Positions 1-64,000 of a stretch of DNA of 64,000 nt are shown here, one piece after another. A program made the translations under genes and the position numbers. Each line of letters starts with the position of its first letter. Position 1 is the first letter of the stretch. Source of the DNA: Streptomyces sp. MUM 178J (GTDB lineage Bacteria; Actinomycetota; Actinomycetes; Streptomycetales; Streptomycetaceae); NCBI RefSeq assembly GCF_022414575.1, contig NZ_JADWYQ010000010.1, forward strand, positions 77,283-141,282, in the 5' to 3' direction. Under the pieces are notes generated by a model. The model worked only from the letters and a program-made list of their open reading frames with translations. It made no database searches and had not been told where the DNA came from.

Positions 1-836
1 CGGTCTGCCCGACACACGGCTCGACGGACCGCGACCGTGTCGCCGGACTGCTGCGTGCGGCCGCGACTCACGGCCCACAGGAGGGACGGCTCGCCGCCGC
101 CGCAGCCCTGCACGAGCTGACGGAGGAGACCGGGCCGCTGCTCGACGCGCTCCCCGACGCACTGGACGGATACGGCCTCCAGGTCGCGAACGCCGCCGCG
201 CAGGCAGCAGGCCTCGGCCGTGGCGCGGCGCGGCTGCGGCCTGCCCTCCGCGCGGCTCTCGCCCCGCGCGATGGAATCGGCCGCGACGAGCGGCAGTTGG
301 CGGCGGAAGCGGAGACGGCCCTCGCGCTCTACCGGCTGGGCGGCGCGGCCGACGAGGCGGTGGCCGTCCTCTCGGGCGTGCTGGACGACGTCGCCCGTGC
401 CCGGCCGGGCTGCCGCTGGCCGGTGCTCCACGCAGCCGAAGCCGCAGCCGGACTCGGCCCGGAGGGCAGGCCGCTGATCCCCGCGCTGGAGCGCCTCCTG
501 GGGGACCCCGAGACGGCCCCGGCCGCAGTCGGCGCCCTGCTGGCCCTCGGTCACCGCTTCACCGACCCCGACCGCGTGGCGGACCGGCTCCTCGACGCGG
601 CCGAGTGCGCCCCGGGGCCGGAGAGCGCCCTCGACACGCTCCGGGAACTGCTGGCGCACCACCCGGAGCTGCGGACGAGCGGCGGCGGGGTGCTGCCCCG
701 GCTGACCGAACTGGCCGAACGCGACCGTCGCGTGGCGGCTTCGGATCTCGTCTGGGAAGCGGTGGTGCGCGACGAACTGTTCCGCGCATGCGCCCGCGAC
801 CTGCTGGCCCGACAGCGGCGTGCGCCGGTGGCCTGA
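1..836 (+). CDS. HEAT-repeat-like protein, 5' end outside window
   Basis: The reading frame is already open at base 3 and runs to TGA at 834-836, giving about 277 visible residues, so the true start lies upstream. The protein is Ala/Leu-rich with repeated helical units in which a leucine-rich helix follows a short Asp/Pro turn (for example RPLIPALERLLGDPETAPAA and AADEAVAVLSGVLDDVAR). That is the look of HEAT/armadillo-type scaffold repeats. No catalytic motif, signal peptide or membrane segment is visible. Large HEAT-repeat proteins are common in Streptomyces and mostly uncharacterised, so only a scaffold or binding role can be suggested. It is followed by a 55-base gap and a convergent gene. 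Confidence 0.6.
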   Translation, partial: VCPTHGSTDRDRVAGLLRAAATHGPQEGRLAAAAALHELTEETGPLLDALPDALDGYGLQVANAAAQAAGLGRGAARLRPALRAALAPRDGIGRDERQLAAEAETALALYRLGGAADEAVAVLSGVLDDVARARPGCRWPVLHAAEAAAGLGPEGRPLIPALERLLGDPETAPAAVGALLALGHRFTDPDRVADRLLDAAECAPGPESALDTLRELLAHHPELRTSGGGVLPRLTELAERDRRVAASDLVWEAVVRDELFRACARDLLARQRRAPVA

Positions 837-891
837 CGCCACGCGTGCGCCGTGCGCCATCGCGTCGGCACCCCGCTGCGCGCCGAGGCGG

Positions 892-1515
892 TCAGTCTCC
901 CGGCCGCCAGTCCGGGCGGCGGCCGCTGAGACCGATCACCCGGTCGAGCAGCGGGGCGCTCTGCGGAACGGGGACGGGCGGGCCGAACAGCCCGCCCCCG
1001 TCCGTGCCGTCACCGCTCTCACCCGCGCCTTCCGCCGCGGGCGCGAGCATCTCGTACGACACCTCGAGGCTCGCTTCCTCGGGCGCGTACGGCTGACCGG
1101 TGGCGCGGGCCAGGTCCCAGCCGTGGATCAGCAGTTCGTTGAGGGCGACCCGCCCGGCCACAGCGGCCGGGAGGCGCACGCCGCCCGCCTGGGTGTCGCC
1201 CTGCCACGCTGAGGGCTGCCGCCAGGCTTCGGCCAGTTCGTCGAGGCGCCGCGGCAGGACGGCACGCCAGTCGTCACGCAGCGCGGGCGGCGCGGCGCCG
1301 GGGTCCGTTCCGGTCGTCGGCCCGAGGTCCTTGCGGGCGGCGTCGCGGAAGGCGGCGGACAGGTCGGTCAGATGGGCCAGCAGCTCCCGTACCGCGTACT
1401 CGGGGCACGGCGTTGGACCGGACAGCCGGTCGTCGCGGACGGAGCGGAGGAGCCGCGCCACACCATGGGCGGCGGGCCGCAGGTCGGGGTGGTCGGCGGC
1501 GGTGGATGAGTCCAT
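892..1515 (-). CDS. TIGR03086-type mycothiol-dependent/DinB-like metal-binding protein
   Basis: This 207-residue protein looks like the maleylpyruvate isomerase N-terminal (DinB-like) family of actinobacteria. It has an N-terminal helix with CPEYAVRELLAHLTDLSAAF, where the first helix-bundle His is expected, and the signature LNELLIHGWDLARATGQP near residues 130-150, which carries the HxWD metal ligand. Family members bind a divalent metal and often use mycothiol as thiol cofactor; the substrate of this one cannot be told from sequence. The ATG at 1515 gives a family-typical length. The gene is convergent with the HEAT gene and diverges from the next gene across about 120 bases. Confidence 0.72.
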   Translation of the reverse strand: MDSSTAADHPDLRPAAHGVARLLRSVRDDRLSGPTPCPEYAVRELLAHLTDLSAAFRDAARKDLGPTTGTDPGAAPPALRDDWRAVLPRRLDELAEAWRQPSAWQGDTQAGGVRLPAAVAGRVALNELLIHGWDLARATGQPYAPEEASLEVSYEMLAPAAEGAGESGDGTDGGGLFGPPVPVPQSAPLLDRVIGLSGRRPDWRPGD

Positions 1516-1634
1516 ACGACGGCAGACCGGCCGGCCGCCCGAAACTCATCGGCGCAGGGCAGCAGGTCACCTGATCGGGCCATCAGCGGATGCCGCAGCG
1601 CGACTGCCGGGCCCCGCGCTCATAGGCTCCCTCG

Positions 1635-3797
1635 GTGACCCAAAGCGCTGCATTGAACGTCGGACTCCAGGACTTCCTCTCCTGGGCGGAGCAGGAACGC
1701 GGCACCGCTCTGCCCGCGCGTACCGCGGACGCGGTGCTCACACTGCTCGCCCTGCGGGGTGCGGACCGCAGGGCGGGTGTGCCGGAGCCGACGCCACAGC
1801 TGCTCAAGCAGGTGCTGCACGACGACGCGCCGGTCCTGCTCGCCGCGGTCCAGGCGGAACTCGACGCGCTCCCCGACGTGCTCACCGCCCTTGTCGACCG
1901 GGTCCGCGCCGCCGGCCGGCTCAACGCCAAGCGCCGCGCGCGGCTGCTCGACGCCGTCGACGACCTCGTACCCGGGGCGCGCAGCGCCGCCGCCAGCCCG
2001 TGGAAGCTGACCTGGCCGCGCTGGTACGCCTCGCTGCTGCGCGCCGACGGCGTGGACGCCGACGACCCCGACGCCGTGCGGGCGTGGCTCGCGGCCCATG
2101 ACGCCCTGCCGCACGCCGATCGGCCCGAACTGCCCGCACCGCTGCACCGCGCCGACGTCACGGCGCGGACCTTCGCCGTGCGCGCCTGGCTCACCGAGCG
2201 GCTGCTGGCCGCCTTCGCCCGCGATGTGGAGGCCCCCTCCCCGGCCGGGCCCCTGCTGCCGGTCACCCCCGCCCTGTCCGCCGACCGCCCCGAGGACGCC
2301 CTCACCGAGGAACTGGAACGGATCGCGGCCACGTTGGTCGACCGCTGGAGCGCGGCGGGTCTGAGCGAGGCCCTCGCCGGGCCGTTCGCGCAGCTCGCGC
2401 CCGGCCCCGAGACCATGCCGCACATGGCGCTCGCGGACCGCCTGCTGGACGAGCACCTCGACTACTACGGCGACTCGGGCGTCCCGCTTCCGCCGCCGCA
2501 GGCGCTGCCCGACCCGGACGAGATCCTCGGCCTGCTGCATGCCGCGCCGCTGCCCGCGACCCTCGCCACGGGCGCCGCGGACGACGAGGAGCTGCGCCCG
2601 CTCGCCGAACAGTGCGGGTTCCCCGGCCCCGCGGACGTCGTCTGGGAGTCCGGCACCCCCGAGGAGGCACTGGAACTCGCCGCGAACGTCCTCGCCCTGG
2701 AGGCCGACCGCATCCCCGCCGCATCGGCCGGGCCGGAAGCCGCCGACGAGGGCTACGACCTCGACGCCGTCCATGTGCTGTACGCCCTGTACGAACGCGG
2801 CGGCACCCCGGGCTCGGTGGCGCGCAAGGCCTCCGACATGGCCGACTGGCGGGTCGACCCGGACCTGGAGGACGCCCCCGTCGACGTGCCGGACACGGCC
2901 GCCGCGTACACCGCCCCGTATGTCACGCCCGCCGCGGCCGATCTCTCCGCGACGCTCGGCATCCCCGGCCTCACCGAGGACGACCGTGCGGAACTGGACG
3001 CACACGCCCGCGCCCTGGCGGTCGTCGTCGACCGGCTGGCCGAGACCGGCTGCGTGTTCCGCACCGGCGACGTCTACGGGCTCACCTCGTTCGGCTCCGC
3101 CGTACTCCGGTACGTCCTCACCGCGGCCCATGTCGCCGCCCCCGACCTTCAGACCGCCCTCTCCTGGAACGCCGAGGACACCGTCAGGGCGGCCCAGGCC
3201 TGGCCGATCGCCGTGGCGGCCGCGGAGCTCGGGCAGTGGGCCGAAGCACACGGCGGCGAGCCCGCATGGAGCCAGCTGCTCGGCGCTCTCTCCGCAGCCA
3301 GGGGGGCGGACCTCCCGCATGTCGCCACCCCCGCGGTCTTCGCCCGCCTCGACCGCGCCGAGATCCCCGCAACGGCCCTGCGCGCCGCCCTCGCCGACCC
3401 GGTGATCGGCGGCTATGCCCGCCGCAGCCTGCTGGCCCGCGGCGAGGACGCTCCTGAGGACGCGGTGCCGGAGAACGCCCGGGCGGTGCTGCTGCTCGAA
3501 GACCTCGACCGGGCATGGCTGGCGGACCGGCGTGCCCAGGTCACCGCCGGGGCGGGGGAGGGGGAGCCCGAGACCCCGCCCAGGGCCCTGCTCGACGCCT
3601 TCGACACGGCGGCGGCCACCTGGCCCGGCGGCTCCGCGGGGCTTCTCCGCGCGCTCGCCGCCGCCGGGGCGGCCTCGGCGCTGCGCGTGCTGACGGACCT
3701 CGCCGACCGCCACCCGGACCCGCGTGTGGTCTCCGCGGCCGCCCACGAGGCCAAGAGCGCCGAAACCCCGGCGCGGAAACGGAAGCGCGCGCGCTGA
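1635..3797 (+). CDS. Large hypothetical protein, 720 aa
   Basis: A long acidic, Ala/Asp/Leu-rich protein starting at GTG 1635 and ending in a basic tail (PARKRKRAR). No signal peptide, membrane segment or catalytic motif is visible. It contains helical blocks such as RLNAKRRARLLDAVDDLVPG near residues 95-115, a winged-helix-like stretch (VVDRLAETGCVFRTGDVYGL) near 455-475, and C-terminal HEAT-like helices. I do not recognise the family; proteins of this kind recur in Streptomyces as conserved hypotheticals. Third-position GC and uninterrupted length show it is truly coding. It lies 73 bases upstream of the FN3 lipoprotein gene on the same strand. Confidence 0.6.
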   Translation: MTQSAALNVGLQDFLSWAEQERGTALPARTADAVLTLLALRGADRRAGVPEPTPQLLKQVLHDDAPVLLAAVQAELDALPDVLTALVDRVRAAGRLNAKRRARLLDAVDDLVPGARSAAASPWKLTWPRWYASLLRADGVDADDPDAVRAWLAAHDALPHADRPELPAPLHRADVTARTFAVRAWLTERLLAAFARDVEAPSPAGPLLPVTPALSADRPEDALTEELERIAATLVDRWSAAGLSEALAGPFAQLAPGPETMPHMALADRLLDEHLDYYGDSGVPLPPPQALPDPDEILGLLHAAPLPATLATGAADDEELRPLAEQCGFPGPADVVWESGTPEEALELAANVLALEADRIPAASAGPEAADEGYDLDAVHVLYALYERGGTPGSVARKASDMADWRVDPDLEDAPVDVPDTAAAYTAPYVTPAAADLSATLGIPGLTEDDRAELDAHARALAVVVDRLAETGCVFRTGDVYGLTSFGSAVLRYVLTAAHVAAPDLQTALSWNAEDTVRAAQAWPIAVAAAELGQWAEAHGGEPAWSQLLGALSAARGADLPHVATPAVFARLDRAEIPATALRAALADPVIGGYARRSLLARGEDAPEDAVPENARAVLLLEDLDRAWLADRRAQVTAGAGEGEPETPPRALLDAFDTAAATWPGGSAGLLRALAAAGAASALRVLTDLADRHPDPRVVSAAAHEAKSAETPARKRKRAR

Positions 3798-3870
3798 CCC
3801 TTGCCGTGCCGACCACGGTATGCCATACAGGTCTGGACCAATCTTGTCGGCCCTGGCCCGGAGGCGAGCT

Positions 3871-4878
3871 GTGCAACGACCCTGCGGAGCACCCGCGTCG
3901 CCTCTGCCTCTGCCCCTGCCCCTCGCCGTGTCCCTGGCCCTCGCCCTGTCCCTGCTCCTGGCGGCGACGGCGACGGGCTGCGGCCTCGGAGAGGACACCG
4001 AGAGCCCCACGCCCCCCGCGGGGGTCACCGCGCAGGCCGGCAGCGCGACCTCGGTGCATGTGATGTGGGAGTGGGCCTCCGACAACGAGGAGGTCACCGG
4101 CTACGAGGTCGTCCACGAGGGCAGGCCGGTCGCCTCCGTCCCCGGAACCAAGCGCATGGTGGACGTGAACTCATTGGATCCCTCGACCCGTTATGTCTTC
4201 ACCGTGCGTGCCCGCGACGCCGCGGGCAACATCTCCGCACCCAGCGCCCCCGTCCCCGTCACCACCCCGGACCCCACCCCCGACGACCGCGAGGCGCCCA
4301 CAGCCCCCGCCCGTCTGCGCGGCGCCGTCGACGGCAGCCGCGCCGTCACCCTGGCCTGGCAGCCCGCCGCCGACGACATGGGAGTCACGGCGTACGACGT
4401 CTACCAGGAGGACACCCGCATCCACAGCGTCGGCGGGAGCGAGACCGGCGCCCGCATAGCGAACCTGCGTCCCGGCACCGTCTACACGTTCACGGTCCGC
4501 GCCCGCGACGCCGCCGAGAACTCCTCCCCGGACAGCGATCCCGTCGACCTCACCACCGCTCCCGCCCCCGGCGACGACACGCCCAACACCGCCCCCACCG
4601 ACCTCAAGGTCGCCGCCCGACCCGACAGTGTCACGGTCACCTGGACCCCGCCGAAAGCGGACGGCCCCGTCCGGGAGCACCAGCTGTATCTGAACGGCGA
4701 ACCGGTCACCACCATCGTGTGGGGCGCCGAGCCGCCGGCGGGCAGGGCGGCCTACACCTTCACGGTCACCGACCCGCCGGGCACCCGCTTCAGCGTAAAA
4801 CTCCGCGCCAGGCTCCCCGACGGCAAGTGGGGAGACCTCTCCGCCCAGCGCACGGCCGTGATCCCGAACAAGCAGTGA
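3871..4878 (+). CDS. Secreted lipoprotein with three fibronectin type III domains
   Basis: The protein begins with a strongly hydrophobic leader and a lipobox-like sequence (LLAATATGCGLG), so it should be anchored outside the membrane through the Cys at about residue 33. I chose GTG 3871 because GGAGG sits at 3861-3865, six bases upstream; an in-frame ATG at 3820 would only lengthen the leader. Three FN3 modules follow, at about residues 40-130, 135-230 and 235-330. Each starts with a PT.P...V-type strand and ends with the YVFTVRARDAAGN / YTFTVRARDAAEN signature; the third is more divergent. No catalytic domain is attached, so a binding or cell-wall role is inferred. FN3 arrays in Streptomyces often mark carbohydrate-associated proteins. 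Confidence 0.75.
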   Translation: MQRPCGAPASPLPLPLPLAVSLALALSLLLAATATGCGLGEDTESPTPPAGVTAQAGSATSVHVMWEWASDNEEVTGYEVVHEGRPVASVPGTKRMVDVNSLDPSTRYVFTVRARDAAGNISAPSAPVPVTTPDPTPDDREAPTAPARLRGAVDGSRAVTLAWQPAADDMGVTAYDVYQEDTRIHSVGGSETGARIANLRPGTVYTFTVRARDAAENSSPDSDPVDLTTAPAPGDDTPNTAPTDLKVAARPDSVTVTWTPPKADGPVREHQLYLNGEPVTTIVWGAEPPAGRAAYTFTVTDPPGTRFSVKLRARLPDGKWGDLSAQRTAVIPNKQ

Positions 4879-5395
4879 TCCCAGGCCGGAAGTTCAGTGC
4901 GGTTTGGCGTTCTGTTTCCTCGGGGTGCCTCGGGGTGCCTCGGGGAACCTCGGGGTTCGGTCCGTGATGGCCGGCCGAATCGCTGACTGACTTATCGTCA
5001 ATAGACCCTGACCAGTATCTCGATTTGATAACGGCGTCGGTTGAAAAGGTACGGACCTTCCAGAGGCGCCGGTGCAACTCACTTGTAGCCAAAGGAAAGT
5101 GAGAGATCATCAGATCGAGTGTCCAGGTTACGGTCAGATATCTCGCAGCGTCTTCCCGTTTGTCCGAGTTACTTGATCGGTGGGTCTGGCAGACTTCCGT
5201 GCACCCGCTCCTATGACCAAGGAATTGAGGTGGCATGACTGCCCCTTCGTCGGGTTCGTGAATCGGGTGTGGACCGTCCGCACCGGCGGCCTGGGGCCGA
5301 GCCGGCCTGCCTTTGCGCCTCCGCGCCGCGCGCGTGCATTTGATCAACGGCAAGACTCAGAGTCACTCAACCAGGTGACTGTTCCAGGAGAATCA
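4879..5395. other. Intergenic region with CCTCGGGG decamer repeats
   Basis: No gene seen. At about 4918-4957 a ten-base unit, CCTCGGGGTG, occurs in two exact tandem copies followed by two degenerate ones (CCTCGGGGAA, CCTCGGGGTT). The rest (4980-5160) is markedly AT-richer than the flanks, which fits a promoter region for the secreted protein that starts at 5396, although I could not fix a convincing -35/-10 pair. Confidence 0.4.
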
Positions 5396-7342
5396 ATGCG
5401 TAGATCCAGAAGGCTGACCGCAGCTCTCGTCCTTTCACTGGTCGGCGCTGGCATCGGAATAGGTGCGGGAGTGGTGCCGAAGGCATCCGCGGTGACCCCG
5501 CCCGTGGGGTTCACCGCCGACAACCTGCCCACCTGGCAGACGAACGGCATCGTGTGGGCCATGGCCCAGGCGAACGGCGTCGTCTTCGCCGGCGGCACCT
5601 TCTCGGTGGTCCGCCCACCGGCCGGGACGTCCGGCCCGGAGCGAAAGGCGGTGAACTTCGCCGCGCTCGACGCCGCCACGGGTAAGCCCACCTCCTGCGA
5701 CCTCTCCTTCACGATCCGGGAAGGCACCGCCACCGTACGCGCCCTGGCCGTCTCGAAAGACAAGAAAACCCTGTACGCCGGTGGCCGCTTCGGCGCAGTC
5801 AACGGCGTCGGGGTGAGCAATGTGGCAGCCATCGACATCGCCACCTGCAGACCGAAGACCAGCTTCAGGCCAGTGGTGAACGCCACCGTACGGGCGCTGG
5901 CCGTCGCCAACGGCAGCGTCTACCTCGGCGGCGACTTCACCTCCGTCGCCGGCCAGGCCCGCCGCTACTTCGCCTCCGTCACCACCTCGGGCGCGCTGCG
6001 CCCCTGGAAGGCCGACGCCGACGAAACAGGCCGGGCGATCGAGGTGACCCCGGACGGGAACAACGTCCTCCTCGGCGGCGACTTCTTCCGCATCAACGGC
6101 GCCGACTCCCATGCCCTCGCCGTCGTCGACAGCAACGGGGGAACCCCGACCCGGAACTATCCGCTGGGCTTCTTCGCCGCCCTCGTGGTGGTGAAGGACA
6201 TCACCACCGACGCCACCGGCTTCTATACCGCCAGCGAGGCCGTTGGAAGCCAGGACGAAGGCCGGTCCGCCATCAGCCTCTCCGACTTCCGCCAGCGCTG
6301 GCGGGACCCCTGCAAGGGCGCGACCCAGGCAGTCGAGGTCCACAAGGGCGTGGTCTACTCCGGATCACACGCACACGACTGCAGCGGCATTGACGGCTTC
6401 CCCGAGCAGGCCAACGGGTTGCGCCAGCATCTGCTCGCCCAGTCGGTCAACGCCCCGGCGCTGCTGGGCTGGACCCCCGATACCAACAACGGGCTCGGCG
6501 AGGGAGTCGGGCCACGTGCAATGACCACCGCCTCCAAGAACGGCACGGACTACTTGTGGGTGGGCGGCGAGTTCACCAAGGTGACCGGCACCTCGACCAG
6601 CCTCTACGCCGACAAGCCGCAGCAGGGCCTGACCCGCTTCGCCAGCGGCCCGGACACCGGCGCGCCGTCGGTGCCGCAGGAGGTCAGCGCCTCCAGTACC
6701 AGATCGGGCGAGATCGACGTCCGTTGGAAGTCCAGCTTCGACCACGACGACAGCAAGCTCACCTATCGCGTCTACCGCAACGGCTCCAGCACCCCCGTCC
6801 ACACCGTCACCGGCTCCTCCATGTACTGGAAGCGCCCGCAGCTGACCTTCACCGACACCGACGTCACACCCGGATCCACCTACACCTACAGGATCACCGC
6901 GAGCGACGGCAGCAGGAACACCAGCGCTCTGTCCGCCCCCGTCACAGTCAGCGGGACCGCGACAGCCCACATCGCCCTCTACCGCTGCTACAACCCGGGC
7001 AATGGCGACCACCTCGACACCACCAGCCCCAACTGCGAGGGCTACCCCAACAAGGACGGGCGCCTCGGCCACATTCCCGCCCAACAAGCCCCCGACGCCG
7101 TCGCTCTCTACCGCTGCTACAACCCGCGCAATGGCGACCACCTCACCACGACCAACCCCAACTGTGAGGGCTACCCCAACAAGGACGGACGCCTCGGCTT
7201 CATCTACACCACCCAGGTCAGCGGCTCCATCCCCCTGTACCGCTGCTACAACCCGGGCAATGGCGACCACCTCACCACGACCAGCCCCAACTGTGAGGGC
7301 TACCCCAACAAGGACGGACGCCTCGGATACGTCATCCGGTGA
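5396..7342 (+). CDS. Secreted beta-propeller / FN3 protein with three DUF5648-like repeats
   Basis: The ATG at 5396 follows AGGAG and opens a classic signal peptide (RRSRRLTAALVLSLVGAG, cleavage after KASA), so the protein is exported; about 648 residues. Residues ~40-420 form propeller-like repeats built on Y/V-x-GG-x-F-x-x-V-x-G (LYAGGRFGAVNG, VYLGGDFTSVAG, VLLGGDFFRING, LWVGGEFTKVTG). An FN3 module follows (about 430-520). The C-terminus is three 43-residue repeats with LYRCYNPxNGDH and PNCEGYPNKDGRLG, resembling the DUF5648 motif of secreted hydrolases and adhesins. The combination suggests an extracellular binding protein, substrate unknown. An in-frame ATG at 5223 and an earlier alternative start (5180) would bury the signal peptide and are rejected. 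A strong terminator follows. Confidence 0.8.
   Translation: MRRSRRLTAALVLSLVGAGIGIGAGVVPKASAVTPPVGFTADNLPTWQTNGIVWAMAQANGVVFAGGTFSVVRPPAGTSGPERKAVNFAALDAATGKPTSCDLSFTIREGTATVRALAVSKDKKTLYAGGRFGAVNGVGVSNVAAIDIATCRPKTSFRPVVNATVRALAVANGSVYLGGDFTSVAGQARRYFASVTTSGALRPWKADADETGRAIEVTPDGNNVLLGGDFFRINGADSHALAVVDSNGGTPTRNYPLGFFAALVVVKDITTDATGFYTASEAVGSQDEGRSAISLSDFRQRWRDPCKGATQAVEVHKGVVYSGSHAHDCSGIDGFPEQANGLRQHLLAQSVNAPALLGWTPDTNNGLGEGVGPRAMTTASKNGTDYLWVGGEFTKVTGTSTSLYADKPQQGLTRFASGPDTGAPSVPQEVSASSTRSGEIDVRWKSSFDHDDSKLTYRVYRNGSSTPVHTVTGSSMYWKRPQLTFTDTDVTPGSTYTYRITASDGSRNTSALSAPVTVSGTATAHIALYRCYNPGNGDHLDTTSPNCEGYPNKDGRLGHIPAQQAPDAVALYRCYNPRNGDHLTTTNPNCEGYPNKDGRLGFIYTTQVSGSIPLYRCYNPGNGDHLTTTSPNCEGYPNKDGRLGYVIR
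6977..7342 (+). repeat. Three tandem 129-bp coding repeats
   Basis: Units start at 6977, 7106 and 7235 (the last is shorter) and encode the 43-residue LYRCYNP...DGRLG module. The first 30 or so codons are almost identical at DNA level, including synonymous positions, while the 10-residue linkers differ. That points to recent duplication or ongoing gene conversion. Confidence 0.85.
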
Positions 7343-7377
7343 CATCGACCTCGCCACAGCCTGACGCTTCTCTCGCC

Positions 7378-7400
7378 GCATGCGCATGCGCATGCGCATG
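7378..7400. repeat. GCATGC hexamer tandem repeat
   Basis: Almost four back-to-back copies of the self-complementary hexamer GCATGC lie between the stop codon of the secreted protein and its terminator. No function is apparent. Confidence 0.7.
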
Positions 7401-7407
7401 AGCGCGG

Positions 7408-7439
7408 GCAGGGGCCCGGCCCCCGGGCCGGGCCCCTGC
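7408..7439 (+). terminator. Strong hairpin terminator
   Basis: A perfect 14-bp stem (7408-7421 with 7426-7439) closes a 4-base loop. It has no T-run, as is usual for Streptomyces terminators, and sits 65 bases after the stop of the secreted protein. It can act in both directions. Confidence 0.8.
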
Positions 7440-7742
7440 GGGTTCGAGTGCCTGCCCTACCATCCCGTGCGCGTCGCGTAGCGGCTACATCCCGGTGCGC
7501 GCGGACACGGGGCCGAAGGCGCCTCCGTTCTTTCCGTGTCGGCCCTCTGGACAGCCGGCGACTCTGAATGTAACGCTCGTTACAGAGTGCGGTTGGCGCC
7601 GATCGCGCCGCCCCGCACGCGGGCATATGCGCTCGCCCCACCCCTCGGCGGTGCTCGACGCGCACGCCCGCCTTGCTCTCTCGGCTCATCCCGTGGCACG
7701 GAAACACGAATCAGCGCCCCTACGTGGACAGGAGTTCCCCCG
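7440..7742. other. Intergenic region upstream of CSLREA gene
   Basis: No gene is supported here. It holds the leader of the gene starting at 7743, including the ribosome-binding sequence AGGAG at about 7730. No clear promoter boxes were identified. Confidence 0.3.
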
Positions 7743-9010
7743 ATGAGGGACCGACCCGTACCCACCGCGCTCACCGTCGCACTCCTCGCCCTGGCGTCGA
7801 GCCTGGCCGCCGCACCCGCCGCACCCGCCGCACCCGCCGCACCCGCCGCCTCGGCCGCGCCCGCCCCCCGGGCCGAGTTCACCGTCGACACCACGTCCGA
7901 CGCCGTGGACGCCGATCCGTCGGACGGCGTCTGCCGCACCGCGGCCGGCCTGTGCAGCCTGCGTGCGGCGGTCATGGCCGCCAACGCCCGGCCGGGCAGC
8001 ACCATCACTCTGCCCGCCGGCCGATACCGCCTGACCATCCCGCCCAACCCGCTGCTCCTCGTCGGCTCCTACGCTGATCCGAGCAGGGGCGACCTGAACG
8101 TCAACGCACCCACCACGATCCGGGGCGCCGGTGCACGCGCCACCGTCATCGACGCCAACGGCGTCGACCGGGCCTTCCGCATGCGGGCGGACACCGAACT
8201 GTCCGATCTGACGATCACGGGAGGAGTCGCCAAGCAGCGAGAGGTGCCCATCGCAGACCCCGGTGGCGGCGGCATCGCCAACACCGAGAGAATGACGCTG
8301 CGCCGCGTCACCGTGACCGGGAACTCCGCAGGCTACGGCGGCGGCATCTTCAACGTCCCAGGCTCCCATCTGGACCTCATCGACAGCACCGTCAGCGGGA
8401 ACGCCGCCGGGGAGGCCGGAGGGATCAGGTTCGACGACAGCGGCACAGTGGTCAACTCGACGATCACAGGCAACCGTGTGACGGATCCCGGCGACCGTCC
8501 CGGCAGCCTGGGCGGCTACGGCGGAGGCGTGGACATCCGTGGCCTCGGCACCGTGAGATCCTCAACTCGACCATCACCGGGAACAGTTCGACCCACGGCG
8601 CCGGGATCAACATCGCCCCCGCCTACCTGGACAGCCTGCCCCGGCCGATCCCCGACGTCATCGACCTGCCGCTGGGCCATCTCGTCCTGCAGAACTCGAT
8701 CGTCGCCGGCAACACCGGCGCCGTCGGCACATCGGGTGACTGCGCGAAGGCCTTCGCCGCCATCGAGTCCCTCGGGCACAACATCGACAGCGACGGCAGT
8801 TGCCGTCTTGCCGCGGAGGGCGACCTGCCCAGCCGTCCCGCACTGCTCGGGCCTCTGGCCGACAACGGCGGACCCACCGACACCCACGCGCTTCTGCCGG
8901 GCAGCCCCGCCCTGGACGCGGCCGCCCACTGCTCCGCCACCGACCAGCGCGGCGTCTCCCGTCCCCAGGGCGCGGCCTGCGACATCGGCGCCTACGAGCG
9001 CACGCAGTAA
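7743..9010 (+). pseudogene. CSLREA-domain secreted protein, frameshifted
   Basis: ATG 7743 follows AGGAG and opens a signal peptide with a run of Ala-Ala-Pro (9-bp DNA repeat near 7810-7850). A CSLREA-type segment follows (DGVCRTAAGLCSLRAAVMAAN), then right-handed beta-helix repeats (LSDLTITGG, VTVTGNSAGYGGG, NSTITGN). The frame breaks at about 8555, where GTGAG replaces an expected GTGGAG. From 8556 the next frame continues the family without loss (EILNSTITGNSSTHGAGIN through ACDIGAYERTQ, the choice-of-anchor tail) to TAA 9008-9010. A one-base deletion or a consensus error explains this. If intact, the product would be an about 423-residue exported beta-helix protein. Confidence 0.82.
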
Positions 9011-9021
9011 GGAAGCAGACG

Positions 9022-9435
9022 ATGAGATTACGCAGCGCACACCGAAGCGCCCCCCGCTCCGCGCACCGCAGCGTGCCCCGCAACTCTTTCCGCGTCTACG
9101 CCAACGAGTTCGACGATCCCGAGGCGCCGCCCTTCCTCCCCGCGCCGCACACCCCGCAGGGCGCGTTCCACGCCGCGGAACTGGCCTACCTGTTCCCGAC
9201 TGAGGCCCTGCGTCCGCCGACCCCCGCCCAGCGGCGGCTCTCCGCGACGATGACCGGTTACCGGGCCAGGTTCGCCGCCACCGGCGACCCCAACGGGCCC
9301 GGCGCTCCCGCATGGCCGCGGTACACCGCCCACCGCGACGCCGTCCAGGTGCTCGCCCCGGACCGGACGGCCCCCACGACCGCCTTTGCGGCCGACCACC
9401 GCTGTGCGTTCTGGCAGCGGCACGGGGCGGCGTGA
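9022..9435 (+). pseudogene. C-terminal remnant of type B carboxylesterase
   Basis: The 137-residue frame matches only the last quarter of type B carboxylesterases: VYANEFDDPEAPPF, the GAFHAAELAYLF segment that carries the catalytic His, then LSATMTGYRARFAATGDPNGPG and PAWPRYT. The Ser-containing GESAGG motif and the whole N-terminal core are absent. The first ~20 residues (RSAHRSAPRSAHRSV) are unrelated low-complexity sequence. It therefore cannot be an active esterase. It has its own ATG and a weak GGAAG upstream, and its TGA overlaps the ATG of the next gene (TGATG at 9433-9437), so it may now serve only to couple translation. Confidence 0.75.
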
Positions 9436-10823
9436 TGGACGCCTCCCGGCGGACGACGTCGACGTTCGCACTGCTGCGGGACGGACGCCGGGCCTGCCGC
9501 CAGGGCCCGGACGCCCTGGCGGCCCGTCGCCGCGACCGCCTGGCCGCGATGGCAGACTTCGCCCGCGTCCACTCCCCGTACTACCGCCGGCTCTACCGAC
9601 GAGTCCCCACCCGGGTCACGGACCCCGCCCTGCTGCCGGTGACGGACAAACAGACCCTGATGAGGCACTTCGACGACTGGGTCACCGACCGGGAGGTGAC
9701 CCTCGACCGGGTGCGGTCCTTCGTCGACGACCCCCACCGGATCGGCGACCGCTTCCTCGGCAGGTACCTGGTCTCCACCACCTCCGGCACCACCGGACAC
9801 CGCGGGATCTTCCTGCTCGACGAGCGCGCCGCGACGGTGTTCAGAGCGCTGTCGCTCCGCGCCGCCTCCCGTGTGTTCACCCCCGGACTGCTGGTGCGGA
9901 TGCTCGCCCGGCGGGCGCCGTCGGCCCATGTCATCGCCACCGGCGGCCATCTGGCCGCGAACGCGGTCATCGCCAGGATGCGCGCGGACGGCCGCCGGCA
10001 CGCCACGGCCGGCCGGGTCTTCTCCGCGCACACGCCTCTGCCCGAACTGGTGGAGCAGCTCAACCGGTGCCGTCCCCTCGTCCTGGTCGGCTACGCCACC
10101 GTGATCGCGTTGCTGGCCGGCGAGCAACTGGCCGGGCGGCTGCGCATCGCACCGGCCCTGGTGTCCCTGGTGGCCGAGGGGCTCACCGACGGCGGGCGCC
10201 GGCGTATCCGCAGGGCCTTCGCAGCGGCGCGCGTCATGGACACCTACGGCTGCAACGAGAGCCTCGCGCTGGCGTACGGCTGCCCACAGGGCTGGCTGCA
10301 TGTGCACAGCGACTGGCTGATCCTGGAACCGGTCGACGCGGACCACCGTCCCACGCCGCCGGGACAGCAGTCCTCCACCGTGCTGCTGACCAGCCTGTGC
10401 CGCCGGGTGCAGCCCATCCTCCGCTACGACTTGGGCGACAGCGTCCTGTGGCGGCCGGACCCCTGTCCCTGCGGAGATCCACTGCCCGCGATCAGAGTCC
10501 GCGGTCGCGCCGCCGACCTGCTGTCCTTCCCACGACCGGACGGCGATCCCGTCCGCATCGTGCCGATGGCGTTCGAGACCCTCGTCGAGACCGTCCCCGA
10601 CATCGACCTGTTCCAGATCGTGCAGACCACACCCACCACCGTACGGATACGGATACGGCCCGCTGCCGGAGCGGACCCGGACCGGGTGTGGTGCGCGGTA
10701 CGGGCCCGCATCACCGGCCTGCTCACCCGGCACGGAGCGGCCCACGTCACGGTCGAACGTGCCGAGGAGCCGCCCGTGCAGTCCGCGGGCGGCAAGTTCC
10801 GGGTCGTCATCCCCTGCCGGTGA
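9435..10823 (+). CDS. PaaK-like phenylacetate-CoA ligase family protein
   Basis: A 462-residue member of the adenylate-forming superfamily in the PaaK/CapK branch. It has the phosphate-binding loop STTSGTTGHRG near residue 115, the adenine-binding motif DTYGCNES near 270, and LRYDLGDSVLWRPDPCPCG near 330, with Cys residues like those of the PaaK family. Such enzymes activate aryl or acyl acids as AMP esters and usually pass them to CoA. The ATG at 9435 overlaps the stop of the esterase remnant (TGATG). The 3' end overlaps the convergent TetR gene by 17 bases. It lies 6.5 kb from the NRPS genes; supplying an arylacetyl-CoA to the DpgC-like enzyme is a possible but unproven link. Confidence 0.7.
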   Translation: MDASRRTTSTFALLRDGRRACRQGPDALAARRRDRLAAMADFARVHSPYYRRLYRRVPTRVTDPALLPVTDKQTLMRHFDDWVTDREVTLDRVRSFVDDPHRIGDRFLGRYLVSTTSGTTGHRGIFLLDERAATVFRALSLRAASRVFTPGLLVRMLARRAPSAHVIATGGHLAANAVIARMRADGRRHATAGRVFSAHTPLPELVEQLNRCRPLVLVGYATVIALLAGEQLAGRLRIAPALVSLVAEGLTDGGRRRIRRAFAAARVMDTYGCNESLALAYGCPQGWLHVHSDWLILEPVDADHRPTPPGQQSSTVLLTSLCRRVQPILRYDLGDSVLWRPDPCPCGDPLPAIRVRGRAADLLSFPRPDGDPVRIVPMAFETLVETVPDIDLFQIVQTTPTTVRIRIRPAAGADPDRVWCAVRARITGLLTRHGAAHVTVERAEEPPVQSAGGKFRVVIPCR

Positions 10824-11433
10824 CGACAGGAACGCCGCGATGGGCCGCCAGGGCGAGCAACGCGACGCGCAGCGACTCGGCGTCCAGGGAAGCGGCCGGA
10901 TCGAACCACCGCGCGACCGCCGTCCCGCTCGCCGCTCGCAGGGTGAAGCGGGCGAGTGCCTCGGCCACCTCCGGTCGGTCGCGCACATCGAAGACAAACC
11001 CCAGGGCGTCGCGCGCCCAGGCCAGCAGGCCGTCGCGGTAGCGGCGCAGTTCGGCCACGGCCGCCGCACTGGCGGTCCGCTGCAGCATGCCCAAGCCGAT
11101 CAGCAGCTTCACGCCGTCCGGGTGGCGCTGGAAGGCCTCACCGACCGCTCCGAGGAATCCGTCCAGCCGCTGCGAGACGTCCGCGCCCGGCACCTCGACG
11201 GGGGGCAGAGCCGACAGCAAGGAGGTCCTGGCCCGTTCGAGCACCGCGACATAGACGCCGTCCTTGCTGCCGAAGTGCCAGTAGATGGAACTGGCCGGCA
11301 GACCACAGGCGGCGGAGACCATCGAAATGGACGTGGCGGCGTACCCGTGCAGCGACATCAGCTCCGTCGCGGTGTCGAGAATCGCGTCCCGCGACCGCAT
11401 ACCGCGGTGCGCATGGGCCGGTGCCTCCGTCAT
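10807..11433 (-). CDS. TetR/AcrR family transcriptional regulator
   Basis: 208 residues with a typical N-terminal TetR helix-turn-helix (ILDTATELMSLHGYAATSISMVSAACGLPASSIYWHFGSKD, of which the recognition part is ASSIYWHFGSKDGV). The C-terminal region is helical and resembles the TetR_C group with LLIGLGMLQRTAS. ATG 11433 gives a normal N-terminus; longer upstream frames add only Arg/Gly-rich shadow sequence. It converges on the PaaK-like gene and may control it or its own upstream region. The ligand is unknown. Confidence 0.82.
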   Translation of the reverse strand: MTEAPAHAHRGMRSRDAILDTATELMSLHGYAATSISMVSAACGLPASSIYWHFGSKDGVYVAVLERARTSLLSALPPVEVPGADVSQRLDGFLGAVGEAFQRHPDGVKLLIGLGMLQRTASAAAVAELRRYRDGLLAWARDALGFVFDVRDRPEVAEALARFTLRAASGTAVARWFDPAASLDAESLRVALLALAAHRGVPVVTGRG

Positions 11434-11763
11434 GGGGCGACCATACCGGCCGTTGCCCACCACGAGCAGACCGGCGCCCGCCCGGTCGCCGGGCGCGGGT
11501 CGCACGCCGCACGGCCGCCGCCATCCGCACCGCGCCGGACGCGGGGGCGCCGCGCGCGTTTCGCGCCCTGGCGCCCGGCCACCGGACGGCGACGTCGATC
11601 AGGCGGGCCGTCACCGCCGTGCGGCGGTGAACCAGGGCGCGGTCGGTTGTCCGTCCGCATGAGCGGCCCGTCCAAGGGGCGTCGGGCCTTGGACGCAAGC
11701 CCGTCGGCGGGGCGTCGCGGTCAGGCTCTGCCTGCCTGCCTGCGACCGACTGCCGAGACGCGC
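11434..11763. other. Intergenic region between TetR and SDR genes
   Basis: No gene seen. It holds the TetR upstream region and the inverted repeat at 11669-11695, plus a short CTGC-rich tandem stretch near 11730-11745. The short frames here have no coding signature. Confidence 0.3.
11669..11695 (-). terminator. Inverted repeat, candidate terminator of the SDR operon
   Basis: A perfect 9-bp stem (11669-11677 with 11687-11695) with a 9-base loop lies about 70 bases after the stop of the SDR gene. It could end the minus-strand cluster transcript. Its position upstream of the TetR gene also allows an operator role. Confidence 0.4.
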
Positions 11764-12696
11764 TCAGGCGCTATCGGACGCCGGGGAGAGCGACCGCAGC
11801 CACGCCCAGGTGTCCCCAACCGTCTCGGCGACCGGGCGGCAGCGGAGACCGGCGGCCAGGACCCGCGAGACGTCGCCGCGGTGCAGCGCGTCATGCAGCT
11901 CGCCGCCGGGCGGGCACCAGATCGGCAGGTCGCTCCAGGCGGCGACGCCCGCGGCCTCGATGGCCGCCGGGTCCGTCCAGACCAGTTTCGCGTCGGACCC
12001 CGTGGCGTCGACGCAGGCGTCCAGCAGCTCGCCCATGGTCGTGTGCCCCGTCGGGCTCACCACGTTGAACGCGCCGTGCAGCCCGGTCTTGAGGGCGTCG
12101 AGGGTCCACGCCGCCAGGTCGCGGGCGTCGACGTACTGCAGCGGGGTGTCCCTGGGGCCCGGAGCCAGGACGGGGCCGCCCCGCGACACCCTCTCCAGCC
12201 ACCACGGCAGCCGGCCCGAGTTCTCACGCGGCCCCAGGATGAGCCCCGCCCGGAGCAGCAGGGTGCGTTCCGCACCGAACTCCCGCACTGCCGCCAGCTC
12301 CGAGCCCCGCTTGTCGGCGGCGTAGTCCGTCGCCTCGGCGTCCGGGTCGCCGTCCGCCAGCGGGCCGTCCTCGTCCAGCCCCGCGGGGATCGGCCACGCG
12401 TACACCGAGCGGCTGGAGACGAAGGCATAGCGGCCCACCCGCCCGGCGAGCAGTCTCGCCGCGTCCCGCACGACGCGCGGCGCCGAGGTCCAGGTGTCGA
12501 CGGCGGCATCCCACTCGCCGGCGGCGAGGGCCGCCAGGCCGTCCGGTGCGGTGCGGTCCCCGTGGAGGACGGCCACGCCGGGCGGCGGCGGGTGCTCGCC
12601 GCGGTGGAAGACCGTCACCTCCCAGCCGCGGTCACGCGCGGCTTCGGCGATCGCCCGGCCCCCGAAGTCCGTGCCCCCGAGCAACAGCAGTCTCAC
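11764..12696 (-). CDS. NAD-dependent epimerase/dehydratase family (extended SDR) protein
   Basis: 310 residues starting at ATG 12696. The N-terminus has the extended-SDR dinucleotide motif in the variant form LLLLGGTDFGGRAIAEAA, followed by YAFVSSRSVYAW (SSxSVY) and a downstream Lys (YAADKRGSE) in place of the usual YxxxK arrangement. This group includes many NAD-dependent epimerase-like proteins and reductases; the exact substrate is not deducible. It lies 60 bases downstream of the Rossmann dehydrogenase and on the same strand, so it may be the last gene of the biosynthetic transcript, though it could equally be an unrelated neighbour. Confidence 0.7.
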   Translation of the reverse strand: MRLLLLGGTDFGGRAIAEAARDRGWEVTVFHRGEHPPPPGVAVLHGDRTAPDGLAALAAGEWDAAVDTWTSAPRVVRDAARLLAGRVGRYAFVSSRSVYAWPIPAGLDEDGPLADGDPDAEATDYAADKRGSELAAVREFGAERTLLLRAGLILGPRENSGRLPWWLERVSRGGPVLAPGPRDTPLQYVDARDLAAWTLDALKTGLHGAFNVVSPTGHTTMGELLDACVDATGSDAKLVWTDPAAIEAAGVAAWSDLPIWCPPGGELHDALHRGDVSRVLAAGLRCRPVAETVGDTWAWLRSLSPASDSA

Positions 12697-12756
12697 AGCT
12701 CTCCCTTCACAGTCACAGTCTTCACAGCTGACCTCCCGTCGGGTCGGCCCGCCGCG

Positions 12757-13890
12757 TCACCCGGAGGTCCGCACGCGGTATGCCTCGAAGCGCTCGGCGA
12801 TCTCCAGGGCGCGGCCCTCCGCCTCCGCCGGCGTCATCTCGGCACACTCGTAGCCGAGTTCCGCGGACATGACCGCCATCGACGACGGCTCGAAGACGAC
12901 GGTTCCGTCGGCCCGGATCTCGCTGATGCCGTCCTGCACCTGCCCGGAGACGTTGACCGCGTGCCCCTGCTCCTCCGTCGTGCCCTCGGGCAGCAGTTTG
13001 CGGAACTTCCCGGACTCGATCGCCACCGGGTAGCCGCCGAGCGCCCCGTCCACGCCGGGAGCGTGGACGACGGCGTCCCTCCCGTCGGCCAGCGGCTCCA
13101 GCACGCTGAGGGCGGAGGCCGCGGTCATCGCCTGCCCGGCCATGCCTCCGGTGCGGCGGTACCGCGCGGGCAGCCGCTTCAGCAGGCCCGGCACGTCCAG
13201 CTCCGCCGTGATGTCCCGGCCGTCCACGCGCACGCCCAGCCCCATGGCGGCGGGGCCGCTGTCGCCGTGGCGGGACAGCCGGTGCGAGACATAGTGGTGG
13301 GCCACCAGCCGCACCTCGACGTCCTCCGCGGCGCGGCCCAGCTCGTCGGCCACGGTGGCGGTGATGCCCGGGACGTTGTTGGCGACGTTGCCGATGCCGA
13401 TGTCCGGCGAGAGCCCGACCGCGCCGAGCACCGGGTGCACGGCGTCCGGGTAGGCGGCGTTGACCACGACGGCTTCGGTCCCGGACAGCCGGACGGCCTC
13501 CATCGCCTTCATCACCGGCGTCAGGTGCATCGGCAGCCAGGGGCCGTAGTTGGCCGCGTACACCCGCTTGAACGCCGACTCCTCCAGCGTGGAGATGACC
13601 CACCACGACTGGTAGCTCGCCGCCAGGAACAGCACGTCGGGCGCGAACGCGGCGATCCGCTCGGCGGTCCGCGCCACATCCGTCAGATCCGTCAGCGCAT
13701 GGCTGAGCGCAGGGGTGTGGCCGCGCTGGATGCTGCAGAACCGGGTGAGGTTGGCGGCACGCAGCACCGCTTCCTCGTCCCTGCCGACGAGTTGGACCTG
13801 GCGCGGCCGCTCGCTGTGGGCCAGCTCGTGGAACACCCGGCGGCCCAGATCGCCCGCGCCCAGGACCATGATCTTGCGTGCGTCGTTCAC
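12757..13890 (-). CDS. NAD(P)-binding Rossmann-fold dehydrogenase-like protein
   Basis: 377 residues. The GTG at 13890 is preferred: it follows GGAGG by seven bases and overlaps the upstream TGA (GTGA, 13887-13890). The N-terminus is a textbook dinucleotide-binding loop (KIMVLGAGDLGRRVFHEL) followed by an acidic turn and RDEEAVLRAANL. The overall plan resembles saccharopine-dehydrogenase or malate-dehydrogenase-like oxidoreductases, with a second conserved patch near residues 165-210 (NAAYPDAVHPVLGAVGLSPD, GNVANNVPGI). It forms a three-gene cassette with the HAD phosphatase and the ATP-grasp enzyme. A role in making or tailoring an unusual amino acid for the NRPS is inferred from location only. 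Confidence 0.62.
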   Translation of the reverse strand: MNDARKIMVLGAGDLGRRVFHELAHSERPRQVQLVGRDEEAVLRAANLTRFCSIQRGHTPALSHALTDLTDVARTAERIAAFAPDVLFLAASYQSWWVISTLEESAFKRVYAANYGPWLPMHLTPVMKAMEAVRLSGTEAVVVNAAYPDAVHPVLGAVGLSPDIGIGNVANNVPGITATVADELGRAAEDVEVRLVAHHYVSHRLSRHGDSGPAAMGLGVRVDGRDITAELDVPGLLKRLPARYRRTGGMAGQAMTAASALSVLEPLADGRDAVVHAPGVDGALGGYPVAIESGKFRKLLPEGTTEEQGHAVNVSGQVQDGISEIRADGTVVFEPSSMAVMSAELGYECAEMTPAEAEGRALEIAERFEAYRVRTSG

Positions 13891-14594
13891 GAGGTACCTC
13901 CGGGGGAAGCGGTGACAAGGGCGGACGGAAGGGGGACGAGCCGCCGCGCATCGCCGATCAGGGCGGGCAGCTCGTGCATCGAGGAGAAGGCGACGGCGCC
14001 CTCGCGGTGCGGGCCTGCCGCCGGATCGGCCGTGTACTGCAGCACCCGCATGCCGGCGCCGAGCCCGGCGTCCACGCCGACGGGGCTGTCCTCGACCACC
14101 ACGCAGTCCTCGGCGGCCGCGCCGCAGCTTTCGGCCGCCCATGAGAAGAGCCGCGGATCCGGCTTCCAGGCCCCCACGTCGTACGCGGAGAACAGCCGGC
14201 CGTCGAAGCAGTGCAGAATCCCCGCCTTGGCCAGCCGGCTCTCGATGATCTCCAGGGGGCTGTTGGAGGCGACGCACATGCCGGCGAGCGGCAGTGCCCT
14301 CAGCCGGTCGAGCGCGTCGGCGACACCCTCCAGGGGCTCCAGCCGGTCGCCGATGAGCTCCTCGCACTTGGCGCGGGCGATCGGCATGGCGTCGCGGGGA
14401 GGAGCCTTGCCGGTGAGCTCGGCCATCAGGTCGAGGCACTCCTGCATCTTCTTCCCGGAGAACAGCTCGTCGCGCTGCTCAATGCCGAGCGACAGGCCCA
14501 TCAGCTCGCCGACGTGGGCGAGCGCGCCGTTCTCGGCGTCCTGCGTGTCGACCAGGACGCCGTCCAGGTCGAAGATGACGAACAGCTCACTCAT
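13887..14594 (-). CDS. HAD-superfamily phosphatase/phosphoglucomutase-like hydrolase
   Basis: 235 residues with all HAD motifs: motif I FDLDGVLVDT at residues 8-17 (nucleophile Asp and acid/base Asp), motif II VASNSP near 108, the motif III Lys in GAWKPDPRLF near 145, and motif IV VVVEDSPVGVDAG near 165. The cap is helical, as in beta-phosphoglucomutase and phosphoglycolate phosphatase relatives. The likely reaction is hydrolysis of a small phosphate ester. The start overlaps the end of the ATP-grasp gene by 8 bases and its stop overlaps the next start, so the three genes are translationally coupled. A biosynthetic rather than housekeeping substrate is inferred from context. Confidence 0.82.
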   Translation of the reverse strand: MSELFVIFDLDGVLVDTQDAENGALAHVGELMGLSLGIEQRDELFSGKKMQECLDLMAELTGKAPPRDAMPIARAKCEELIGDRLEPLEGVADALDRLRALPLAGMCVASNSPLEIIESRLAKAGILHCFDGRLFSAYDVGAWKPDPRLFSWAAESCGAAAEDCVVVEDSPVGVDAGLGAGMRVLQYTADPAAGPHREGAVAFSSMHELPALIGDARRLVPLPSALVTASPGGTS

Positions 14595-15834
14595 AGTCGA
14601 TCCAGTCCACGCTCTCGATGGCGGCCACGGTGGCGGCCAGGTCCTGGTGGGAGGCGGCCGAGCCGAGCACGGCCGCGGTGTTCCCGCGGGCGCCGATGCG
14701 CCAGTCCGCGGGCGCGCCCGGCTCGGTGAGCACCGCGACCCGGTCCACGTTCGGCAGCCGCCGCAGCGCCGGGACGCCGCGGATCGCCCGCACCCGGCGG
14801 GCGCCGGCGGGCGGCACGATCAGGTAGTGGAAGGCGATCGGCCCGTCCTTCTTCACCTCGGGCGTCGTGTACGGAAGGCCGAGGGCGGCGGCGACGGCGA
14901 CATGGGCCGGATCGGAGGTGCCGGAGCGGACCGCCAGGTCGTCCACCCAGGCGCCGAGGCGGCCGTTCACCTCGATGACCCGGGGGCCGTCGGCGGTCAG
15001 TTTGATCTCGACGTCGGCGACGCCGTGGATGTTGAGCGCGCGCACCGCGCGACAGGCCAGGTCCCGCACCGCGCGCTCGTCCTCCTCGGACACCGCCGAG
15101 AAGCCGCCGTATCCGCCGCGCTCGCGGAACGGCTCGGCGAGCGCGAACTTGCTGGTGACGAAGACGGGTCGGACATCGTCCCCGTCCGCCGCGCAGTCCA
15201 CCGCGATGTAGTCGCCCCACGGCGCCGGGGTGGGGCGGCCGACCAGCAGTTCCTCGACCATCACCGCGGTCTCCACCGGACCGTCGCCCGCCGCGTCGAA
15301 CGCCTCGGCGACGGCGTCCCGGCACTCCTGAAGGGTCGTCACCGCCCGGGTGTTGCGGCTGGAGGCGCCGATGACGGGCTTGACGATGGCCGGCAGCCCG
15401 ACGTGCGCGACCGCCGCGTCCGTCCCCTCCGGCGAGGTGACCGTGCGGAAGCGGACCGAGTCGATCCCGGCCTGCGCGAAGCGGGCCCGCTGGGCGTCCT
15501 TGTGGGTGATGGCCTCGACGTCCGCGGGCCGGTGGTAGCGCAGGCCCAGCGCGTCGGCCAGCCGGACCGTGGCGGAGATCTGGAACTCGCTGAAGGTGAT
15601 GATGCCCGCGGGCCCGAGGGCGCGCAGGGCCTCGACGGTCTCCGCCTCGGTGCGGCCTGCGGTGTTCACCACGGAGCCGACCGTCTCCAGCGTCGGGATC
15701 ATCTCCTGTGCGTGGTCGGTGCCGGCCACGGCGAACAGGAGCGCGCAGCCCGCCTGACGGGCGGCCTCGGCCAGCCGGGTCGGCGCGAGGCTGCCGGCGT
15801 CGTAGACGACGAGCAGCACCGGTTGGTCACTCAT
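14587..15834 (-). CDS. ATP-grasp carboxylate-amine ligase-like enzyme
   Basis: 415 residues of the ATP-grasp superfamily. Visible elements are a pre-ATP-grasp Rossmann domain (residues 1-105), THKDAQRARFAQAGI at the start of the ATP-binding part, the first Lys in LPAIVKPVIGASSRNT, a metal-binding carboxylate in VMVEELLVGRP, and the metal-binding NGR in VEIKLTADGPRVIEVNGRLG. Members join a carboxylate (as acyl phosphate) to an amine or other nucleophile, for example in dipeptide ligases. Here it may add an amino acid to a precursor or product of the adjoining NRPS. It starts at ATG 15834, about 130 bases after the NRPS stop, and a hairpin lies between. Confidence 0.8.
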   Translation of the reverse strand: MSDQPVLLVVYDAGSLAPTRLAEAARQAGCALLFAVAGTDHAQEMIPTLETVGSVVNTAGRTEAETVEALRALGPAGIITFSEFQISATVRLADALGLRYHRPADVEAITHKDAQRARFAQAGIDSVRFRTVTSPEGTDAAVAHVGLPAIVKPVIGASSRNTRAVTTLQECRDAVAEAFDAAGDGPVETAVMVEELLVGRPTPAPWGDYIAVDCAADGDDVRPVFVTSKFALAEPFRERGGYGGFSAVSEEDERAVRDLACRAVRALNIHGVADVEIKLTADGPRVIEVNGRLGAWVDDLAVRSGTSDPAHVAVAAALGLPYTTPEVKKDGPIAFHYLIVPPAGARRVRAIRGVPALRRLPNVDRVAVLTEPGAPADWRIGARGNTAAVLGSAASHQDLAATVAAIESVDWIDYE

Positions 15835-15916
15835 GGGTTCAACCTCTGTGTCGGTCGGAAAGGCGAAGCGGGGCGCGTGGGGGCGGGGCGCCTGAGGTGG
15901 GGGAGCGCGGGGAGAA

Positions 15917-15960
15917 GGTGCGCGGCCGACGGGGGGGGGGGGAAGGGCCGGCCGCGCACC
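15917..15960 (-). terminator. Hairpin with G12 tract after the last NRPS gene
   Basis: A perfect 12-bp stem (15917-15928 with 15949-15960) encloses a 20-base loop that contains an unbroken run of 12 G on the plus strand (15931-15942). It begins 4 bases after the NRPS stop on the minus strand, so it could terminate or attenuate the main operon before the ATP-grasp cassette. The homopolymer would be prone to length variation. Confidence 0.65.
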
Positions 15961-15963
15961 CGT

Positions 15964-18477
15964 TCAGGACGCCGGGAAGCCTCCGCCCCGGCGTGCGGTC
16001 GTCAGCGCCCGCGCGAGCGTCTCGACCGTCGAGCAGGAGAACAGCACCCGGACCGGGATCTGAAGGCCGAACTCCTCCTGGAGCCGCAGCGCCACCCGGG
16101 TGGCGATCAGCGAGTCCCCGCCCAAGGCGAAGAAGTCGTCGTGGGCGCCGACCTCGTCGGCCCACAGCGCCTCGGCCCAGATCCGGGCCACCGCCCGCTC
16201 CGCCGGGGTGCGCGGCGCGGTGAACGCCGCCTCCAGGCCGGACCGGGCGCCGTCCGGCGCGGGCAGCGCCGCACGGTCCGTCTTGCCGCTGGGCGTCAGC
16301 GGCAGCCGGTCCAGGAAGACGAACGCGCCGGGCACCATATAGCCGGGCAGCGTGTGCCCGCACCATGCCCGCAGCGCCTCCGCGCCGAGCGTGCGCCCCG
16401 CAGCTGGAACGCAGTAGCCGACGAGGGCCCGCTCGCCCGGCACGTCCTCCCGGACGGTCACCACACAGGAGGCGACGTCCTCGTGGGCGAGCAGCGCCGC
16501 CTCGATCTCGCCCGGCTCGATGCGGAATCCGCGCACCTTCACCTGGTGGTCCAGCCGCCCCAGGAACTCCAGGTTGCCGTCGGGCAACCAGCGCACCAGG
16601 TCGCCTGTGCGGTACACGCGCCCGGCCGCTCCGTCCGCGATCCGCGTGTCGGTGAACCGCTCCCGCGTCAGCTCCGGCCGGTCAAGGTAGCCGCGGGCCA
16701 CCCCCGCGCCGCCGATGAGCAGTTCACCCGGGACGCCTGTCGGCACGGGCCGGTCGGAGGCGTCGACGACGTACACCTCGGTGTTGGGGGTGGGCCGGCC
16801 GATCGGGACCGGGCCCGTCGCGTCCCGGATCTCGGCGACGGTCGCATAGACGGTGGTCTCCGTCGGCCCGTAGCCGTTGACGACGCGGCGGCCCGCCCGC
16901 AGCATCCGCGCGGCCAGCTCCGCGGGCAGGGCCTCGCCCGCGGTGAAGACGGTCAGATCGCGCGGCGTCTCCCGCTCGCCCAGGGCGTCCAGCAGCGGCC
17001 GCCAGGCCGAGGGGGTGGCCTGCACCAGGGTGACGGAGTGCCGGTCGACGAGTTCGGCGAGCGCGCTCGGGGTGTGCACCTGGTCGCGGTCCGCGCCGAT
17101 GATCCGGCCACCGGTGGTCAGCGGCAGGAACACCTCGACACCCGCGATGTCGAACGTGGCGGAGGTGGTGAACAGCACCCGGTCGCTCGTCGGCGCGGGG
17201 AACGTCTCGCGCATCCCGTAGACCAGGTTCACCAGGGACGCGACCGTGACGGCCACGCCCTTGGGTGCGCCGGTGGAGCCCGAGGTGTAGAGCACATAGG
17301 CCAGATGCTCCGGCCCGGCCGCGGGGGAGGGGTCGTGGTCCGGGCCGGCGGCGATCGCCTCCCGGTCCCCGTCCACCGCCACAAGGGCGCGGCCCTCCCC
17401 GGCGAGCCGCTCACACAGGGAGCGCTGGGTCACGACGACCGGCGCGGCCGTGTCGCCGAGGACGAACGCAAGCCGCTCCACGGGGTGTTCCGGATCGAGC
17501 GGAACATACGCCCCGCCGGCCTTCAGCACCGCGAGCAGCGCCACGACCAGTTCGACGCCGCGCTCCAGGCAGACGCCGACCGGGACGTCGGGGCCGACGC
17601 CCAGGTCCTTCAGGCGGTGCGCGAGGCGGTTGGCCCGTGCGTTCAGCTCCCGGTAGGCGACCTCCTCGGAGCCGAAGACCACCGCCGTCGCACCGGGGGT
17701 GCGCGCCGCCTGCTCGGCGAACAGCCGGGCGACCGTCGTGTCCGCCGGGAAGGAGACGGCGTTCCGTCCCCATGCGCCCACCAGCACATCCCGTTCCGTT
17801 GGAGTGAGCGGGTCGAGCTCGCCGAGGACGGCGTCCGGCGCGTCGCCCACGGCTTCCAGCAGCGTGAGGTACGCCCCGGCGAACCGCTCGGCGGTGGCGG
17901 CGTCGAACAGCGCGGTGCGGTAGTCCAGGTGCAGCACAAGACCGGAGCCCTGCTCGTCGTGGGCCAGCGCCAGATCGGGCGGACAACTCCCGGCCGGCAC
18001 GGGCCACACCGACTGCGCGCGAGTGAACACGGCCTGCACCAGAGGATGATGGCCGGCGGCCGGCTCCGGTACGAGGGCGGCGGCCAGCCGCTCGAACGGC
18101 GGCTGCTCGGGGGCGAGCCGCAGGGCCGCGTCCACCTGCTCCGCAAGCCGCCCGAACGGAACTCCGGCGTCGAGATCCGCCCGGACGACGACCGGGACGT
18201 CGTCCACCAGGGCGCCCACCGCCACATCGTGCCGACGGCTCCACCGCCCCAGCAGCGTGTGGTACACGGCGAGCAGCGCGGCGGGCAGACCGACCCCGCG
18301 GTCGGCCGCCGCCTTGCGCAGGGCGTCCGCGACACCCGCCGGGACGAGGCGGGTGTGCCGGGACGTGCCGCCGTCCGCCGCCAGGGTGCGCGGCCGGTCG
18401 GCAGGCAGCTCCAGCGGTTCCAGGTCCGCCAGTTCAGTCCGCAGCCGCTCCAGCGCGTCGGTGGTTGCGTCGGTCAT
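15964..18477 (-). CDS. NRPS: half-condensation, adenylation, carrier (C'-A-PCP)
   Basis: 837 residues from ATG 18477, which overlaps the previous stop (ATGA). Residues ~20-240 match only the C-terminal lobe of a condensation domain (from LELPADRPRT through QPPFERLAAALVPEP); the N-terminal lobe with HHxxxDG is missing. A full A domain follows, with LAYVLYTSGSTGAPKG (A3), FDIAGVEVF (A4), NGYGPTETTVY (A5), YRTGDL (A7) and the catalytic Lys in LTPSGKTDR (A10). The ten-residue specificity code reads D-I-V-Q-F-A-G-V-Y-K, which I cannot match confidently to one amino acid; Asp235 indicates an alpha-amino acid. The PCP has DDFFALGGDSLIAT with the pantetheine Ser. It probably initiates a chain. No thioesterase is attached. 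Confidence 0.88.
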   Translation of the reverse strand: MTDATTDALERLRTELADLEPLELPADRPRTLAADGGTSRHTRLVPAGVADALRKAAADRGVGLPAALLAVYHTLLGRWSRRHDVAVGALVDDVPVVVRADLDAGVPFGRLAEQVDAALRLAPEQPPFERLAAALVPEPAAGHHPLVQAVFTRAQSVWPVPAGSCPPDLALAHDEQGSGLVLHLDYRTALFDAATAERFAGAYLTLLEAVGDAPDAVLGELDPLTPTERDVLVGAWGRNAVSFPADTTVARLFAEQAARTPGATAVVFGSEEVAYRELNARANRLAHRLKDLGVGPDVPVGVCLERGVELVVALLAVLKAGGAYVPLDPEHPVERLAFVLGDTAAPVVVTQRSLCERLAGEGRALVAVDGDREAIAAGPDHDPSPAAGPEHLAYVLYTSGSTGAPKGVAVTVASLVNLVYGMRETFPAPTSDRVLFTTSATFDIAGVEVFLPLTTGGRIIGADRDQVHTPSALAELVDRHSVTLVQATPSAWRPLLDALGERETPRDLTVFTAGEALPAELAARMLRAGRRVVNGYGPTETTVYATVAEIRDATGPVPIGRPTPNTEVYVVDASDRPVPTGVPGELLIGGAGVARGYLDRPELTRERFTDTRIADGAAGRVYRTGDLVRWLPDGNLEFLGRLDHQVKVRGFRIEPGEIEAALLAHEDVASCVVTVREDVPGERALVGYCVPAAGRTLGAEALRAWCGHTLPGYMVPGAFVFLDRLPLTPSGKTDRAALPAPDGARSGLEAAFTAPRTPAERAVARIWAEALWADEVGAHDDFFALGGDSLIATRVALRLQEEFGLQIPVRVLFSCSTVETLARALTTARRGGGFPAS

Positions 18478-20048
18478 GACCCCTCCCGGGTGCCGAGGAT
18501 CCGCGCCAGCGCCGTGCGGTCCGTCTTTCCGTTGTCGTTGAGCGGCAGGCCGTCCAGCCGCCTGATCCGGGCCGGCACCATGTGCAGCGGCATCTGGTCG
18601 CGCAGCCATGCGTCAAGCGCCGCCGGGTCTGCGGCGCGTCCGGCGTAGGCCGCGGCCAGCTCGGTCTCGCCGTCGTCCGCTGGCAGTGCGACCACCGCGG
18701 CGTCGACCACATGCGGGTGGCGTCGCAGCACCGCTTCCACCTCGCCGGTCTCCACCCGGTGGCCGCGTACCTTGACCTGCTGGTCGAGGCGTCCGCAGTG
18801 CACCATCACCCCGTCCACACGCCGGACGCGGTCGCCGGTGCGGTACCAGTGGCCTGCGGTGAGCGGGGCGGAGCCGTCGTACACGACGGCCCGGCCGCCC
18901 TCCTCGTACGACAGGAACCGGCCGGTGTTCTCCCGCGGATCGAGATAGCCGTCGAACCGCTGCGGGCCGCGCACGCACAGCTCGCCCTCGTCGGCGGGCA
19001 GCCCCTCGTCGTCCAGCAGGACGCCTTCCATGTGCGGGTACATGGTCCCGATGGGCACGGTGCCGCCCGGGTACTCGGGCCAGTCGGAACCGGGGCCGGT
19101 CAGCCGGTGGTTGGTGCAGCAGATGGCCAGTTCGGTGGGGCCGTACACATTGTGGATCTGCGACTGAGGGGCCACCTCGCGCCACAGCGCGGCATGCTGG
19201 GCGGTGACCGGCTCCGCGCCGAACATGCTGTGCCTCAGGGAGACGGCCCGGCCCAGCGGAAGGTTGCCGAGCCGCTGCGCCTCCCGCACCACCGACGGCA
19301 CCGAGAACCAGTGCGTCAGACGGCGCTCCACGACGAAGTCCACCGGCGTGTACAGGTCTGTGGCCGTCGGCACGACCAGCGTGCCGCCGCCGCCCCATGT
19401 CGCGAACAGGTCGAAGACATGCGCGTCGAAGGTCAGTCCGAACGCCTGTGACAGCCGGCTGCCCGGCGCGATCTCATAGCGCGGGATGTTGTGCGCGAGG
19501 TACGGGGAGATCTGACGCTGGAGGATCGGCACGCCCTTGGGCTGGCCCGTCGACCCCGAGGTGAACAGGATGTACGCCTCGCCGTCGAGGTCGTGCGCCG
19601 CCGGCGGCAGCGCCCCCGCCGGCGGCGGAGCGTCTGCCCGCTCGTCCTCGGCGAGCTCCAGCACCGTCGGCCGGTGGCGCTCGGGCAACTGCCGGAACAG
19701 GCCGGCGGACCGGCCGTCGACCAGGGCGACCTCGACGCCCGCGCGCTGGGCGACGTCGAGGTTGCGCTGCACGGGATGGTCGGAGTTCAGCGGGACCACG
19801 CCGGCGCCGAGCCGCTGGACGGCCAGGTACCCGGCGTACGCGGCGACGGTGCGGGAGGCCGCCAGCGCCACCCGGCGGGGCGTGCGGCCGTGCTTGTGCA
19901 CGATCCGCTCGGCCACCGTGAGGGCCAGCGCCCGCAGTTCCGCGTAGCTGAGGACTTCGTCGCCGACCTCCAGGGCGGGGTGGTCCGGCAGCCGCCCGGC
20001 GGTCTCCTCGAACCACTGGTACAGGGTGCGCTGCTGAACGGCTGTCAT
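18474..20048 (-). CDS. Stand-alone NRPS adenylation domain
   Basis: 524 residues with a complete A domain and nothing else: EAYILFTSGSTGQPKG (A3), FDAHVFDLFATWG (A4), HNVYGPTELAICC (A5), YRTGDRVRRV (A7), the hinge LDQQVKVRGHRVETGE (A8) and the catalytic Lys in LNDNGKTDR (A10). There is no carrier domain. The specificity code reads D-A-F-F-M-G-V-I-C-K, suggesting an alpha-amino acid with a hydrophobic or aromatic side chain, though I have no exact match. ATG 20048 overlaps the previous stop (ATGA). Directly upstream is a module with a dead A domain, so this enzyme is the natural candidate to load that module's PCP in trans. An MbtH partner is encoded at 44327-44521. Confidence 0.87.
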   Translation of the reverse strand: MTAVQQRTLYQWFEETAGRLPDHPALEVGDEVLSYAELRALALTVAERIVHKHGRTPRRVALAASRTVAAYAGYLAVQRLGAGVVPLNSDHPVQRNLDVAQRAGVEVALVDGRSAGLFRQLPERHRPTVLELAEDERADAPPPAGALPPAAHDLDGEAYILFTSGSTGQPKGVPILQRQISPYLAHNIPRYEIAPGSRLSQAFGLTFDAHVFDLFATWGGGGTLVVPTATDLYTPVDFVVERRLTHWFSVPSVVREAQRLGNLPLGRAVSLRHSMFGAEPVTAQHAALWREVAPQSQIHNVYGPTELAICCTNHRLTGPGSDWPEYPGGTVPIGTMYPHMEGVLLDDEGLPADEGELCVRGPQRFDGYLDPRENTGRFLSYEEGGRAVVYDGSAPLTAGHWYRTGDRVRRVDGVMVHCGRLDQQVKVRGHRVETGEVEAVLRRHPHVVDAAVVALPADDGETELAAAYAGRAADPAALDAWLRDQMPLHMVPARIRRLDGLPLNDNGKTDRTALARILGTREGS

Positions 20049-21358
20049 CGGTTCCTCGATATCCATGTGCGCTCCAGGTTCTCCACCAGGTCGGGGCTGT
20101 GGAGACGTCGGCACTGCTCGACGGCGTAGTCGGCCAGGTAGAGCCGCAGCACGTCCTCGGGCTCTTCATGCGCGTGCAGGATGCGCCGGTTGCCCACGAC
20201 CGCGGGGTCGGCGAGCTCGGCGGCCGCCGCCGCTGCCGCCGCGTCCATGCGGTCGGCCGGCACGGCTTCGTCGCACAGCAGCCGGCCCTCCCCGGACCGC
20301 GCGTCGATCCGCCGGTCCGCGAAGATCGCCTGCCGGGCCAGCCGGTTGCCCGCCACCCGGGACAGCCGCAGGTTGGCCGCGCCCGGGATGATGCCCTCGC
20401 GGAGTGCGGGCAGCGTGAAGTAGGCGTCGTCGGTGGCGATCACCCGGTCGAAGACGAGCAGGATCTGCGCCCCGCCGCCGATCGCGAAGGTGTCCACGGC
20501 GGCCGCCCACGGCTTCTCGACGGGCTCGGGCAGCCAGTCGCCGCCGTCGTCCGGCACGCTCAGACCACGGAAGATCTTGTTGATGTACCCGAGCTCCCGG
20601 GCCAGGAAGAAGTCGATGAGCGAGATCTCGCCCTCGTACAGGCGAGTCAGGTTGATGCCCGCGCTGAACACCCTCCGTCCGGCGTAGCGGGGGTGCGTCA
20701 TCGCCGCGCCGCGCAGCACGCCGACCCGGATCCCGTCGTCCAGCAGCACCAGGTCGACCGCGGCCTCCAGCGCGGCGACCAGCAGGTCGTCCTCGGCGTT
20801 GAGGAACCGCGCGTTGTCCACGGTCACCTCGCCCACCCCGTCCCGCCGCTCGACGGAGACGATGCCGAAGTCGGCCCGGCCCGTGGCACGGAAGGCAGGC
20901 AGGGCCGCCAGCGCCTTCGGGGTCGGCCTGCGCATGGCCTCCATCAGATGCCGCCCCGCGGCGGCGGAGCGCAGCAGCCCCCAGAAGAGGATGCCGTGGT
21001 CGATCTCCCGGCCTTCCTTCACCCGCTGCGGACGCCGTCGCTCCGCCTCGATCTGCTCCTTCGTCGGCGTCAGACCGGGGATCAGACGGGCCGCCCCGGC
21101 GGCGAGGTCGTCCAGCCGGAGGAACGCCCGCCGGCCGTCGGTCAGTTCCGCGTACAGGGTTTCCGCGTGCAGCTCGACGAATCGCCGCCGGGCCCGGCGG
21201 GCCGCCGTGTGCAGCCGGACCGCGGCCTCGCCCGGCCCGGCTGCACGCAGTTCGTCCTCGAAGCGCGCGAGACAGCGGGCCGTCGCCGCGCAGTCGTCGG
21301 CGTATCCCCGGCCCAGCTCGGGCACGGCCGCGGTGCTGTCCACCGCCGTCACCGTCAT
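20045..21358 (-). CDS. DpgC-like cofactor-independent dioxygenase (crotonase superfamily)
   Basis: 437 residues with the two-part layout of DpgC, the 3,5-dihydroxyphenylacetyl-CoA 1,2-dioxygenase: a helical N-terminal domain (about 1-170, including GLTPTKEQIEAERRRPQRVKEGREIDHG, of which KEGREIDHG is most diagnostic) and a crotonase domain. In the latter, RVFSAGINLTRLYEGEI is the first oxyanion segment and DTFAIGGGAQILLVFDRVIA carries the GGGxQ motif with the active-site Gln; the Arg of LRLSRVAGNRLARQ follows. Known DpgC uses O2 without metal or flavin to turn an arylacetyl-CoA into an arylglyoxylate, the precursor of an arylglycine. No DpgA, DpgB, DpgD or aminotransferase lies in the window. 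The enzyme is coupled to its neighbours by ATGA overlaps on both sides. Confidence 0.85.
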   Translation of the reverse strand: MTVTAVDSTAAVPELGRGYADDCAATARCLARFEDELRAAGPGEAAVRLHTAARRARRRFVELHAETLYAELTDGRRAFLRLDDLAAGAARLIPGLTPTKEQIEAERRRPQRVKEGREIDHGILFWGLLRSAAAGRHLMEAMRRPTPKALAALPAFRATGRADFGIVSVERRDGVGEVTVDNARFLNAEDDLLVAALEAAVDLVLLDDGIRVGVLRGAAMTHPRYAGRRVFSAGINLTRLYEGEISLIDFFLARELGYINKIFRGLSVPDDGGDWLPEPVEKPWAAAVDTFAIGGGAQILLVFDRVIATDDAYFTLPALREGIIPGAANLRLSRVAGNRLARQAIFADRRIDARSGEGRLLCDEAVPADRMDAAAAAAAAELADPAVVGNRRILHAHEEPEDVLRLYLADYAVEQCRRLHSPDLVENLERTWISRNR

Positions 21359-24300
21359 CGTGTCCTCCCATGGGTGCGTGTGCGGCCGCGGGCCTTCATG
21401 GCCAGCTGCCGTGCCTGAGCGCGGCCGGAGGCGGCCGGCCGGGCGTCTTCGGCCGCGCCGGCGGCGTCGTTCGCACCGGCGAGGAGCGCCGCCATGGCCC
21501 GGACGGTGGAGTGCCGGAACAGGTCGATCAGGTCGACGTCGCGCTCCAGCGCGGTGCGCAGCCGGTCGCGCAGCCGGATGAGCAGCAGCGAGTTGCCGCC
21601 CGCGTCGAAGAAGCTCACGTCCGGGCCGACGGCGCGGCCGAGGACCTGCTCCCACGCATCGGCGACATGCCGCTCCACGGAGCTCGCAGGCCGCCCCGTC
21701 GCGCTGCGCGCCGCCGTGCGCCGGGCGGCGGCCTCGGCGAGCGCCGTGACCAGGCCGGACCGGTCCGTACGCCCGCTGGGCAGCAGCGGAATGCGGTCCA
21801 GCACCTCCAGTTGCGCGGGGACCATGAAGCCGGGCAGCGTCTCGGCGAGACGGGTGCGCAGCACGTCGGCGGTCACACCCGAGCCGGGGCGGACGACGGC
21901 CGCCGCGACGAGGCCGCCGCCCCGGGCTGCCGCCCGGGTCCCGTCCCCGGTTCCGACCGCAGCCTCCGCGCCGGCTGCGGCCCCGACCCCGGTCCGGCGC
22001 TCCGCCCCGGTCCCGGCCGCGCCCCCGTTCCCGCAGGCGGCGTCCCCGGCTCCGGCTGCCACCGCGGCCCCGCTGCCGGCTGCGGTCCTGTTCACGTGTG
22101 AGGTCGCCATCCCGGCGATGGTCCCCTCCGCGTCTGTGCCTCCGGTTTCGGCCGGGACCGCGGCCCCGGCGCCGGTTGCGGCCCCGGCCCGGGTCTCCGC
22201 CCCGCTCCCGGCTGCCGCCCGGGCCCGGGTTGCGATTCCGCCCCTCGTGCCGGTCCCGGCGCCCCCGGTCGAGTCGCCGGTCCCGGTCGCGTCCGGGCTT
22301 GCGGTTGCGGGGACGGTCCCGTTCGCGGCTGCGGTCCGGTTCGCGTCCGCGTCGCCGGTCCCGGTCGTGGCGGCGTCCGCGTCGCTTCCGGCATCCGCCA
22401 GCACCTCGGCGTGTACGACGGCCGGGTGCGCCAGCAGCGCCGCCCGGACGTCGGAAGCAGCCACCCGTACGCCCCGCACCAGCGCCTGCTCCGTGATCCG
22501 CCCCGCGAACAGCAGTCGGCCGTCCGGGGTTCGGCGCGCCAGATCCCCGGTGGCGAACAGCCGGGCGCCCGGGCTCCCGGTGAAGGGATCGGGCCGGAAC
22601 CGCTCCGCGGTCAGGCCCGGTCGGCCGAGGTAGCCGCGGGTCACGGCCGGGCCGCCGATGTGCAGTTCACCGACGACGCCCGGCGGCGCCGGCCGCCCCA
22701 GGGCGTCCAGCACATACGCCGTGGCCCCGGCGGGCACGCCCAGTTCGACCGTGCGCACCGCGTCATCCGCGCCGACCGGTTGGGCGAGGGCGCATCCGGC
22801 CGTCTCGGCCGTGACGTACAGATGGTGGACCGCCCGGGCCCCGGCGTCGTAGGCCGCCCGCACCTGGGCGGGCGCCAGCGGTTCGCCGCCCGCCAGCACG
22901 AAGGCCGCCCCGGCCGCACCGGGAGCCGACAGCTGCGACGGCGCCGCGTACACCGTGCCGGAGACGGCGTCGCCGTCCGGAACCAGCACCCGGCCGCCGC
23001 GGGTGAGCGGCGCGAAGAGTTCGAACACCGCGCCCGGGGTGTCCGGCGGGCTCTGCAGCGCCACCGAGTCGAGCGCGCCCGAGGGCAGTTCGCGGTGGGC
23101 CCAGCGCAGCCGGGACGCCAGCTGGCGGTGCTCGGCGACCACGGGCAGCGGCTCCCCGGTGACGCCTGAGGTCCGCAGCACCCAGGCCGCGTCGCGGGGG
23201 CCGGCGGACCGGGCGCGGGCGTCCGGCCCGCCGTCATCCGAAGCCGCGGGGGCGTCCGGCACGGCGCTGCGCGCGACGTCCAGTTCCACCACGTGCACGC
23301 GTGTGTGGTCGAACAGGGAGAACGAGACGCCGTCCGCGAGGACGGTCTCCACCTCCGCGTCTTCGACGGCCAGCCGCAGCAGGAAGGCGGGCAGCGCCGG
23401 ATCGAGCGGGACGCATGCGCCGCCCGCCTTCAGCACGCCGAGGTGGGCGGCGGCCAGTTCGAAGGAGGCCGGGGCGCACACGCCGACCCGCACCTCGGGG
23501 CCGACGCCGCGATGCCGCAGCCGGTCCGCGAGACGCTCCGCCGCCGCGTCCAGCTCGCCGTACGTCCACGACCGCTCCCCGGCGCTCAAGGCGACCGCGT
23601 CGGGCGTGCGCGCGACCTGCTCGGCCACCAGCGTGTGCACACACTCCTCGACGGCTTCCCCAGCCGTCCGCCCGCCGTCTGGCGCCGACCGCAGCAGCTC
23701 CGCCTCGGTGGGCCGCAGCAGCTCGGACACCCGGGCCGCCGGGTCGGCGCCGACGCGCTCCAGCACGGTCCGCAGACAGGTGAGCAACTGCTCGGCGGCG
23801 GCGTCCTCGAAGAGCTCGGTGCGGTAGTCGACCACGGCCAGCAGACCCTCGTCGGTCTCCACCGTGTCGATGGCCAGATCGGTCTTCATCGTCGGCAGCC
23901 GCAGCTCCGCGGCCCGGAACACCGCCTCGCCCGCCCGGTGGACGCGCGCCGCCGGCTGATGGGTGTACATCACCTGGTACAGCGGGTGGTAGCTCGGATC
24001 GCGGGAGACGCCGAGGGCGTCCATCACCTCGTCGACGGGCAGGTCCGCATGGTCCAGGGCGTCCAGCAGGTCGCCGCGCACCGCGCCGAGCAGTTCCTCG
24101 AAGCGCGGGTCGCCCGACAGGTCGCCGCGCAGCACCACGGGCCGCGTGAGATAGCCGATGAGCCCGGCGCTGCCGGGGGTGTCCCGGCCGGAGACGGCCA
24201 TGCCGGTGAGCACGTCGACGCCGCCGTACCGGCTCAGCACCACGTCCGTCGCGGCCTTGAGGACCATGTACAGGCTGCACCGCCTGGCGCGCGCGAGCCT

Positions 24301-25017
24301 CCGCAGCGGCTCTGTTGTCTCGTGCGGCACCACGGCGGTGCGGCGGCCGCCCTCGTGGCCGCCGCGTGCCGGACGCGGCCCGGACAGCGGCAGTTCCAGG
24401 ACCTCGGGGGCGTCCGCCAGCCGCTCGGTCCAGTACCGCAGGTTCTCGCCGCGGGCGCGCTCGTCCCGCGCGGTACGGGCCGCGAGGAACGTCCCGTAGT
24501 CGACGGCGGGCTCGGTCGGGGGCGGGGGCAGGCCCTTCGAGAACGCCTCGTACAGCGCCGCCAGTTCGGAGGTGAAGACCTCCAGCGAAGCCCCGTCGAA
24601 GACGATGTGGTGGACGCCGACGAGCAGTCGGTGCGCCGTGTCGTCGAGTCGCAGCAGCCGGACCCGCAGCAGCGGGCCGCCGTCCACCTCGAAGGGAGTG
24701 CGGGCGAAGTCGTCGGCGAGTTCGGCGGCGCGCTCCCCGGACGCCACGACATCGGCCTCGACCGCCGTCCCGGCGGGCCGGGCGGCGTCGACGCACTGCA
24801 CCGGCTCGCCGTCCGCACCGCGCACGATCCGCGTACGCAGCGCGGGGTGCCGGCGCACCAGCTCGTCCAGGGCGCGGCCCAGGGCGGCCGTGTCGAGCGG
24901 CCCGTCGACGGCGACGGCGAACGGGACGCTGAAGAACGGGTCCTGCGGGCGCAGTTGGGCCAGCGTCCACAGCCTGCGCTGGGCGGGGGTGAGCGGCAGA
25001 TGCGAGTCCGCGGTCAC
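21355..25017 (-). CDS. NRPS: condensation, inactive adenylation with large insertion, carrier (C-A*-PCP)
   Basis: 1220 residues from GTG 25017 (GTGA overlap with the MFS gene). The C domain is complete, with VHHIVFDG near residue 140. The A domain has lost its motifs: A3 reads VLRTSGVTGEPLPV without Lys, A4 lacks the FD pair (DTPGAVFELFAPL), A5 reads YVTAETAGCA instead of YGPTE, and the A10 catalytic Lys is Arg (LLPSGRTDR, codon at 21769-21771). Between A8 and A10 there is an Ala/Gly/Thr-rich insertion of about 160 residues. The PCP looks competent (VSFFDAGGNSLLLIRL). It should be a condensation and carrier module that cannot activate its own substrate; loading in trans by the stand-alone A domain is the simplest explanation. 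Confidence 0.88.
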   Translation of the reverse strand: MTADSHLPLTPAQRRLWTLAQLRPQDPFFSVPFAVAVDGPLDTAALGRALDELVRRHPALRTRIVRGADGEPVQCVDAARPAGTAVEADVVASGERAAELADDFARTPFEVDGGPLLRVRLLRLDDTAHRLLVGVHHIVFDGASLEVFTSELAALYEAFSKGLPPPPTEPAVDYGTFLAARTARDERARGENLRYWTERLADAPEVLELPLSGPRPARGGHEGGRRTAVVPHETTEPLRRLARARRCSLYMVLKAATDVVLSRYGGVDVLTGMAVSGRDTPGSAGLIGYLTRPVVLRGDLSGDPRFEELLGAVRGDLLDALDHADLPVDEVMDALGVSRDPSYHPLYQVMYTHQPAARVHRAGEAVFRAAELRLPTMKTDLAIDTVETDEGLLAVVDYRTELFEDAAAEQLLTCLRTVLERVGADPAARVSELLRPTEAELLRSAPDGGRTAGEAVEECVHTLVAEQVARTPDAVALSAGERSWTYGELDAAAERLADRLRHRGVGPEVRVGVCAPASFELAAAHLGVLKAGGACVPLDPALPAFLLRLAVEDAEVETVLADGVSFSLFDHTRVHVVELDVARSAVPDAPAASDDGGPDARARSAGPRDAAWVLRTSGVTGEPLPVVAEHRQLASRLRWAHRELPSGALDSVALQSPPDTPGAVFELFAPLTRGGRVLVPDGDAVSGTVYAAPSQLSAPGAAGAAFVLAGGEPLAPAQVRAAYDAGARAVHHLYVTAETAGCALAQPVGADDAVRTVELGVPAGATAYVLDALGRPAPPGVVGELHIGGPAVTRGYLGRPGLTAERFRPDPFTGSPGARLFATGDLARRTPDGRLLFAGRITEQALVRGVRVAASDVRAALLAHPAVVHAEVLADAGSDADAATTGTGDADANRTAAANGTVPATASPDATGTGDSTGGAGTGTRGGIATRARAAAGSGAETRAGAATGAGAAVPAETGGTDAEGTIAGMATSHVNRTAAGSGAAVAAGAGDAACGNGGAAGTGAERRTGVGAAAGAEAAVGTGDGTRAAARGGGLVAAAVVRPGSGVTADVLRTRLAETLPGFMVPAQLEVLDRIPLLPSGRTDRSGLVTALAEAAARRTAARSATGRPASSVERHVADAWEQVLGRAVGPDVSFFDAGGNSLLLIRLRDRLRTALERDVDLIDLFRHSTVRAMAALLAGANDAAGAAEDARPAASGRAQARQLAMKARGRTRTHGRTR
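21915..22400 (-). repeat. Low-complexity Ala/Gly/Thr insertion inside the dead A domain
   Basis: About 485 bases encode a block dominated by Ala, Gly, Thr, Asp and Arg (for example DADAATTGTGDADAN, RAGAATGAGAAVPAE). On the DNA it is an imperfect array of CCGGTCCCGG / GCCCCGG-like units. It interrupts the C-terminal subdomain between the A8 hinge and the A10 motif, a place where catalytic insertions (for example methyltransferases) are known in other NRPS, but this one shows no folded-domain motif. Confidence 0.8.
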
Positions 25018-26288
25018 CGGGGCACCTCCGAGTCGGCGGGCGTCGGGTCGACGGCCGTGCCGCCGTGCCCGGTGCGCCGGGAGCCGCGCCGCGAGACCGC
25101 GGCGAGCAGAGCGGCGGCGGGCAGCAGCAGCGCACCCGTGAAGATGATCGATTCGGCGATGCCGGCCGCGTCGGCGACGACGCCGCCGAGGACCACGCCG
25201 AGGATGGTGAAGTTCACCATCAGGGCGTTGAGCAGTCCGACGCCGCGGCCGCGCAGATGCTCGGGCAGGTCGCTCAGCAGAGTGTTCGCCACCGGCACCT
25301 GGAACAGCCCGGAGCCGAGCCCCGCCAGCAGGCACCACGCCAGCACGACCGGCACCCCCAGCGAGTCCCGCAGCCGGCCCGTCGGGTCGAGCAGCAGCAG
25401 CGACGCGCCGAACAGGACGATCGAGCCGATGAGCAGCTTCCGGTCGGTGAACCGGCGGACCAGCGGCGGCCCGGTCAGCGCCCCGGCGATCGAGCCGGCC
25501 CCGAACGCGGCCTGGGCCAGGCCGAAGGCGAGGGGACCGAGCCCGAACACCGCGAGCAGCTGGGAGTTGAGGTTGGTGGTGAACAGACCGAGAGCCAGCA
25601 TCACCGGCACCAGCACGACGGCGAGGAAGCGCAGCGAGGGCACCGCCAGCACACCGCCGACACCGGTCCGCAGGGACTGCCAGTAGGACTCGCGGCCGCT
25701 GTCCGGGCCGGGCGCCGGGACCTCGCGCAGCACCGCCATGCTGGCCAGCAGCACCGCCGACACCACGAAGGTGGCCGCGTCGATGACGAAGACCGCCGTG
25801 ACGCTGCCGAAGGCGAGCAGCAGACCGCCGAGCGCGGGCCCCACCAGGTTCAGGGTGTGGTTGGTGGACTGGAACAGCGCCACCGCCGTGGGGATGCTGT
25901 GCCCCCGCACGATCAGCGGGATCGCCGTGATCCGCGCGGTTTCGAAGACCGCCTTGGCCGCACCGCTGAGCAGGATCAGCGCGAGGAGCAGCAGCGGAGC
26001 GTCCCGTACGGCGATCATCGCCAGCGCCAGGACGGCGCGGACCAGGTCGGAGCCGACCATCAGCAGCCGGGCCGGGAGCCGGTCGGCCAGCGGCCCCACG
26101 AACGCGCCGAGCACGCCGGAGGGCAGCAGCTGCGCGATGACGACGAGCGACACGTACAGCACCGGGTTGTCCGTCTCGGTGGCCACCACATAGATCAGAG
26201 TGATCTTGGTGATGGCGTCGCCGAGGAAGGACGCCACGACGGCCAGCCAGTACCGGATGTACGTCCGGTCCGTGAGGAGCTCAAGCAT
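25014..26288 (-). CDS. MFS efflux transporter
   Basis: 424 residues with about 12 hydrophobic segments (for example LLLLALILLSGAAKAVF, FLAVVLVPVMLALGLF, SIIFTGALLLPAAALLAAV) and the MFS loop-2 motif GPLADRLPARLLMVGSD. The shape matches the enterobactin-exporter-like (EntS/MFS_3) branch. It probably exports the product of the cluster. The start overlaps the end of the TE-containing NRPS by 8 bases and the stop overlaps the next NRPS start (GTGA), so it is embedded in the operon. Confidence 0.85.
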   Translation of the reverse strand: MLELLTDRTYIRYWLAVVASFLGDAITKITLIYVVATETDNPVLYVSLVVIAQLLPSGVLGAFVGPLADRLPARLLMVGSDLVRAVLALAMIAVRDAPLLLLALILLSGAAKAVFETARITAIPLIVRGHSIPTAVALFQSTNHTLNLVGPALGGLLLAFGSVTAVFVIDAATFVVSAVLLASMAVLREVPAPGPDSGRESYWQSLRTGVGGVLAVPSLRFLAVVLVPVMLALGLFTTNLNSQLLAVFGLGPLAFGLAQAAFGAGSIAGALTGPPLVRRFTDRKLLIGSIVLFGASLLLLDPTGRLRDSLGVPVVLAWCLLAGLGSGLFQVPVANTLLSDLPEHLRGRGVGLLNALMVNFTILGVVLGGVVADAAGIAESIIFTGALLLPAAALLAAVSRRGSRRTGHGGTAVDPTPADSEVPR

Positions 26289-29200
26289 CCGTGGCCGCCG
26301 TTCCGTCCGCGGCCTCGCCGAGGACCTCGTTGAGCGCCCTCGCGACGTCCTCGACGTTCGGGTGGCGCATCATCGTGTAGTGGTTGCCGGCGACCGTCCG
26401 CACGGTGACGTCCTGACCGGTCAGCTCGCGCCACGAGGCGGCGAGGTCGTGCTCCTCCTCCGCCGCCTGGAGCAGGGTCACCCGGCCCTTGAGGGGCGCG
26501 GGACGGAAGTTCCACAGCAGCCGCAGATTGGCTGCCCACAGGTCGAGCACATGGCGGATCTGCTCCCGTCCGGCGTCCGGCGGCAGATAGTCCGATGCGC
26601 GGGCGATGCCCAGCAGATAGTCGAGCTGCTCATCGGCCGTCATGGCCCGCAGCTCCGCCGCCGGCCTGAGCCGCTCGCCGTAGTCCCACTGCAGGTTTGC
26701 CGCGACTGCCTCGACGATGTCGGCCGTGTCCGGCTCCGACCCGGCCTGCACCACGGCGGGCGCGTGCGCGTCCATCATGACGACGGACACCTCTGCGCCC
26801 GCCTTCTCCAGCTCACCGGCGACGGCGAAGGCGTTGGCGCCGCCGTAGCACCAGCCGGCCAGCGTGTACGGGCCCGTGGGCTGTGCCTCGCGGATCAGGC
26901 CGGCGTAGGCGGCGGCACGTTCCCCGAAGCCGGCGAAGGGCAGCGCGCCGTCGACCGGGGGCGGCGACGCCAGGGCGTACAGCGGCCGGTCGCCCTCGAC
27001 GAGACCGGCGAACGGCATGTAGCAGACGACTTCGCTGCCCGCCGGGTGGGCGAAGAACACCGGGTCGCCCGCACCGCCGGAGCCGATCTCCACGAGGTGG
27101 ACGCCGTCGTCCTCCGTGTAGCCCTCGCGCAGCATGCGCGCGAACCGCTCCACGGTGGCGCCCCGGAAGATCGCGGCCATCGGCAGCTGCTGCCCGAACC
27201 GCTTCTCGATCTCCGCCATCAGCCGCAGCACCAGCAGGGAGTGGCCGCCCAAGTCGAAGAACCGGTCGTGCAGGCCGACCGGCCTGACTCCGAGCACCTC
27301 CTCCCAGATGTGGGCCACTTCCAGCTCCACGGCGTCCCGCGGCGGCACGTAGTCCGCTGCGTCGCGCTCGACGGCCGGCTCCGGCAGAGCCCTGCGGTCG
27401 ATCTTGCCGCTGGTGTTCAGCGGGAAGGACTCCAGTCGCACGATCACGGAGGGGACCATGTAGTCCGGCAGGACGCCCCGCAGCCGCTCACGCAACTGCT
27501 CCGCGGTCACGGCGTCGTCGGCGTCCGCGGCGCCGTCCGCGTCCGGGGCGCCCGCGGCGCCCGCGGCGGCTTCGACGTAGCCCACCAGCCGCCTGTCGCC
27601 GGGCCGGTCCTCGCGCACCAGCGCGACCGCGCGGCGCACCCCCGGGTGTTCCTCCAGCCGGGCCTCGATCTCGCCCAGTTCGATGCGGAACCCGCGCAGC
27701 TTGACCTGCCCGTCGTCCCGGCCCAGGAACACCAGGGAACCGTCCGCCCGCAGCCGCGCCTTGTCGCCCGTCGCGTACAGCCGCGCGCCGGGCCGGCCGC
27801 CGAACGGGTCCGGTGTGAACCGCTCGGCGGTCAGCGCCGGGCGGCCGCGGTAGCCCCGGGCCACGCCCGTGCCGCCGAGATACAGGTCGCCCGGCATGCC
27901 GACGGGCACCGGGCGCATGCGGTCGTCGAGGACGTACACCTGTGTGTTGGCGAGCGGGCGGCCGATGGAGATCTGCTCCGTGCCGCTGTCCAGCCGGTGC
28001 GCGGTGGACCAGATGGTCGTCTCGGTCGGGCCGTAGACGTTCCAGGTGCGGCCCGGCCGGCGGACGAGCTGCTCGGCCAGGGACGGCGGCAGCGCCTCAC
28101 CGCCTGCCAGGACCCGCACCGAGCCGTCGTTGCGCCAGCCCGCCTCCGCCAGCAGCTGCCAGGTGGCGGGGGTGGCCTGTACGACGGTCGCGCCCACCGC
28201 CTCGAGCAGGGCGGCCAGCCGCCGGCCGTCGACGGCCTCCTCCTTGCGCACGACATGCGTCCGCGCGCCGCTGACGAGCGGGGCGTACAGCTCCAGGCCC
28301 GCGATGTCGAAGGTGACCGGAGTGACGGCGGCGAGGACGTCGCCCGCGCCAAACCCGATCTCCTCTGCCATGGCCAGCAGCAGATTGACCAGGTTGCGGT
28401 GGGTGACCTCGACGCCCTTGGGACGGCCCGTCGAACCGGATGTGTAGATCACGTACGCCAGCCGGTCCTCACCGCCCGCGGGGCGGGCCGGAGCAGGCGG
28501 TTCGGCCGCGACGGCCGCGGCGTCGGCGTCCAGGCACAGCCTCCCGCCCGGGCAGTCGGCGAGGGCTTCGAGCAGTTCGGTGCGCGTCACCACCAGCTCC
28601 GCCCCCGCGTCGGCGGTCATGTCCGCCAGCCGCCGCGCCGGGTGCCGCCCGTCCAGCGGGAGGTACGCGCCGCCCGACATCACCACGCCGAGCAGCGCGG
28701 TGACCAGTTCGACGGAGCGCTCCAGGCAGACCCCGACCACCGACTCCGCGCCGATCCCGCGGCGCTGCAGATGCGCGGCGAGCCGGCCCGCCCGGTCGAC
28801 CAGTTCGGCGTATGTGACCCGCTCGTCGCCGCAGGAGACGGCGACCGCGTCGGGCGTGGCCCGCGCCCGGCGGAGCACCAGGTCCTCCAGGCACAGCCCC
28901 GGCTCGCGCGGCGCGGCGGTGCGGTTCCACTCCACGAGCAGGGTGCGGACCTCCTCGGGGCCCGTCAGCGACAGATCGCGCACGGTGCGGCCCGCGTCCG
29001 CGGTCATCTGCTCCAGCAGCCGCACGATCTGGCGGGCCAGGCGCGCCATCGTGCTCTCGTCGAACAGATCGGTGTTGTACTCCAGCACCGCGTGGAAGTG
29101 GTCCTCGGCGACCGCCGGGTCGTCGAAGAAGCCCAGCATCACATCGTCCTTGGCGGTGGCGTTGTCGAGCATCAGCTCCTCGACGTCGAGCCCCGCCATG

Positions 29201-30417
29201 GGCGCCTCGTCCTCGTAGTGGAAGTCCACCAGGATGAACGACGTCTGGAAGATCGGCGTACGGCTCGGGTCGCGGTCCAGCTCCAGCTCGTCGAGGAGCG
29301 TCCCGAACGGGATGTCGTTGTGGTCGAAGGCGCCCAGCATCGTCGTCCGGGTCGCCTGGAGCAGCTCGCGCACCGTCATCCCCGGCCGCACCGCGGTGCG
29401 CAGCGGCAGCATGGTCAGGAAGTAGCCGACCATCGGCTCCGTTTCCGGCCGGCCGCGGGTGGAGGACGTGGTGCCCACCACGATGTCCTCCTGCCCGGAC
29501 AGCCGGTGCAGCAGCAGCTGCCAGGCGGCCAGCAGGGCGACGAAGACGGAGACGCCCTCCCGCTTGGCGAGGTCCCGCACCGCCTGCGTCAGCTCTGGTG
29601 TCAGGGCGAACTGGTACCGGGCGCCGTTGGACGTCTGCAGCGGCGGACGGGGCCGGTCCGCAGGCAGCTCCAGCACCGGATCGGCGCCTTCCAACTGCTT
29701 CTTCCAGAAGGGCAGATGGCGGCGCGCCGCCTCCTCCCGCAGCCACCGCGGCTGCCACTGCGCGTAGTCCGGGTAGTGCACCTCGATCTCGGGCAGCTTC
29801 GGCTCGCGGCCCGTGGCGAACGCCGTGTAGAACTCGGCGATCTCGGCGTTGAAGATGCCCATCGAGCCGCGGTCCCACACCAGGTGGTCCACCGTGCCGA
29901 CCAGGACGTGCTCCCGCTCGCCCAGACGCAGCAGCGCGATCCGCAGCAGCGGCCCGTGCACCAGGTCGAACGGTTTGCGCAGTTCCTCGGTCGCCAGCCG
30001 CAGCATCTCCTCCTCGCGCCGCTCTGCCGGCACATCGCGCAGGTCCTGATGGCGTACGGGCACCCGCATCGCCTCGTGCACGACCTGCACGGGCGCGTGG
30101 CCGTCCTGCTCGAACGTGGTGCGCATCGCCTCGTGGCGCTGTACGAAGGCGTCCACCGCGCGCTGGAGGGCGTCCGCGTCCAGTTCGCCGTGCAACCGCG
30201 AGGCGAAGTACACGTTGTAGACCGGGTCGTCGGGGTCGAACTGGTGGATGAGCCAGATCCGCTCCTGGTCCACCGTGAGGGGAACCCGGTCGCCGCCGGT
30301 GCGCCGGGTGACCGGGCCCGTCGTCGCGGGGGCCTGGGCGCGCTCGCGCATCCGGCGGTCCAGCAGGGCCCGCTGGGCCGGGGTGAGACCGGCCAGCCGG
30401 TCAGCCAGTTCGGTCAC
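26281..30417 (-). CDS. NRPS: C-A(Gly)-PCP-TE with Cys thioesterase
   Basis: 1378 residues from GTG 30417 (GTGA overlap). C domain at about 40-470; its active site reads VDHLVWDRGS, keeping the second His and Asp of HHxxxDG but with Asp for the first His and Arg for Gly. The A domain (about 500-1000) has intact motifs (YVIYTSGSTGRPKG, FDIAGLELY, NVYGPTETTIW, LNTSGKIDR); the code D-I-L-Q-L-G-V-I-W-K differs at one position from the classic glycine code. PCP Ser1060 lies in FFDLGGHSLL. The C-terminal thioesterase (from about 1109) reads LAGWCYGGAN, so the nucleophile is Cys1190 (26848-26850), and the His is in GNHYTMMRHP. This is the only releasing domain in the cluster. Confidence 0.92.
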   Translation of the reverse strand: MTELADRLAGLTPAQRALLDRRMRERAQAPATTGPVTRRTGGDRVPLTVDQERIWLIHQFDPDDPVYNVYFASRLHGELDADALQRAVDAFVQRHEAMRTTFEQDGHAPVQVVHEAMRVPVRHQDLRDVPAERREEEMLRLATEELRKPFDLVHGPLLRIALLRLGEREHVLVGTVDHLVWDRGSMGIFNAEIAEFYTAFATGREPKLPEIEVHYPDYAQWQPRWLREEAARRHLPFWKKQLEGADPVLELPADRPRPPLQTSNGARYQFALTPELTQAVRDLAKREGVSVFVALLAAWQLLLHRLSGQEDIVVGTTSSTRGRPETEPMVGYFLTMLPLRTAVRPGMTVRELLQATRTTMLGAFDHNDIPFGTLLDELELDRDPSRTPIFQTSFILVDFHYEDEAPMAGLDVEELMLDNATAKDDVMLGFFDDPAVAEDHFHAVLEYNTDLFDESTMARLARQIVRLLEQMTADAGRTVRDLSLTGPEEVRTLLVEWNRTAAPREPGLCLEDLVLRRARATPDAVAVSCGDERVTYAELVDRAGRLAAHLQRRGIGAESVVGVCLERSVELVTALLGVVMSGGAYLPLDGRHPARRLADMTADAGAELVVTRTELLEALADCPGGRLCLDADAAAVAAEPPAPARPAGGEDRLAYVIYTSGSTGRPKGVEVTHRNLVNLLLAMAEEIGFGAGDVLAAVTPVTFDIAGLELYAPLVSGARTHVVRKEEAVDGRRLAALLEAVGATVVQATPATWQLLAEAGWRNDGSVRVLAGGEALPPSLAEQLVRRPGRTWNVYGPTETTIWSTAHRLDSGTEQISIGRPLANTQVYVLDDRMRPVPVGMPGDLYLGGTGVARGYRGRPALTAERFTPDPFGGRPGARLYATGDKARLRADGSLVFLGRDDGQVKLRGFRIELGEIEARLEEHPGVRRAVALVREDRPGDRRLVGYVEAAAGAAGAPDADGAADADDAVTAEQLRERLRGVLPDYMVPSVIVRLESFPLNTSGKIDRRALPEPAVERDAADYVPPRDAVELEVAHIWEEVLGVRPVGLHDRFFDLGGHSLLVLRLMAEIEKRFGQQLPMAAIFRGATVERFARMLREGYTEDDGVHLVEIGSGGAGDPVFFAHPAGSEVVCYMPFAGLVEGDRPLYALASPPPVDGALPFAGFGERAAAYAGLIREAQPTGPYTLAGWCYGGANAFAVAGELEKAGAEVSVVMMDAHAPAVVQAGSEPDTADIVEAVAANLQWDYGERLRPAAELRAMTADEQLDYLLGIARASDYLPPDAGREQIRHVLDLWAANLRLLWNFRPAPLKGRVTLLQAAEEEHDLAASWRELTGQDVTVRTVAGNHYTMMRHPNVEDVARALNEVLGEAADGTAATDA

Positions 30418-31664
30418 GGCTGCTCTCCTTCGGACATGTCCTGGTACCGGTTCTTGAGTTCGGCGAGGTGCTCCAGCCCCTTCAGCACCCGGTCCTGGCC
30501 GAGGCCGAAGTCGATCAGGCAGGCGACCTCGTCCACCCCGATGTCGACCAGGTCCTCGATCAGCGACTCGCACTTGTCGGGCGTGCCGAGCAGCGCCAGC
30601 GTGTCGAAGTACCGCTCGAAGGTGGCGGCGAGCATCGTGTCCCGCTCGGCCTCGCCGAGCTTGGAGAACTCGCTGCCGAAGCTGTCCTGCTGGGCCAGGA
30701 AGGTCTTCAGATAGCCGGTCAGCGGACCGCGCACGAGCTCTCTGGCCTCGTCCTCGTCAGGCCACAGGAAGGTGTGCACCATCGCCGTCACCCGGCCCGC
30801 GGCCGGATCGTGCCCGGCCTTCGCCCGCGCCTCGCGGTAGGCCGCCGCCTTGTCCTTCAGATCGGCCGGCCGCTGCGCCACCAGCCCGGTCAGCACATGC
30901 GCCCCGATCTCCCCGGCGCGTGTGAACGTCTCGACGCTGCCCTGTGCGGACACCCACACGGGCAGCGCCGGCTGGAGCGGGCGGGGCAGGGTGCGCACGG
31001 TCTGCGGCGAGCCGTCGGCGCGCGGCAGTTCGACGCTCTCGCCGGCCCAGAGCCGCTGGATGGTGTCGATCGCCTCGAACATCTCGTCCTTGCGGCGCGG
31101 GTAGCGCTGCTGCCCGTCGCCCGGCGCCAGGATGAAGTCGTCGGGGTGCCAGCCGGACGCCGCGGAGATCGCGGCCCTGCCGCCCGACAGATTGTCGACC
31201 ACGGCCCATTCCTCGGCCACCCGCACCGGGTGGTGCAGCGGCAGGACGGTGCTGCCGGCCCGAATCTGGAGGCGCTCGGTCAGCACCGCGATGGCGGCCG
31301 CCAGGACCGACGGGTTCGGGTAGAGGCCGCCGAAGTCCACGAAGTGGCGCTCGGGGACCCAGATGCCGCTGAAGCCGTTGGCGTCGGCGTAGCGTGCGCT
31401 GTCCAGCAGCAGCTGATACTTGCCCGGCCCTGCGGCGGTCCCGTCGCCGGAGAAGAAGAACAGGCTGAAGTCCATGGTGCTGCCCGGCCTCCGCCTGCGG
31501 CGCGGGGCGGCGGACTTCGCAGCCGTGCGCTCCCCGGCGCCCAGGCCGCCGGGCGCCTTCGCGCCGCGGTCGCGCAGGGACCGCTCCAGCACCGCGCGCT
31601 GACCGGGCGTCAGCGAGGCCAGCCGTTCCTGGAGCCGCTGCGTCGTCTCGGTCTCGTCAGACAT
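30414..31664 (-). CDS. LLM-class flavin-dependent monooxygenase (NRPS/PKS-associated, MupA-like)
   Basis: 416 residues from ATG 31664, overlapping the PKS stop by 8 bases. After a ~60-residue N-terminal extension comes a luciferase-like domain of the type found inside NRPS/PKS lines: MDFSLFFFSGDGTA, GFSGIWVPERHFVDFGG, NPSVLAAAIAVLTERLQIRAG, HHPVRVAEEWAVVDNLSGGR and ASGWHPDDF. Such enzymes use reduced FMN and O2 to oxidise carrier-bound chains. The extension contains QERLASLTPGQRAVLERSLRDRG, a helix much like the one that opens the next NRPS. In many organisms this domain is fused between PKS and NRPS modules; here it is free, and an FMN reductase is encoded at the head of the operon. Confidence 0.88.
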   Translation of the reverse strand: MSDETETTQRLQERLASLTPGQRAVLERSLRDRGAKAPGGLGAGERTAAKSAAPRRRRRPGSTMDFSLFFFSGDGTAAGPGKYQLLLDSARYADANGFSGIWVPERHFVDFGGLYPNPSVLAAAIAVLTERLQIRAGSTVLPLHHPVRVAEEWAVVDNLSGGRAAISAASGWHPDDFILAPGDGQQRYPRRKDEMFEAIDTIQRLWAGESVELPRADGSPQTVRTLPRPLQPALPVWVSAQGSVETFTRAGEIGAHVLTGLVAQRPADLKDKAAAYREARAKAGHDPAAGRVTAMVHTFLWPDEDEARELVRGPLTGYLKTFLAQQDSFGSEFSKLGEAERDTMLAATFERYFDTLALLGTPDKCESLIEDLVDIGVDEVACLIDFGLGQDRVLKGLEHLAELKNRYQDMSEGEQP

Positions 31665-34600
31665 GATCACCCTTCAGCTTCGCCTCGGCCTCGTCCGCGG
31701 ACAGGCCCTCCACCTCGCGCAGCAGCGCCTCGAACTCGTCCAGACCGATCGCCTCGGCCTGGTGGGCGCGGATCGCGGCGGCCAGACCCGGCACGGTCGG
31801 CGCCTCGAAGACGGCGCTCATCGGGAAGTCGCCGTGCGCCTGCCGCAGCCGTCCCACGATCTGGATCGCGAACAGCGAGTTGCCGCCCAGGTCGTAGAAG
31901 TCGTCATCGGGGCCGATCGGCGACACCCCGAGCATGTCGCGCCAGACCCGGGCCACGGACTGGGCGACATCGTCGTCGGGCCACACCGTCGCCGGATCCC
32001 AGTCGTCGTCGGACTGCTCCCGCCCGCTGCCCAGCGCGTCGGTGAACGACGTCGCCGTCAGGCCCGCCTGATCGGCCAGCACGTCCTGGAAGTCCGCCTT
32101 GGAGACCACGACCTGCGGCAGCCCCCCGGCCAGTGCCGCACGCGCCAGCGCCAGGCCGTCGGCGACCGGCACGCCCTGCGTGCGGCGCAGCCGCTCGTAC
32201 AGCTCCCGCACCTCGGGCAGGCCCGCCATCTGCTGCTCGAACCAGTCGTCCCACTCCCACTGCGCCCAGTCCACGGCGACCGTGTTCCGGCCGGCCGCCG
32301 CGGCGGCCTGCGCGAAGGAGTCCAGAAACGCGGCGGCGGCACAGTTCTCCGACTGGCCGAAGCCGCCGATGACGCCGGTGGCGGCCGAGCCGACGAGGAA
32401 GAAGTCGAGCGGCTCGGCGGCCAGCAGCTCCTCCAGCAGCAGGGTCGAGCGCACCCGGGCGGCCAGGACCGGGTCGAAGTCGCCGCGCGTCTTCAGCGCC
32501 ACCAGGCCGGAGCCGCGGGCGTCGGCGCAGTGCAGCACACCGCGGACGGCGCCGAGCAGTTCCCGGGCCCCCGCGACGACGTCGGCGGCCTGGGCGGGGT
32601 CACCGAGGTCCGCGCCGCGGTACGCGACCGCCTCCGGCCGCGCCCGGCACAGCGCCGCCAGCCGCGCCACCCGGTCCCGGACCCGCTCGTCGCCGCCCGC
32701 CGTACCCGACAGCCACGCCGCCCAGTCGCCCTCGGCGGGGAACTCCGGGTCGCCGACCAGCAGCAGCCGCGCTCCGGCCGCCGCCAGTTCCTCGGCGAAG
32801 GCCAGCCCGGCCTCACCCGACACACCGGTCACCAGGTAGCCGGCGTCCTCGCGCCATGCCCGCTCTGCCGGGACCTCCTCCAGCTCCACGGGTGCGAACG
32901 CGCGCACCAGCCGCTGCGCGCCGCGGAGGGCGACGAGCGACTCCCGCCCCGGGCCCGCCAGTTCGGCGGCCAGCCGGCGCGTCGTCCGGGCCAGCCCGGC
33001 GGCGTCCGCGGGGAGCGTGATGTCGACGGCGCGGCAGGTCAGCCAGGGGTACTCCTGGGGCAGCACGGTGACCGCGCCGTACACGGCGGCGCGCTCCGGC
33101 CGGGTCACGGCGGTCCCGTGGGCGTCCTGCAGTCCGTCGGTGACCACGTCGACGCGCACCGGCCGGGTCCCGCCGCCCTCGCCCAGGGCCTGGGCCAGAC
33201 AGACCAGGCTGTGGAAGCCCGCGTCCAGTGCGTCGGCGCAGCGGCCGGCGGCGTCCCGCCCGTCGTCCGCCCGGCCCGTGACCGACCAGGCGTGCAGCAC
33301 CCGGCCGGGCAGCAGGCCGTCCCGCCCCAGCTCCCGCACGACCTGCGGCAGCGCGTCGGGGTCCGCGGGGTCGGCGGTGAAGTCGTGCGCGGAGGAACGG
33401 GCGTACGCCGTGCCCTTGCGCACCGTGGCGACCGTGTGGCCGCGGGCGCGCAGTCCGGCGGAGACCTCGTCGGTCAGACCGTGCTCGTCCGCGAGGACCA
33501 GCCAGGCCGCCGTCGCCTCCGCGGAACCCGGGTCCGCCTCGCCGGCCGACGCCCCCGACGCCTCCGACGGCTCCGGCGCGTCCGGCAGCAGCGGCGCGCG
33601 GCGCCACACCGGGGCGTACGTCCAGCGGGCCGGGTCGGCGCGCAGATTCCCGCCGGGCGCCTCCTGCGGCTTGGGCAGCAGATGGCTGCGGCCCTCGAAG
33701 GGATATGCGGGCAGTGGGACACGGCTTCGCTCCCTGCCGCGGTGGAGTGCCGCCCAGTCCGGCCCGGCCCCCAGCCGCCACAGCTCCGCCAGCCCTTCGC
33801 GCAGTGCCCGCTGCTCTGCCGGACCCTGCTCGCCGCGCGGCCTGCGCAGCAGCGTCACCGTCGGGGGCGGCGCGGGGCGGCTGCGCACCAGACCGCTGAG
33901 CTGACTGCCCGGTCCGACTTCCACGAGCACGGCGGGACCGCGCTGTGCCAGTGCGGCGATCCCGTCCGCGAACCGCACCGGACGGCGGGTGTGGGCCACC
34001 CAGTACTCCGGGTCCACGGCCTGCTCGTCGGTGATCCAGGCGCCCGTGACATTGGACAGGAACGGGATGCGCGGCTTGTTCAGCCGCACCGAACGCAACA
34101 CCTCGGCGAGTCCGGGCAGCGCCGGCTCCACCAGCGCGGTGTGGAAGGCGTGCGAGGTCTCCAGCTCGCGCACCGGCACACCCCGCTCCCGAAGCAGCCG
34201 GCGCGCCTCGGCGATCTCCTCCGGGGCGCCCGCGACCACGCACGACTCCGGTGCGTTGACGGCGGCGATCGTCGCACGGCCGTCCAGCGCCTCGGCGAGC
34301 GACTTCTCGTCGAGCGGCGCCGACAGCATCCGGCCGGGCGCGAGCTCCTGCATCAGCTCGGCCCGCCGGGCCACCACCCGCAGCGCGTCCTCGAGCGTGA
34401 ACACCCCGGCCAGGCAGGCCGCGACGAGCTCGCCCAGGCTGTGCCCGGTCATGGCGTCGGGGTGCACCCCCCAGGACATCAGCAGCCGCGCCACGGCGTA
34501 GTCCACGCAGAACACGGCAGGCTGGGTGTACCTGGTCTGCCGCAGCCGCTCCGCCGCCTCCTGTGCGTCCGCCCCGGGTGCGTCCGCCTGGTGTGCGTCC

Positions 34601-36450
34601 GCCCCGTGTGCGTCCGCCTCCTTCGCGCCGGAGCCGGCGGCGAACGCGACCTCGCGGACGTCCCAGCCGGTCAGCGGCAGCAGGATCTCCGCACAGCGGT
34701 CGAACGCCTCGCGGAACACCGGTTCGGTGCGGTAGAGCTCCGCGCCCATGCCCGCGAACTGCGCCCCCTGACCGGGGAAGAGGAACACCACGTCGGGCGT
34801 CGGGCCGCCCTGCGGGACGGGTTCCGTCGCGGCCGCGGGGCGGCGCAGCGCGGCGACGGCCGCGGCGCGGTCGGAGGCCACCACGGCACGGCGGCGGGCG
34901 AACGCGGCCCGCCCCAGCTGCAGTGTGTACGCGGCGTCGCCGAGACCTGCGTCCGGCTCCGCCTCCAGGGCCGCGGCCAGCCGCTCCGCGGCGGCCCGCA
35001 GCGCCTCGGGCGTGCGGGCCGACAGCGGCAGCACATGCCAGTGGTCGTCGGCCGCCACCGCGGCGGCCCCGCCGTCCCGGTCCGCGGCGGCGAGGCCGCC
35101 GCGGAGACGACCGGCGGCCGGGGCGGCCTCCAGCACGACATGGGCGTTGGTGCCGCCGATGCCGAAGGCGCTCACCCCGGCGCGCGGCGGCAGCTGTGTC
35201 CGCGGCCACGGCCGGCCCGCGGCGTCGATCCGGAACGGCCCCTTCTCCAGGTTCAGTCGCGGATTGGGATCGGTGAAGTGGGCGGTCGGCGGTATGAAGC
35301 GGTGCTCCAGCGCCAGCACCGCCTTGATCAGGCCGGTGACGCCCGCCGCGGCGTCGAGGTGGCCGACGTTTGACTTCACGGAGCCCAGATGGACCGAACC
35401 CGGTGCGAGGTCCGGGCCGAAGACCTCGGTGAGCGCCTGCACTTCGATCGGGTCGCCGAGCGGTGTGGCGGTGCCGTGCGCCTCGACGTACTGGACCGTG
35501 CCCGGCTCCACGCCGGCGACGGCCAGCGCCTCGGCGATCACCTCGCTCTGCCCCCGCTGCGACGGAGCGGTGAAGCCGATCTTGGCGGAGCCGTCGTTGT
35601 TGACGGCGCTGCCGCGGATCACGGCATGGATGTGATCGCCGTCGGCGACCGCGTCCTCCAGCCGCTTGAGCACCACCATCGCCACGCCGTCGCCCGAGAC
35701 GGTGCCGGTGGCAGCGGCGTCGAAGGGACGGCAGCGGCCGTCAGAGGACAGGATCGCGCCCTCCTCGTACCGGTAGCCGCGAGGCTCGAACTCCCGCACC
35801 GCCACACCGCCGGCCAGCGCCAGATCCGACTCCCGGGTGAGCAGCGACTGCACCGCCAGATGCACCGTCACCAGCGATGACGAGCAGGCGCTCTGCACGG
35901 TGAAGCTGGGCCCGGTCAGACCGAGCTTGTACGACACACGCAGCGCGAGCATGCCCGGGTCGTTGCCGACGGCGACCTGGATCTCGTCCGAGACCCGGCC
36001 GTCCTGTGACGTGTGGGGCACCCGCTCACGCAGATAGCCGCTGCCCGCCACGCCGGCGAACACGCCCGTGGGGCCGTCGAACGTGCCCGCCGGGTAGCCG
36101 GCCCGCTCCAGCGCCTGCCACGAGGTCTCCAGCAGCAGCCGGTGCTGCGGATCCATCAACTCCGCCTCGGCGCGGGTGACGCCGAAGAAGTCCGCGTCGA
36201 AGCGGTCGTACCCCTCCAGCGGGAAGCCGGACTTCACCAGCGCCGGATCGTCCAGCAGCCGCTGGGGCACTCCGGCCGCGGCCAGCTCCTCGTCCGTATA
36301 GCGGGTGCTGCCCTCCGCACCGGACACCACCAAGCGCCACAGCGCCTCGACGTCCTCGGCGCCGGGGAAGCGCCCGCTCATCCCGATGACGGCCACGCAC
36401 TGCTCGGGCAGTCCGGGCAGCTCGGTCTGGTGCGTCTCGCGTTCCGTCAT
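31657..36450 (-). CDS. Type I PKS module: KS-AT(malonyl)-KR*-ACP
   Basis: 1597 residues from ATG 36450 (ATGA overlap). The KS (about 17-430) has Cys189 in VQSACSSSLV, VEAHGTATPLGDP and KSNVGHLDAAAG. The AT (about 530-860) has FLFPGQGAQFAGMG, TGHSLGELVAA and SHAFHTALV; the HAFH form predicts malonyl-CoA. A short ADAHGADAHQADAPGADA repeat is inserted in its N-terminal part. The KR region keeps a weak nucleotide loop (VTGVSGEAGLAFAEE) but its active site reads GQSENCAAAAFLD, so the catalytic Tyr is Asn (32344-32346) and the helper Asn is Ala; it should not reduce the ketone. The ACP has DDDFYDLGGNSLFAIQ. No DH or ER is present. The expected extension is a beta-keto C2 unit. Confidence 0.92.
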   Translation of the reverse strand: MTERETHQTELPGLPEQCVAVIGMSGRFPGAEDVEALWRLVVSGAEGSTRYTDEELAAAGVPQRLLDDPALVKSGFPLEGYDRFDADFFGVTRAEAELMDPQHRLLLETSWQALERAGYPAGTFDGPTGVFAGVAGSGYLRERVPHTSQDGRVSDEIQVAVGNDPGMLALRVSYKLGLTGPSFTVQSACSSSLVTVHLAVQSLLTRESDLALAGGVAVREFEPRGYRYEEGAILSSDGRCRPFDAAATGTVSGDGVAMVVLKRLEDAVADGDHIHAVIRGSAVNNDGSAKIGFTAPSQRGQSEVIAEALAVAGVEPGTVQYVEAHGTATPLGDPIEVQALTEVFGPDLAPGSVHLGSVKSNVGHLDAAAGVTGLIKAVLALEHRFIPPTAHFTDPNPRLNLEKGPFRIDAAGRPWPRTQLPPRAGVSAFGIGGTNAHVVLEAAPAAGRLRGGLAAADRDGGAAAVAADDHWHVLPLSARTPEALRAAAERLAAALEAEPDAGLGDAAYTLQLGRAAFARRRAVVASDRAAAVAALRRPAAATEPVPQGGPTPDVVFLFPGQGAQFAGMGAELYRTEPVFREAFDRCAEILLPLTGWDVREVAFAAGSGAKEADAHGADAHQADAPGADAQEAAERLRQTRYTQPAVFCVDYAVARLLMSWGVHPDAMTGHSLGELVAACLAGVFTLEDALRVVARRAELMQELAPGRMLSAPLDEKSLAEALDGRATIAAVNAPESCVVAGAPEEIAEARRLLRERGVPVRELETSHAFHTALVEPALPGLAEVLRSVRLNKPRIPFLSNVTGAWITDEQAVDPEYWVAHTRRPVRFADGIAALAQRGPAVLVEVGPGSQLSGLVRSRPAPPPTVTLLRRPRGEQGPAEQRALREGLAELWRLGAGPDWAALHRGRERSRVPLPAYPFEGRSHLLPKPQEAPGGNLRADPARWTYAPVWRRAPLLPDAPEPSEASGASAGEADPGSAEATAAWLVLADEHGLTDEVSAGLRARGHTVATVRKGTAYARSSAHDFTADPADPDALPQVVRELGRDGLLPGRVLHAWSVTGRADDGRDAAGRCADALDAGFHSLVCLAQALGEGGGTRPVRVDVVTDGLQDAHGTAVTRPERAAVYGAVTVLPQEYPWLTCRAVDITLPADAAGLARTTRRLAAELAGPGRESLVALRGAQRLVRAFAPVELEEVPAERAWREDAGYLVTGVSGEAGLAFAEELAAAGARLLLVGDPEFPAEGDWAAWLSGTAGGDERVRDRVARLAALCRARPEAVAYRGADLGDPAQAADVVAGARELLGAVRGVLHCADARGSGLVALKTRGDFDPVLAARVRSTLLLEELLAAEPLDFFLVGSAATGVIGGFGQSENCAAAAFLDSFAQAAAAAGRNTVAVDWAQWEWDDWFEQQMAGLPEVRELYERLRRTQGVPVADGLALARAALAGGLPQVVVSKADFQDVLADQAGLTATSFTDALGSGREQSDDDWDPATVWPDDDVAQSVARVWRDMLGVSPIGPDDDFYDLGGNSLFAIQIVGRLRQAHGDFPMSAVFEAPTVPGLAAAIRAHQAEAIGLDEFEALLREVEGLSADEAEAKLKGDHV

Positions 36451-38333
36451 GCGTTCCCCCCGTGCGGGTCGGAAGTGGACCGGCCGTGTTCGCCGGAGTC
36501 GTTCTGTGCCGCGAGCAGTTCGTCCAGGGCGCCCGCGAGTTCCCGTACGTTCGGCCGGTCGAAGAGCATGCGGAGCGACACCGCGGCGCCCAGCTGCTCC
36601 GTGGCGATGGCCACGGCCTGGGTGGCGAGCATCGAGTGGCCGCCCAGTTCGAAGAAGTCGTCGTCCAGGCCCACCCGGTCGACGCCGAGCACCTCGGCCC
36701 AGATGTCGGCGAGCGCCTTCTCCACGGGCGTGCCCGGGGCCGCGAAGTCCGCGTCCAGGTCCGGGCGGACCGCGTCGGGCGCGGGCAGCGCCCGTCGGTC
36801 CACCTTGCCGTTGAGCGTCAACGGCAGCCGGTCCAGGGCCATGTAGACGTTCGGCAGCATGTAGTCGGGAAGCGTCCGAGCCAGGTGCTCGCGCAGCTCC
36901 GACGGTCCGGCCGGGGCCGCGGCCACCCAGTACGCCACCAGGCGCGGGTCCCCTGCGGCGTCCTCGTCGACGGCCACGACCGCGTCGCGCACCGCGGGGT
37001 GCCGGGTGAGCGCGTTCTCGATCTCTCCCGGCTCGATGCGATAGCCGCGGATCTTGACCTGGTGGTCCAGGCGGCCCAGGTACGCGTGGTCGCCGTCCGC
37101 GTCACGCCGTGCTGCGTCGCCCGAGCGGTACCGCCGGGCGCCGGGCGCCGCCGCGTCCGGATCGGGCAGGAACCGCTCCGCGGTGAGGGCCGGGCGGCCC
37201 AGATAGCCGCGCGCCACGCCCGCCCCGCCGACGTACAGCTCACCGGCCGTGCCCGTGGCCGCCTCGGCGCCGTCGGCGTCGACGACGCGCATCGTCCAGC
37301 CGTCGAGCGCCTCTCCGATCATGCTGCCGTCGCCGTCGAGGTCGGCCGCGGTCATCCGCCGGTATGTGGAGTGCACCGTCGTCTCGGTGATCCCGTACAT
37401 GTTGACCAGTGCGGGTGTCGCGTCGCCGTGGCGGGCGATCCACGGCCGCAGCATGCCGGGCGGCAGCGCCTCCCCGGCGAAGACCGCCAGCCGCAGCGCC
37501 AGTTGCGCGGGCGCGGCCCCCTGCGCCACCTGCTCCTCCTCGTACCGGATCAGCTGCCGGAAGGCGGCCGGGGTCTGGTTGAGGACGGTGACACGCTCGC
37601 GGTGCAGCAGCGCATGGAGGTCCTGTGGGGAGCGACGTACGTCCTCCGGCACGACGACGAGGCGTCCGCCGTGCAGCAGCGCGCCCCACATCTCCCACAC
37701 CGAGACGTCGAACGCCGCGGAGGAGAACATCGACCACACGTCCCCGGGCCCAAAGCCGAACCTGTCCCGCACACCGGTCAGCAGGGCCGTCACATTGCGG
37801 TGCTCGACCATGACGCCCTTCGGGACGCCTGTCGAACCGCTGGTGTAGATGACGTACGCGAGGTTCGCCGGGCCCGTTCCCGCGTCGTCGGGCGGGGTGA
37901 CGGGGTATGCGTCCGGCGCGGCGCCGCCCGGGCCGGTCACCACCGTGCGCTCGGCGCGGGGCCCGGCGTCGGCCGCGTCCGTGAGCAGCACCGCTGCGCC
38001 GGCGTCGGCCAGCAGGAAGGCCTGCCGCTCCGCGGGGCTCGCCGGGTCGACGGGAACATACGCGCCGCCGGCCTTCAACACCGCGAGCAGCGCCGTCACC
38101 AGGCCGGCGCCGCGCTCCATGCGGACGGCGACCGGCGTCTCCGGGCCGACGCCGAGCGTCCTGAGGCGGTGGGCGAGCCGGTTCGCGGCATGCTCCAGCT
38201 CCCGGTAGGTCAGTCGGCCGTCGCGGGCCGTCACGGCGACGGCGTCGCCGCGGTCCGCGGCCTGCCGTGCGAACCGCGCGTGGATCGTCGCGGAGGCTTC
38301 CCGGGCGGCCGGGGCCGTTTCGTCAACGGTCAA
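36447..38333 (-). CDS. NRPS: A(Thr-like)-PCP
   Basis: About 628 residues. The A domain has YVIYTSGSTGVPKG, FDVSVWEMWGALL, NMYGITETTVH, the hinge LDHQVKIRGYRIEPGE and LTLNGKVDR with the catalytic Lys. The specificity code D-V-W-N-F-G-M-V-H-K agrees at eight of ten positions with the standard threonine code, so Thr or a close beta-hydroxy analogue is predicted. The PCP has DDFFELGGHSMLAT. I place the start at TTG 38333, which follows GAGAGGAAC and overlaps the upstream stop by 11 bases; no ATG or GTG lies nearby and ATG 38435 would overlap the upstream gene by over 110 bases. No C domain is present; the preceding protein supplies it. Confidence 0.88.
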   Translation of the reverse strand: MTVDETAPAAREASATIHARFARQAADRGDAVAVTARDGRLTYRELEHAANRLAHRLRTLGVGPETPVAVRMERGAGLVTALLAVLKAGGAYVPVDPASPAERQAFLLADAGAAVLLTDAADAGPRAERTVVTGPGGAAPDAYPVTPPDDAGTGPANLAYVIYTSGSTGVPKGVMVEHRNVTALLTGVRDRFGFGPGDVWSMFSSAAFDVSVWEMWGALLHGGRLVVVPEDVRRSPQDLHALLHRERVTVLNQTPAAFRQLIRYEEEQVAQGAAPAQLALRLAVFAGEALPPGMLRPWIARHGDATPALVNMYGITETTVHSTYRRMTAADLDGDGSMIGEALDGWTMRVVDADGAEAATGTAGELYVGGAGVARGYLGRPALTAERFLPDPDAAAPGARRYRSGDAARRDADGDHAYLGRLDHQVKIRGYRIEPGEIENALTRHPAVRDAVVAVDEDAAGDPRLVAYWVAAAPAGPSELREHLARTLPDYMLPNVYMALDRLPLTLNGKVDRRALPAPDAVRPDLDADFAAPGTPVEKALADIWAEVLGVDRVGLDDDFFELGGHSMLATQAVAIATEQLGAAVSLRMLFDRPNVRELAGALDELLAAQNDSGEHGRSTSDPHGGNA

Positions 38334-39966
38334 GGTCGGTGTTCCTCTCAGTGCCGCAGCCGGCGGACCGGACCGCTGCGAGATCCGGGACCGGCTTGTC
38401 CGGGAAGGCGATGGCTTCTTCCAGCGCCTGCTCAAAGGCGGCCAGCAGCGCGGCCGGCGTGTCCGGTCCGAACAGGTCGGTGTCGTACTCGAGGGTCAGC
38501 GCGATGCCTTCGCCGCGCTCCTCCACGTACAGGCTCAGGTCGTACTTGGCGGTGTCCTGCGGTCCCGCGAGGTCGAGAACGCACTCGTCGAGCCCGGCGA
38601 AGACCGGGGCTCGGCGCTCGCCCAGATAGCTGAACATCACCCGGAAGACCGGCATGAAGTCGCGGGCGCGCCGCGCCACCAAGGCCTCCACGAGCTTGTC
38701 GAACGGCAGGTCCTGGTGCTCCGAGGCGTTCAGCACCGCCGTGCGCACCCGGCCGAGCAGCTCACGGAAGCCCGGGTTCCCGTCCAGCCGGGCACGCACC
38801 GGCACCATGTTGATCAGACAGCCGACCATGTCCTGGGTCTCGGGCCGATTGCGGCCCGCGGCCGGGATCCCGACCGTCATCTCCCCGGCCCGCGCCCACC
38901 CCGCCAGCAGCGCGTGGAACGCCGCGAGGTACGTCATGTTCGCCGTGGCCCGCTCCCGACGGCCGAACTCCCGCACCTCGCGCACCAGCCGGGGGCCGAG
39001 GGCGCGGGTGGCGACCGCGCCGCGGAAGCTCTTGGACGCGGGCCGCGGCCGGTCGGCCGGCAGGTCCGGGGCCTTCGGGTCGACGCCGAGCGCGGCGCGC
39101 CAGTGGTCGACCAGACGCCTCAGCCTCTCCCCGGCGAGCTCCCGGCGCTGCCAGGCGGCCAGGTCCGCGTACTGCACCGCCACCGCGGGCAGCCCGGCCC
39201 CCGCGGAGCCGTACAGCAGCCCCAGCTCCCGGTAGAAGATCTCCACCGAAGCCCCGTCGACCGCGATGTGATGGAACGTCACCAGCAGCCGGTGCTCGTC
39301 CTCGGCGACCTTGACCAGCCGGGCCGCCAGCGGGGGAGCGGCGGCGAGGTCGAAGACCCGTGCCGCCTCCTCGGCTGCGATGCGCTCCGCCCGGCCCGTC
39401 GCGTCGGGTGCTCCGGCCAGGTCGGTGTACGGCAGAGGCGCCGGCGCAGGCGGCTCGACTACCTGGTGCGGCCGGCCGGACACCGCCGCGTATGTCGTAC
39501 GGAGCACCTCGTGACGGGCCACCACGGCGTTCAGGGCCCGTCCGAGGGCCGCTCGGTCCAGGGCGCCGCGCAGCCGCAGCGCCGTCGGCACGTTGTACAG
39601 CGTGGAGCCGGGGTCGAGTTGCTGCATGAACCACAGCCGCTGCTGGGCGAAGGACAGCGGGGGCCGCTCCCCGCGCGGCCCCGGCCGTGGACCGGACGGC
39701 TCCGGCGGGGCGTCGCCCGCCCCCGGCGGCCTCTTCATGGCCTCGCGGACCAGCCCCGCCATGCCCTGAAGCGTGTCCGCGCCGAGCAGCTCGGCCGGGG
39801 CGACGCGGGCGCCCAGCTCCTCGTCGACGCGGGCGGCGAGCCGGCCCGCCGCGGCGTCGTCCCCGCCGAGCGCGCCGAACCCCGAACCGAGCCCTACGCC
39901 GGTGACCTTCAGCAGCTCGCACCACATATGGGCGAGCTCCTCTTCGACGAAACCCATGGCCGTCAT
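38323..39966 (-). CDS. NRPS: degenerate carrier plus condensation domain (PCP*-C)
   Basis: 547 residues from ATG 39966 (ATGA overlap with the type II thioesterase). Residues ~5-70 look like a carrier protein (EEELAHMWCELLKVTGVGLG), but the attachment motif reads FGALGGDDAAAGRL, so the pantetheine Ser is Asp37 and the domain cannot be primed. A full C domain follows (about 90-530), with LSFAQQRLWFMQQLDPGS (C1), VTFHHIAVDGASVE (C3) and the later conserved motifs (GCLINMVPVRA, QDLPFDKLVEALV). With no A domain, this protein must join a donor from another protein to the Thr-PCP encoded next. The dead carrier may be a docking element. Confidence 0.88.
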   Translation of the reverse strand: MTAMGFVEEELAHMWCELLKVTGVGLGSGFGALGGDDAAAGRLAARVDEELGARVAPAELLGADTLQGMAGLVREAMKRPPGAGDAPPEPSGPRPGPRGERPPLSFAQQRLWFMQQLDPGSTLYNVPTALRLRGALDRAALGRALNAVVARHEVLRTTYAAVSGRPHQVVEPPAPAPLPYTDLAGAPDATGRAERIAAEEAARVFDLAAAPPLAARLVKVAEDEHRLLVTFHHIAVDGASVEIFYRELGLLYGSAGAGLPAVAVQYADLAAWQRRELAGERLRRLVDHWRAALGVDPKAPDLPADRPRPASKSFRGAVATRALGPRLVREVREFGRRERATANMTYLAAFHALLAGWARAGEMTVGIPAAGRNRPETQDMVGCLINMVPVRARLDGNPGFRELLGRVRTAVLNASEHQDLPFDKLVEALVARRARDFMPVFRVMFSYLGERRAPVFAGLDECVLDLAGPQDTAKYDLSLYVEERGEGIALTLEYDTDLFGPDTPAALLAAFEQALEEAIAFPDKPVPDLAAVRSAGCGTERNTDLDR

Positions 39967-40742
39967 GCGAACGACACCCCGGTTCGCGCCGTGCGCACGG
40001 TCCTGTGCAGCAGATCCATGAAGCGCTGCGGCCGCGCGCCGAGATAGAAGTGGTCGCCCTCGAACAGGTGCAGCTCGGCGCCCGCGGTCGTGTGGCGGCT
40101 CCACTCCCCGGCCTCCGCCGCCCGCACGTCCGGGTCGCCGTCGGCCGTGCAGACCGTGACCGGGCAGCTCACGGCCGCGTCCGGCGCGGACCGGTAGTCC
40201 CGCAGGGCGCGCAGGTCGGCGCGGAGCGCCGGAATGAACAGCCGTACGAGTTCCTCGTGTTCGGCCACACCCTCGGCGGTGCCGCCGAGACCCATGACGC
40301 GCGCGAGGACCTCCGTGTCCTGCTCGTCCTCGATCCCGCTCAGCCGGTCGGCGCGGTTGGCGTGATGCGAGGGCGCCGCGCAGGCCGAGGCGATCAGCGC
40401 GGCGGGCGCCGCGGGCGAGAAGGGCTGCTCCAGCCGCCGGGCGACCTCGAAGGCGGCGATCGCGCCCATGCTGTGCCCGAACAGGACGGGCTGGCTGAGC
40501 GGCCGGGACCTTAGCGCACCGGCCGTGTGGTCGGCGAGCTGCGCCAGAGACGAGGCGGGTTCCTCGAACAGCCGGTTCTCCCGCCCCGGGTACTGGACGA
40601 CGAGCATCTCGACGTCCGGTGCGAGCGCCGCGGACAGCCCGAAGTAGTAGCTTGCCGAACCGCCGGCGTGCGGGAAGCAGACCAGCGTGTGCCGGGCCCC
40701 GGGTTTGGGATGGAAGCAACGGATCCAGCGGTCTGGGTCCAT
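39963..40742 (-). CDS. Type II (editing) thioesterase
   Basis: An alpha/beta hydrolase of about 259 residues with the thioesterase II signature: VCFPHAGGSASYY near residue 22, nucleophile Ser in LFGHSMGAIAAFEVA near 90, and the His in FEGDHFYLG near 230. These free-standing enzymes clear wrongly loaded carriers in NRPS/PKS lines. I chose ATG 40742; an in-frame TTG at 40760 behind AGGGAAC is a good alternative and would add six residues. Longer frames add only His/Thr-rich shadow sequence. It is the second gene of the biosynthetic operon, 73 bases after the FMN reductase. Confidence 0.9.
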   Translation of the reverse strand: MDPDRWIRCFHPKPGARHTLVCFPHAGGSASYYFGLSAALAPDVEMLVVQYPGRENRLFEEPASSLAQLADHTAGALRSRPLSQPVLFGHSMGAIAAFEVARRLEQPFSPAAPAALIASACAAPSHHANRADRLSGIEDEQDTEVLARVMGLGGTAEGVAEHEELVRLFIPALRADLRALRDYRSAPDAAVSCPVTVCTADGDPDVRAAEAGEWSRHTTAGAELHLFEGDHFYLGARPQRFMDLLHRTVRTARTGVSFA

Positions 40743-40815
40743 GTCTGTGTGACGAGTCAACGTGAGTTCCCTGCCGAGCCTCGTACGCGGGGTCGGTGAA
40801 GTCGAATGACGGGGG

Positions 40816-41529
40816 TTATCGAAGCGGGGCGACGGCGGCGGGGCGGCCGGGGAGGCGGTCCCCGAGGGCGTGGTCCGCCGGGAGGCCGTCCTGTGCGTGC
40901 ACGTCCTGTGCGTGCCCGTCCTGTGCGTGCCCGTCCTGCGCCTGGGGGTCCTGTGCACGCAGGGCGTGCTGCGCCCGGGCGAAGTCCACCACCTGCGCGG
41001 CCATCGTGGTCAGCTGGTCCCGGATATGCCGGTCGTCGCACTCCCCGGCCTCCGTGAAACGCGCCGCGGCGGTGCTCACGGCCACGCCCAGCGGGGTGTT
41101 CCAGCCGCGCAGCGCGTGCGCCGCGTCGCGTAGCGCGCCCAGTGTGGTCACAGCTCCCTGCCAGCCCTGCCCCACGGCCACAGAGCCGACGGCGCGCCCG
41201 CTCATATACGGCCGTACGTCGTCGCGCAGCTGCTCCAGGTGATCCAGCGCGTTCTTCAGCAGCCCGGACACCGTTCCGTGGTACGCGGGGCTCGCGAGGA
41301 CGACTCCGTCCGCCGCGGCAACCTCCGCCAGCAGTCTGCGGGCCGGGGGCCGCCGTCCGGCCGCGGTCCGCGGGTCGAACAGGGGCAGCTCCAGTTCGGC
41401 GCCGCCCACCAGGCTGACCTCCGCCCCCAGCCGCGCCGCCTCGCCCAGCACAAGCCGCAGGGCCCGCTCCACTGTGGAGCCGGGCCGCGAGGACCCTCCG
41501 ATCCCCACCACCTTGACGGACTTCTGCAT
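40816..41529 (-). CDS. NADPH-dependent FMN reductase
   Basis: 237 residues from ATG 41529. The flavodoxin-like fold is shown by VKVVGIGGSSRPGSTVERAL at residues 5-24 (phosphate-binding loop), ELPLFDPR, and the SPAYHGTVSGLLKNALDHLE motif near 85-105, which is typical of NADPH-dependent FMN reductases. It most likely supplies reduced FMN to the luciferase-like monooxygenase further down the operon. The C-terminus ends in a run of AQDGH pentapeptides (about residues 200-220) encoded by a 15-bp tandem repeat; this tail is not part of the family fold. It is probably the first gene of the long minus-strand operon. Confidence 0.88.
   Translation of the reverse strand: MQKSVKVVGIGGSSRPGSTVERALRLVLGEAARLGAEVSLVGGAELELPLFDPRTAAGRRPPARRLLAEVAAADGVVLASPAYHGTVSGLLKNALDHLEQLRDDVRPYMSGRAVGSVAVGQGWQGAVTTLGALRDAAHALRGWNTPLGVAVSTAAARFTEAGECDDRHIRDQLTTMAAQVVDFARAQHALRAQDPQAQDGHAQDGHAQDVHAQDGLPADHALGDRLPGRPAAVAPLR
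40885..40950 (-). repeat. 15-bp tandem repeat encoding AQDGH units
   Basis: About four copies of a 15-bp unit (core GTCCTGTGCGTGCCC on the plus strand) near the 3' end of the FMN reductase gene. The unit length is a multiple of three, so copy number could change without breaking the frame. Confidence 0.75.
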
Positions 41530-41760
41530 GACGACCCCCGTTGTCGTGTGCGGTCCCGTCATCCAGGACCGCCCACAGCCTTGGCCACGGAAAACTCCTT
41601 GGTCAACGTTCCGCTGACGGTGATTCCGATGCGGGCCATCGGCGATTCCGATGTCCGGTGAGCAACACCCCGCCGGGGCGGCCCGGGAGCGATCGGGGGC
41701 CCGCCCCTTCCCGAGACCGGGGGACAGCCCCCAGCCCCCGTACGGCCTGAAGACCGTGCC
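41530..41760. other. Upstream region of the biosynthetic operon
   Basis: About 230 non-coding bases between the FMN reductase start and the LysR terminator. The promoter of the minus-strand operon is expected here and the LysR product is a candidate regulator. I could not assign clear -35/-10 boxes. Confidence 0.35.
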
Positions 41761-41807
41761 CTCAAGCGCCGGACGGGCTGGACTCTCCAGGCCCTCCGGC
41801 GCTTGAG
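41761..41807 (-). terminator. Streptomyces-type CTCAAGCGCCGGA hairpin terminator
   Basis: A perfect 13-bp stem (41761-41773 with 41795-41807) around a 21-base loop. Sequences of this CTCAAGCGCCGGA family are widespread Streptomyces intergenic hairpins. It lies 90 bases after the LysR stop and should separate that gene from the biosynthetic operon. Confidence 0.8.
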
Positions 41808-41896
41808 CAGCAGAGGTCCGGGGCGGAGCCCTCGTAGATCAAGCCCCGTCCGCCGGCCGTCACGGGGCCCGTCCCCGGTGACGGAGCCCGCTCCCT

Positions 41897-42805
41897 CTAC
41901 CCGGCCAGCGCCAGCCGGTCCTGTGACATGAACCGGGCCGTCTCGTCGATGAAGGCCCGCATCTCGCGGGTGACCTGCCGGCCGCGCCGCCAGGCGATCT
42001 GCGTGTACACCTCGAACGGCGGCTGCCAGCCGAGCACCGCCAGCGTCCCGGCCGCGACGGCGTCTGCCACCGCGATCTCGGGCAGCACGCCGACCCCCAG
42101 TCCGGCGGCGACACCGCGTTTGATCGACTCTATGGTGCCGAACTCCAGCAGCGGCACGGCGGACGTCCCGGTCGCGCCGGCCAACTCCGCCTCCAGCAGA
42201 GCCCGGTAGGAGCAGCCGGTCTCGGGCGCCAGGACGGGCGTCGTCCGCAGGTCCCGCGTGGTCACGAGCGGCAGCCCGGCGAGCCGGTGCCCGGCGGCCG
42301 CGACCGCCACCAGCCGTTCCGGCCCCAGCACTTCCGCCCGCACTCCGGCGAAGTCGGTCTCCGCCTCCATGAAGAACCCCATGTCGAGGGTGCCCTGACG
42401 CAGCGCCTCGCAGGTCTGTGCGCAGGAGCCCGGCCGCAGGGCGAGCTGGAGCAGCGGATACCGGTGGTGGAAGAGCTCCAGTACCGGCGGCATCCGGTAG
42501 GAGGTCAGGCTCTCCACGGCGCCGACGGTGAGCGGTCCGGAGGGCTCGGACCATCCGGTCGTCTCGTCACGGGCCTCGTCGACGAGCGAGAGGATCCGTT
42601 CCGCGTACGGAATGAGCCGCTCCCCGGCGGGTGTGAGCCTGATCCGGCCGCGCAGGCGCTCGAAGAGTTCCACTCCCAGGCTCACTTCCAGGCTCTTGAC
42701 CTGGGCGGTCACACTCGACTGGGCATAGTTCAGCTCGGACGCGGCCCGGGTGAAGCTCAGCAGTGTCGCGACGCGGTGGAAAGTGGTCAGCTGTCGTAAG
42801 TCCAT
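41897..42805 (-). CDS. LysR family transcriptional regulator
   Basis: 302 residues from ATG 42805. The N-terminal winged helix-turn-helix is standard (LRQLTTFHRVATLLSFTRAA followed by LNYAQSSVTAQVKSLE and LGVELFER). The C-terminal effector domain starts near residue 90 (GPLTVGAVESLTSYRMPPVL). The gene sits immediately upstream of the biosynthetic operon on the same strand, separated by a terminator and about 230 bases, so it is a plausible pathway regulator. The effector is unknown. Confidence 0.88.
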   Translation of the reverse strand: MDLRQLTTFHRVATLLSFTRAASELNYAQSSVTAQVKSLEVSLGVELFERLRGRIRLTPAGERLIPYAERILSLVDEARDETTGWSEPSGPLTVGAVESLTSYRMPPVLELFHHRYPLLQLALRPGSCAQTCEALRQGTLDMGFFMEAETDFAGVRAEVLGPERLVAVAAAGHRLAGLPLVTTRDLRTTPVLAPETGCSYRALLEAELAGATGTSAVPLLEFGTIESIKRGVAAGLGVGVLPEIAVADAVAAGTLAVLGWQPPFEVYTQIAWRRGRQVTREMRAFIDETARFMSQDRLALAG

Positions 42806-42865
42806 ATGGTCCCCCGTGTACCCCTGTGTTTCCCCCGTGTTCCCCCATGGTTCAATCCCCGTGGC

Positions 42866-43039
42866 TCACTGCCATCCCATGTCGCCCTCCGCGGCCGGCG
42901 ACTCCGGCTCGGAGTCCGCCTGCGGCAGGGCGATCTGAGCGCCGGGCAGCGGCGCGGCGACGGCGGCGGCGGGCACGACGAGCGTCGCGGCGGCGAGGGC
43001 GGTGAGTGCGGCGGCCTTGGCGACACGTGCGCGGAGCAT
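42866..43039 (-). CDS. Small secreted peptide, 57 aa
   Basis: ATG 43039 lies nine bases after GGAAGG, whereas ATG 43048 is only two bases from it. The peptide begins MLRARVAKAAALTALAAA and is a clear signal peptide ending near AVAAPLPGA. A short mature part of about 27 residues follows, acidic and ending GDMGWQ. No Cys or lanthipeptide-type core is evident. It is divergent from the LuxR/TrmB-like regulator gene with a perfect palindrome between them, an arrangement seen for small secreted proteins next to such regulators in Streptomyces. Function unknown; a signalling or surface role is only a guess. Confidence 0.6.
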   Translation of the reverse strand: MLRARVAKAAALTALAAATLVVPAAAVAAPLPGAQIALPQADSEPESPAAEGDMGWQ

Positions 43040-43175
43040 GACGTACATCCTTCCGGTACCGGTTCCCCGGTGGGGACGGCAGCTGCGGTGAATCGTTTTG
43101 GCTTTGGCGGGGTCGTCCGCCGCGCATTAGCATCGCCGCACGTGAGGCGTGTGAGAAGGGAGAACGGTTGGCCCC

Positions 43176-43193
43176 ATTGGGCCTTGGCCCAAT
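43176..43193. promoter_or_regulatory. Perfect palindrome, candidate operator
   Basis: ATTGGGCC-TT-GGCCCAAT, an 8-bp perfect inverted repeat with a 2-base spacer, in the divergent region between the small secreted peptide gene and the regulator gene. Its size and position fit a dimeric regulator binding site. Confidence 0.6.
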
Positions 43194-43289
43194 CAGGCCA
43201 TGGGCGCAGGGGAACGCTTCCAGCCTCCCGCGCCCGGTCTTCGCACCGCGCACGCTCACGCATCGGCGGACTGGAGGACGGGGGCCCTC

Positions 43290-44306
43290 ATGCTGGAACT
43301 GCTGGGACTGGATGCTTTCACCGAGGCGGTCTACCGGGCGATGCTCGCCCGGCCCCGCGATGACGCCGCGGTGCTCGCCCGGCATCTGGGGGCCTCGGAG
43401 GAGAGCGTCCGAGGGGCCTGGGACCGGCTGGCCGAGCTGTCGCTGATCCAGTTCCCGCAGGCAGTGCCGTCGGCCTCCGGAAGCCCGCACACACCCCGGC
43501 CGATCAGTCCTGAACTAGGCTTCGACTACCGGCTCGCCCAGTTGCAGGCGGAGCTGGCCAGGAACCGCCAGCGCATCTCCGCGGCACGGGCCACCGCCTC
43601 CCGGCTCCTCACCGAGTACGCCGAGTTGCAGGCCCCCAACTGCCCGGTCGCGGTGGAGCACCTCCCGGACGTGGCGCAGGTGCGCGCCCGGCTCGCCGCC
43701 CTGTCCGAGACCGTGGAGCGGGAGGTGATGGCCTTCGCCCCGGGCGGAGCGCAGACCGAGGCCAACATGATGGCCGCCCGTCCGCTCAACGAGTGGCTGC
43801 TGGGTCGTGGCGTGGCCATGAGGACGGTCTACCTGGACAGTGTGCGCAACGACCCCGCGACGGTCGCGCACGCCCGCTGGCTGACCGAACTGGGCGGCCA
43901 GGTCCGCACGGTCGCCACCCTTCCGATCCGGCTGACCCTCATCGACCGGGAGGCGGCGGTCGTCCCGGTCGACAGCGAGGACAGCGCCCAAGGCGCCGTC
44001 GTCCTGACGGGGCAGGGACCGCTCACAGCGCTGTGCACCCTGTTCGAGGTGGTGTGGGAGACGGCGCAGCCCCTGGGGCAGACGTCCCGCCGGGGCGGCG
44101 GGGACGAACTCGACCGCCAGGAGGCCGCCGCTCTGCGCCTGCTCGCCGAGGGTCACACGGACGAGGGCATAGCCAAGCGCCTGGGCCTTTCCCACCGGAC
44201 CGCACGCCGCATAGCGACGGTCCTGATGGAGCGCCTGGGCGCGCGGAGCAGGTTCGAAGCGGGGGTGCGAGCGGTCCAGCGGGGCTGGCTGCCCAGGGAC
44301 CTGTGA
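43290..44306 (+). CDS. LuxR-type regulator with TrmB-like N-terminus
   Basis: 338 residues from ATG 43290, preceded by GGAGG. The N-terminal part (LELLGLDAFTEAVYRAML through ESVRGAWDRLAELSLIQ) is a TrmB-like winged helix. The middle resembles the phospholipase-D-like sensor fold found in this class (EREVMAFAPGGAQTEANM). The C-terminus is a LuxR/GerE helix-turn-helix (EAAALRLLAEGHTDEGIAKR then LGLSHRTARRIATVLMERLG). Such regulators are common in Streptomyces next to small secreted proteins and biosynthetic genes. It converges on the MbtH gene. A longer frame from 43200 adds only unrelated Arg/Pro sequence and would cover the palindrome's flank. Confidence 0.82.
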   Translation: MLELLGLDAFTEAVYRAMLARPRDDAAVLARHLGASEESVRGAWDRLAELSLIQFPQAVPSASGSPHTPRPISPELGFDYRLAQLQAELARNRQRISAARATASRLLTEYAELQAPNCPVAVEHLPDVAQVRARLAALSETVEREVMAFAPGGAQTEANMMAARPLNEWLLGRGVAMRTVYLDSVRNDPATVAHARWLTELGGQVRTVATLPIRLTLIDREAAVVPVDSEDSAQGAVVLTGQGPLTALCTLFEVVWETAQPLGQTSRRGGGDELDRQEAAALRLLAEGHTDEGIAKRLGLSHRTARRIATVLMERLGARSRFEAGVRAVQRGWLPRDL

Positions 44307-44318
44307 CGACGAGCGGGT

Positions 44319-44348
44319 GCTGAGCGCTATGCGCCGCGGGCGCTCAGC
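44319..44348. terminator. Convergent hairpin between LuxR-type and MbtH genes
   Basis: A perfect 9-bp stem (44319-44327 with 44340-44348) with a 12-base loop. It overlaps the 3' end of the MbtH coding region and starts 13 bases after the regulator's stop, so it could end both transcripts. Confidence 0.5.
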
Positions 44349-44521
44349 GGACGCATGTCGGTCCAGACGTCGTCCACGTGCGCGAGGCACTCCTGCCTGG
44401 TCCCCGAGAACCCGGCCTCCCGCCAGCCGGCGGGCAGCTCCCTGCCCTCCGCCCAGATCGAGTACTGCTCCTCGCCGTTGAGCACCACGACGAATCGGTC
44501 GACGTCGTCGTTCCGGACCAC
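44327..44521 (-). CDS. MbtH family protein
   Basis: 64 residues from GTG 44521, six bases after GGAGG. The family signature is clear: [20 protein letters not shown], then [24 protein letters not shown], with the conserved Trp residues. MbtH proteins bind NRPS adenylation domains and are often required for their folding or activity. It is the only copy in the window and lies 2.8 kb upstream of the NRPS operon, beyond the LysR and small-peptide genes, so it probably serves those A domains in trans. It may be co-transcribed with the TetR gene 118 bases upstream. A near-palindrome (TTGGAC-AAC-GTCCCAA, 44542-44557) lies just before its start. Confidence 0.92.
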
Positions 44522-44639
44522 GCCCCACCTCCAGGGATGACTTGGACAACGTCCCAAGCCTGGGTCGCCGCGCGCGTCCGGCGCAAGGCCGACCCCATGG
44601 AAGGTCCCGAACGCCCCGATCGATTCCTTCGATTACATC

Positions 44640-45389
44640 TCAAGACTGCTCTGACCGCAGGCGGGTCTCCAGGCCGTCCAGCACCCGCTCCAGCCCGTAC
44701 TGGAAATCCCTCTCCCGGGCGGCCCGGGGGTCCTTGCCCCGCTGCTGCGCATAGCTCTCGCGCAGACGGGGGTAGGTCAGGGCGGCCTGTTCCGCCGCGG
44801 GCCACAGCCGTTCCACCCACTCCTGCTCGTCCTGGCCGCTGCGGGCCAGAACCGTCAGCCAGGCGGCCTCGCTCGTCGCCATGCCCGTGACATACGCGAT
44901 GAGCGTCGCCATCGCCGGGTCCGCCTCGTCCGCCGGGAACCCCGCCGCGGTGAACACGCCGAGCAGCCCCTCCGACAGGCGCATCCAGTTCGGGCCGAGG
45001 TACGACATGCCCATCTCGCCCAGCACCGAGGCGATCCAGGGGTGGCGCAGCATCGTGCCGCGCAGGCTGTGCGCGCACCGGGCCGCTTCCTCGCGCCAGC
45101 GCCCGGGGTCCGTGGCCCCCGGTGCGTCGATCTCACCGTAGATCTCGTCCACGGCCAGCTCGATCAGCTCGTCCTTGTTTGCCACGTGCCGGTACAGCGA
45201 CGTCGCTCCCGCGCCGAGCCGATTGCCCAGCTTGCGCATGCTCAGCGCGTCGATGCCCTCCGTGTCGAGCAGGCGCACGGCTTCGGTGACGATCTGCTCC
45301 CGGCTCAGCGCCGGCTGCTCCCGTCCGCCCCTGGGACGGGTCCACACCGACGGGATCGCCTGCTCCCGGGAGGGGGATCGGGATGGCAT
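44640..45389 (-). CDS. TetR family regulator (TetR_C-type)
   Basis: 249 residues from ATG 45389. The helix-turn-helix is LSREQIVTEAVRLLDTEGID followed by ALSMRKLGNRLGAGATSLYRHVANKD (its recognition helix being ATSLYRHVANKD). The C-terminal half matches the TetR_C group of tetracycline-repressor-like proteins (GATDPGRWREEAARCAHSLR, LRHPWIASVLG). It diverges from the beta-lactamase-fold hydrolase gene across 333 bases that contain a palindrome on the -10 box, so it is probably the repressor of that gene. Confidence 0.87.
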   Translation of the reverse strand: MPSRSPSREQAIPSVWTRPRGGREQPALSREQIVTEAVRLLDTEGIDALSMRKLGNRLGAGATSLYRHVANKDELIELAVDEIYGEIDAPGATDPGRWREEAARCAHSLRGTMLRHPWIASVLGEMGMSYLGPNWMRLSEGLLGVFTAAGFPADEADPAMATLIAYVTGMATSEAAWLTVLARSGQDEQEWVERLWPAAEQAALTYPRLRESYAQQRGKDPRAARERDFQYGLERVLDGLETRLRSEQS

Positions 45390-45645
45390 GGGTTTCCTCC
45401 TCGTCCGCAAGCGTGAGTTCGCTGTCCAGTCGCTGCAGTTGATCACCGGCTGCGGCACGCGACAACAGCGACGACCTTAGCGCACACCATGCGCATACTG
45501 CGTACAGCCGCAGCGACCTGGGAACGCCGTGAGCGTCCAGCGGTCGGCGTGCGCAGTGTCTGGCCTCTCCCGGGGCCCCGGCACTCTGGCCGGCGAGCGC
45601 GCGCCCCACCGGGTGAGTGCCGCACTGTCGGCCGAGAGCCACCGC

Positions 45646-45682
45646 TTGTGCGCGGCGCATGATGGTGCGTACGGTGTACGCA
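45646..45682 (+). promoter_or_regulatory. Promoter with operator over the -10 box
   Basis: TTGTGC (45646-45651) and TACGGT (45670-45675) are spaced by 18 bases and suit a vegetative promoter for the hydrolase gene at 45723. The inverted repeat TGCGTAC-GGT-GTACGCA (45666-45682) covers the -10 box, and a further GTACGCA half-site is at 45696-45702. A related sequence with GCGCATACTGCGTAC is near 45490 on the TetR side. This fits repression by the divergent TetR protein. Confidence 0.6.
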
Positions 45683-45722
45683 TACTGAGAATGCTGTACG
45701 CATCGTCGTCGATGGAGGGGTC

Positions 45723-47180
45723 ATGTCGCAGAAGAAGAAGGTCAGTTGGGACACCCAGGGCAACTGGGAGGCCAGCGGCAGCTGGGGCGCAGCGGACTCG
45801 CAGAGGCGCAGGTTCTACGTCGATCACTGGCAGGCCCGTCTCGACCGGCTGCGCGAGGCGCACCATGTGCCGGGCGCCTGCCTGGCCGTTCTCGCCCATG
45901 GCCAGATCCATGAAATGGCGAGCGGCGTCCTCCACCGCGGGACCGGCGTCGAGGCGACCTCCGACTCGGTCTTCCAGCTCGGCTCGCTCGCCAAGATCTA
46001 CACGGCCACCCTGGTCATGCAGCTCGTCGACGAGGGCCGTCTGAACCTCGACGCGCCCGTGACGGACGTGCTGCCCGACTTCACCGCGGGGGACCCCGGG
46101 AGCACCCGGCTCATCACCGTCCGCCGACTGCTCTCCCACACCAGCGGGCTCACCTGTGACTTCACCTATGACTCCGGGCGCGGTGACGACTGCCTCGCCC
46201 GCTATGTCGAGGCCGCCGCAGAGGTGGGGCTCGACTGCCCTCCCGGCACGGCGATCTCGTACAGCAGCCTCGGTTACAACGTGCTCGGCCGGATCGTGGA
46301 GGTGCTCACCGGGAGCACCTGGGACGAGGCGCTCAGGGAACGGCTGCTCACGCCCCTGGGGCTGACCAGGACCATGACCCTGCCCGAGGAGGCGCTGGCG
46401 CACCGCACGGCGATGGGGCACCTCGGCGATCTGGGGCAGGACCCGGACCCGGCGCCGGCCTGGGACCTGATGCCGCGGTCGGCGGGCCCGTACGGGCGGG
46501 TGCTCGCCGCCGCCGGGGACGTCGTACGGCTTGCGAAGATGCACCTCGACGGCGGCCTCGCCGAGGACGGCGCCCGACTGCTCACTCACGGCGGCGTCCG
46601 CGCGATGCAGCGGCGCGAGGTCGACGTGCCCGACAAGTGGACGGTCAGCGCGGACGGCTGGGGTCTGGGCTGGACCCTCTACGACTGGTTCGGCGCGCCG
46701 GGCTTTGGGCATGACGGGGCGTCGATCGGACAGTACGGCTTCCTCCGGGTGGCGCCCGAGGCGGGCGTCGTGGTGGTGCTGCTCACCAACGGCGGCGACG
46801 CACGCCGGCTGTACCAGGAGCTGTTCGGCGAGCTGCTGCGGGAACTGGCCGGGGTGCGGATGCCGGAGCCGTTCGGGCCGCCCGCGCAGCCGCCCGCCGT
46901 GGACCTCGCTCCGCTGACCGGGGTCTACGAGCGGGAGGGCGTGCGCATCACCGTCAGCGAGCAGCAAGGCGCGGGGCGTCTGGTCTACGAGTTCGTCGGC
47001 GGGATGAAGGACTTCTCGCCGCCGCTGGAGATGGACCTCGTGCCCGTCGCGCCGCAGGTGTTCGCGGGGCCGGGCTCCGGGGCGTACAGCGCCGACTGGA
47101 TGCCGGTGGTGTTCTCCACGCTCGCAGACGGCACGGGATGCGTGTACATCGGCATGCGGGCGGCGCCGAAGGTCGCCTGA
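45723..47180 (+). CDS. Serine beta-lactamase-fold hydrolase (class C-like)
   Basis: 485 residues from ATG 45723 behind GGAGGGG. The beta-lactamase/DD-peptidase-like motifs are present: SLAKIY (SxxK) near residue 91, YSSLGYNVLG (YxS) near 180, and FGHDGASIGQYG (HxG-type third motif) near 335. A C-terminal lipocalin-like domain begins at about 395 (LAPLTGVYEREGVRITV). There is no signal peptide, so it acts in the cytoplasm, as many of the esterase/peptidase members do. The gene is controlled from a palindrome-bearing promoter shared with a divergent TetR gene. Confidence 0.85.
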   Translation: MSQKKKVSWDTQGNWEASGSWGAADSQRRRFYVDHWQARLDRLREAHHVPGACLAVLAHGQIHEMASGVLHRGTGVEATSDSVFQLGSLAKIYTATLVMQLVDEGRLNLDAPVTDVLPDFTAGDPGSTRLITVRRLLSHTSGLTCDFTYDSGRGDDCLARYVEAAAEVGLDCPPGTAISYSSLGYNVLGRIVEVLTGSTWDEALRERLLTPLGLTRTMTLPEEALAHRTAMGHLGDLGQDPDPAPAWDLMPRSAGPYGRVLAAAGDVVRLAKMHLDGGLAEDGARLLTHGGVRAMQRREVDVPDKWTVSADGWGLGWTLYDWFGAPGFGHDGASIGQYGFLRVAPEAGVVVVLLTNGGDARRLYQELFGELLRELAGVRMPEPFGPPAQPPAVDLAPLTGVYEREGVRITVSEQQGAGRLVYEFVGGMKDFSPPLEMDLVPVAPQVFAGPGSGAYSADWMPVVFSTLADGTGCVYIGMRAAPKVA

Positions 47181-47288
47181 TCCCGGGGTGTGCGAGGAGG
47201 CCCGCCCGCCGTGTGGCGTAGCGGGCGGGCCCTCGGGGTGAGCGTCAGCCCGAGGCTCGGGCGTCGGCCTGCGTGCCAGCCGCGACCC

Positions 47289-47302
47289 TGGACAGATGTC
47301 CA
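47289..47302. promoter_or_regulatory. Inverted repeat, candidate TetR operator
   Basis: TGGACA-GA-TGTCCA is a perfect inverted repeat 46 bases upstream of the DUF1304 gene. A second, looser copy (TGGACA-CCTG-TCTA) is at 47310-47323. TetR operators often look like this, and the TetR gene is the second gene of the downstream pair. Confidence 0.6.
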
Positions 47303-47347
47303 TGTAACCTGGACACCTGTCTATGAAATCGAGGGCGTGGGTATCCG

Positions 47348-47710
47348 ATGCAGACGACTGCGAATGTGCTGGTCGGCCTGGTGGCCGCACTGCACCTGTA
47401 CATCCTGGTTCTGGAGATGTTCCTGTGGGAGAAGAAGCCGGGCCGTGAACTCTCCGGCTTCGACGCGGCCCTGGCCCGCGCCACCGCCCCGCTGGCAGCC
47501 AACCAGGGCCTCTACAACGGGTTCCTGGCGGCCGGACTGGTGTGGGGCCTGATCGCAGGGGACCCGACCGGATTCCGGGTCCAGGTCTTCTTCCTCGCCT
47601 GCGTGGTCATCGCCGGGCTGTACGGCGGGTTCACCGCGAACCGGCGCATCCTCGTCGCGCAGGCGCTGCCCGGGACTCTGGCGCTCGCCGCCGTCCTGCT
47701 GGCCCGGTGA
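47348..47710 (+). CDS. DUF1304 family membrane protein
   Basis: 120 residues with four hydrophobic helices and the DUF1304 pattern: VLVGLVAALHLYILVLEMFL at the N-terminus, ATAPLAANQGLYNGFLAAGL in the middle, and AGLYGGFTANRRILVAQALP before the last helix. Function of the family is unknown. It forms an operon with a TetR gene whose GTG overlaps its stop. Confidence 0.85.
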   Translation: MQTTANVLVGLVAALHLYILVLEMFLWEKKPGRELSGFDAALARATAPLAANQGLYNGFLAAGLVWGLIAGDPTGFRVQVFFLACVVIAGLYGGFTANRRILVAQALPGTLALAAVLLAR

Positions 47711-48288
47711 CCGCCATGCCGCCGGCCGCCGTGCCACCCGACCCCCGCACCGCCCGGACCCGGTCCAAACTGCGCCGGGCCCTGCTCGAGGAGTGCACGC
47801 TGCACCCGCTGGCCGAGGTCAGCGTCGCCACTCTGGTGCGCCGGGCCGGTGTCGGCCGCGCAACCTTCTACCTCCACTACGCCGACCTGGATGCGCTCGC
47901 CGTCGACGCCTGCGCCGATGTCGTCCGCGATGCCGTGGACGCCCTGCACGCCTGGCGCGGCGTCCCCGACCCCGACGCACCGCCGCCCGCGCTGCGGGAC
48001 TTCTTCGACCAACTCGCCCCGCACACGGCCCTCTACCGGGAACTCCTCAGCCCGGGCGGCGGCGGCCCACTCGGCCTGGTCCTCCACCAGGACCTGCGCG
48101 CCCGCAGCCACAGCGAACGCACACTGGTCGGCGCGCCGGAGCCCGACCTCATCGCCTCGGCCGTGGCCGCGACCTTCGCCGGGGTGCTCGCCGACTGGCT
48201 GCACGGCCTCATCCAAGCCACGCCCGCGGAGATCGCCCAGCGGGTCTGGCGCCTGCTCATCGCCCTGCACCGCACCCCGCTGCCCTGA
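47707..48288 (+). CDS. TetR family regulator paired with DUF1304
   Basis: 193 residues from GTG 47707 (GTGA overlap); ATG 47716 is an alternative. The helix-turn-helix is in TRSKLRRALLEECTLHPLAE and VSVATLVRRAGVGRATFYLH. The C-terminal part is helical with no recognisable ligand motif. It very likely autoregulates the pair through the TGGACA repeats upstream of the DUF1304 gene. Confidence 0.82.
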   Translation: MTAMPPAAVPPDPRTARTRSKLRRALLEECTLHPLAEVSVATLVRRAGVGRATFYLHYADLDALAVDACADVVRDAVDALHAWRGVPDPDAPPPALRDFFDQLAPHTALYRELLSPGGGGPLGLVLHQDLRARSHSERTLVGAPEPDLIASAVAATFAGVLADWLHGLIQATPAEIAQRVWRLLIALHRTPLP

Positions 48289-48428
48289 CGGGCTTCCGCG
48301 TCAGGGTTGACTTGGACGACGCACTCAGCCCGGGCCTCGGCGTGCATCCGGCGAAGTATCAATCTGTACAACGTGGCGACTCCCGGCCGGTACGGACTCT
48401 TCTACGGATCAGGCGACGCCGCTTGCGG

Positions 48429-49259
48429 CTACGCGGCGCGTCGGATCTCGTCGTCCGTCGGGAGCAGGTCCGTCAGCATCTCCCAGATGTGCTTGGTCCC
48501 GGCGGGCCGGAGTACCAGCGCGCTGTCCGGGCCCACCTGCCCCTCGTGTACGGGTTCGGCTGGGGACTCCCGGTGCCAGTAGCCGTACGGGCCGCAGTCC
48601 CAGATGCCGAAGCCCCGCGCGTTGACGGTTGGTTGGCCGCGGTCCTGGCCGTGCCAGGCCGCGGTGACGCGCCAGTGCGCCCGCAGCTCGATGAGAAGGT
48701 GGGAGAAGAGGGAGAGCGCGGGTTCACGTAGGTCGCCCGCCTGCACCAGCGCGTGCTGCACACGCTCGGGCGCTGCCTCGGGCAGTGCGGGCTCAAGCGC
48801 GCTGAGGGCGTCGAGGCCGGCGTCCATGGCCCCGATGGTCGTCTCGATGCACGGCACGCCCACGTCAAGCGCGTCCGCCTGCCGCAGGTTCAGCAGCCGG
48901 GCCAGCGACCAGATCAGCATCTTGGGCTCGACCTCGGCGTACTCCACCTCGGTCTGCCACGGCCAGGACTCATGCGAGAAGACATGCTGCTCCCCGATCA
49001 TCAGCCCGTGTTCCAGGAGCCCCTGCTGCCCGATCGACTCCACGCTGATCACCACAGTGGGCTGCGCGAGGGTGTCCAGCAGCGGGGCGAGCTGCACGGA
49101 GACCTCGCCCGCCTCGCTCACCAGCCCGCAGAGCTGCAGCTCGTGCGCGGCGGCGCCGTAGCCGTCGGGCAGGGAACCACCCTCGTTCATACGGCTGAGG
49201 AGGGTGAGATGGTCCTTGCCGAGCCGGAACCGGGACCGCGCGCTGTCATATGAGGGCAT
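48429..49259 (-). CDS. Hypothetical protein, possibly EspG-like ESX-associated
   Basis: 276 residues from ATG 49259. No signal peptide or membrane helix. The protein is mixed alpha/beta with VEYAEVEPKMLIWSLARLLN in the middle and WHRESPAEPVHEGQVGPDSA near the end. Its size and its place downstream of a WXG100-type protein and two small paralogous genes suggest an EspG-like ESX chaperone, but the sequence match I can make by eye is weak. It starts 3 bases after the stop of the preceding gene on the same strand, so the genes form an operon. Confidence 0.5.
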   Translation of the reverse strand: MPSYDSARSRFRLGKDHLTLLSRMNEGGSLPDGYGAAAHELQLCGLVSEAGEVSVQLAPLLDTLAQPTVVISVESIGQQGLLEHGLMIGEQHVFSHESWPWQTEVEYAEVEPKMLIWSLARLLNLRQADALDVGVPCIETTIGAMDAGLDALSALEPALPEAAPERVQHALVQAGDLREPALSLFSHLLIELRAHWRVTAAWHGQDRGQPTVNARGFGIWDCGPYGYWHRESPAEPVHEGQVGPDSALVLRPAGTKHIWEMLTDLLPTDDEIRRAA

Positions 49260-49261
49260 GT

Positions 49262-49822
49262 TCACCCGTTCGTTGAGAGGTGGAAGACCGTGGACAGGAA
49301 CACCCGGAATGCCCCGCCCATGGTCAGTTGGGGACGGTCCACTCCGGCGAACAGCACAGCTAGGGAAATGTCGATGGGAGTGGCAGGTCCGTCGGCTTGA
49401 ACGCGCGCGCGGCGGTTCTTCCTCCGTACCCCGGACTCGCTCACCGTGATGGCGAGCCCAGGTCTGGTGAAGACGTACGACTTCCGGCTTATGGCGGTGC
49501 AGCGATACGTGGTCCCCTTGTACGCCAAGCGTAGTGACCGGCGCTTCTTGCTCACCGCCCACCGGTTCCTGCGTGGTTTCACCTCTTCGCCTTCGACAAG
49601 CAGTTTCATTCCGGTCAGACGTGGCTTGAAACCGAGGAGCGAGTCTCCTGTGAACAGCGCGCCTGGGATGCTGCTTCCGCGCACTTCTGCGCCCGTGCCG
49701 TTGCCAGGTCCGAGATCTGCCGGATAAATCACTTCGATGTCGCCGAACTCAGCCGTCGTGCCTGACCAGAGGAGTGAGCCATGTCCTGTGGCGACTTCCT
49801 TCATTTCGAACGAGATGGTCAA
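49262..49822 (-). CDS. Hypothetical protein paired with WXG100 locus (paralogue 1)
   Basis: 186 residues starting at TTG 49822 (ATG 49804 possible). It has no catalytic motif that I recognise. A beta-rich N-terminal part (SLLWSGTTAEFGDIEV) is followed by a basic core, KPRRNRWAVSKKRRSLRLAY and YRCTAISRKSYVFTRPGLAI, and a hydrophobic C-terminus (SLAVLFAGVDRPQLT). Side-by-side reading with the next gene upstream shows clear paralogy along the whole length, including the same TTG-type start, which supports the start chosen. The gene lies in a WXG100/ESX-like operon. Confidence 0.65.
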   Translation of the reverse strand: MTISFEMKEVATGHGSLLWSGTTAEFGDIEVIYPADLGPGNGTGAEVRGSSIPGALFTGDSLLGFKPRLTGMKLLVEGEEVKPRRNRWAVSKKRRSLRLAYKGTTYRCTAISRKSYVFTRPGLAITVSESGVRRKNRRARVQADGPATPIDISLAVLFAGVDRPQLTMGGAFRVFLSTVFHLSTNG

Positions 49823-49866
49823 TTGAGTATCCTAGGTTCCAAGGAGGCTTGGAAAGTATCGGTGTC

Positions 49867-50438
49867 TCAGTTTCTTGCCGTGTTATCGCCTAACAAATTG
49901 AAGACGGTGGAGACGCCTGCTCGGAAGGCTCCGCCCAGGGTGAGGTGAGAGCGGTTTGCCATGGAGAAGAGCAAGCCCAGGGACATGTCAATCGGTTCAG
50001 GAGCGCCTTCGACGTTCACTCGGAGACGGCGGTTCTTTCTTCTGATGCCCGATTCGGTGACGGTGATGGCGAGTCCAGGTCGGCTGAAGGTGTATGACTT
50101 CCTGCTGATTGCGGTGCAGCGATAGGGGGTTCCTTCGTGTGTGATGCGTAGGGAGCGTCGCTTCTTTGTGATGGCCCAGCGGTTGCGTCGGATTTTCACC
50201 TCGCATCCTTCAAGTTCGAGCACTGCGCCTGTCAGGCGTGGCTTGTCGTCGTAGATGGACCAGCTTATGAGGAGGGACGTGGGGATGCGGCTTCCGCATG
50301 CTTCGATCGCAGTCCCCTGCCTTTCGGGCCGGAGGTCGACAGGTGCGACTTTGAGCTCACTAAATTCTTCGGTCGTACCTGACCAGACTATGGGACGCGC
50401 TCAGTGCTGGGCTCCGTCAACTCGAATGATGTGGCCAA
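49867..50438 (-). pseudogene. Paralogue 2 of the WXG100-locus protein, frameshifted near its start
   Basis: A TTG at 50438 sits six bases after AGGAG and opens MATSFELTEPSTERVP, which aligns residue for residue with the N-terminus of paralogue 1. The frame then meets a stop, and the family continues one frame over as IVWSGTTEEFSELKVAPVDL to the end at 49867. One C is missing from a short C run (50392-50394 on the plus strand). Downstream it keeps the shared core (IRRNRWAITKKRRSLRITHE, AISRKSYTFSRPGLAI). Translation from internal GTG at 50223 would give 118 residues. It may be decayed, or the consensus may be wrong by one base. Confidence 0.72.
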
Positions 50439-50453
50439 GGAGATCTCCTGCTC

Positions 50454-51929
50454 CTAGTCGAAGGGGTTGAGGAAGCTGCCGACCTTCTTCGCTCCGCTTG
50501 CGATTCCGGAGCCTATGTCACTTGCCGTGTCTCCTGCCCAGTCGGTGGTTTTGTCCCATGCCTCACCGATCTCCTCGCGGTTCTCCCAGACCAGGGCGCC
50601 GGCATACGCGACGCCCGTGCCGACAGCCAGACCCACCGTGACGGGGTTGGGTGCGACCATGGCCGCCGTGAGGCTTGCGTTGAAAGCGGTTCCTGTAAGA
50701 TCCGAGGCGAACTTGTCAGGGTTGTTGGAGATCTTCTCTGAGTCGTACGTGGAGAGATTGACGACTCCATAGACCGTGGCCCCGGCAGACCCGACGATCC
50801 CCAGCCCTCGCATGGCACCCGCGGCCTTAGCTGCATTAGCGAGGCCGCCGCTGTCGGCAACACGCAAGAGATTGGCTTGCGTTGCCGTGGGTGTGATGAG
50901 GGTTCCGTTTTTCATATACGAGCCGTACTGAGCGGCCACGGCGTTGGATCCACCCAGAGCGGTTCGAAGAGCAGGAGACACCCGATTCATTAGTTCGCCG
51001 GAGCCCAGCACGCTTCGACTGCCATTTACTAGTTGTGAGTAGAGCGTCTTTTGGGCGTTTAGAAGTTTGGTGGGGTCACGATACGCCTGGATAAGGGCGA
51101 AGGCTCCTGAGACAGTAGTATTCGTTGCCCGGGCGAAGGCCGCGATGGATACCGCCCCTGTCACATAGCGGGCGTACAGTTTCCCCCACTGTTCGTTCCC
51201 TGAGAGTCTGGCGACGATGTCGCCCTGGGCGCGGGCCGACCACGTGCTGAGGGTTTCGGTTTTGGTGTCCATCAGCAGCGAGTTGAGGTCGAGTTTCACG
51301 TCGTCGTCAGAGCCGTTCTGTTCGGCTGCGGAGACGAGTTCGCCTGTTGCTCTGCCGTTGAAGCCGGTGCCGAGCGTCGCGTCGTTCTTGTCGCCGACAC
51401 TGTCCTTGACCACTGCGTCGAGGGATGCCTTGAGGTCTTTGTCCGCCTCGTCGAAGTTGCGGACGCAGGCCTTGATGTAGTCGGCCCAGGACTCTTCGCT
51501 CTCCTTGATGCCCTGGAGTGCCTTGGGGTCCGCTTGGAGGGCGGCGCGTTCCTGGGCGGTGAGCTTGTCGTAGTCGTAGCCGACGTTGCCTTGCTCGGAT
51601 ACGCGCATGCCCGCTTCGATGGCGTCAGCGCGGGCAGAGTCGAGGATTCTCTTCAGTTCGTCGAAGCGCTTGCGACCCGCGCGCAGCAGTTTGGCGGTGG
51701 CTTTCGCCTGGGTCTGGGCCGCGGCGTACTCGTACTGCGTGCCCGCGAAGTTGTTCTGTGCCGATCCGGCCGCGATGCCGGTCCATGCTGGGCCGGTGGC
51801 CACGGTCGAGACGGTCGTCTTGTAGCGTGCCTCTGCCTTCTTCAGCTCCGCGGCGACCTTGTCCCATGCGGTCGCTGCTGTGTCAAGCACGCCGTAGTCA
51901 GTGGTCATGACCTCGTCGTAGGTTCGCAC
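50454..51929 (-). CDS. WXG100/ESX-type secreted protein
   Basis: 491 residues from GTG 51929, seven bases after GGGGGA; this start gives the familiar VRTYDEVMTTDYGVLDTAAT opening of Streptomyces ESX-type proteins. The N-terminal ~100 residues form the WXG100-like helical hairpin (TGPAWTGIAAGSAQNNFAGT at the turn). A helical middle follows (KLTAQERAALQADPKALQGI), then hydrophobic stretches near 375-435 (VGLAVGTGVAYAGALVWENR). The last part is GAKKVGSFLNPFD. It is probably a substrate of a type VII secretion system, with no toxin motif that I can identify. The apparatus genes are not in the window. Confidence 0.68.
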   Translation of the reverse strand: MRTYDEVMTTDYGVLDTAATAWDKVAAELKKAEARYKTTVSTVATGPAWTGIAAGSAQNNFAGTQYEYAAAQTQAKATAKLLRAGRKRFDELKRILDSARADAIEAGMRVSEQGNVGYDYDKLTAQERAALQADPKALQGIKESEESWADYIKACVRNFDEADKDLKASLDAVVKDSVGDKNDATLGTGFNGRATGELVSAAEQNGSDDDVKLDLNSLLMDTKTETLSTWSARAQGDIVARLSGNEQWGKLYARYVTGAVSIAAFARATNTTVSGAFALIQAYRDPTKLLNAQKTLYSQLVNGSRSVLGSGELMNRVSPALRTALGGSNAVAAQYGSYMKNGTLITPTATQANLLRVADSGGLANAAKAAGAMRGLGIVGSAGATVYGVVNLSTYDSEKISNNPDKFASDLTGTAFNASLTAAMVAPNPVTVGLAVGTGVAYAGALVWENREEIGEAWDKTTDWAGDTASDIGSGIASGAKKVGSFLNPFD

Positions 51930-52241
51930 TGGAATTCCCCCCGGAAGCAGCTTTGAGGGTGCAATAGCCCTTCGTGCTGCGATTGCTCACCCGTCCCGTG
52001 ATCCTATCTTGATCAGCTCGTGGGACTGCAATCTGTGCCATCGCTCCAGCGAGGGCTCTCCAGCGTTGTCAGAGCTTGCCGGTACAGTCCTTCCAGTTGC
52101 ACATGGGAGGGGGCGGGAGGCACTACGGGTGAGAAGCGAGACGGGCATTGCGGTTGAAGTGTCGTACGGCGAGAGCGGGACCTCGTCGCGCGGGCCACTC
52201 GAACTCGATCACCGTGAGCAGGCCGCGGATCGGGACTCCGT
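51930..52241. other. Intergenic region upstream of WXG100 gene
   Basis: About 310 bases with no supported gene. The short frames here do not resemble any family and their codon use is unconvincing. The promoter of the WXG100 operon should lie near 51930-52020, which is AT-richer, but no clear boxes were found. Confidence 0.3.
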
Positions 52242-52572
52242 TTGGCCGCCCTGCGCCGGGGAAAGCGCCTGAGCGGCGGGGAGTACGACTTCATGGACAC
52301 GCATGTGCCGGGGCGGGTTCGCCGACGCGGAAGCATGGCCGGTTCTCGCGGGGCGTTACCGGGAGGCGCTGGAGGAGAACCTCCCGGGTGTGGTGGAAGA
52401 CCTTCCCGACTGCTTCGGCCGGGTGCCTGACGAGGAACTCGCCGCCGATCTTGTGCAGTTCTGGACCGGCGGCGATGGGACGTACCCCGTGTGGGTGGGG
52501 CGGGGTGAGTCCGGGGAAGTGACTTCGGTGGTGGTGGAGACGGGGTGCCTGCCCGGCCTCACGGTGCGGTGA
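52242..52572 (+). pseudogene. DUF4241-like C-terminal fragment, frameshifted
   Basis: Two adjacent frames together read as the end of a DUF4241-type protein: GGEYDFMDTHVP in one and GGFADAEAWPVLAGRYREAL through DGTYPVWVGRGESGEVTSVV in the next. The break is at a G run (52310-52313) with one G too many. The N-terminal part of the family is missing, so the gene was already a fragment. The function of DUF4241 proteins is unknown, though they often occur near toxin/immunity loci. Confidence 0.55.
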
Positions 52573-52798
52573 GCGCCAGGAAACGGGACCAGGTGGCGGC
52601 CGAGACCGTGAGATGGGGGCTGGGGTGGAGCTTGGAGTCGCGGATGTGGACGGTGTCGGGGGTGGAGGCGATCTCGACGCAGCTGTCACCGGAGCCGCTG
52701 CTGTAGCTGGACTTCCGCCAGGAGAGGGCCACTTCGACGCAGTCGTCACCCGAGCTTCCGCTGTAGCTGCTCTTGAACCAGACCAGATCCGTGCTCAT
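52559..52798 (-). CDS. DUF397 protein with a duplicated motif
   Basis: 79 residues from ATG 52798, which overlaps the preceding stop (ATGA). The DUF397 signature appears twice: WFKSSYSGSSGDDCVEVA and then WRKSSYSSGSGDSCVEIA, followed by the normal end (VHIRDSKLHPSPHLTVS, WSRFLALT). Usual DUF397 proteins have one copy and about 60-70 residues. They are encoded with DUF5753-type regulators and act as their small partners; here the regulator gene is directly upstream. Confidence 0.88.
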   Translation of the reverse strand: MSTDLVWFKSSYSGSSGDDCVEVALSWRKSSYSSGSGDSCVEIASTPDTVHIRDSKLHPSPHLTVSAATWSRFLALTAP

Positions 52799-53640
52799 AG
52801 CGCTCCTCGCAGTCTCTTCAGCAGATCCGCGGAGTCTTCCGGGGTGAGTGCCTGCGAACGCAGTTTCCCATACCGCATCTGAAGCATGCTGATGGTGTTC
52901 CGGTCGGAGATGAACTGTCCGCTCTCCTGCCCCTCGCAGTAGGCGAAGCGCTCGAGCTGCGGGGTCTCCAGCAGCTGCATGGGGCCACCCATGGCGCTGT
53001 GTCCCTCCATGTCCAGTGGCACCAGCTGGATCGCGACATTGCGCAGCGACCCCACCTCCAGCACATGGTCGATGAGACCCCGGGCGACCTCGATACCGCC
53101 CATCCTGCGCAGAAACAGATGCTCTTCCAGTACAAAGCTGAAGGCGCAGTTCGGCCGTTTCGTCAGCAGGCGTTGTCGTTCCTGTCGGGCTGTCAGCCGT
53201 TCTGCGATCTGGTCATCGCTCAGCGGCGGAATCTGGTCCTCGAACAGTTTCCGTGCGTACGCCTCGCTCTGCAGCAGGCCCGGCACCATCCGGCACTCGT
53301 ATGTGTCGAGCCACCGGGCCTCCCGCTCCAGCGCCGCCCACCTCAGGAACCATGTCGCCAGCCCCGGGTTGCTCCGCGACACATGCTTCGCCGCCCGCTT
53401 GATGACGCCGAACGCGTCCAGCGCCTCATCCGCCAACTCCGGGAACTGGGGCGGCGGAAACCGCCGCCCCAGTTCCACCGAGGCCACCGTGTGCTTCGAG
53501 CAGCACACCTTGGGTGCGAACTCCTCGCGTGACAGACCCCGGTGCTCCCGGAAGGCCTTGACTACCTCCCCGAAGCCCTTAAGGCTGTCGGAGGCCTCGT
53601 CGTTGGTGCTGCTGTTGCCGTTGTCGTTGTAGTCGGCCAT
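52795..53640 (-). CDS. XRE-type helix-turn-helix regulator with DUF5753 domain
   Basis: 281 residues. The helix-turn-helix (GEVVKAFREHRGLSREEFAP then CCSKHTVASVELGRRFPPPQ) lies at about residues 25-70. The DUF5753 domain follows, with ALEREARWLDTYECRMVPGL and LLQSEAYARKLF, then LVPLDMEGHSAMGGPMQLLE near the end. Dozens of such regulator/DUF397 pairs occur per Streptomyces genome; they are thought to act as switch or antitoxin-like systems in development and specialised metabolism. It is coupled to the DUF397 gene by a 4-base overlap. Confidence 0.9.
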   Translation of the reverse strand: MADYNDNGNSSTNDEASDSLKGFGEVVKAFREHRGLSREEFAPKVCCSKHTVASVELGRRFPPPQFPELADEALDAFGVIKRAAKHVSRSNPGLATWFLRWAALEREARWLDTYECRMVPGLLQSEAYARKLFEDQIPPLSDDQIAERLTARQERQRLLTKRPNCAFSFVLEEHLFLRRMGGIEVARGLIDHVLEVGSLRNVAIQLVPLDMEGHSAMGGPMQLLETPQLERFAYCEGQESGQFISDRNTISMLQMRYGKLRSQALTPEDSADLLKRLRGAL

Positions 53641-53791
53641 ATCCCGGACACCTTTCGCACGGTCACTCCTCCCCGCTGCAACTCGTCCAGGTTTATGGCC
53701 GGTACGTCGTACTGTCTACCGATTGTGCATGTACAGATACCCACCGTGTGAGTACGGCGGTCCCGTACGCGCGGCGGTCCGTGACATCCGC

Positions 53792-54693
53792 TAGGGCGTT
53801 TCGTTTCGATCACCAGATCGTTCGTCCGGGTGCGCCGTTGACTGACGCCCAATGGGCTTGGAGTGAGCCGCTGCTGCCGGACCGGACGCCGAAGCGGAGT
53901 GGCCGGTGGCGCGACCACCGCGAGGTGATCGACGCGATCGCCTGGAAGTTCCAGACCGGCTCGCAGTGGGTCCACCTGCCGGAGAGGTATGGCAACTGGA
54001 AGGGCGTCCACAATCGGCTGCGGATGTGGGCTGCCGACGGCACCTGGGAGCGGGTCTTCACGACGCTGATGGCCCAGGCCGACGCGGACGAGGACCTCAA
54101 CTGCGCCGTCTCGGTGGACTCCACGATCGTGCGTGCCCACCAGCACGCGGCCGGGGCCCGCAAAAAGGGGCCCCGGTCGGTGAGCCGGCCGACCATGCAC
54201 TCGGACGGTCCCGCGGCGGACTGACCACGAAGATCCACCTCGCAGCCGACGGCAACTGCCGACCGCTGGCTTTCCACCTCACAGCCGGACAGGCCGGAGA
54301 CGCACCCGCGTTCCCGCAGGTGATGCGCCGCCTGCGCGTCCCGCGCCGCCGTGGACGCCCTCGCACTCGGCCCGAGGTGGTCCTGGCCGACAAGGCCTAT
54401 TCCTCTGGCGCCATCCGCGCCCACCTGCGGAGGTGCGGGATCCGCGCGGTCATCCCCGTCACGGCCGACCAGCGAGGACACCGGCTGCGTCGCGGCAGCC
54501 CCGGTGGCAGACCACCGGCCCTCGACCGAGAGGCATACAAGCAGCGCAACACAGTCGAGCGGTGCATCAACCGCCTCAAGCAGTGGCGCGGGGTCGCCAC
54601 CCGGTACGAGAAGACCGCGACCATCTACCTGGCCGGACTCCACATCGCTGGCATCTTCCTCTGGCCGCCAGGTGACCCAAACGAAACCCCCTA
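53792..54693 (+). mobile_element. IS5-family insertion sequence
   Basis: About 900 bases bounded by imperfect inverted repeats: left 53792-53814 and right 54671-54693, sharing GGGxGTTTCGTTTxxxTCACC. The trinucleotide CTA lies at both ends (53791-53793 and 54691-54693), consistent with a short target duplication. It carries one two-frame transposase. Both ends and both frames look complete, so the copy may be active. Confidence 0.85.
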
Positions 54694-54694
54694 A
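53838..54694 (+). CDS. IS5-family transposase, two overlapping frames joined by -1 frameshift
   Basis: Frame A (to 54224) begins in the element, probably at TTG 53838, with the IS5 start LTDAQWAWSEPLLPDRTPKR, and holds WKFQTGSQWVHLPERYGNWK and the first catalytic Asp in VSVDSTIVRAHQHAAGARKK. At the A5G4 run (AAAAAGGGG near 54163) a -1 slip moves to frame B, which gives GLTTKIHLAADGNCRPLAF, the second Asp in VVLADKAYSSGAIRA, and the catalytic Glu in RNTVERCINRLKQWRG. The fused product is the usual DDE transposase. Many IS5-group elements use this programmed shift. The gene ends at TAA 54692-54694. Confidence 0.85.
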
Positions 54695-54783
54695 TCCTTC
54701 GCGTTGCCAGTTACTTCTGGTGCGGACGACTGGGCGGGTGAGGCCCGGTCTGCGACGGGTCGGATCCGCTCGCCGTGGCGCCG

Positions 54784-55368
54784 CTACTCCTCGGCGAAGT
54801 ACAACGGCGACAACCTGGCGCCCCGCTCCGAATCATCGACATCAGGCGGCGTGACCTGGGCGAGGTCACCGTCGATCGGGATGCCGAACTCCCGGCCGAC
54901 CTCAGCGATAGCAACTCCGACCCGGCCACGCAGCACACCCAGCGCCTGAAGCCCGTACGCCCATTGGACTCGGTCCCGATCCTTGGCCCACCGGACCGGA
55001 TCCCGACCCGCGGGCGGGGCGTCCCCCCAAGTCCTCTCCATAAGCTTGCGTGCTGACTCCACATCGGTCAGCCACTGCCTCACGGCCGCGCGCATCGCGC
55101 GTACCTGATCCCGCAATTCCTCGGACTCGCACTGCTCGACCTGCTCGTTGAGATAGGCACGCAGCGCCTCGACGGATCCCCAGGACCCATTTTCCTCTTC
55201 GAGGTCATACGGTGCATAGAGCACCCGGTGGTCCTCCAGGCGCAGCAGGATCGATCGTGCCCGCTCGCGCTCACTCCCGCTGAACTCCACGCTGGCGCTC
55301 TGCCCGAAGAAGGAGAAGCTGATCGTCTGTAACCGACCACGCCAGCGCCAGCGCCACTGCTTGAACAT
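54784..55368 (-). CDS. Hypothetical protein, DUF6650-like
   Basis: 194 residues from ATG 55368, five bases after GGAGG. The centre reads ARSILLRLEDHRVLYAPYDL, close to the EDRRVLY signature I associate with DUF6650-type proteins, followed by a helical C-terminal half (LNEQVEQCESEELRDQVRAM, QWLTDVESARKLMERTWGD). No membrane helix or catalytic motif. Function unknown. It sits between an IS element and an IS remnant, in the accessory zone. Confidence 0.6.
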   Translation of the reverse strand: MFKQWRWRWRGRLQTISFSFFGQSASVEFSGSERERARSILLRLEDHRVLYAPYDLEEENGSWGSVEALRAYLNEQVEQCESEELRDQVRAMRAAVRQWLTDVESARKLMERTWGDAPPAGRDPVRWAKDRDRVQWAYGLQALGVLRGRVGVAIAEVGREFGIPIDGDLAQVTPPDVDDSERGARLSPLYFAEE

Positions 55369-55496
55369 CCCTACCTCCAGCTCTGCCAACAACAAGAGTA
55401 TTGGCCGGGGTTGCCCAGTCGAACCTCCGCACGCGTAGTAGGGCTCTGGATCTCCGCAGCCACGTCCGCACCCTGATCCGAACGAAACGGTCTAGG

Positions 55497-55769
55497 TGCT
55501 CCAGCACGAATGCGCAGGTCGTCCCGCACGAGGTCGGTGTCCCACCTGGCCCACCCCAGCAGATGTTGCAGCCGGCCCGGGGTGGCGTCCCCGGTGTGTT
55601 CGGCGATCGTTCAGCAGTTCTTGCGCGGCAGGTCCGCCAGCAAGCCGAGCGCTAACTGTCGTGCCCGAAACCTGGGTTCAACCCTCGCGAAGCGGCTCGC
55701 GATCCGGCCGATCAAGCCCTCAAACATGGCCTGCCACCGGGCGGGCACTACGATGTGATCTGCGGCCAC
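55497..55769 (-). pseudogene. IS701-family transposase N-terminal remnant
   Basis: Reading the minus strand from 55769 gives VVPARWQAMFEGLIGRIASR, FARVEPRFRARQLALGLLAD and LPRKNC, then a TGA, then TIAEHTGDATPGRLQHLLGW and TDLVRDDLR. This is the N-terminal quarter of IS701-type transposases, where the stop stands in place of a conserved Trp. The fragment then shifts frame and ends in unrelated sequence. The catalytic core is missing, so it is a dead relic. Confidence 0.75.
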
Positions 55770-55903
55770 CGCTTCATCGTCAGTCCACACATCTCACGAT
55801 GATCAACGGTGGTCGCAGCTTCCTCACCGGGTGTCGTCGTCGAGTCAGGTCGGGTGGCCCAAATTCCCTGCTCCGCTGGCGTCGATCCTGCTAGACAAAC
55901 CTG

Positions 55904-56326
55904 ATGAGCTACATCAAAGTCCGTACCACGAGCATCGCCGAGGTTCCCGACCTGCTGGCCTTTTGGGCCCGGTCGGCCGAGGGCGCCAGCATCACCGACG
56001 ACACGGACGGGGTCACCCGCCTACTCGTCCGTGACCCCCAGGCCCTGCTGGTGGCCGAACGGGACGGAGCGATTGTCGGCACGGTCATCGCCGGCTACGA
56101 CGGCTGGCGCTGCCACCTGTACCGGCTGGCCGTTGACCCGGACCAGCGCCGTCAGGGCATCGCCGCCGCGCTGCTCTCTGCCGCTCACGAACGCTTCGTG
56201 GCACTTGGCGGCCGCCGGGCCGACGCCATGGTCCTGGACCACAACGAGCTCGGTCAGCATGCCTGGCGCGCCGCCGGCTACCACGCGGAGGAGCAGTGGA
56301 GCCGCTGGGTCAAGCCGCTTGTCTGA
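55904..56326 (+). CDS. GNAT family N-acetyltransferase
   Basis: 140 residues from ATG 55904. The acetyl-CoA motif is clear: LYRLAVDPDQRRQGIAAALL (V-x5-QRRxGxA) at about residues 70-90, preceded by the strand AIVGTVIAGYDGWRCH and followed by HNELGQHAWRAAGYHAEEQW. The acceptor substrate cannot be predicted. Its 3' end overlaps the open frame of the OLD-like gene by 31 bases. Confidence 0.87.
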   Translation: MSYIKVRTTSIAEVPDLLAFWARSAEGASITDDTDGVTRLLVRDPQALLVAERDGAIVGTVIAGYDGWRCHLYRLAVDPDQRRQGIAAALLSAAHERFVALGGRRADAMVLDHNELGQHAWRAAGYHAEEQWSRWVKPLV

Positions 56327-57912
56327 CAGCGCTGACAACGGCTGTGGGGCATGACAGCATCACATCTACGGCTGGAGTAGGCGCGGACCAGGACCGTCTT
56401 CCGTATGAACCGATCAATTCGACCGACCGTGCAATTCCGGAAGCGCCACCCCTCCGCCTCCGCCTCCGATGCCGTCCACCGCTTCACGATGCAGTTCACC
56501 TCCACGCCCCGCGGCGCCCGACTCGCACGGCGGCTCGTCTTGGGTTTGCCGGACAGAGCCAGCTCGCCAAGCTGATCGACTTCGTCTTCGTCTCGGCGGA
56601 TCTGCGGGCGTATGAGGAGGCTGACGACCAGAAGGCCACCGCGATCGGCAGGATCCTCGACCATGCCGTCGACCGCTCCGAGGCCGACGAGCAGCTCAGT
56701 GAGATCGAGGAGGACGCGCACCAAGCCCGTCAGAAGGTCCATGCCAAGGTGTACGGACCGGCCCTGGACGACATCTCGGCCGCGCTCTCGGCGGAGGTCG
56801 CCAAGTTCACGGCTGGCCGGGAGATCGTCGTGACGCCGACGGTGAGGGCCCCCAAGCCCGCAAAGACCGCGTTCCATGTGTCCATCCGGGACGGTGCGGC
56901 GGAGACTTCCGTCTACCGTCAGGGTCACGGCTTCCAGCGCGCGCTGATCATCGCCGCGCTGAAGTGTCTCGCTGACCGCCAGCGGCCCGCGGATGGAACG
57001 AGGACACTCTGTCTGGCCATCGAGGAGCCCGAGCTCTTCCAGCACCCGCCGCAGGCGCGGACGTTCGCCGATGTGCTGCGTCAGTTGGTGGCGACCTCCC
57101 CGGCCGGTCGTACGCAGGTGATGTACGCGACGCACAATCCGGTCTTCATCGACCCGGCGGGCTACCACCAGATCCGCAGGCTGAGCCGCGACACCAGCGA
57201 GGAGCATCCGGTCACCCGGGTCTGGCAGGCGTCGGAGGACGAGCTGTGCCGGTCGCTGGCCGACTTCGTCAGCGAGGACAAGATCCGGCGGCGTACGGGG
57301 ATGAGCCTGGCAGGCTCTCTTGCCGAGGGGTTCTTCGCGCATACCGTGGTGCTCGGAGAGGGAACCACGGACGGCGCAGTGCTCACAGGCTGCGCGGAGC
57401 GGCAGGGAATCAGCCTCGGAGCCGAGGGGATCACCGTCATCGGTGTCGGGGGGCGGGACAACCTCATGTTCAGCCACGCCATCCTCACGGCGATGGGCGT
57501 GCCCTGCCATGTGGTCTTCGACGGCGACGCGGGGCTGCTTGAGCGAAAGCGCGAGTCGGTGCGCCATCTGCCCGAACAGAAGCGGGCGGAGAAGGAGATG
57601 GGGTTCGAGCAGCAGGCGCGGGAGAGCGCGGCCAAGAACGCCGATCTGCTGTCCTACCTGGGGAATTCCCCCGTGCCGTGGCCCTCCACCGAGTCCTCTG
57701 CGACGCATACCGTGTTCGAGGACAACCTGGAGACGTATCTCAAGGAGTCCTGGCCAGGCTGGGAGAGCAGCCGTGTGGAACTGATCCGGACTGGCAGCGG
57801 CGTGGCCAACAAGCACGCGCCCACCTACCGGGAGGCCGCCCGGATCGCTGCCTCCAACCCGCCTTATGAGATCGAGGTCATGTTGGAGAACATTCGGCAT
57901 CTTGCACGCTGA
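56296..57912 (+). pseudogene. OLD-family ATPase/TOPRIM nuclease, truncated at the N-terminus
   Basis: The family sequence begins at about 56551 (GQSQLAKLIDFVFVSADLRA). It has the signature GHGFQRALIIAAL, the Walker B region LAIEEPELFQHPPQARTFAD, the H-loop VMYATHNPVFID and a TOPRIM domain opening VVLGEGTTDGAVLTG with the conserved Glu, and later VFDGDAGL. The upstream ~85 residues of the frame are unlike the family, and the Walker A P-loop with its flanking domain is absent. ATP binding should therefore be lost, so it is probably a decayed gene, although the frame itself stays open from ATG 56296. No GajB-type helicase gene is next to it. Confidence 0.72.
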
Positions 57913-57949
57913 CGGTTACATGGCGCACGCGGCTGGGGCTGGGGATGCC

Positions 57950-59596
57950 TCAGCCGCACCGGCCATTCACCGCCCGGTGCACGGCCACGTCCTCCAGGCG
58001 CACCGACAGCGACTCCGCTCGCCGTGGATCCCACAGCCACACTCGGTCCTCAGACGGCCCGAACGTCAACAACGGGCGCTCACTGTCCAATGGCCCGTTG
58101 AAGACAGGGATCCTCTCCTCCATTCCTCTGACGCAGACGAGTCTGCCCCGCACTCCGAAATAGGGCGCCGGATCCCTGCCCTCCCATGCGGTGATGCGGG
58201 CACGGGCCGCCGCCTTCTCGGCTTCGGCGGCCTCGAACACAATCGGCAAGCCCAGGGCGATCAATGACACCACGAGCGTCACGACGGTCGGAATGACCGG
58301 CCCTCGCGGACGCAGATGGAAGTAGCGGAGCCAGCCGCTCACGCCCGCCCAAAGCAACAGCAGCACCGCTGCGAGGCCCACCGGCCTGGACGGGGCGAAG
58401 TAGCGCCAGTAGGTGTCGATCGACACGGCTTCCGCCGGGATTCCAAATCCGGCACGTAGATAGACGGTGTATTGCAGCCCTCCCAGCCAAGGCAGGGTCA
58501 GTGCCAATGCGGGTACAAGTGCGGGCAGCAGCCATGACGCATGCCGACCGAACCACGAGTGCACAAAGGCGTGGACCACGCCGTACGCGCCCGCGATGAC
58601 ACTGGCCACCGCGAGCAGCGGCAATGCGACCATCATGGCCCGCGCGACTTCGGCGGGTGAGCCTGGCACGGTCAGTGCGAGGACAGACCCCGGGAGGGTG
58701 AGTGTGCCCACGACCATCGCGCCCCAGGCCAGCTTGGGCGCCATGCGTGGCTCACGCGGGCCGGTCACCAAGCGGCCGACGGGCCAGACCAGCAGAAACG
58801 GCACCAGGACGGGGACCAGCAGCCAGGGACCGTCGATGAAGACCGCCGCGAAGCCGCTGCCGAGTGAGATCAGACAGGTGCCGAGCAGCGCGAGTACCGA
58901 CAGCCACTTCTTCTGGTCGTCTGCCACCGGTTCCGCCTCTTCGTCAGACCCCTGGGGCCGTCCGGCCATGCCCATCGGGACGCGCAGTTCCATGGCGGAG
59001 GAGTTGAAGGACCTGCCAGTGAACGAGCCGTCTTCGAGTCGACGGCTGAGGGCTGCGATATTGGGGCGGCCGGGCCGCTTCACCACTCGGAGCGTGGTCG
59101 CGGCACCGAGTCGGGAGCGACATCGGCGTACCGTGTTCAGTAGGCCGCTCGCCTCCGGTGCCTTTGCGTGAACGTGGTACACGGATCGGTGGTCTTGGTC
59201 CACCGCGTGCTCCACCAAGGCCGCGTCGACGACCCACAGCCCCGCCTGGTGGCCCTGCGCCAGCTTTTCGATCTCGCGTACGGCCGCCGTGACAGCACCG
59301 AACCGGGCCCCGTAGACGCGCACTTCGACGAGCAGCCCGCGTTGTCCTGTACCGAGGACGGACATATCGGATCCGTGCTGGACCCACGACCGTGTGGACC
59401 ATCCTCGGGCCTCGAGGAGGCGGATGGCGAGGGCCGCTTCGTCCGGTGCGTCGGCGATGGCGACGAGTACGTCCACACGCCGGTTGAACGGACTCAGCGG
59501 CATGGTCGTCGCAGCCCCCGTCGTATCCGGAGGGGGCTCCGTCGTCGCGCCGTTCCTGGGCTCAGGCAGACCTCGCAACCCCAGCCCGGCGTTCAT
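57950..59596 (-). CDS. Multi-pass membrane protein of unknown function
   Basis: About 548 residues. The N-terminal ~210 residues are soluble and alpha/beta (VDVLVAIADAPDEAALAIRL, SDMSVLGTGQRGLLVEVRVY). Then come about nine hydrophobic segments between 225 and 480 (VLALLGTCLISLGSGFAAVF, LVPVLVPFLLVWPVGRLV, LLPALVPALALTLPWLGG, VVTLVVSLIALGLPIVFEAA), and a soluble C-terminal tail of about 80 residues (GRLVCVRGMEERIPVF, RVWLWDPRRAESLSVRL). I do not recognise the family; such proteins are common in Streptomyces. The start is uncertain: ATG 59596 is used, with ATG 59503 as the alternative. Confidence 0.65.
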   Translation of the reverse strand: MNAGLGLRGLPEPRNGATTEPPPDTTGAATTMPLSPFNRRVDVLVAIADAPDEAALAIRLLEARGWSTRSWVQHGSDMSVLGTGQRGLLVEVRVYGARFGAVTAAVREIEKLAQGHQAGLWVVDAALVEHAVDQDHRSVYHVHAKAPEASGLLNTVRRCRSRLGAATTLRVVKRPGRPNIAALSRRLEDGSFTGRSFNSSAMELRVPMGMAGRPQGSDEEAEPVADDQKKWLSVLALLGTCLISLGSGFAAVFIDGPWLLVPVLVPFLLVWPVGRLVTGPREPRMAPKLAWGAMVVGTLTLPGSVLALTVPGSPAEVARAMMVALPLLAVASVIAGAYGVVHAFVHSWFGRHASWLLPALVPALALTLPWLGGLQYTVYLRAGFGIPAEAVSIDTYWRYFAPSRPVGLAAVLLLLWAGVSGWLRYFHLRPRGPVIPTVVTLVVSLIALGLPIVFEAAEAEKAAARARITAWEGRDPAPYFGVRGRLVCVRGMEERIPVFNGPLDSERPLLTFGPSEDRVWLWDPRRAESLSVRLEDVAVHRAVNGRCG

Positions 59597-59779
59597 AGGG
59601 TGACCACAGGCATGCCCGCCTCCCGTGCACATTTCCAGAGAACTCCGCAAAGGCCGTACGGTACCGAGCGCACCGCTTTATGTGGCCGAGAATCGGCTAC
59701 TGCCCCCACCCGCCTCACCTGGAACAATGCGCACGGCAAAGTGCAGCGGCACCGTGCACGGACGCACCGAGATCGGCAG

Positions 59780-60250
59780 ATAAACCCGGATCTGCTCACG
59801 GAGGAGATGGCGGGGCCCCGGAAGCTGCTGCTGACCGGCCGGAGCTGGCTGGTCACCTATATCGACTGGTGGCGCAAGTGGTGCTACGTAGAGCCGACCG
59901 ACAGCGGAGGCAAGGCCAAGTGGAGCGGCCGGGGGTTCGCGTACGCGGCGAACTTTGAACTCACCAGGGCGGTGCGTGAGGTGCTCCTCGGCGCCGATCC
60001 CGCGGTGCGGCTGACCAAACGTGCCGTCGTGACGCTCGACGAAGCTAGGGATCATTTCAGCGAGGCGGTGCATCCGGGAGGCACTCTGGTCACCCGCGCA
60101 GGCGGGGGCCACGTGCACTGGTGGACCTGGGCCGGGCACCGGGCCAACGCGACCCTTGCCGCTAGGTTCGCCGACTTCGAGGGGGCGCGGGCGATCCTCG
60201 ACGAACCCGTCCGCTTCATGATCCCCCTGCCCGCTGACGCGAACGCCTGA
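59780..60250 (+). pseudogene. C-terminal remnant of a DEAD/DEAH (Lhr-like) helicase
   Basis: From about 59780 the frame matches only the tail of large Streptomyces DEAD/DEAH helicases: EEMAGPRKLLLTGRSWLVTY, the aromatic stretch IDWWRKWCYVEPTDSGGKAK, TRAVREVLLGADPAVRLTKR, and GGTLVTRAGGGHVHWWTWAG. The helicase core with Walker A/B motifs is missing and the upstream sequence is unrelated. It should be inactive. It ends 10 bases before a strong hairpin shared with the malate synthase gene. Confidence 0.65.
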
Positions 60251-60259
60251 ATGAGTAGG

Positions 60260-60297
60260 CCTCCGCCCCCGGTGCTGTGCGGTACCGGGGGCGGAGG
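60260..60297. terminator. Bidirectional hairpin terminator
   Basis: A perfect 14-bp stem (60260-60273 with 60284-60297) with a 10-base loop, between the convergent ends of the helicase remnant and malate synthase (28 bases after its stop). Confidence 0.85.
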
Positions 60298-60325
60298 TAG
60301 GGGCGTGCAAGAAGCGGGGCGGAGG

Positions 60326-61948
60326 TCAGCCCTGCAGCTGCTCGTACGCCGGGAGCGTGAGGAAGTCCTCGTAGTCCTCGTCCAGCGCGACCTTCAGCAG
60401 CAGGTCGTGGGCCTGCTGCCAGTTGCCGGAGGTGAAGGCGTCCTCGCCGATCTCCTCGCGGATCGCGGCGAGTTCCTCGGCGGCGACCTTGCGGGCGAGG
60501 TCGGGGGTGGCGCGTTCGCCGTTCTCGAAGGTGACGCCCGCGTTGATCCACTGCCAGATCTGGGAGCGGGAGATCTCCGCGGTGGCCGCGTCCTCCATCA
60601 GGTTGAAGATGGCGACCGCGCCCAGGCCGCGCAGCCATGCCTCGATGTAGCGGATGCCGACCTGGACTGCGTTGCGGAGGCCCTCGTAGGTGGGCTTGGC
60701 GTGGAGGGTGTCGATGGCGATCAGGTCGCCGGCGGCGACGGAGACGTCCTCGCGGAGGCGGTCCTTCTGGTTGGGCTTGTCGCCGAGGACCGCGTCGAAG
60801 GAGGCCATGGCGATCGGGACGAGGTCGGGGTGGGCGACCCAGGAGCCGTCGAAGCCGTCGTGCGCCTCGCGGTCCTTGTCGGCCTTGACCTTCTCGAAGG
60901 CGACCTTGTTGACCTCGGCGTCGCGGCGCGAGGGGATGAAGGCCGCCATGCCGCCGATGGCGTGCGCGCCGCGCTTGTGGCAGGTGCGGACGAGGAGCTC
61001 GGTGTAGGCGCGCATGAAGGGCGCGGTCATCGTCACGGCGTTGCGGTCCGGGAGGACGAACTTCTCGCCTCCGTCGCGGAAGTTCTTGACGATGGAGAAG
61101 AGGTAGTCCCAGCGGCCGGCGTTGAGGCCGGAGGCGTGGTCGCGGAGCTCGTAGAGGATCTCCTCCATCTCGTACGCGGCCGTGATCGTCTCGATCAGGA
61201 CGGTGGCGCGGACGGTGCCCTGAGGGATGCCCACGTAGTCCTGCGCGAAGACGAAGACGTCGTTCCAGAGGCGGGCCTCCAGGTGCGACTCGGTCTTCGG
61301 GAGATAGAAGTACGGGCCCTTGCCCAGCTCGATTAGACGCTTGGCGTTGTGGAAGAAGTACAGGCCGAAGTCGACCAGTGCGCCGGGGACGGCGCGGCCG
61401 TCCAGTTGGAGGTGGCGCTCGTCCAGGTGCCAGCCGCGGGGGCGCATGACGACCGTGGCCAGCTCCTCGGCGGGGCGCAGGGCGTAGGACTTGCCGGTGC
61501 GCTCATCTGTGAAGTCGATGTTCCGGGTGTACGCGTCGCTCAGGTTGAGCTGGCCGAGGACGACGTTCTCCCAGGTGGGGGCGGAGGCGTCCTCGAAGTC
61601 GGCGAGCCAGACCTTCGCGCCGGAGTTCAGCGCGTTGATGGTCATCTTGCGGTCGGTCGGTCCGGTGATCTCGACGCGTCGGTCGTTCAGGGCGGCCGGG
61701 GCCGGGGCGACCTGCCAGGAGGCGTCGGCGCGGATCGCGGCCGTCTCCGGAAGGAAGTCGAGGGTGGAGGTGCGGGCGATCTCGGCGCGGCGTTCGGCGC
61801 GGCGGGCGAGGAGCTCGTCACGGCGGGGCGTGAAGTTCCGGTGCAGCTCGGCCACGAAGGCGAGGGCCGCATCGGTGAGGACCTCGTCCTGCCTTGGCAG
61901 GGGCTCGGCGTCGACGATGGCCAGCGGGGACGGCGCTGGTGCGGACAT
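60326..61948 (-). CDS. aceB: Malate synthase A
   Basis: 540 residues, the normal length for malate synthase A, which condenses glyoxylate with acetyl-CoA to malate in the glyoxylate bypass. Hallmarks in order: [20 protein letters not shown] near residue 100 (LADFEDA), [15 protein letters not shown] near 165, [18 protein letters not shown] near 210, [20 protein letters not shown] (catalytic Glu region) near 245, and [19 protein letters not shown] near 295. The catalytic Asp region is [18 protein letters not shown] near 455. The promoter at 62113-62141 is well formed and carries a dyad-like operator. Confidence 0.96.
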
Positions 61949-62263
61949 GAAAGGTCACTTCCTTCGGGCGGGCTTCACGGGCGGTGCCGGGCGGCCGTCG
62001 GGATGAGCGGGCGACGCCGCGGTGCGGCGGACGTGCTCACGGCACTGAGTGCCAAGGCTCCGAGAGATCGGTCGCAGGCGCCGTCGCGGTGTCGGGCGCT
62101 TCTGAACAGTGGATAGTAGTTATCGCATAGTGGAAGTTCAATGGTTTGTTGATGTCGAGATTCTCTGGGTCGACAGACCATGGCTCTCAGTGCCACGCCG
62201 TGCACGCAAGGTGTGCGGCGTGTGCGGGGTGCGAGGGGTGCGGGGTGTGTGAGGGGTGCGGGG
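61949..62263. other. Upstream region of malate synthase
   Basis: Non-coding except for the aceB promoter at 62113-62141. The leader from the promoter to the aceB ATG is about 160 bases. Near 62205-62270 there is a GTGCGGGGTG-like repeat, apparently low-complexity. Confidence 0.4.
62113..62141 (-). promoter_or_regulatory. aceB promoter with embedded operator-like sequence
   Basis: Read on the minus strand, TTGAAC (62141-62136) and TACTAT (62118-62113) are exactly 17 bases apart, close to the vegetative consensus. The spacer reads TTCCACTATGCGATAAC, which resembles the TTCC..TATGCGxAA-type sites of IclR/AllR-like regulators that control glyoxylate and allantoin genes in Streptomyces. The site would block the promoter when occupied. 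Confidence 0.65.
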
Positions 62264-62860
62264 TTACGCAAGGTGCGCGAGGTCGTCCGGGGTGTCGATG
62301 TCGTACGCCTGGGCCACATCCCCGCACTCGACCAGCGTGACCTCCGAAGCGTGCGCCGCCAGATAGGCGCGCGCACCGCGGTCGCCCGTCGCGCTCGCCG
62401 CAATGCCCTCCCAGTGGTCCACGCCGAACAGCACCGGGTGCCCGCGCTCGCCGCCGTACGAAGCCGCCGCCAGGGTGGCGGGGGAGCGGTACGCGGCACG
62501 GACCCGGGCCACGGCCGGTACGCCGATGCCCGGCTGGTCCACCAGGGACACCAGCGCCGCGTCCACCCCCGTCCCCGCCAGCGACGCAAGACCCACGCGC
62601 AGCGACGAGCCCATGCCCTCCTCCCACTCCGGGTTGTCCACCACCGTGCAGCCGGTCAGCTCGGCCGTCGCCCGCACCCGCTCGGCCGCGGCGCCCAGCA
62701 CCACATGCACCGGGCCGCAGCCCGCCTCCCGCAACACCGCCGCCGCATGCTCGACCAGCGGACGCCCCCGGTGCGTCAGCAGCGCCTTCGGGCGGCCGCC
62801 GAGCCGCCGTCCGCCGCCCGCCGCGAGCAGCAGGCCGGCGACGGCCGGTGTGCGGTGCAT
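62264..62860 (-). CDS. MobA-like nucleotidyltransferase (NTP-transferase fold)
   Basis: 198 residues from ATG 62860, five bases after GGAGG. The N-terminal signature LLLAAGGGRRLGGRPKALL (LAAGxSxRxGxxK) is that of molybdenum cofactor cytidylyl/guanylyltransferases and related enzymes. Later motifs are VDNPEWEEGMGSSLRVGLAS, SLVDQPGIGVPAV (the metal-binding Asp region) and GHPVLFG. It probably transfers a CMP to a molybdopterin-like or other acceptor, possibly for a xanthine-dehydrogenase-type enzyme. No Mo-enzyme gene is visible nearby. Confidence 0.85.
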   Translation of the reverse strand: MHRTPAVAGLLLAAGGGRRLGGRPKALLTHRGRPLVEHAAAVLREAGCGPVHVVLGAAAERVRATAELTGCTVVDNPEWEEGMGSSLRVGLASLAGTGVDAALVSLVDQPGIGVPAVARVRAAYRSPATLAAASYGGERGHPVLFGVDHWEGIAASATGDRGARAYLAAHASEVTLVECGDVAQAYDIDTPDDLAHLA

Positions 62861-62988
62861 GCGGTCCTCCGCCAGTCCTGACGTGTCTCTCATGGACCAT
62901 CCATATCGCACGTGACGATGGGGGTGATGCGCCCTGCGTGGGTGACACGGCCTTGGATAAAGTGCAGCCTCCGACAGAGAAGTTCACC

Positions 62989-64000
62989 ATGGGGGACGAG
63001 AGCCGAATGAGCGCGAGTGCACAGCAGGGCACGGTCTTCAAGCCGCTGGGGGAGGACGACCCGCAGCATGTCGCGGGGTACCGGCTCGCCGCTCGGCTCG
63101 GGGCCGGCGGCATGGGCAAGGTGTACCTCTCGTACACGCTCGGCGGACGGCCCGTCGCCATCAAGGTCATCCGGCCCGACTTCGGCCAGGACGCGGAGTT
63201 CCGCCGCCGGTTCGCCCAGGAGGTGCAGGCCGCCCAGCGCGTCCAGGGCCTCTACACCGCGCCCGTCATCGACGCCGACCCCGACGCCGAGCAGCCGTGG
63301 CTCGCCACCGCGTACGTCCCCGGCCCCTCCCTCGCCGACGCCGTCAACCAGCACGGCAAACTCCCCGTCGAGACCGTGTTGTTGCTCGTCGCCGGGATCG
63401 CCGAGGCGCTCCATGTCATCCACGGCGCGGGCATCGTCCACCGCGACCTCAAGCCCGCCAATGTGCTGCTCGCCGCCGACGGCCCGCGCGTCATCGACTT
63501 CGGCATCGCCCGCGCCGCCGACGCCACCTCGCTCACCGGCAGCGGCGTCACCATCGGCACGCCGTCGTTCATGGCCCCGGAACAGGCCGCAGGCAGCCAT
63601 GTCACCCCGGCGACCGACATATTCGCGCTGGGGCAGGTCGCAGCGTACGCCTCCACCGGCAGCCCCGCGTTCGGCGAGGGCACCTCGCACGGCGTGCTGT
63701 ACCGGATCGTGCACGAGGAGCCCGATCTGACCGAGGTGCCGGAGCGGCTGCGGGAGCTGGTGACGCGCTGCCTGGCCAAGGAGCCGGAGAACCGGCCGTC
63801 GGTCGCCGAACTGCTGACCATCTGCCAGGAGGCCACCGCGGAGACGGTGCTCAGGCGGCCCGAGGAGTGGCTGCCGAGCGCGGTCGCCGCGGAGATCGGC
63901 ACCCGCAAGGCCGCGCCCGCGCCGGCGTCCCCCACTCCGCCGCCGGCCGCACCGGCTGCGACGGCGCCGGCGGCGACCGCTCCGGGGACCGTCCCCGCAC
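62989..64000 (+). CDS. Serine/threonine protein kinase, 3' end outside window
   Basis: The frame is open to the end of the window (about 337 residues seen). The kinase domain covers residues ~25-285: GYRLAARLGAGGMGKVYLSY (glycine loop), VAIKVIRPDFG (catalytic Lys), GIVHRDLKPANVLLA (HRD), RVIDFGIARA (DFG) and MAPEQAAG (APE). It is a Pkn-type kinase of the actinobacterial Hanks group. A Pro/Ala-rich linker starts at about residue 310 and presumably leads to a membrane helix and sensor outside the window. ATG 62989 is used; ATG 63007, six codons later, is an equally good start. Confidence 0.9.
   Translation, partial: MGDESRMSASAQQGTVFKPLGEDDPQHVAGYRLAARLGAGGMGKVYLSYTLGGRPVAIKVIRPDFGQDAEFRRRFAQEVQAAQRVQGLYTAPVIDADPDAEQPWLATAYVPGPSLADAVNQHGKLPVETVLLLVAGIAEALHVIHGAGIVHRDLKPANVLLAADGPRVIDFGIARAADATSLTGSGVTIGTPSFMAPEQAAGSHVTPATDIFALGQVAAYASTGSPAFGEGTSHGVLYRIVHEEPDLTEVPERLRELVTRCLAKEPENRPSVAELLTICQEATAETVLRRPEEWLPSAVAAEIGTRKAAPAPASPTPPPAAPAATAPAATAPGTVPA

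What the first reader, a model, noticed from the sequence alone, without database searches (positions are those of the whole stretch)
15964..41529. Non-collinear hybrid NRPS/PKS line built from separate small proteins
About 25 kb of minus-strand genes, nearly all joined by 4- or 8-base stop-start overlaps, encode PCP*-C, A(Thr)-PCP, KS-AT-KR*-ACP, LLM monooxygenase, C-A(Gly)-PCP-TE, MFS, C-A*-PCP, DpgC-like, stand-alone A and C'-A-PCP. The single releasing domain sits in the middle of the operon, and the modules encoded after it have no release step, so gene order cannot equal chain order. The set does not match a pathway I recognise. The first C domain has no functional carrier of its own in cis, which suggests that chains start on the later-encoded modules and are passed forward. 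Seen: domain order and motifs. Inferred: chain order.
Basis: partly seen in the sequence, partly recalled or inferred. Interest (0 to 1): 0.85.

Follow-up and report, generated by a model that had tools for sequence, protein, structure and literature searches.

The report
Reverse-started peptide-polyketide line with plug-in residue
A Streptomyces gene cluster builds a small peptide-polyketide from separate proteins, probably starting with the genes read last, and one building block seems to be set by two detachable helper genes, one of which some relatives have lost.

Summary
The 25-kb operon is real. Eight Streptomyces genomes carry it in one gene order. Dead carrier, dead KR and dead A domain recur in all ten loci read, so this is a kept design. 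The operon runs on to about 11764.

The three complete C domains group with LCL types and the line's only release domain is on the Gly module, so the best order is X -> Y -> Thr -> malonate -> Gly: the residues encoded last go in first.

New: (1) the "DpgC" lies outside the DpgA-linked DpgC clade, beside phenylglycine-type (PglA) relatives; the genome has no DpgA. (2) It sits beside the freestanding A domain, which should load the dead-A module. Three relatives lost the dioxygenase; in two the freestanding A has the longest relative stem of 16 genes and a changed pocket, the third keeps the pocket. (3) The LLM has an N-terminal helix like that of the Gly module and fits alpha-hydroxylation of the beta-keto intermediate. 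(4) The TE nucleophile is Cys. The product is unknown; no matching cluster turned up in the papers searched.

The parts
41897..42805 (-). LysR-type regulator
   Evidence: Pfam; found in 7 of 8 genomes, the eighth (G784) holds only a piece at a contig end
40816..41529 (-). NADPH-dependent FMN reductase, likely supplies FMNH2 to the LLM
   Evidence: PF03358; 71-73% in relatives
39963..40742 (-). type II thioesterase (GHSMG)
   Evidence: PF00975; motif
38323..39966 (-). PCP*-C: Ser-less carrier plus LCL-type C domain, first half of a split Thr module
36447..38333 (-). A (Thr-like, DVWNVAMVHK)-PCP
31657..36450 (-). KS-AT-KR*-ACP; AT motif HAFH (malonyl by recall), KR without Tyr and Asn, acidic C-terminal tail
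30414..31670 (-). MupA/PuwE-type FMN-dependent LLM monooxygenase with N-terminal docking-like helix
   Evidence: TIGR04020 448 bits vs cut-off 244; PDB 6ket E 3.2e-100; helix
26281..30417 (-). C-A(Gly, DILQLGVIWK)-PCP-TE; C motif DHLVWDR; TE nucleophile Cys (GWCYGG)
25014..26288 (-). MFS exporter
21355..25017 (-). C-A*-PCP: intact C (HHIVFDG) and PCP (FFDAGGNSL), dead A domain
20045..21358 (-). PglA-type cofactor-free dioxygenase (DpgC superfamily), probable arylacetyl-CoA to arylglyoxylate enzyme
18474..20066 (-). stand-alone A domain (DAFFMGVICK), proposed trans loader of the C-A*-PCP carrier
15964..18477 (-). C'-A-PCP: half C domain, A (DIVQFAGVYK, substrate unknown), intact PCP; proposed loading module
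14587..15819 (-). ATP-grasp ligase (BacD / L-amino-acid-ligase-like, weak)
13887..14594 (-). HAD-family hydrolase
12757..13890 (-). lactate/malate-dehydrogenase-like protein by predicted fold; no Pfam or NCBIfam match
   Evidence: (wrong-frame ORF only)
11764..12696 (-). NAD-dependent epimerase/dehydratase-like protein

Best explanation
A dissociated NRPS-PKS line whose chain starts on the last-encoded proteins. Inferred order: (1) C'-A-PCP loads amino acid X. (2) The freestanding A domain loads Y onto the PCP of C-A*-PCP, whose own A is dead; its C domain makes X-Y. (3) The PCP*-C protein condenses X-Y with Thr held on the separate A(Thr)-PCP. (4) The PKS adds malonate; its KR is dead, so a beta-keto thioester stays on the ACP. 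(5) The LLM, docked to the ACP tail by the same kind of helix as the next module, hydroxylates the alpha carbon with FMNH2 from the FMN reductase. (6) The Gly module adds Gly and a cysteine thioesterase releases the product. Y is probably an arylglycine such as phenylglycine in strains with the dioxygenase: host phenylacetyl-CoA goes to phenylglyoxylate, then a host enzyme transaminates it. Strains that lost the dioxygenase probably load another residue. Shown: domains, conserved degeneracy, gene order, deletion scars, place of the dioxygenase in a tree, docking-helix similarity. Inferred: chain order, substrates, alpha-hydroxylation, trans loading.
For: Same gene order in 8 Streptomyces genomes. 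Dead carrier, dead KR and dead A domain in 10 of 10 loci. Thr code identical in 10 of 10 loci; third A code DIVQFAG[VI]YK in 8 of 8 genomes. Three C domains on the LCL side. Dioxygenase sister to E1-linked G062 (97/92) and outside the 41-row clade of mainly DpgA-linked copies (100/99). No DpgA in the window genome, best 29.7 bits vs 425; PaaK present, 717.5 vs 646.3. PglA is called Phg dioxygenase in PMC7089894 (passages). G607 and G446 lack the gene, G085 keeps a broken remnant, and none has another copy. Solo A has the largest relative stem (0.406) of 16 genes on the G607/G446 stem, with pocket DAIFMGVVCK there against DAFFMGVICK in the window. 12 solo-A/dioxygenase pairs have matching contig lengths, all DA[FY]F with I or L at 330. 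LLM vs Gly-module N-terminus z = 10, 0 of 500 shuffles. MupA hydroxylates beta-keto-ACP, not beta-hydroxy-ACP (PMC10952193, passages).
Against: No PglB/PglC genes in the operon (I did not search the genome for them), and no PglE-like aminotransferase above 34% identity in the window genome. G085 lost the dioxygenase but keeps the pocket DAFFMGVICK. The solo-A code differs from the streptogramin Phg code DIFLWGLLGK. That the dioxygenase of the streptogramin-like loci is PglA is my inference from gene order; two papers also call PglA a dehydrogenase. TEII, LysR and LDH-like genes also have raised stem ratios (0.31-0.33); G784 is missing from them. The G784 LLM gene as called lacks the helix; it lies in the open frame upstream. 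The C-domain trees carry long-branch warnings. No biochemistry or product is known.
Confidence: 0.6

Rival explanations
1. The dioxygenase acts on a carrier-bound chain and releases it oxidatively (thioester to alpha-keto acid), giving a second exit from the line for the modules without a TE.
For: DpgC turns arylacetyl-CoA into the arylglyoxylic acid, losing CoA (PMC5132015, passages). No aminotransferase was found in the operon and the modules beside the gene have no TE.
Against: The closest relative outside the operon (G062, 69%) sits with E1 and E2 genes that make acyl-CoA. Three relatives lost the gene while the rest of the line stayed. In two of the three the solo-A pocket changed.
Confidence: 0.12
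2. Two products: X-Y is made and released separately, while Thr-C2-Gly is made by the TE-containing half.
For: Two blocks of modules lie on either side of the TE, and a type II TE is present.
Against: The PCP*-C protein would then lack a donor, yet its C domain motif is intact in 10 of 10 loci and it is LCL-type. The two blocks stay together in 8 genomes.
Confidence: 0.12
3. Plain collinear order of the operon with the TE acting in trans at the end.
For: A(Thr), PKS, LLM and Gly module are themselves in working order along the operon.
Against: The last-encoded module has only half a C domain, and the TE is part of the Gly protein in 10 of 10 loci.
Confidence: 0.04
4. The dioxygenase makes 3,5-dihydroxyphenylglycine precursor (true DpgC).
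For: Best solved relative is DpgC, E 1.9e-121.
Against: Below the DpgC equivalog cut-off, 499.7 vs 530; this cut-off does not separate the types by itself, since E1-linked G062 scores 532 and G129 498. No DpgA in the genome. Outside the DpgA-linked clade.
Confidence: 0.05

Closest known systems
WS9326A NRPS with trans-acting A domains (PMC7539972, abstract and outline)
   Same: Gene order departs from collinearity; freestanding A domains serve the line in trans and are essential.
   Different: The abstract, all I saw of the text, mentions no dioxygenase beside the trans A domains and no PKS-LLM step; here the served module keeps a dead A domain.
Streptogramin B (pristinamycin I) phenylglycine operon pglA-E (PMC7089894, passages)
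   Same: A PglA-type dioxygenase supplies a residue for one NRPS position.
   Different: There PglB-E are present and SnbDE itself incorporates Phg; here only the PglA-type gene is present and the A domain is freestanding.
MupA of mupirocin (PMC10952193, passages) and the puwainaphycin PuwE monooxygenase (PMC4219810, passages; PDB 6ket)
   Same: Same LLM family; proposed or shown to act at the alpha carbon of a carrier-bound PKS intermediate.
   Different: Here the LLM is a separate protein with an N-terminal helix like that of the downstream NRPS module; in PuwE it is a domain of a larger protein.
Cysteine thioesterase domains (AB3403, SulM, ObiF; PMC11298585, passages)
   Same: Cys nucleophile; best solved relative of this TE is AB3403 (4zxh, E 1e-27).
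   Different: By my reading the catalytic Asp is in the usual place (MMD), unlike SulM and ObiF, so four-membered ring closure is not indicated.

Membership tests
TIGR04020 MupA/Atu3671 LLM monooxygenases | score above curated cut-off | tested here: met
   448.4 vs 244.45 bits
TIGR04020 MupA/Atu3671 LLM monooxygenases | alpha-hydroxylation of beta-keto-ACP | not testable with these tools
   inferred from MupA and the dead KR
DpgC (3,5-dihydroxyphenylacetyl-CoA dioxygenase) | score above NF042432 cut-off | tested here: not met
   499.7 vs 530 bits; cut-off not selective, E1-linked G062 scores 532
DpgC (3,5-dihydroxyphenylacetyl-CoA dioxygenase) | DpgA/DpgB beside it or DpgA in the genome | tested here: not met
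   41 of 42 rows of the DpgA type have both neighbour families; DpgA none over cut-off in G000
PglA (phenylglycine dioxygenase) | groups with E1-linked, not DpgA-linked, dioxygenases | tested here: met
   sister to E1-linked G062 97/92; DpgA-linked clade 100/99 excludes it; E1-linked rows are not one clade with it
PglA (phenylglycine dioxygenase) | PglB/PglC and PglE genes beside it | tested here: not met
   none in the operon; no PglE-like protein above 34% in G000
PglA (phenylglycine dioxygenase) | acts on phenylacetyl-CoA | not testable with these tools
   needs enzyme assay
Trans-acting A domain system | module without working A domain plus freestanding A domain in the same cluster | tested here: met
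   A* broken in 10 of 10 loci; solo A with intact A3 and A10 in the window sequence
Trans-acting A domain system | solo A loads that module's PCP | not testable with these tools
   needs loading assay
Published cluster with known product | same gene set and order | tested here: inconclusive
   paper searches found none; MIBiG not available

The most novel reading that the evidence does not exclude
One position of a megasynthase has been handed over to a plug-in cassette: the built-in A domain is dead, and a freestanding A domain plus a freestanding amino-acid-making dioxygenase set the residue. Evolution then changes the product by deleting the small enzyme and re-tuning the small A domain while the large machinery stays fixed. 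In the same line a monooxygenase has gained the docking helix of the next module, so tailoring enzyme and next module visit the same ACP through the same dock; that LLM arrangement recurs in four phyla.
Probability: 0.4. Interest if true: 0.75.

Novelty: new variant of a known kind. Interest (0 to 1): 0.6.

Why it matters
Engineers want to swap single residues in assembly lines without breaking them. Here nature seems to have made one position swappable with two small genes, and three natural deletion strains are at hand as test cases. The shared docking helix suggests a way to bring a tailoring oxygenase to a chosen carrier. The product may be new.

Tried and rejected
True DpgC / dihydroxyphenylglycine: rejected as the main reading. 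KR Tyr to Cys, my first reading, corrected to Tyr to Asn with Asn to Ala after aligning the motif. Four-membered ring closure by the Cys TE: considered, not favoured. Idea that dioxygenase-less strains borrow PglA from a cluster elsewhere: no second copy in G607, G446 or G085. First docking-motif script used faulty patterns and was replaced. My first C-domain tree had no starter-type row; I added one, where it fell outside the group of 20 rows that holds the window's C domains (95/97), on a long branch. A scan with the LDH-like protein over 296 class-level genomes found only the window at E 1e-90. Paper searches for a known cluster gave no match. ARAGORN tRNA calls inside the NRPS genes taken as false, not tested. 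Absence of the dioxygenase in strains known only from the protein search (P0010, P0011, P0015-P0019) was not claimed: contig lengths there are given for one contig per cluster.
Full report
Observation. On the minus strand of the window (72% GC, Streptomyces-like) the genes run, 5' to 3': LysR, FMN reductase, type II TE, PCP*-C, A-PCP, KS-AT-KR*-ACP, LLM, C-A-PCP-TE, MFS, C-A*-PCP, DpgC-like, solo A, C'-A-PCP, ATP-grasp, HAD, LDH-like, NAD-epimerase. Ten junctions from C'-A-PCP to the type II TE overlap by 4, 22, 4, 4, 8, 4, 14, 4, 11 and 4 bases.

Conservation. Searches with the dioxygenase (295 genomes) or the solo A domain (394, 392 and 391 genomes; the samples overlap), plus a scan of genome contigs with the LLM, gave 8 genomes with the same operon: G000 (window), G114, G714, G784, G783, G085, G607 and G446. 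L030 and G714 appear to be one strain (Streptomyces sp. WZ.A104) and L031 and G784 one strain (S. alkaliterrae), by equal contig lengths, so my 10 loci are 8 genomes. Contig ends cut some copies: tail genes are missing from L030 and L031, and G784 lacks some end genes. Two further solo-A matches at 60-61% (G766, G775) lie in other clusters. PKS, Gly module, A(Thr)-PCP and MFS together are 72-95% identical between the 8 genomes. In 10 of 10 loci the PCP* has no Ser, the KR has Asn for Tyr and no Asn, the A* has a broken A3 and Arg for the A10 Lys, and the Gly-module C domain reads DHLVWDR for HHxxxDG. The degeneracy is therefore old and kept.

Chain order. C domains of PCP*-C, C-A*-PCP and the Gly module (window, G114 and G607: 9 rows) fall with the internal streptogramin C domains, 97/98 and 95/97, not with the C domain that follows an E domain nor with the one starter-type row (types recalled from the known module order). 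The tool warned of long branches. No E domain shows among the condensation matches of the operon. C'-A-PCP has only the second half of a C domain. With one TE, on the Gly module, the linear route through all modules is X -> Y -> Thr -> C2 -> Gly.

Polyketide step. The LLM belongs to the MupA family (448 bits, cut-off 244); PuwE is the best solved relative. MupA hydroxylates a beta-keto-ACP but not the beta-hydroxy form (PMC10952193, passages), which fits the dead KR here. In the G114 proteins, the N-termini of LLM and Gly module share a helix (LKERLSSLSPEQRAVLERSLRER / LADRLAGLTPAQRALLDRRMRER): score 73 against a shuffled mean of 25, 0 of 500 shuffles as high, z = 10. The next of the 36 pairs tested were z 5.3 (Gly module with C-A*-PCP) and z 5.2 (A(Thr) with solo A). 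The helix pattern marks 10 of the 22 (L030-L039: Actinomycetota, Bacillota, Chloroflexota, Acidobacteriota); L052 has a partial form; 11 lack it. In 9 of the 10 the next gene begins with the helix too (not L034). Most downstream A codes read there are not Gly, and 4 upstream KRs read there keep the Tyr (L039, L050, L066, L103), so Gly and KR loss are not general to this arrangement.

The dioxygenase. The closest solved protein is DpgC. Of 61 matches at E 1e-98 or better, I fetched the context of 52 and added L030 and L031: 54 rows. 41 rows have DpgA- and DpgB-type neighbours (one representative each checked: DpgA 644 bits, crotonase). L149 has neither. Seven have E1 subunit genes beside them (G062, one of two in G023, G129, G103, G161, G174, G114:C773); G021 lies in a streptogramin-type cluster without them. 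Four are this operon (two are the L030/L031 copies). In the tree the operon copies form one group (100/98) with G062 as sister (97/92), outside the clade of 41 other rows (100/99), of which all have DpgA-type neighbours. The E1-linked rows do not form one clade with them; most lie between, and G114:C773 is next to the DpgA-linked clade on a long branch. Several residues follow the E1-linked type (196 D to A, 319 A to L/M, 346 L to F, 411 F to Y). By A codes, G129, G103, G161, G174 and G021 look like streptogramin B clusters (codes recalled), and the gene order in G129 is that given for pglA, B, C, D, mbtY, E; PglA is there called the Phg dioxygenase (PMC7089894, passages), although its table and another paper say dehydrogenase. 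The window genome has no DpgA but has PaaK.

A natural experiment. G607 and G446 lack the dioxygenase gene: C-A*-PCP runs into solo A with a 4-base overlap. G085 keeps a short frame with the old start region and the old C-terminus. In G607 the new C-terminus of C-A*-PCP, IPRKR-stop, is by my reading the old 3' end of the dioxygenase in the same frame. None of the three has another copy at E 1e-30. The Thr code is identical in 10 of 10 loci, the third code is DIVQFAG[VI]YK in 8 of 8 genomes and the Gly code DILQxGV[IV]WK in 10 of 10 loci. The solo-A code is DAFF[MLK]G[VM]ICK in the five genomes with the gene, DAIFMGVVCK in G607 and G446, and unchanged in G085. On a fixed tree the G607/G446 stem, relative to the rest, is largest for solo A (0.406) among 16 genes; the others range from 0.092 to 0.334, and the three at 0.31 or more (TEII, LysR, LDH-like) lack G784. 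This supports a change of substrate after loss in that lineage. G085 speaks against strict coupling, unless its loss is recent.

Protein database. 48 solo-A relatives were found; 19 are at 73% identity or more. 12 of the 48 share a contig length with one of 21 dioxygenase relatives; all 12 codes are DA[FY]F with I or L at position 330. Codes DVYSSG[AV]IGK (3) and DAFFMGVVCK (2) also occur among the 19; their context is unknown.

Release. The Gly-module TE has a Cys nucleophile (GWCYGG) in 10 of 10 loci; three of three streptogramin-type TEs have Ser. Its best solved relative, AB3403, also has Cys (PMC11298585, passages). The release mode is unknown.

Novelty. Trans A domains, PglA enzymes and LLM hydroxylases are known. 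Their combination as a detachable residue cassette, and the shared docking helix on a stand-alone LLM, did not turn up in paper searches; none of these was aimed at the docking helix, and the library holds open-licence papers only. I rate it a new variant of a known kind.

Noticed in passing
L162:8640-9671 (G607) and the gap between LysR and FMN reductase in G114, G783, G784, G085, G714, G446: An extra divergent gene of about 343-349 aa; the G607 copy is an aspartate-semialdehyde dehydrogenase, the G114, G783 and L031 copies are 60-69% like it, the rest are inferred from place and length. It is absent from the window operon; the window genome has three homologues elsewhere at 40-44%. Precursor supply or spare target copy are possible.
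   Followed up: partly
window 12757-13890: Protein with no NCBIfam match and no solved relative by sequence, but a confident lactate/malate-dehydrogenase-like fold (pLDDT 94.7; Foldseek best E 5e-11, TM about 0.5). 229 relatives at E 1e-5; some share a contig length with solo-A relatives in Frankia and Micromonospora.
   Followed up: partly
G062:C110 (L013): Cousin cluster at a contig edge: NRPS with Thr- and Gly-type A codes, LLM, type II TE and PglA-type dioxygenase with E1alpha, E1beta and E2.
   Followed up: partly
G114:C773:26946-28196: The genome that holds a sister operon has a second dioxygenase of this superfamily with E1alpha, E1beta and E2 beside an NRPS (code DAILLGVLFK).
   Followed up: no
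L167-L171: A related solo A domain (51-54% identical, code DPFF[IV]IVVAK) stands near an LLM and a PKS in other Streptomyces; its role is unclear.
   Followed up: no
L030-L039, L052: PKS, then stand-alone LLM with helix, then NRPS beginning with a like helix is a repeated arrangement.
   Followed up: partly
window 38900-38995 and 39636-39731: Two tRNA calls by ARAGORN lie inside the PCP*-C gene and look false.
   Followed up: no
window 43290-44306 (+): LuxR-like regulator; the G607 copy beside LysR is 70% identical to it and 74% to the G114 copy, so it probably belongs to the cluster's control.
   Followed up: partly
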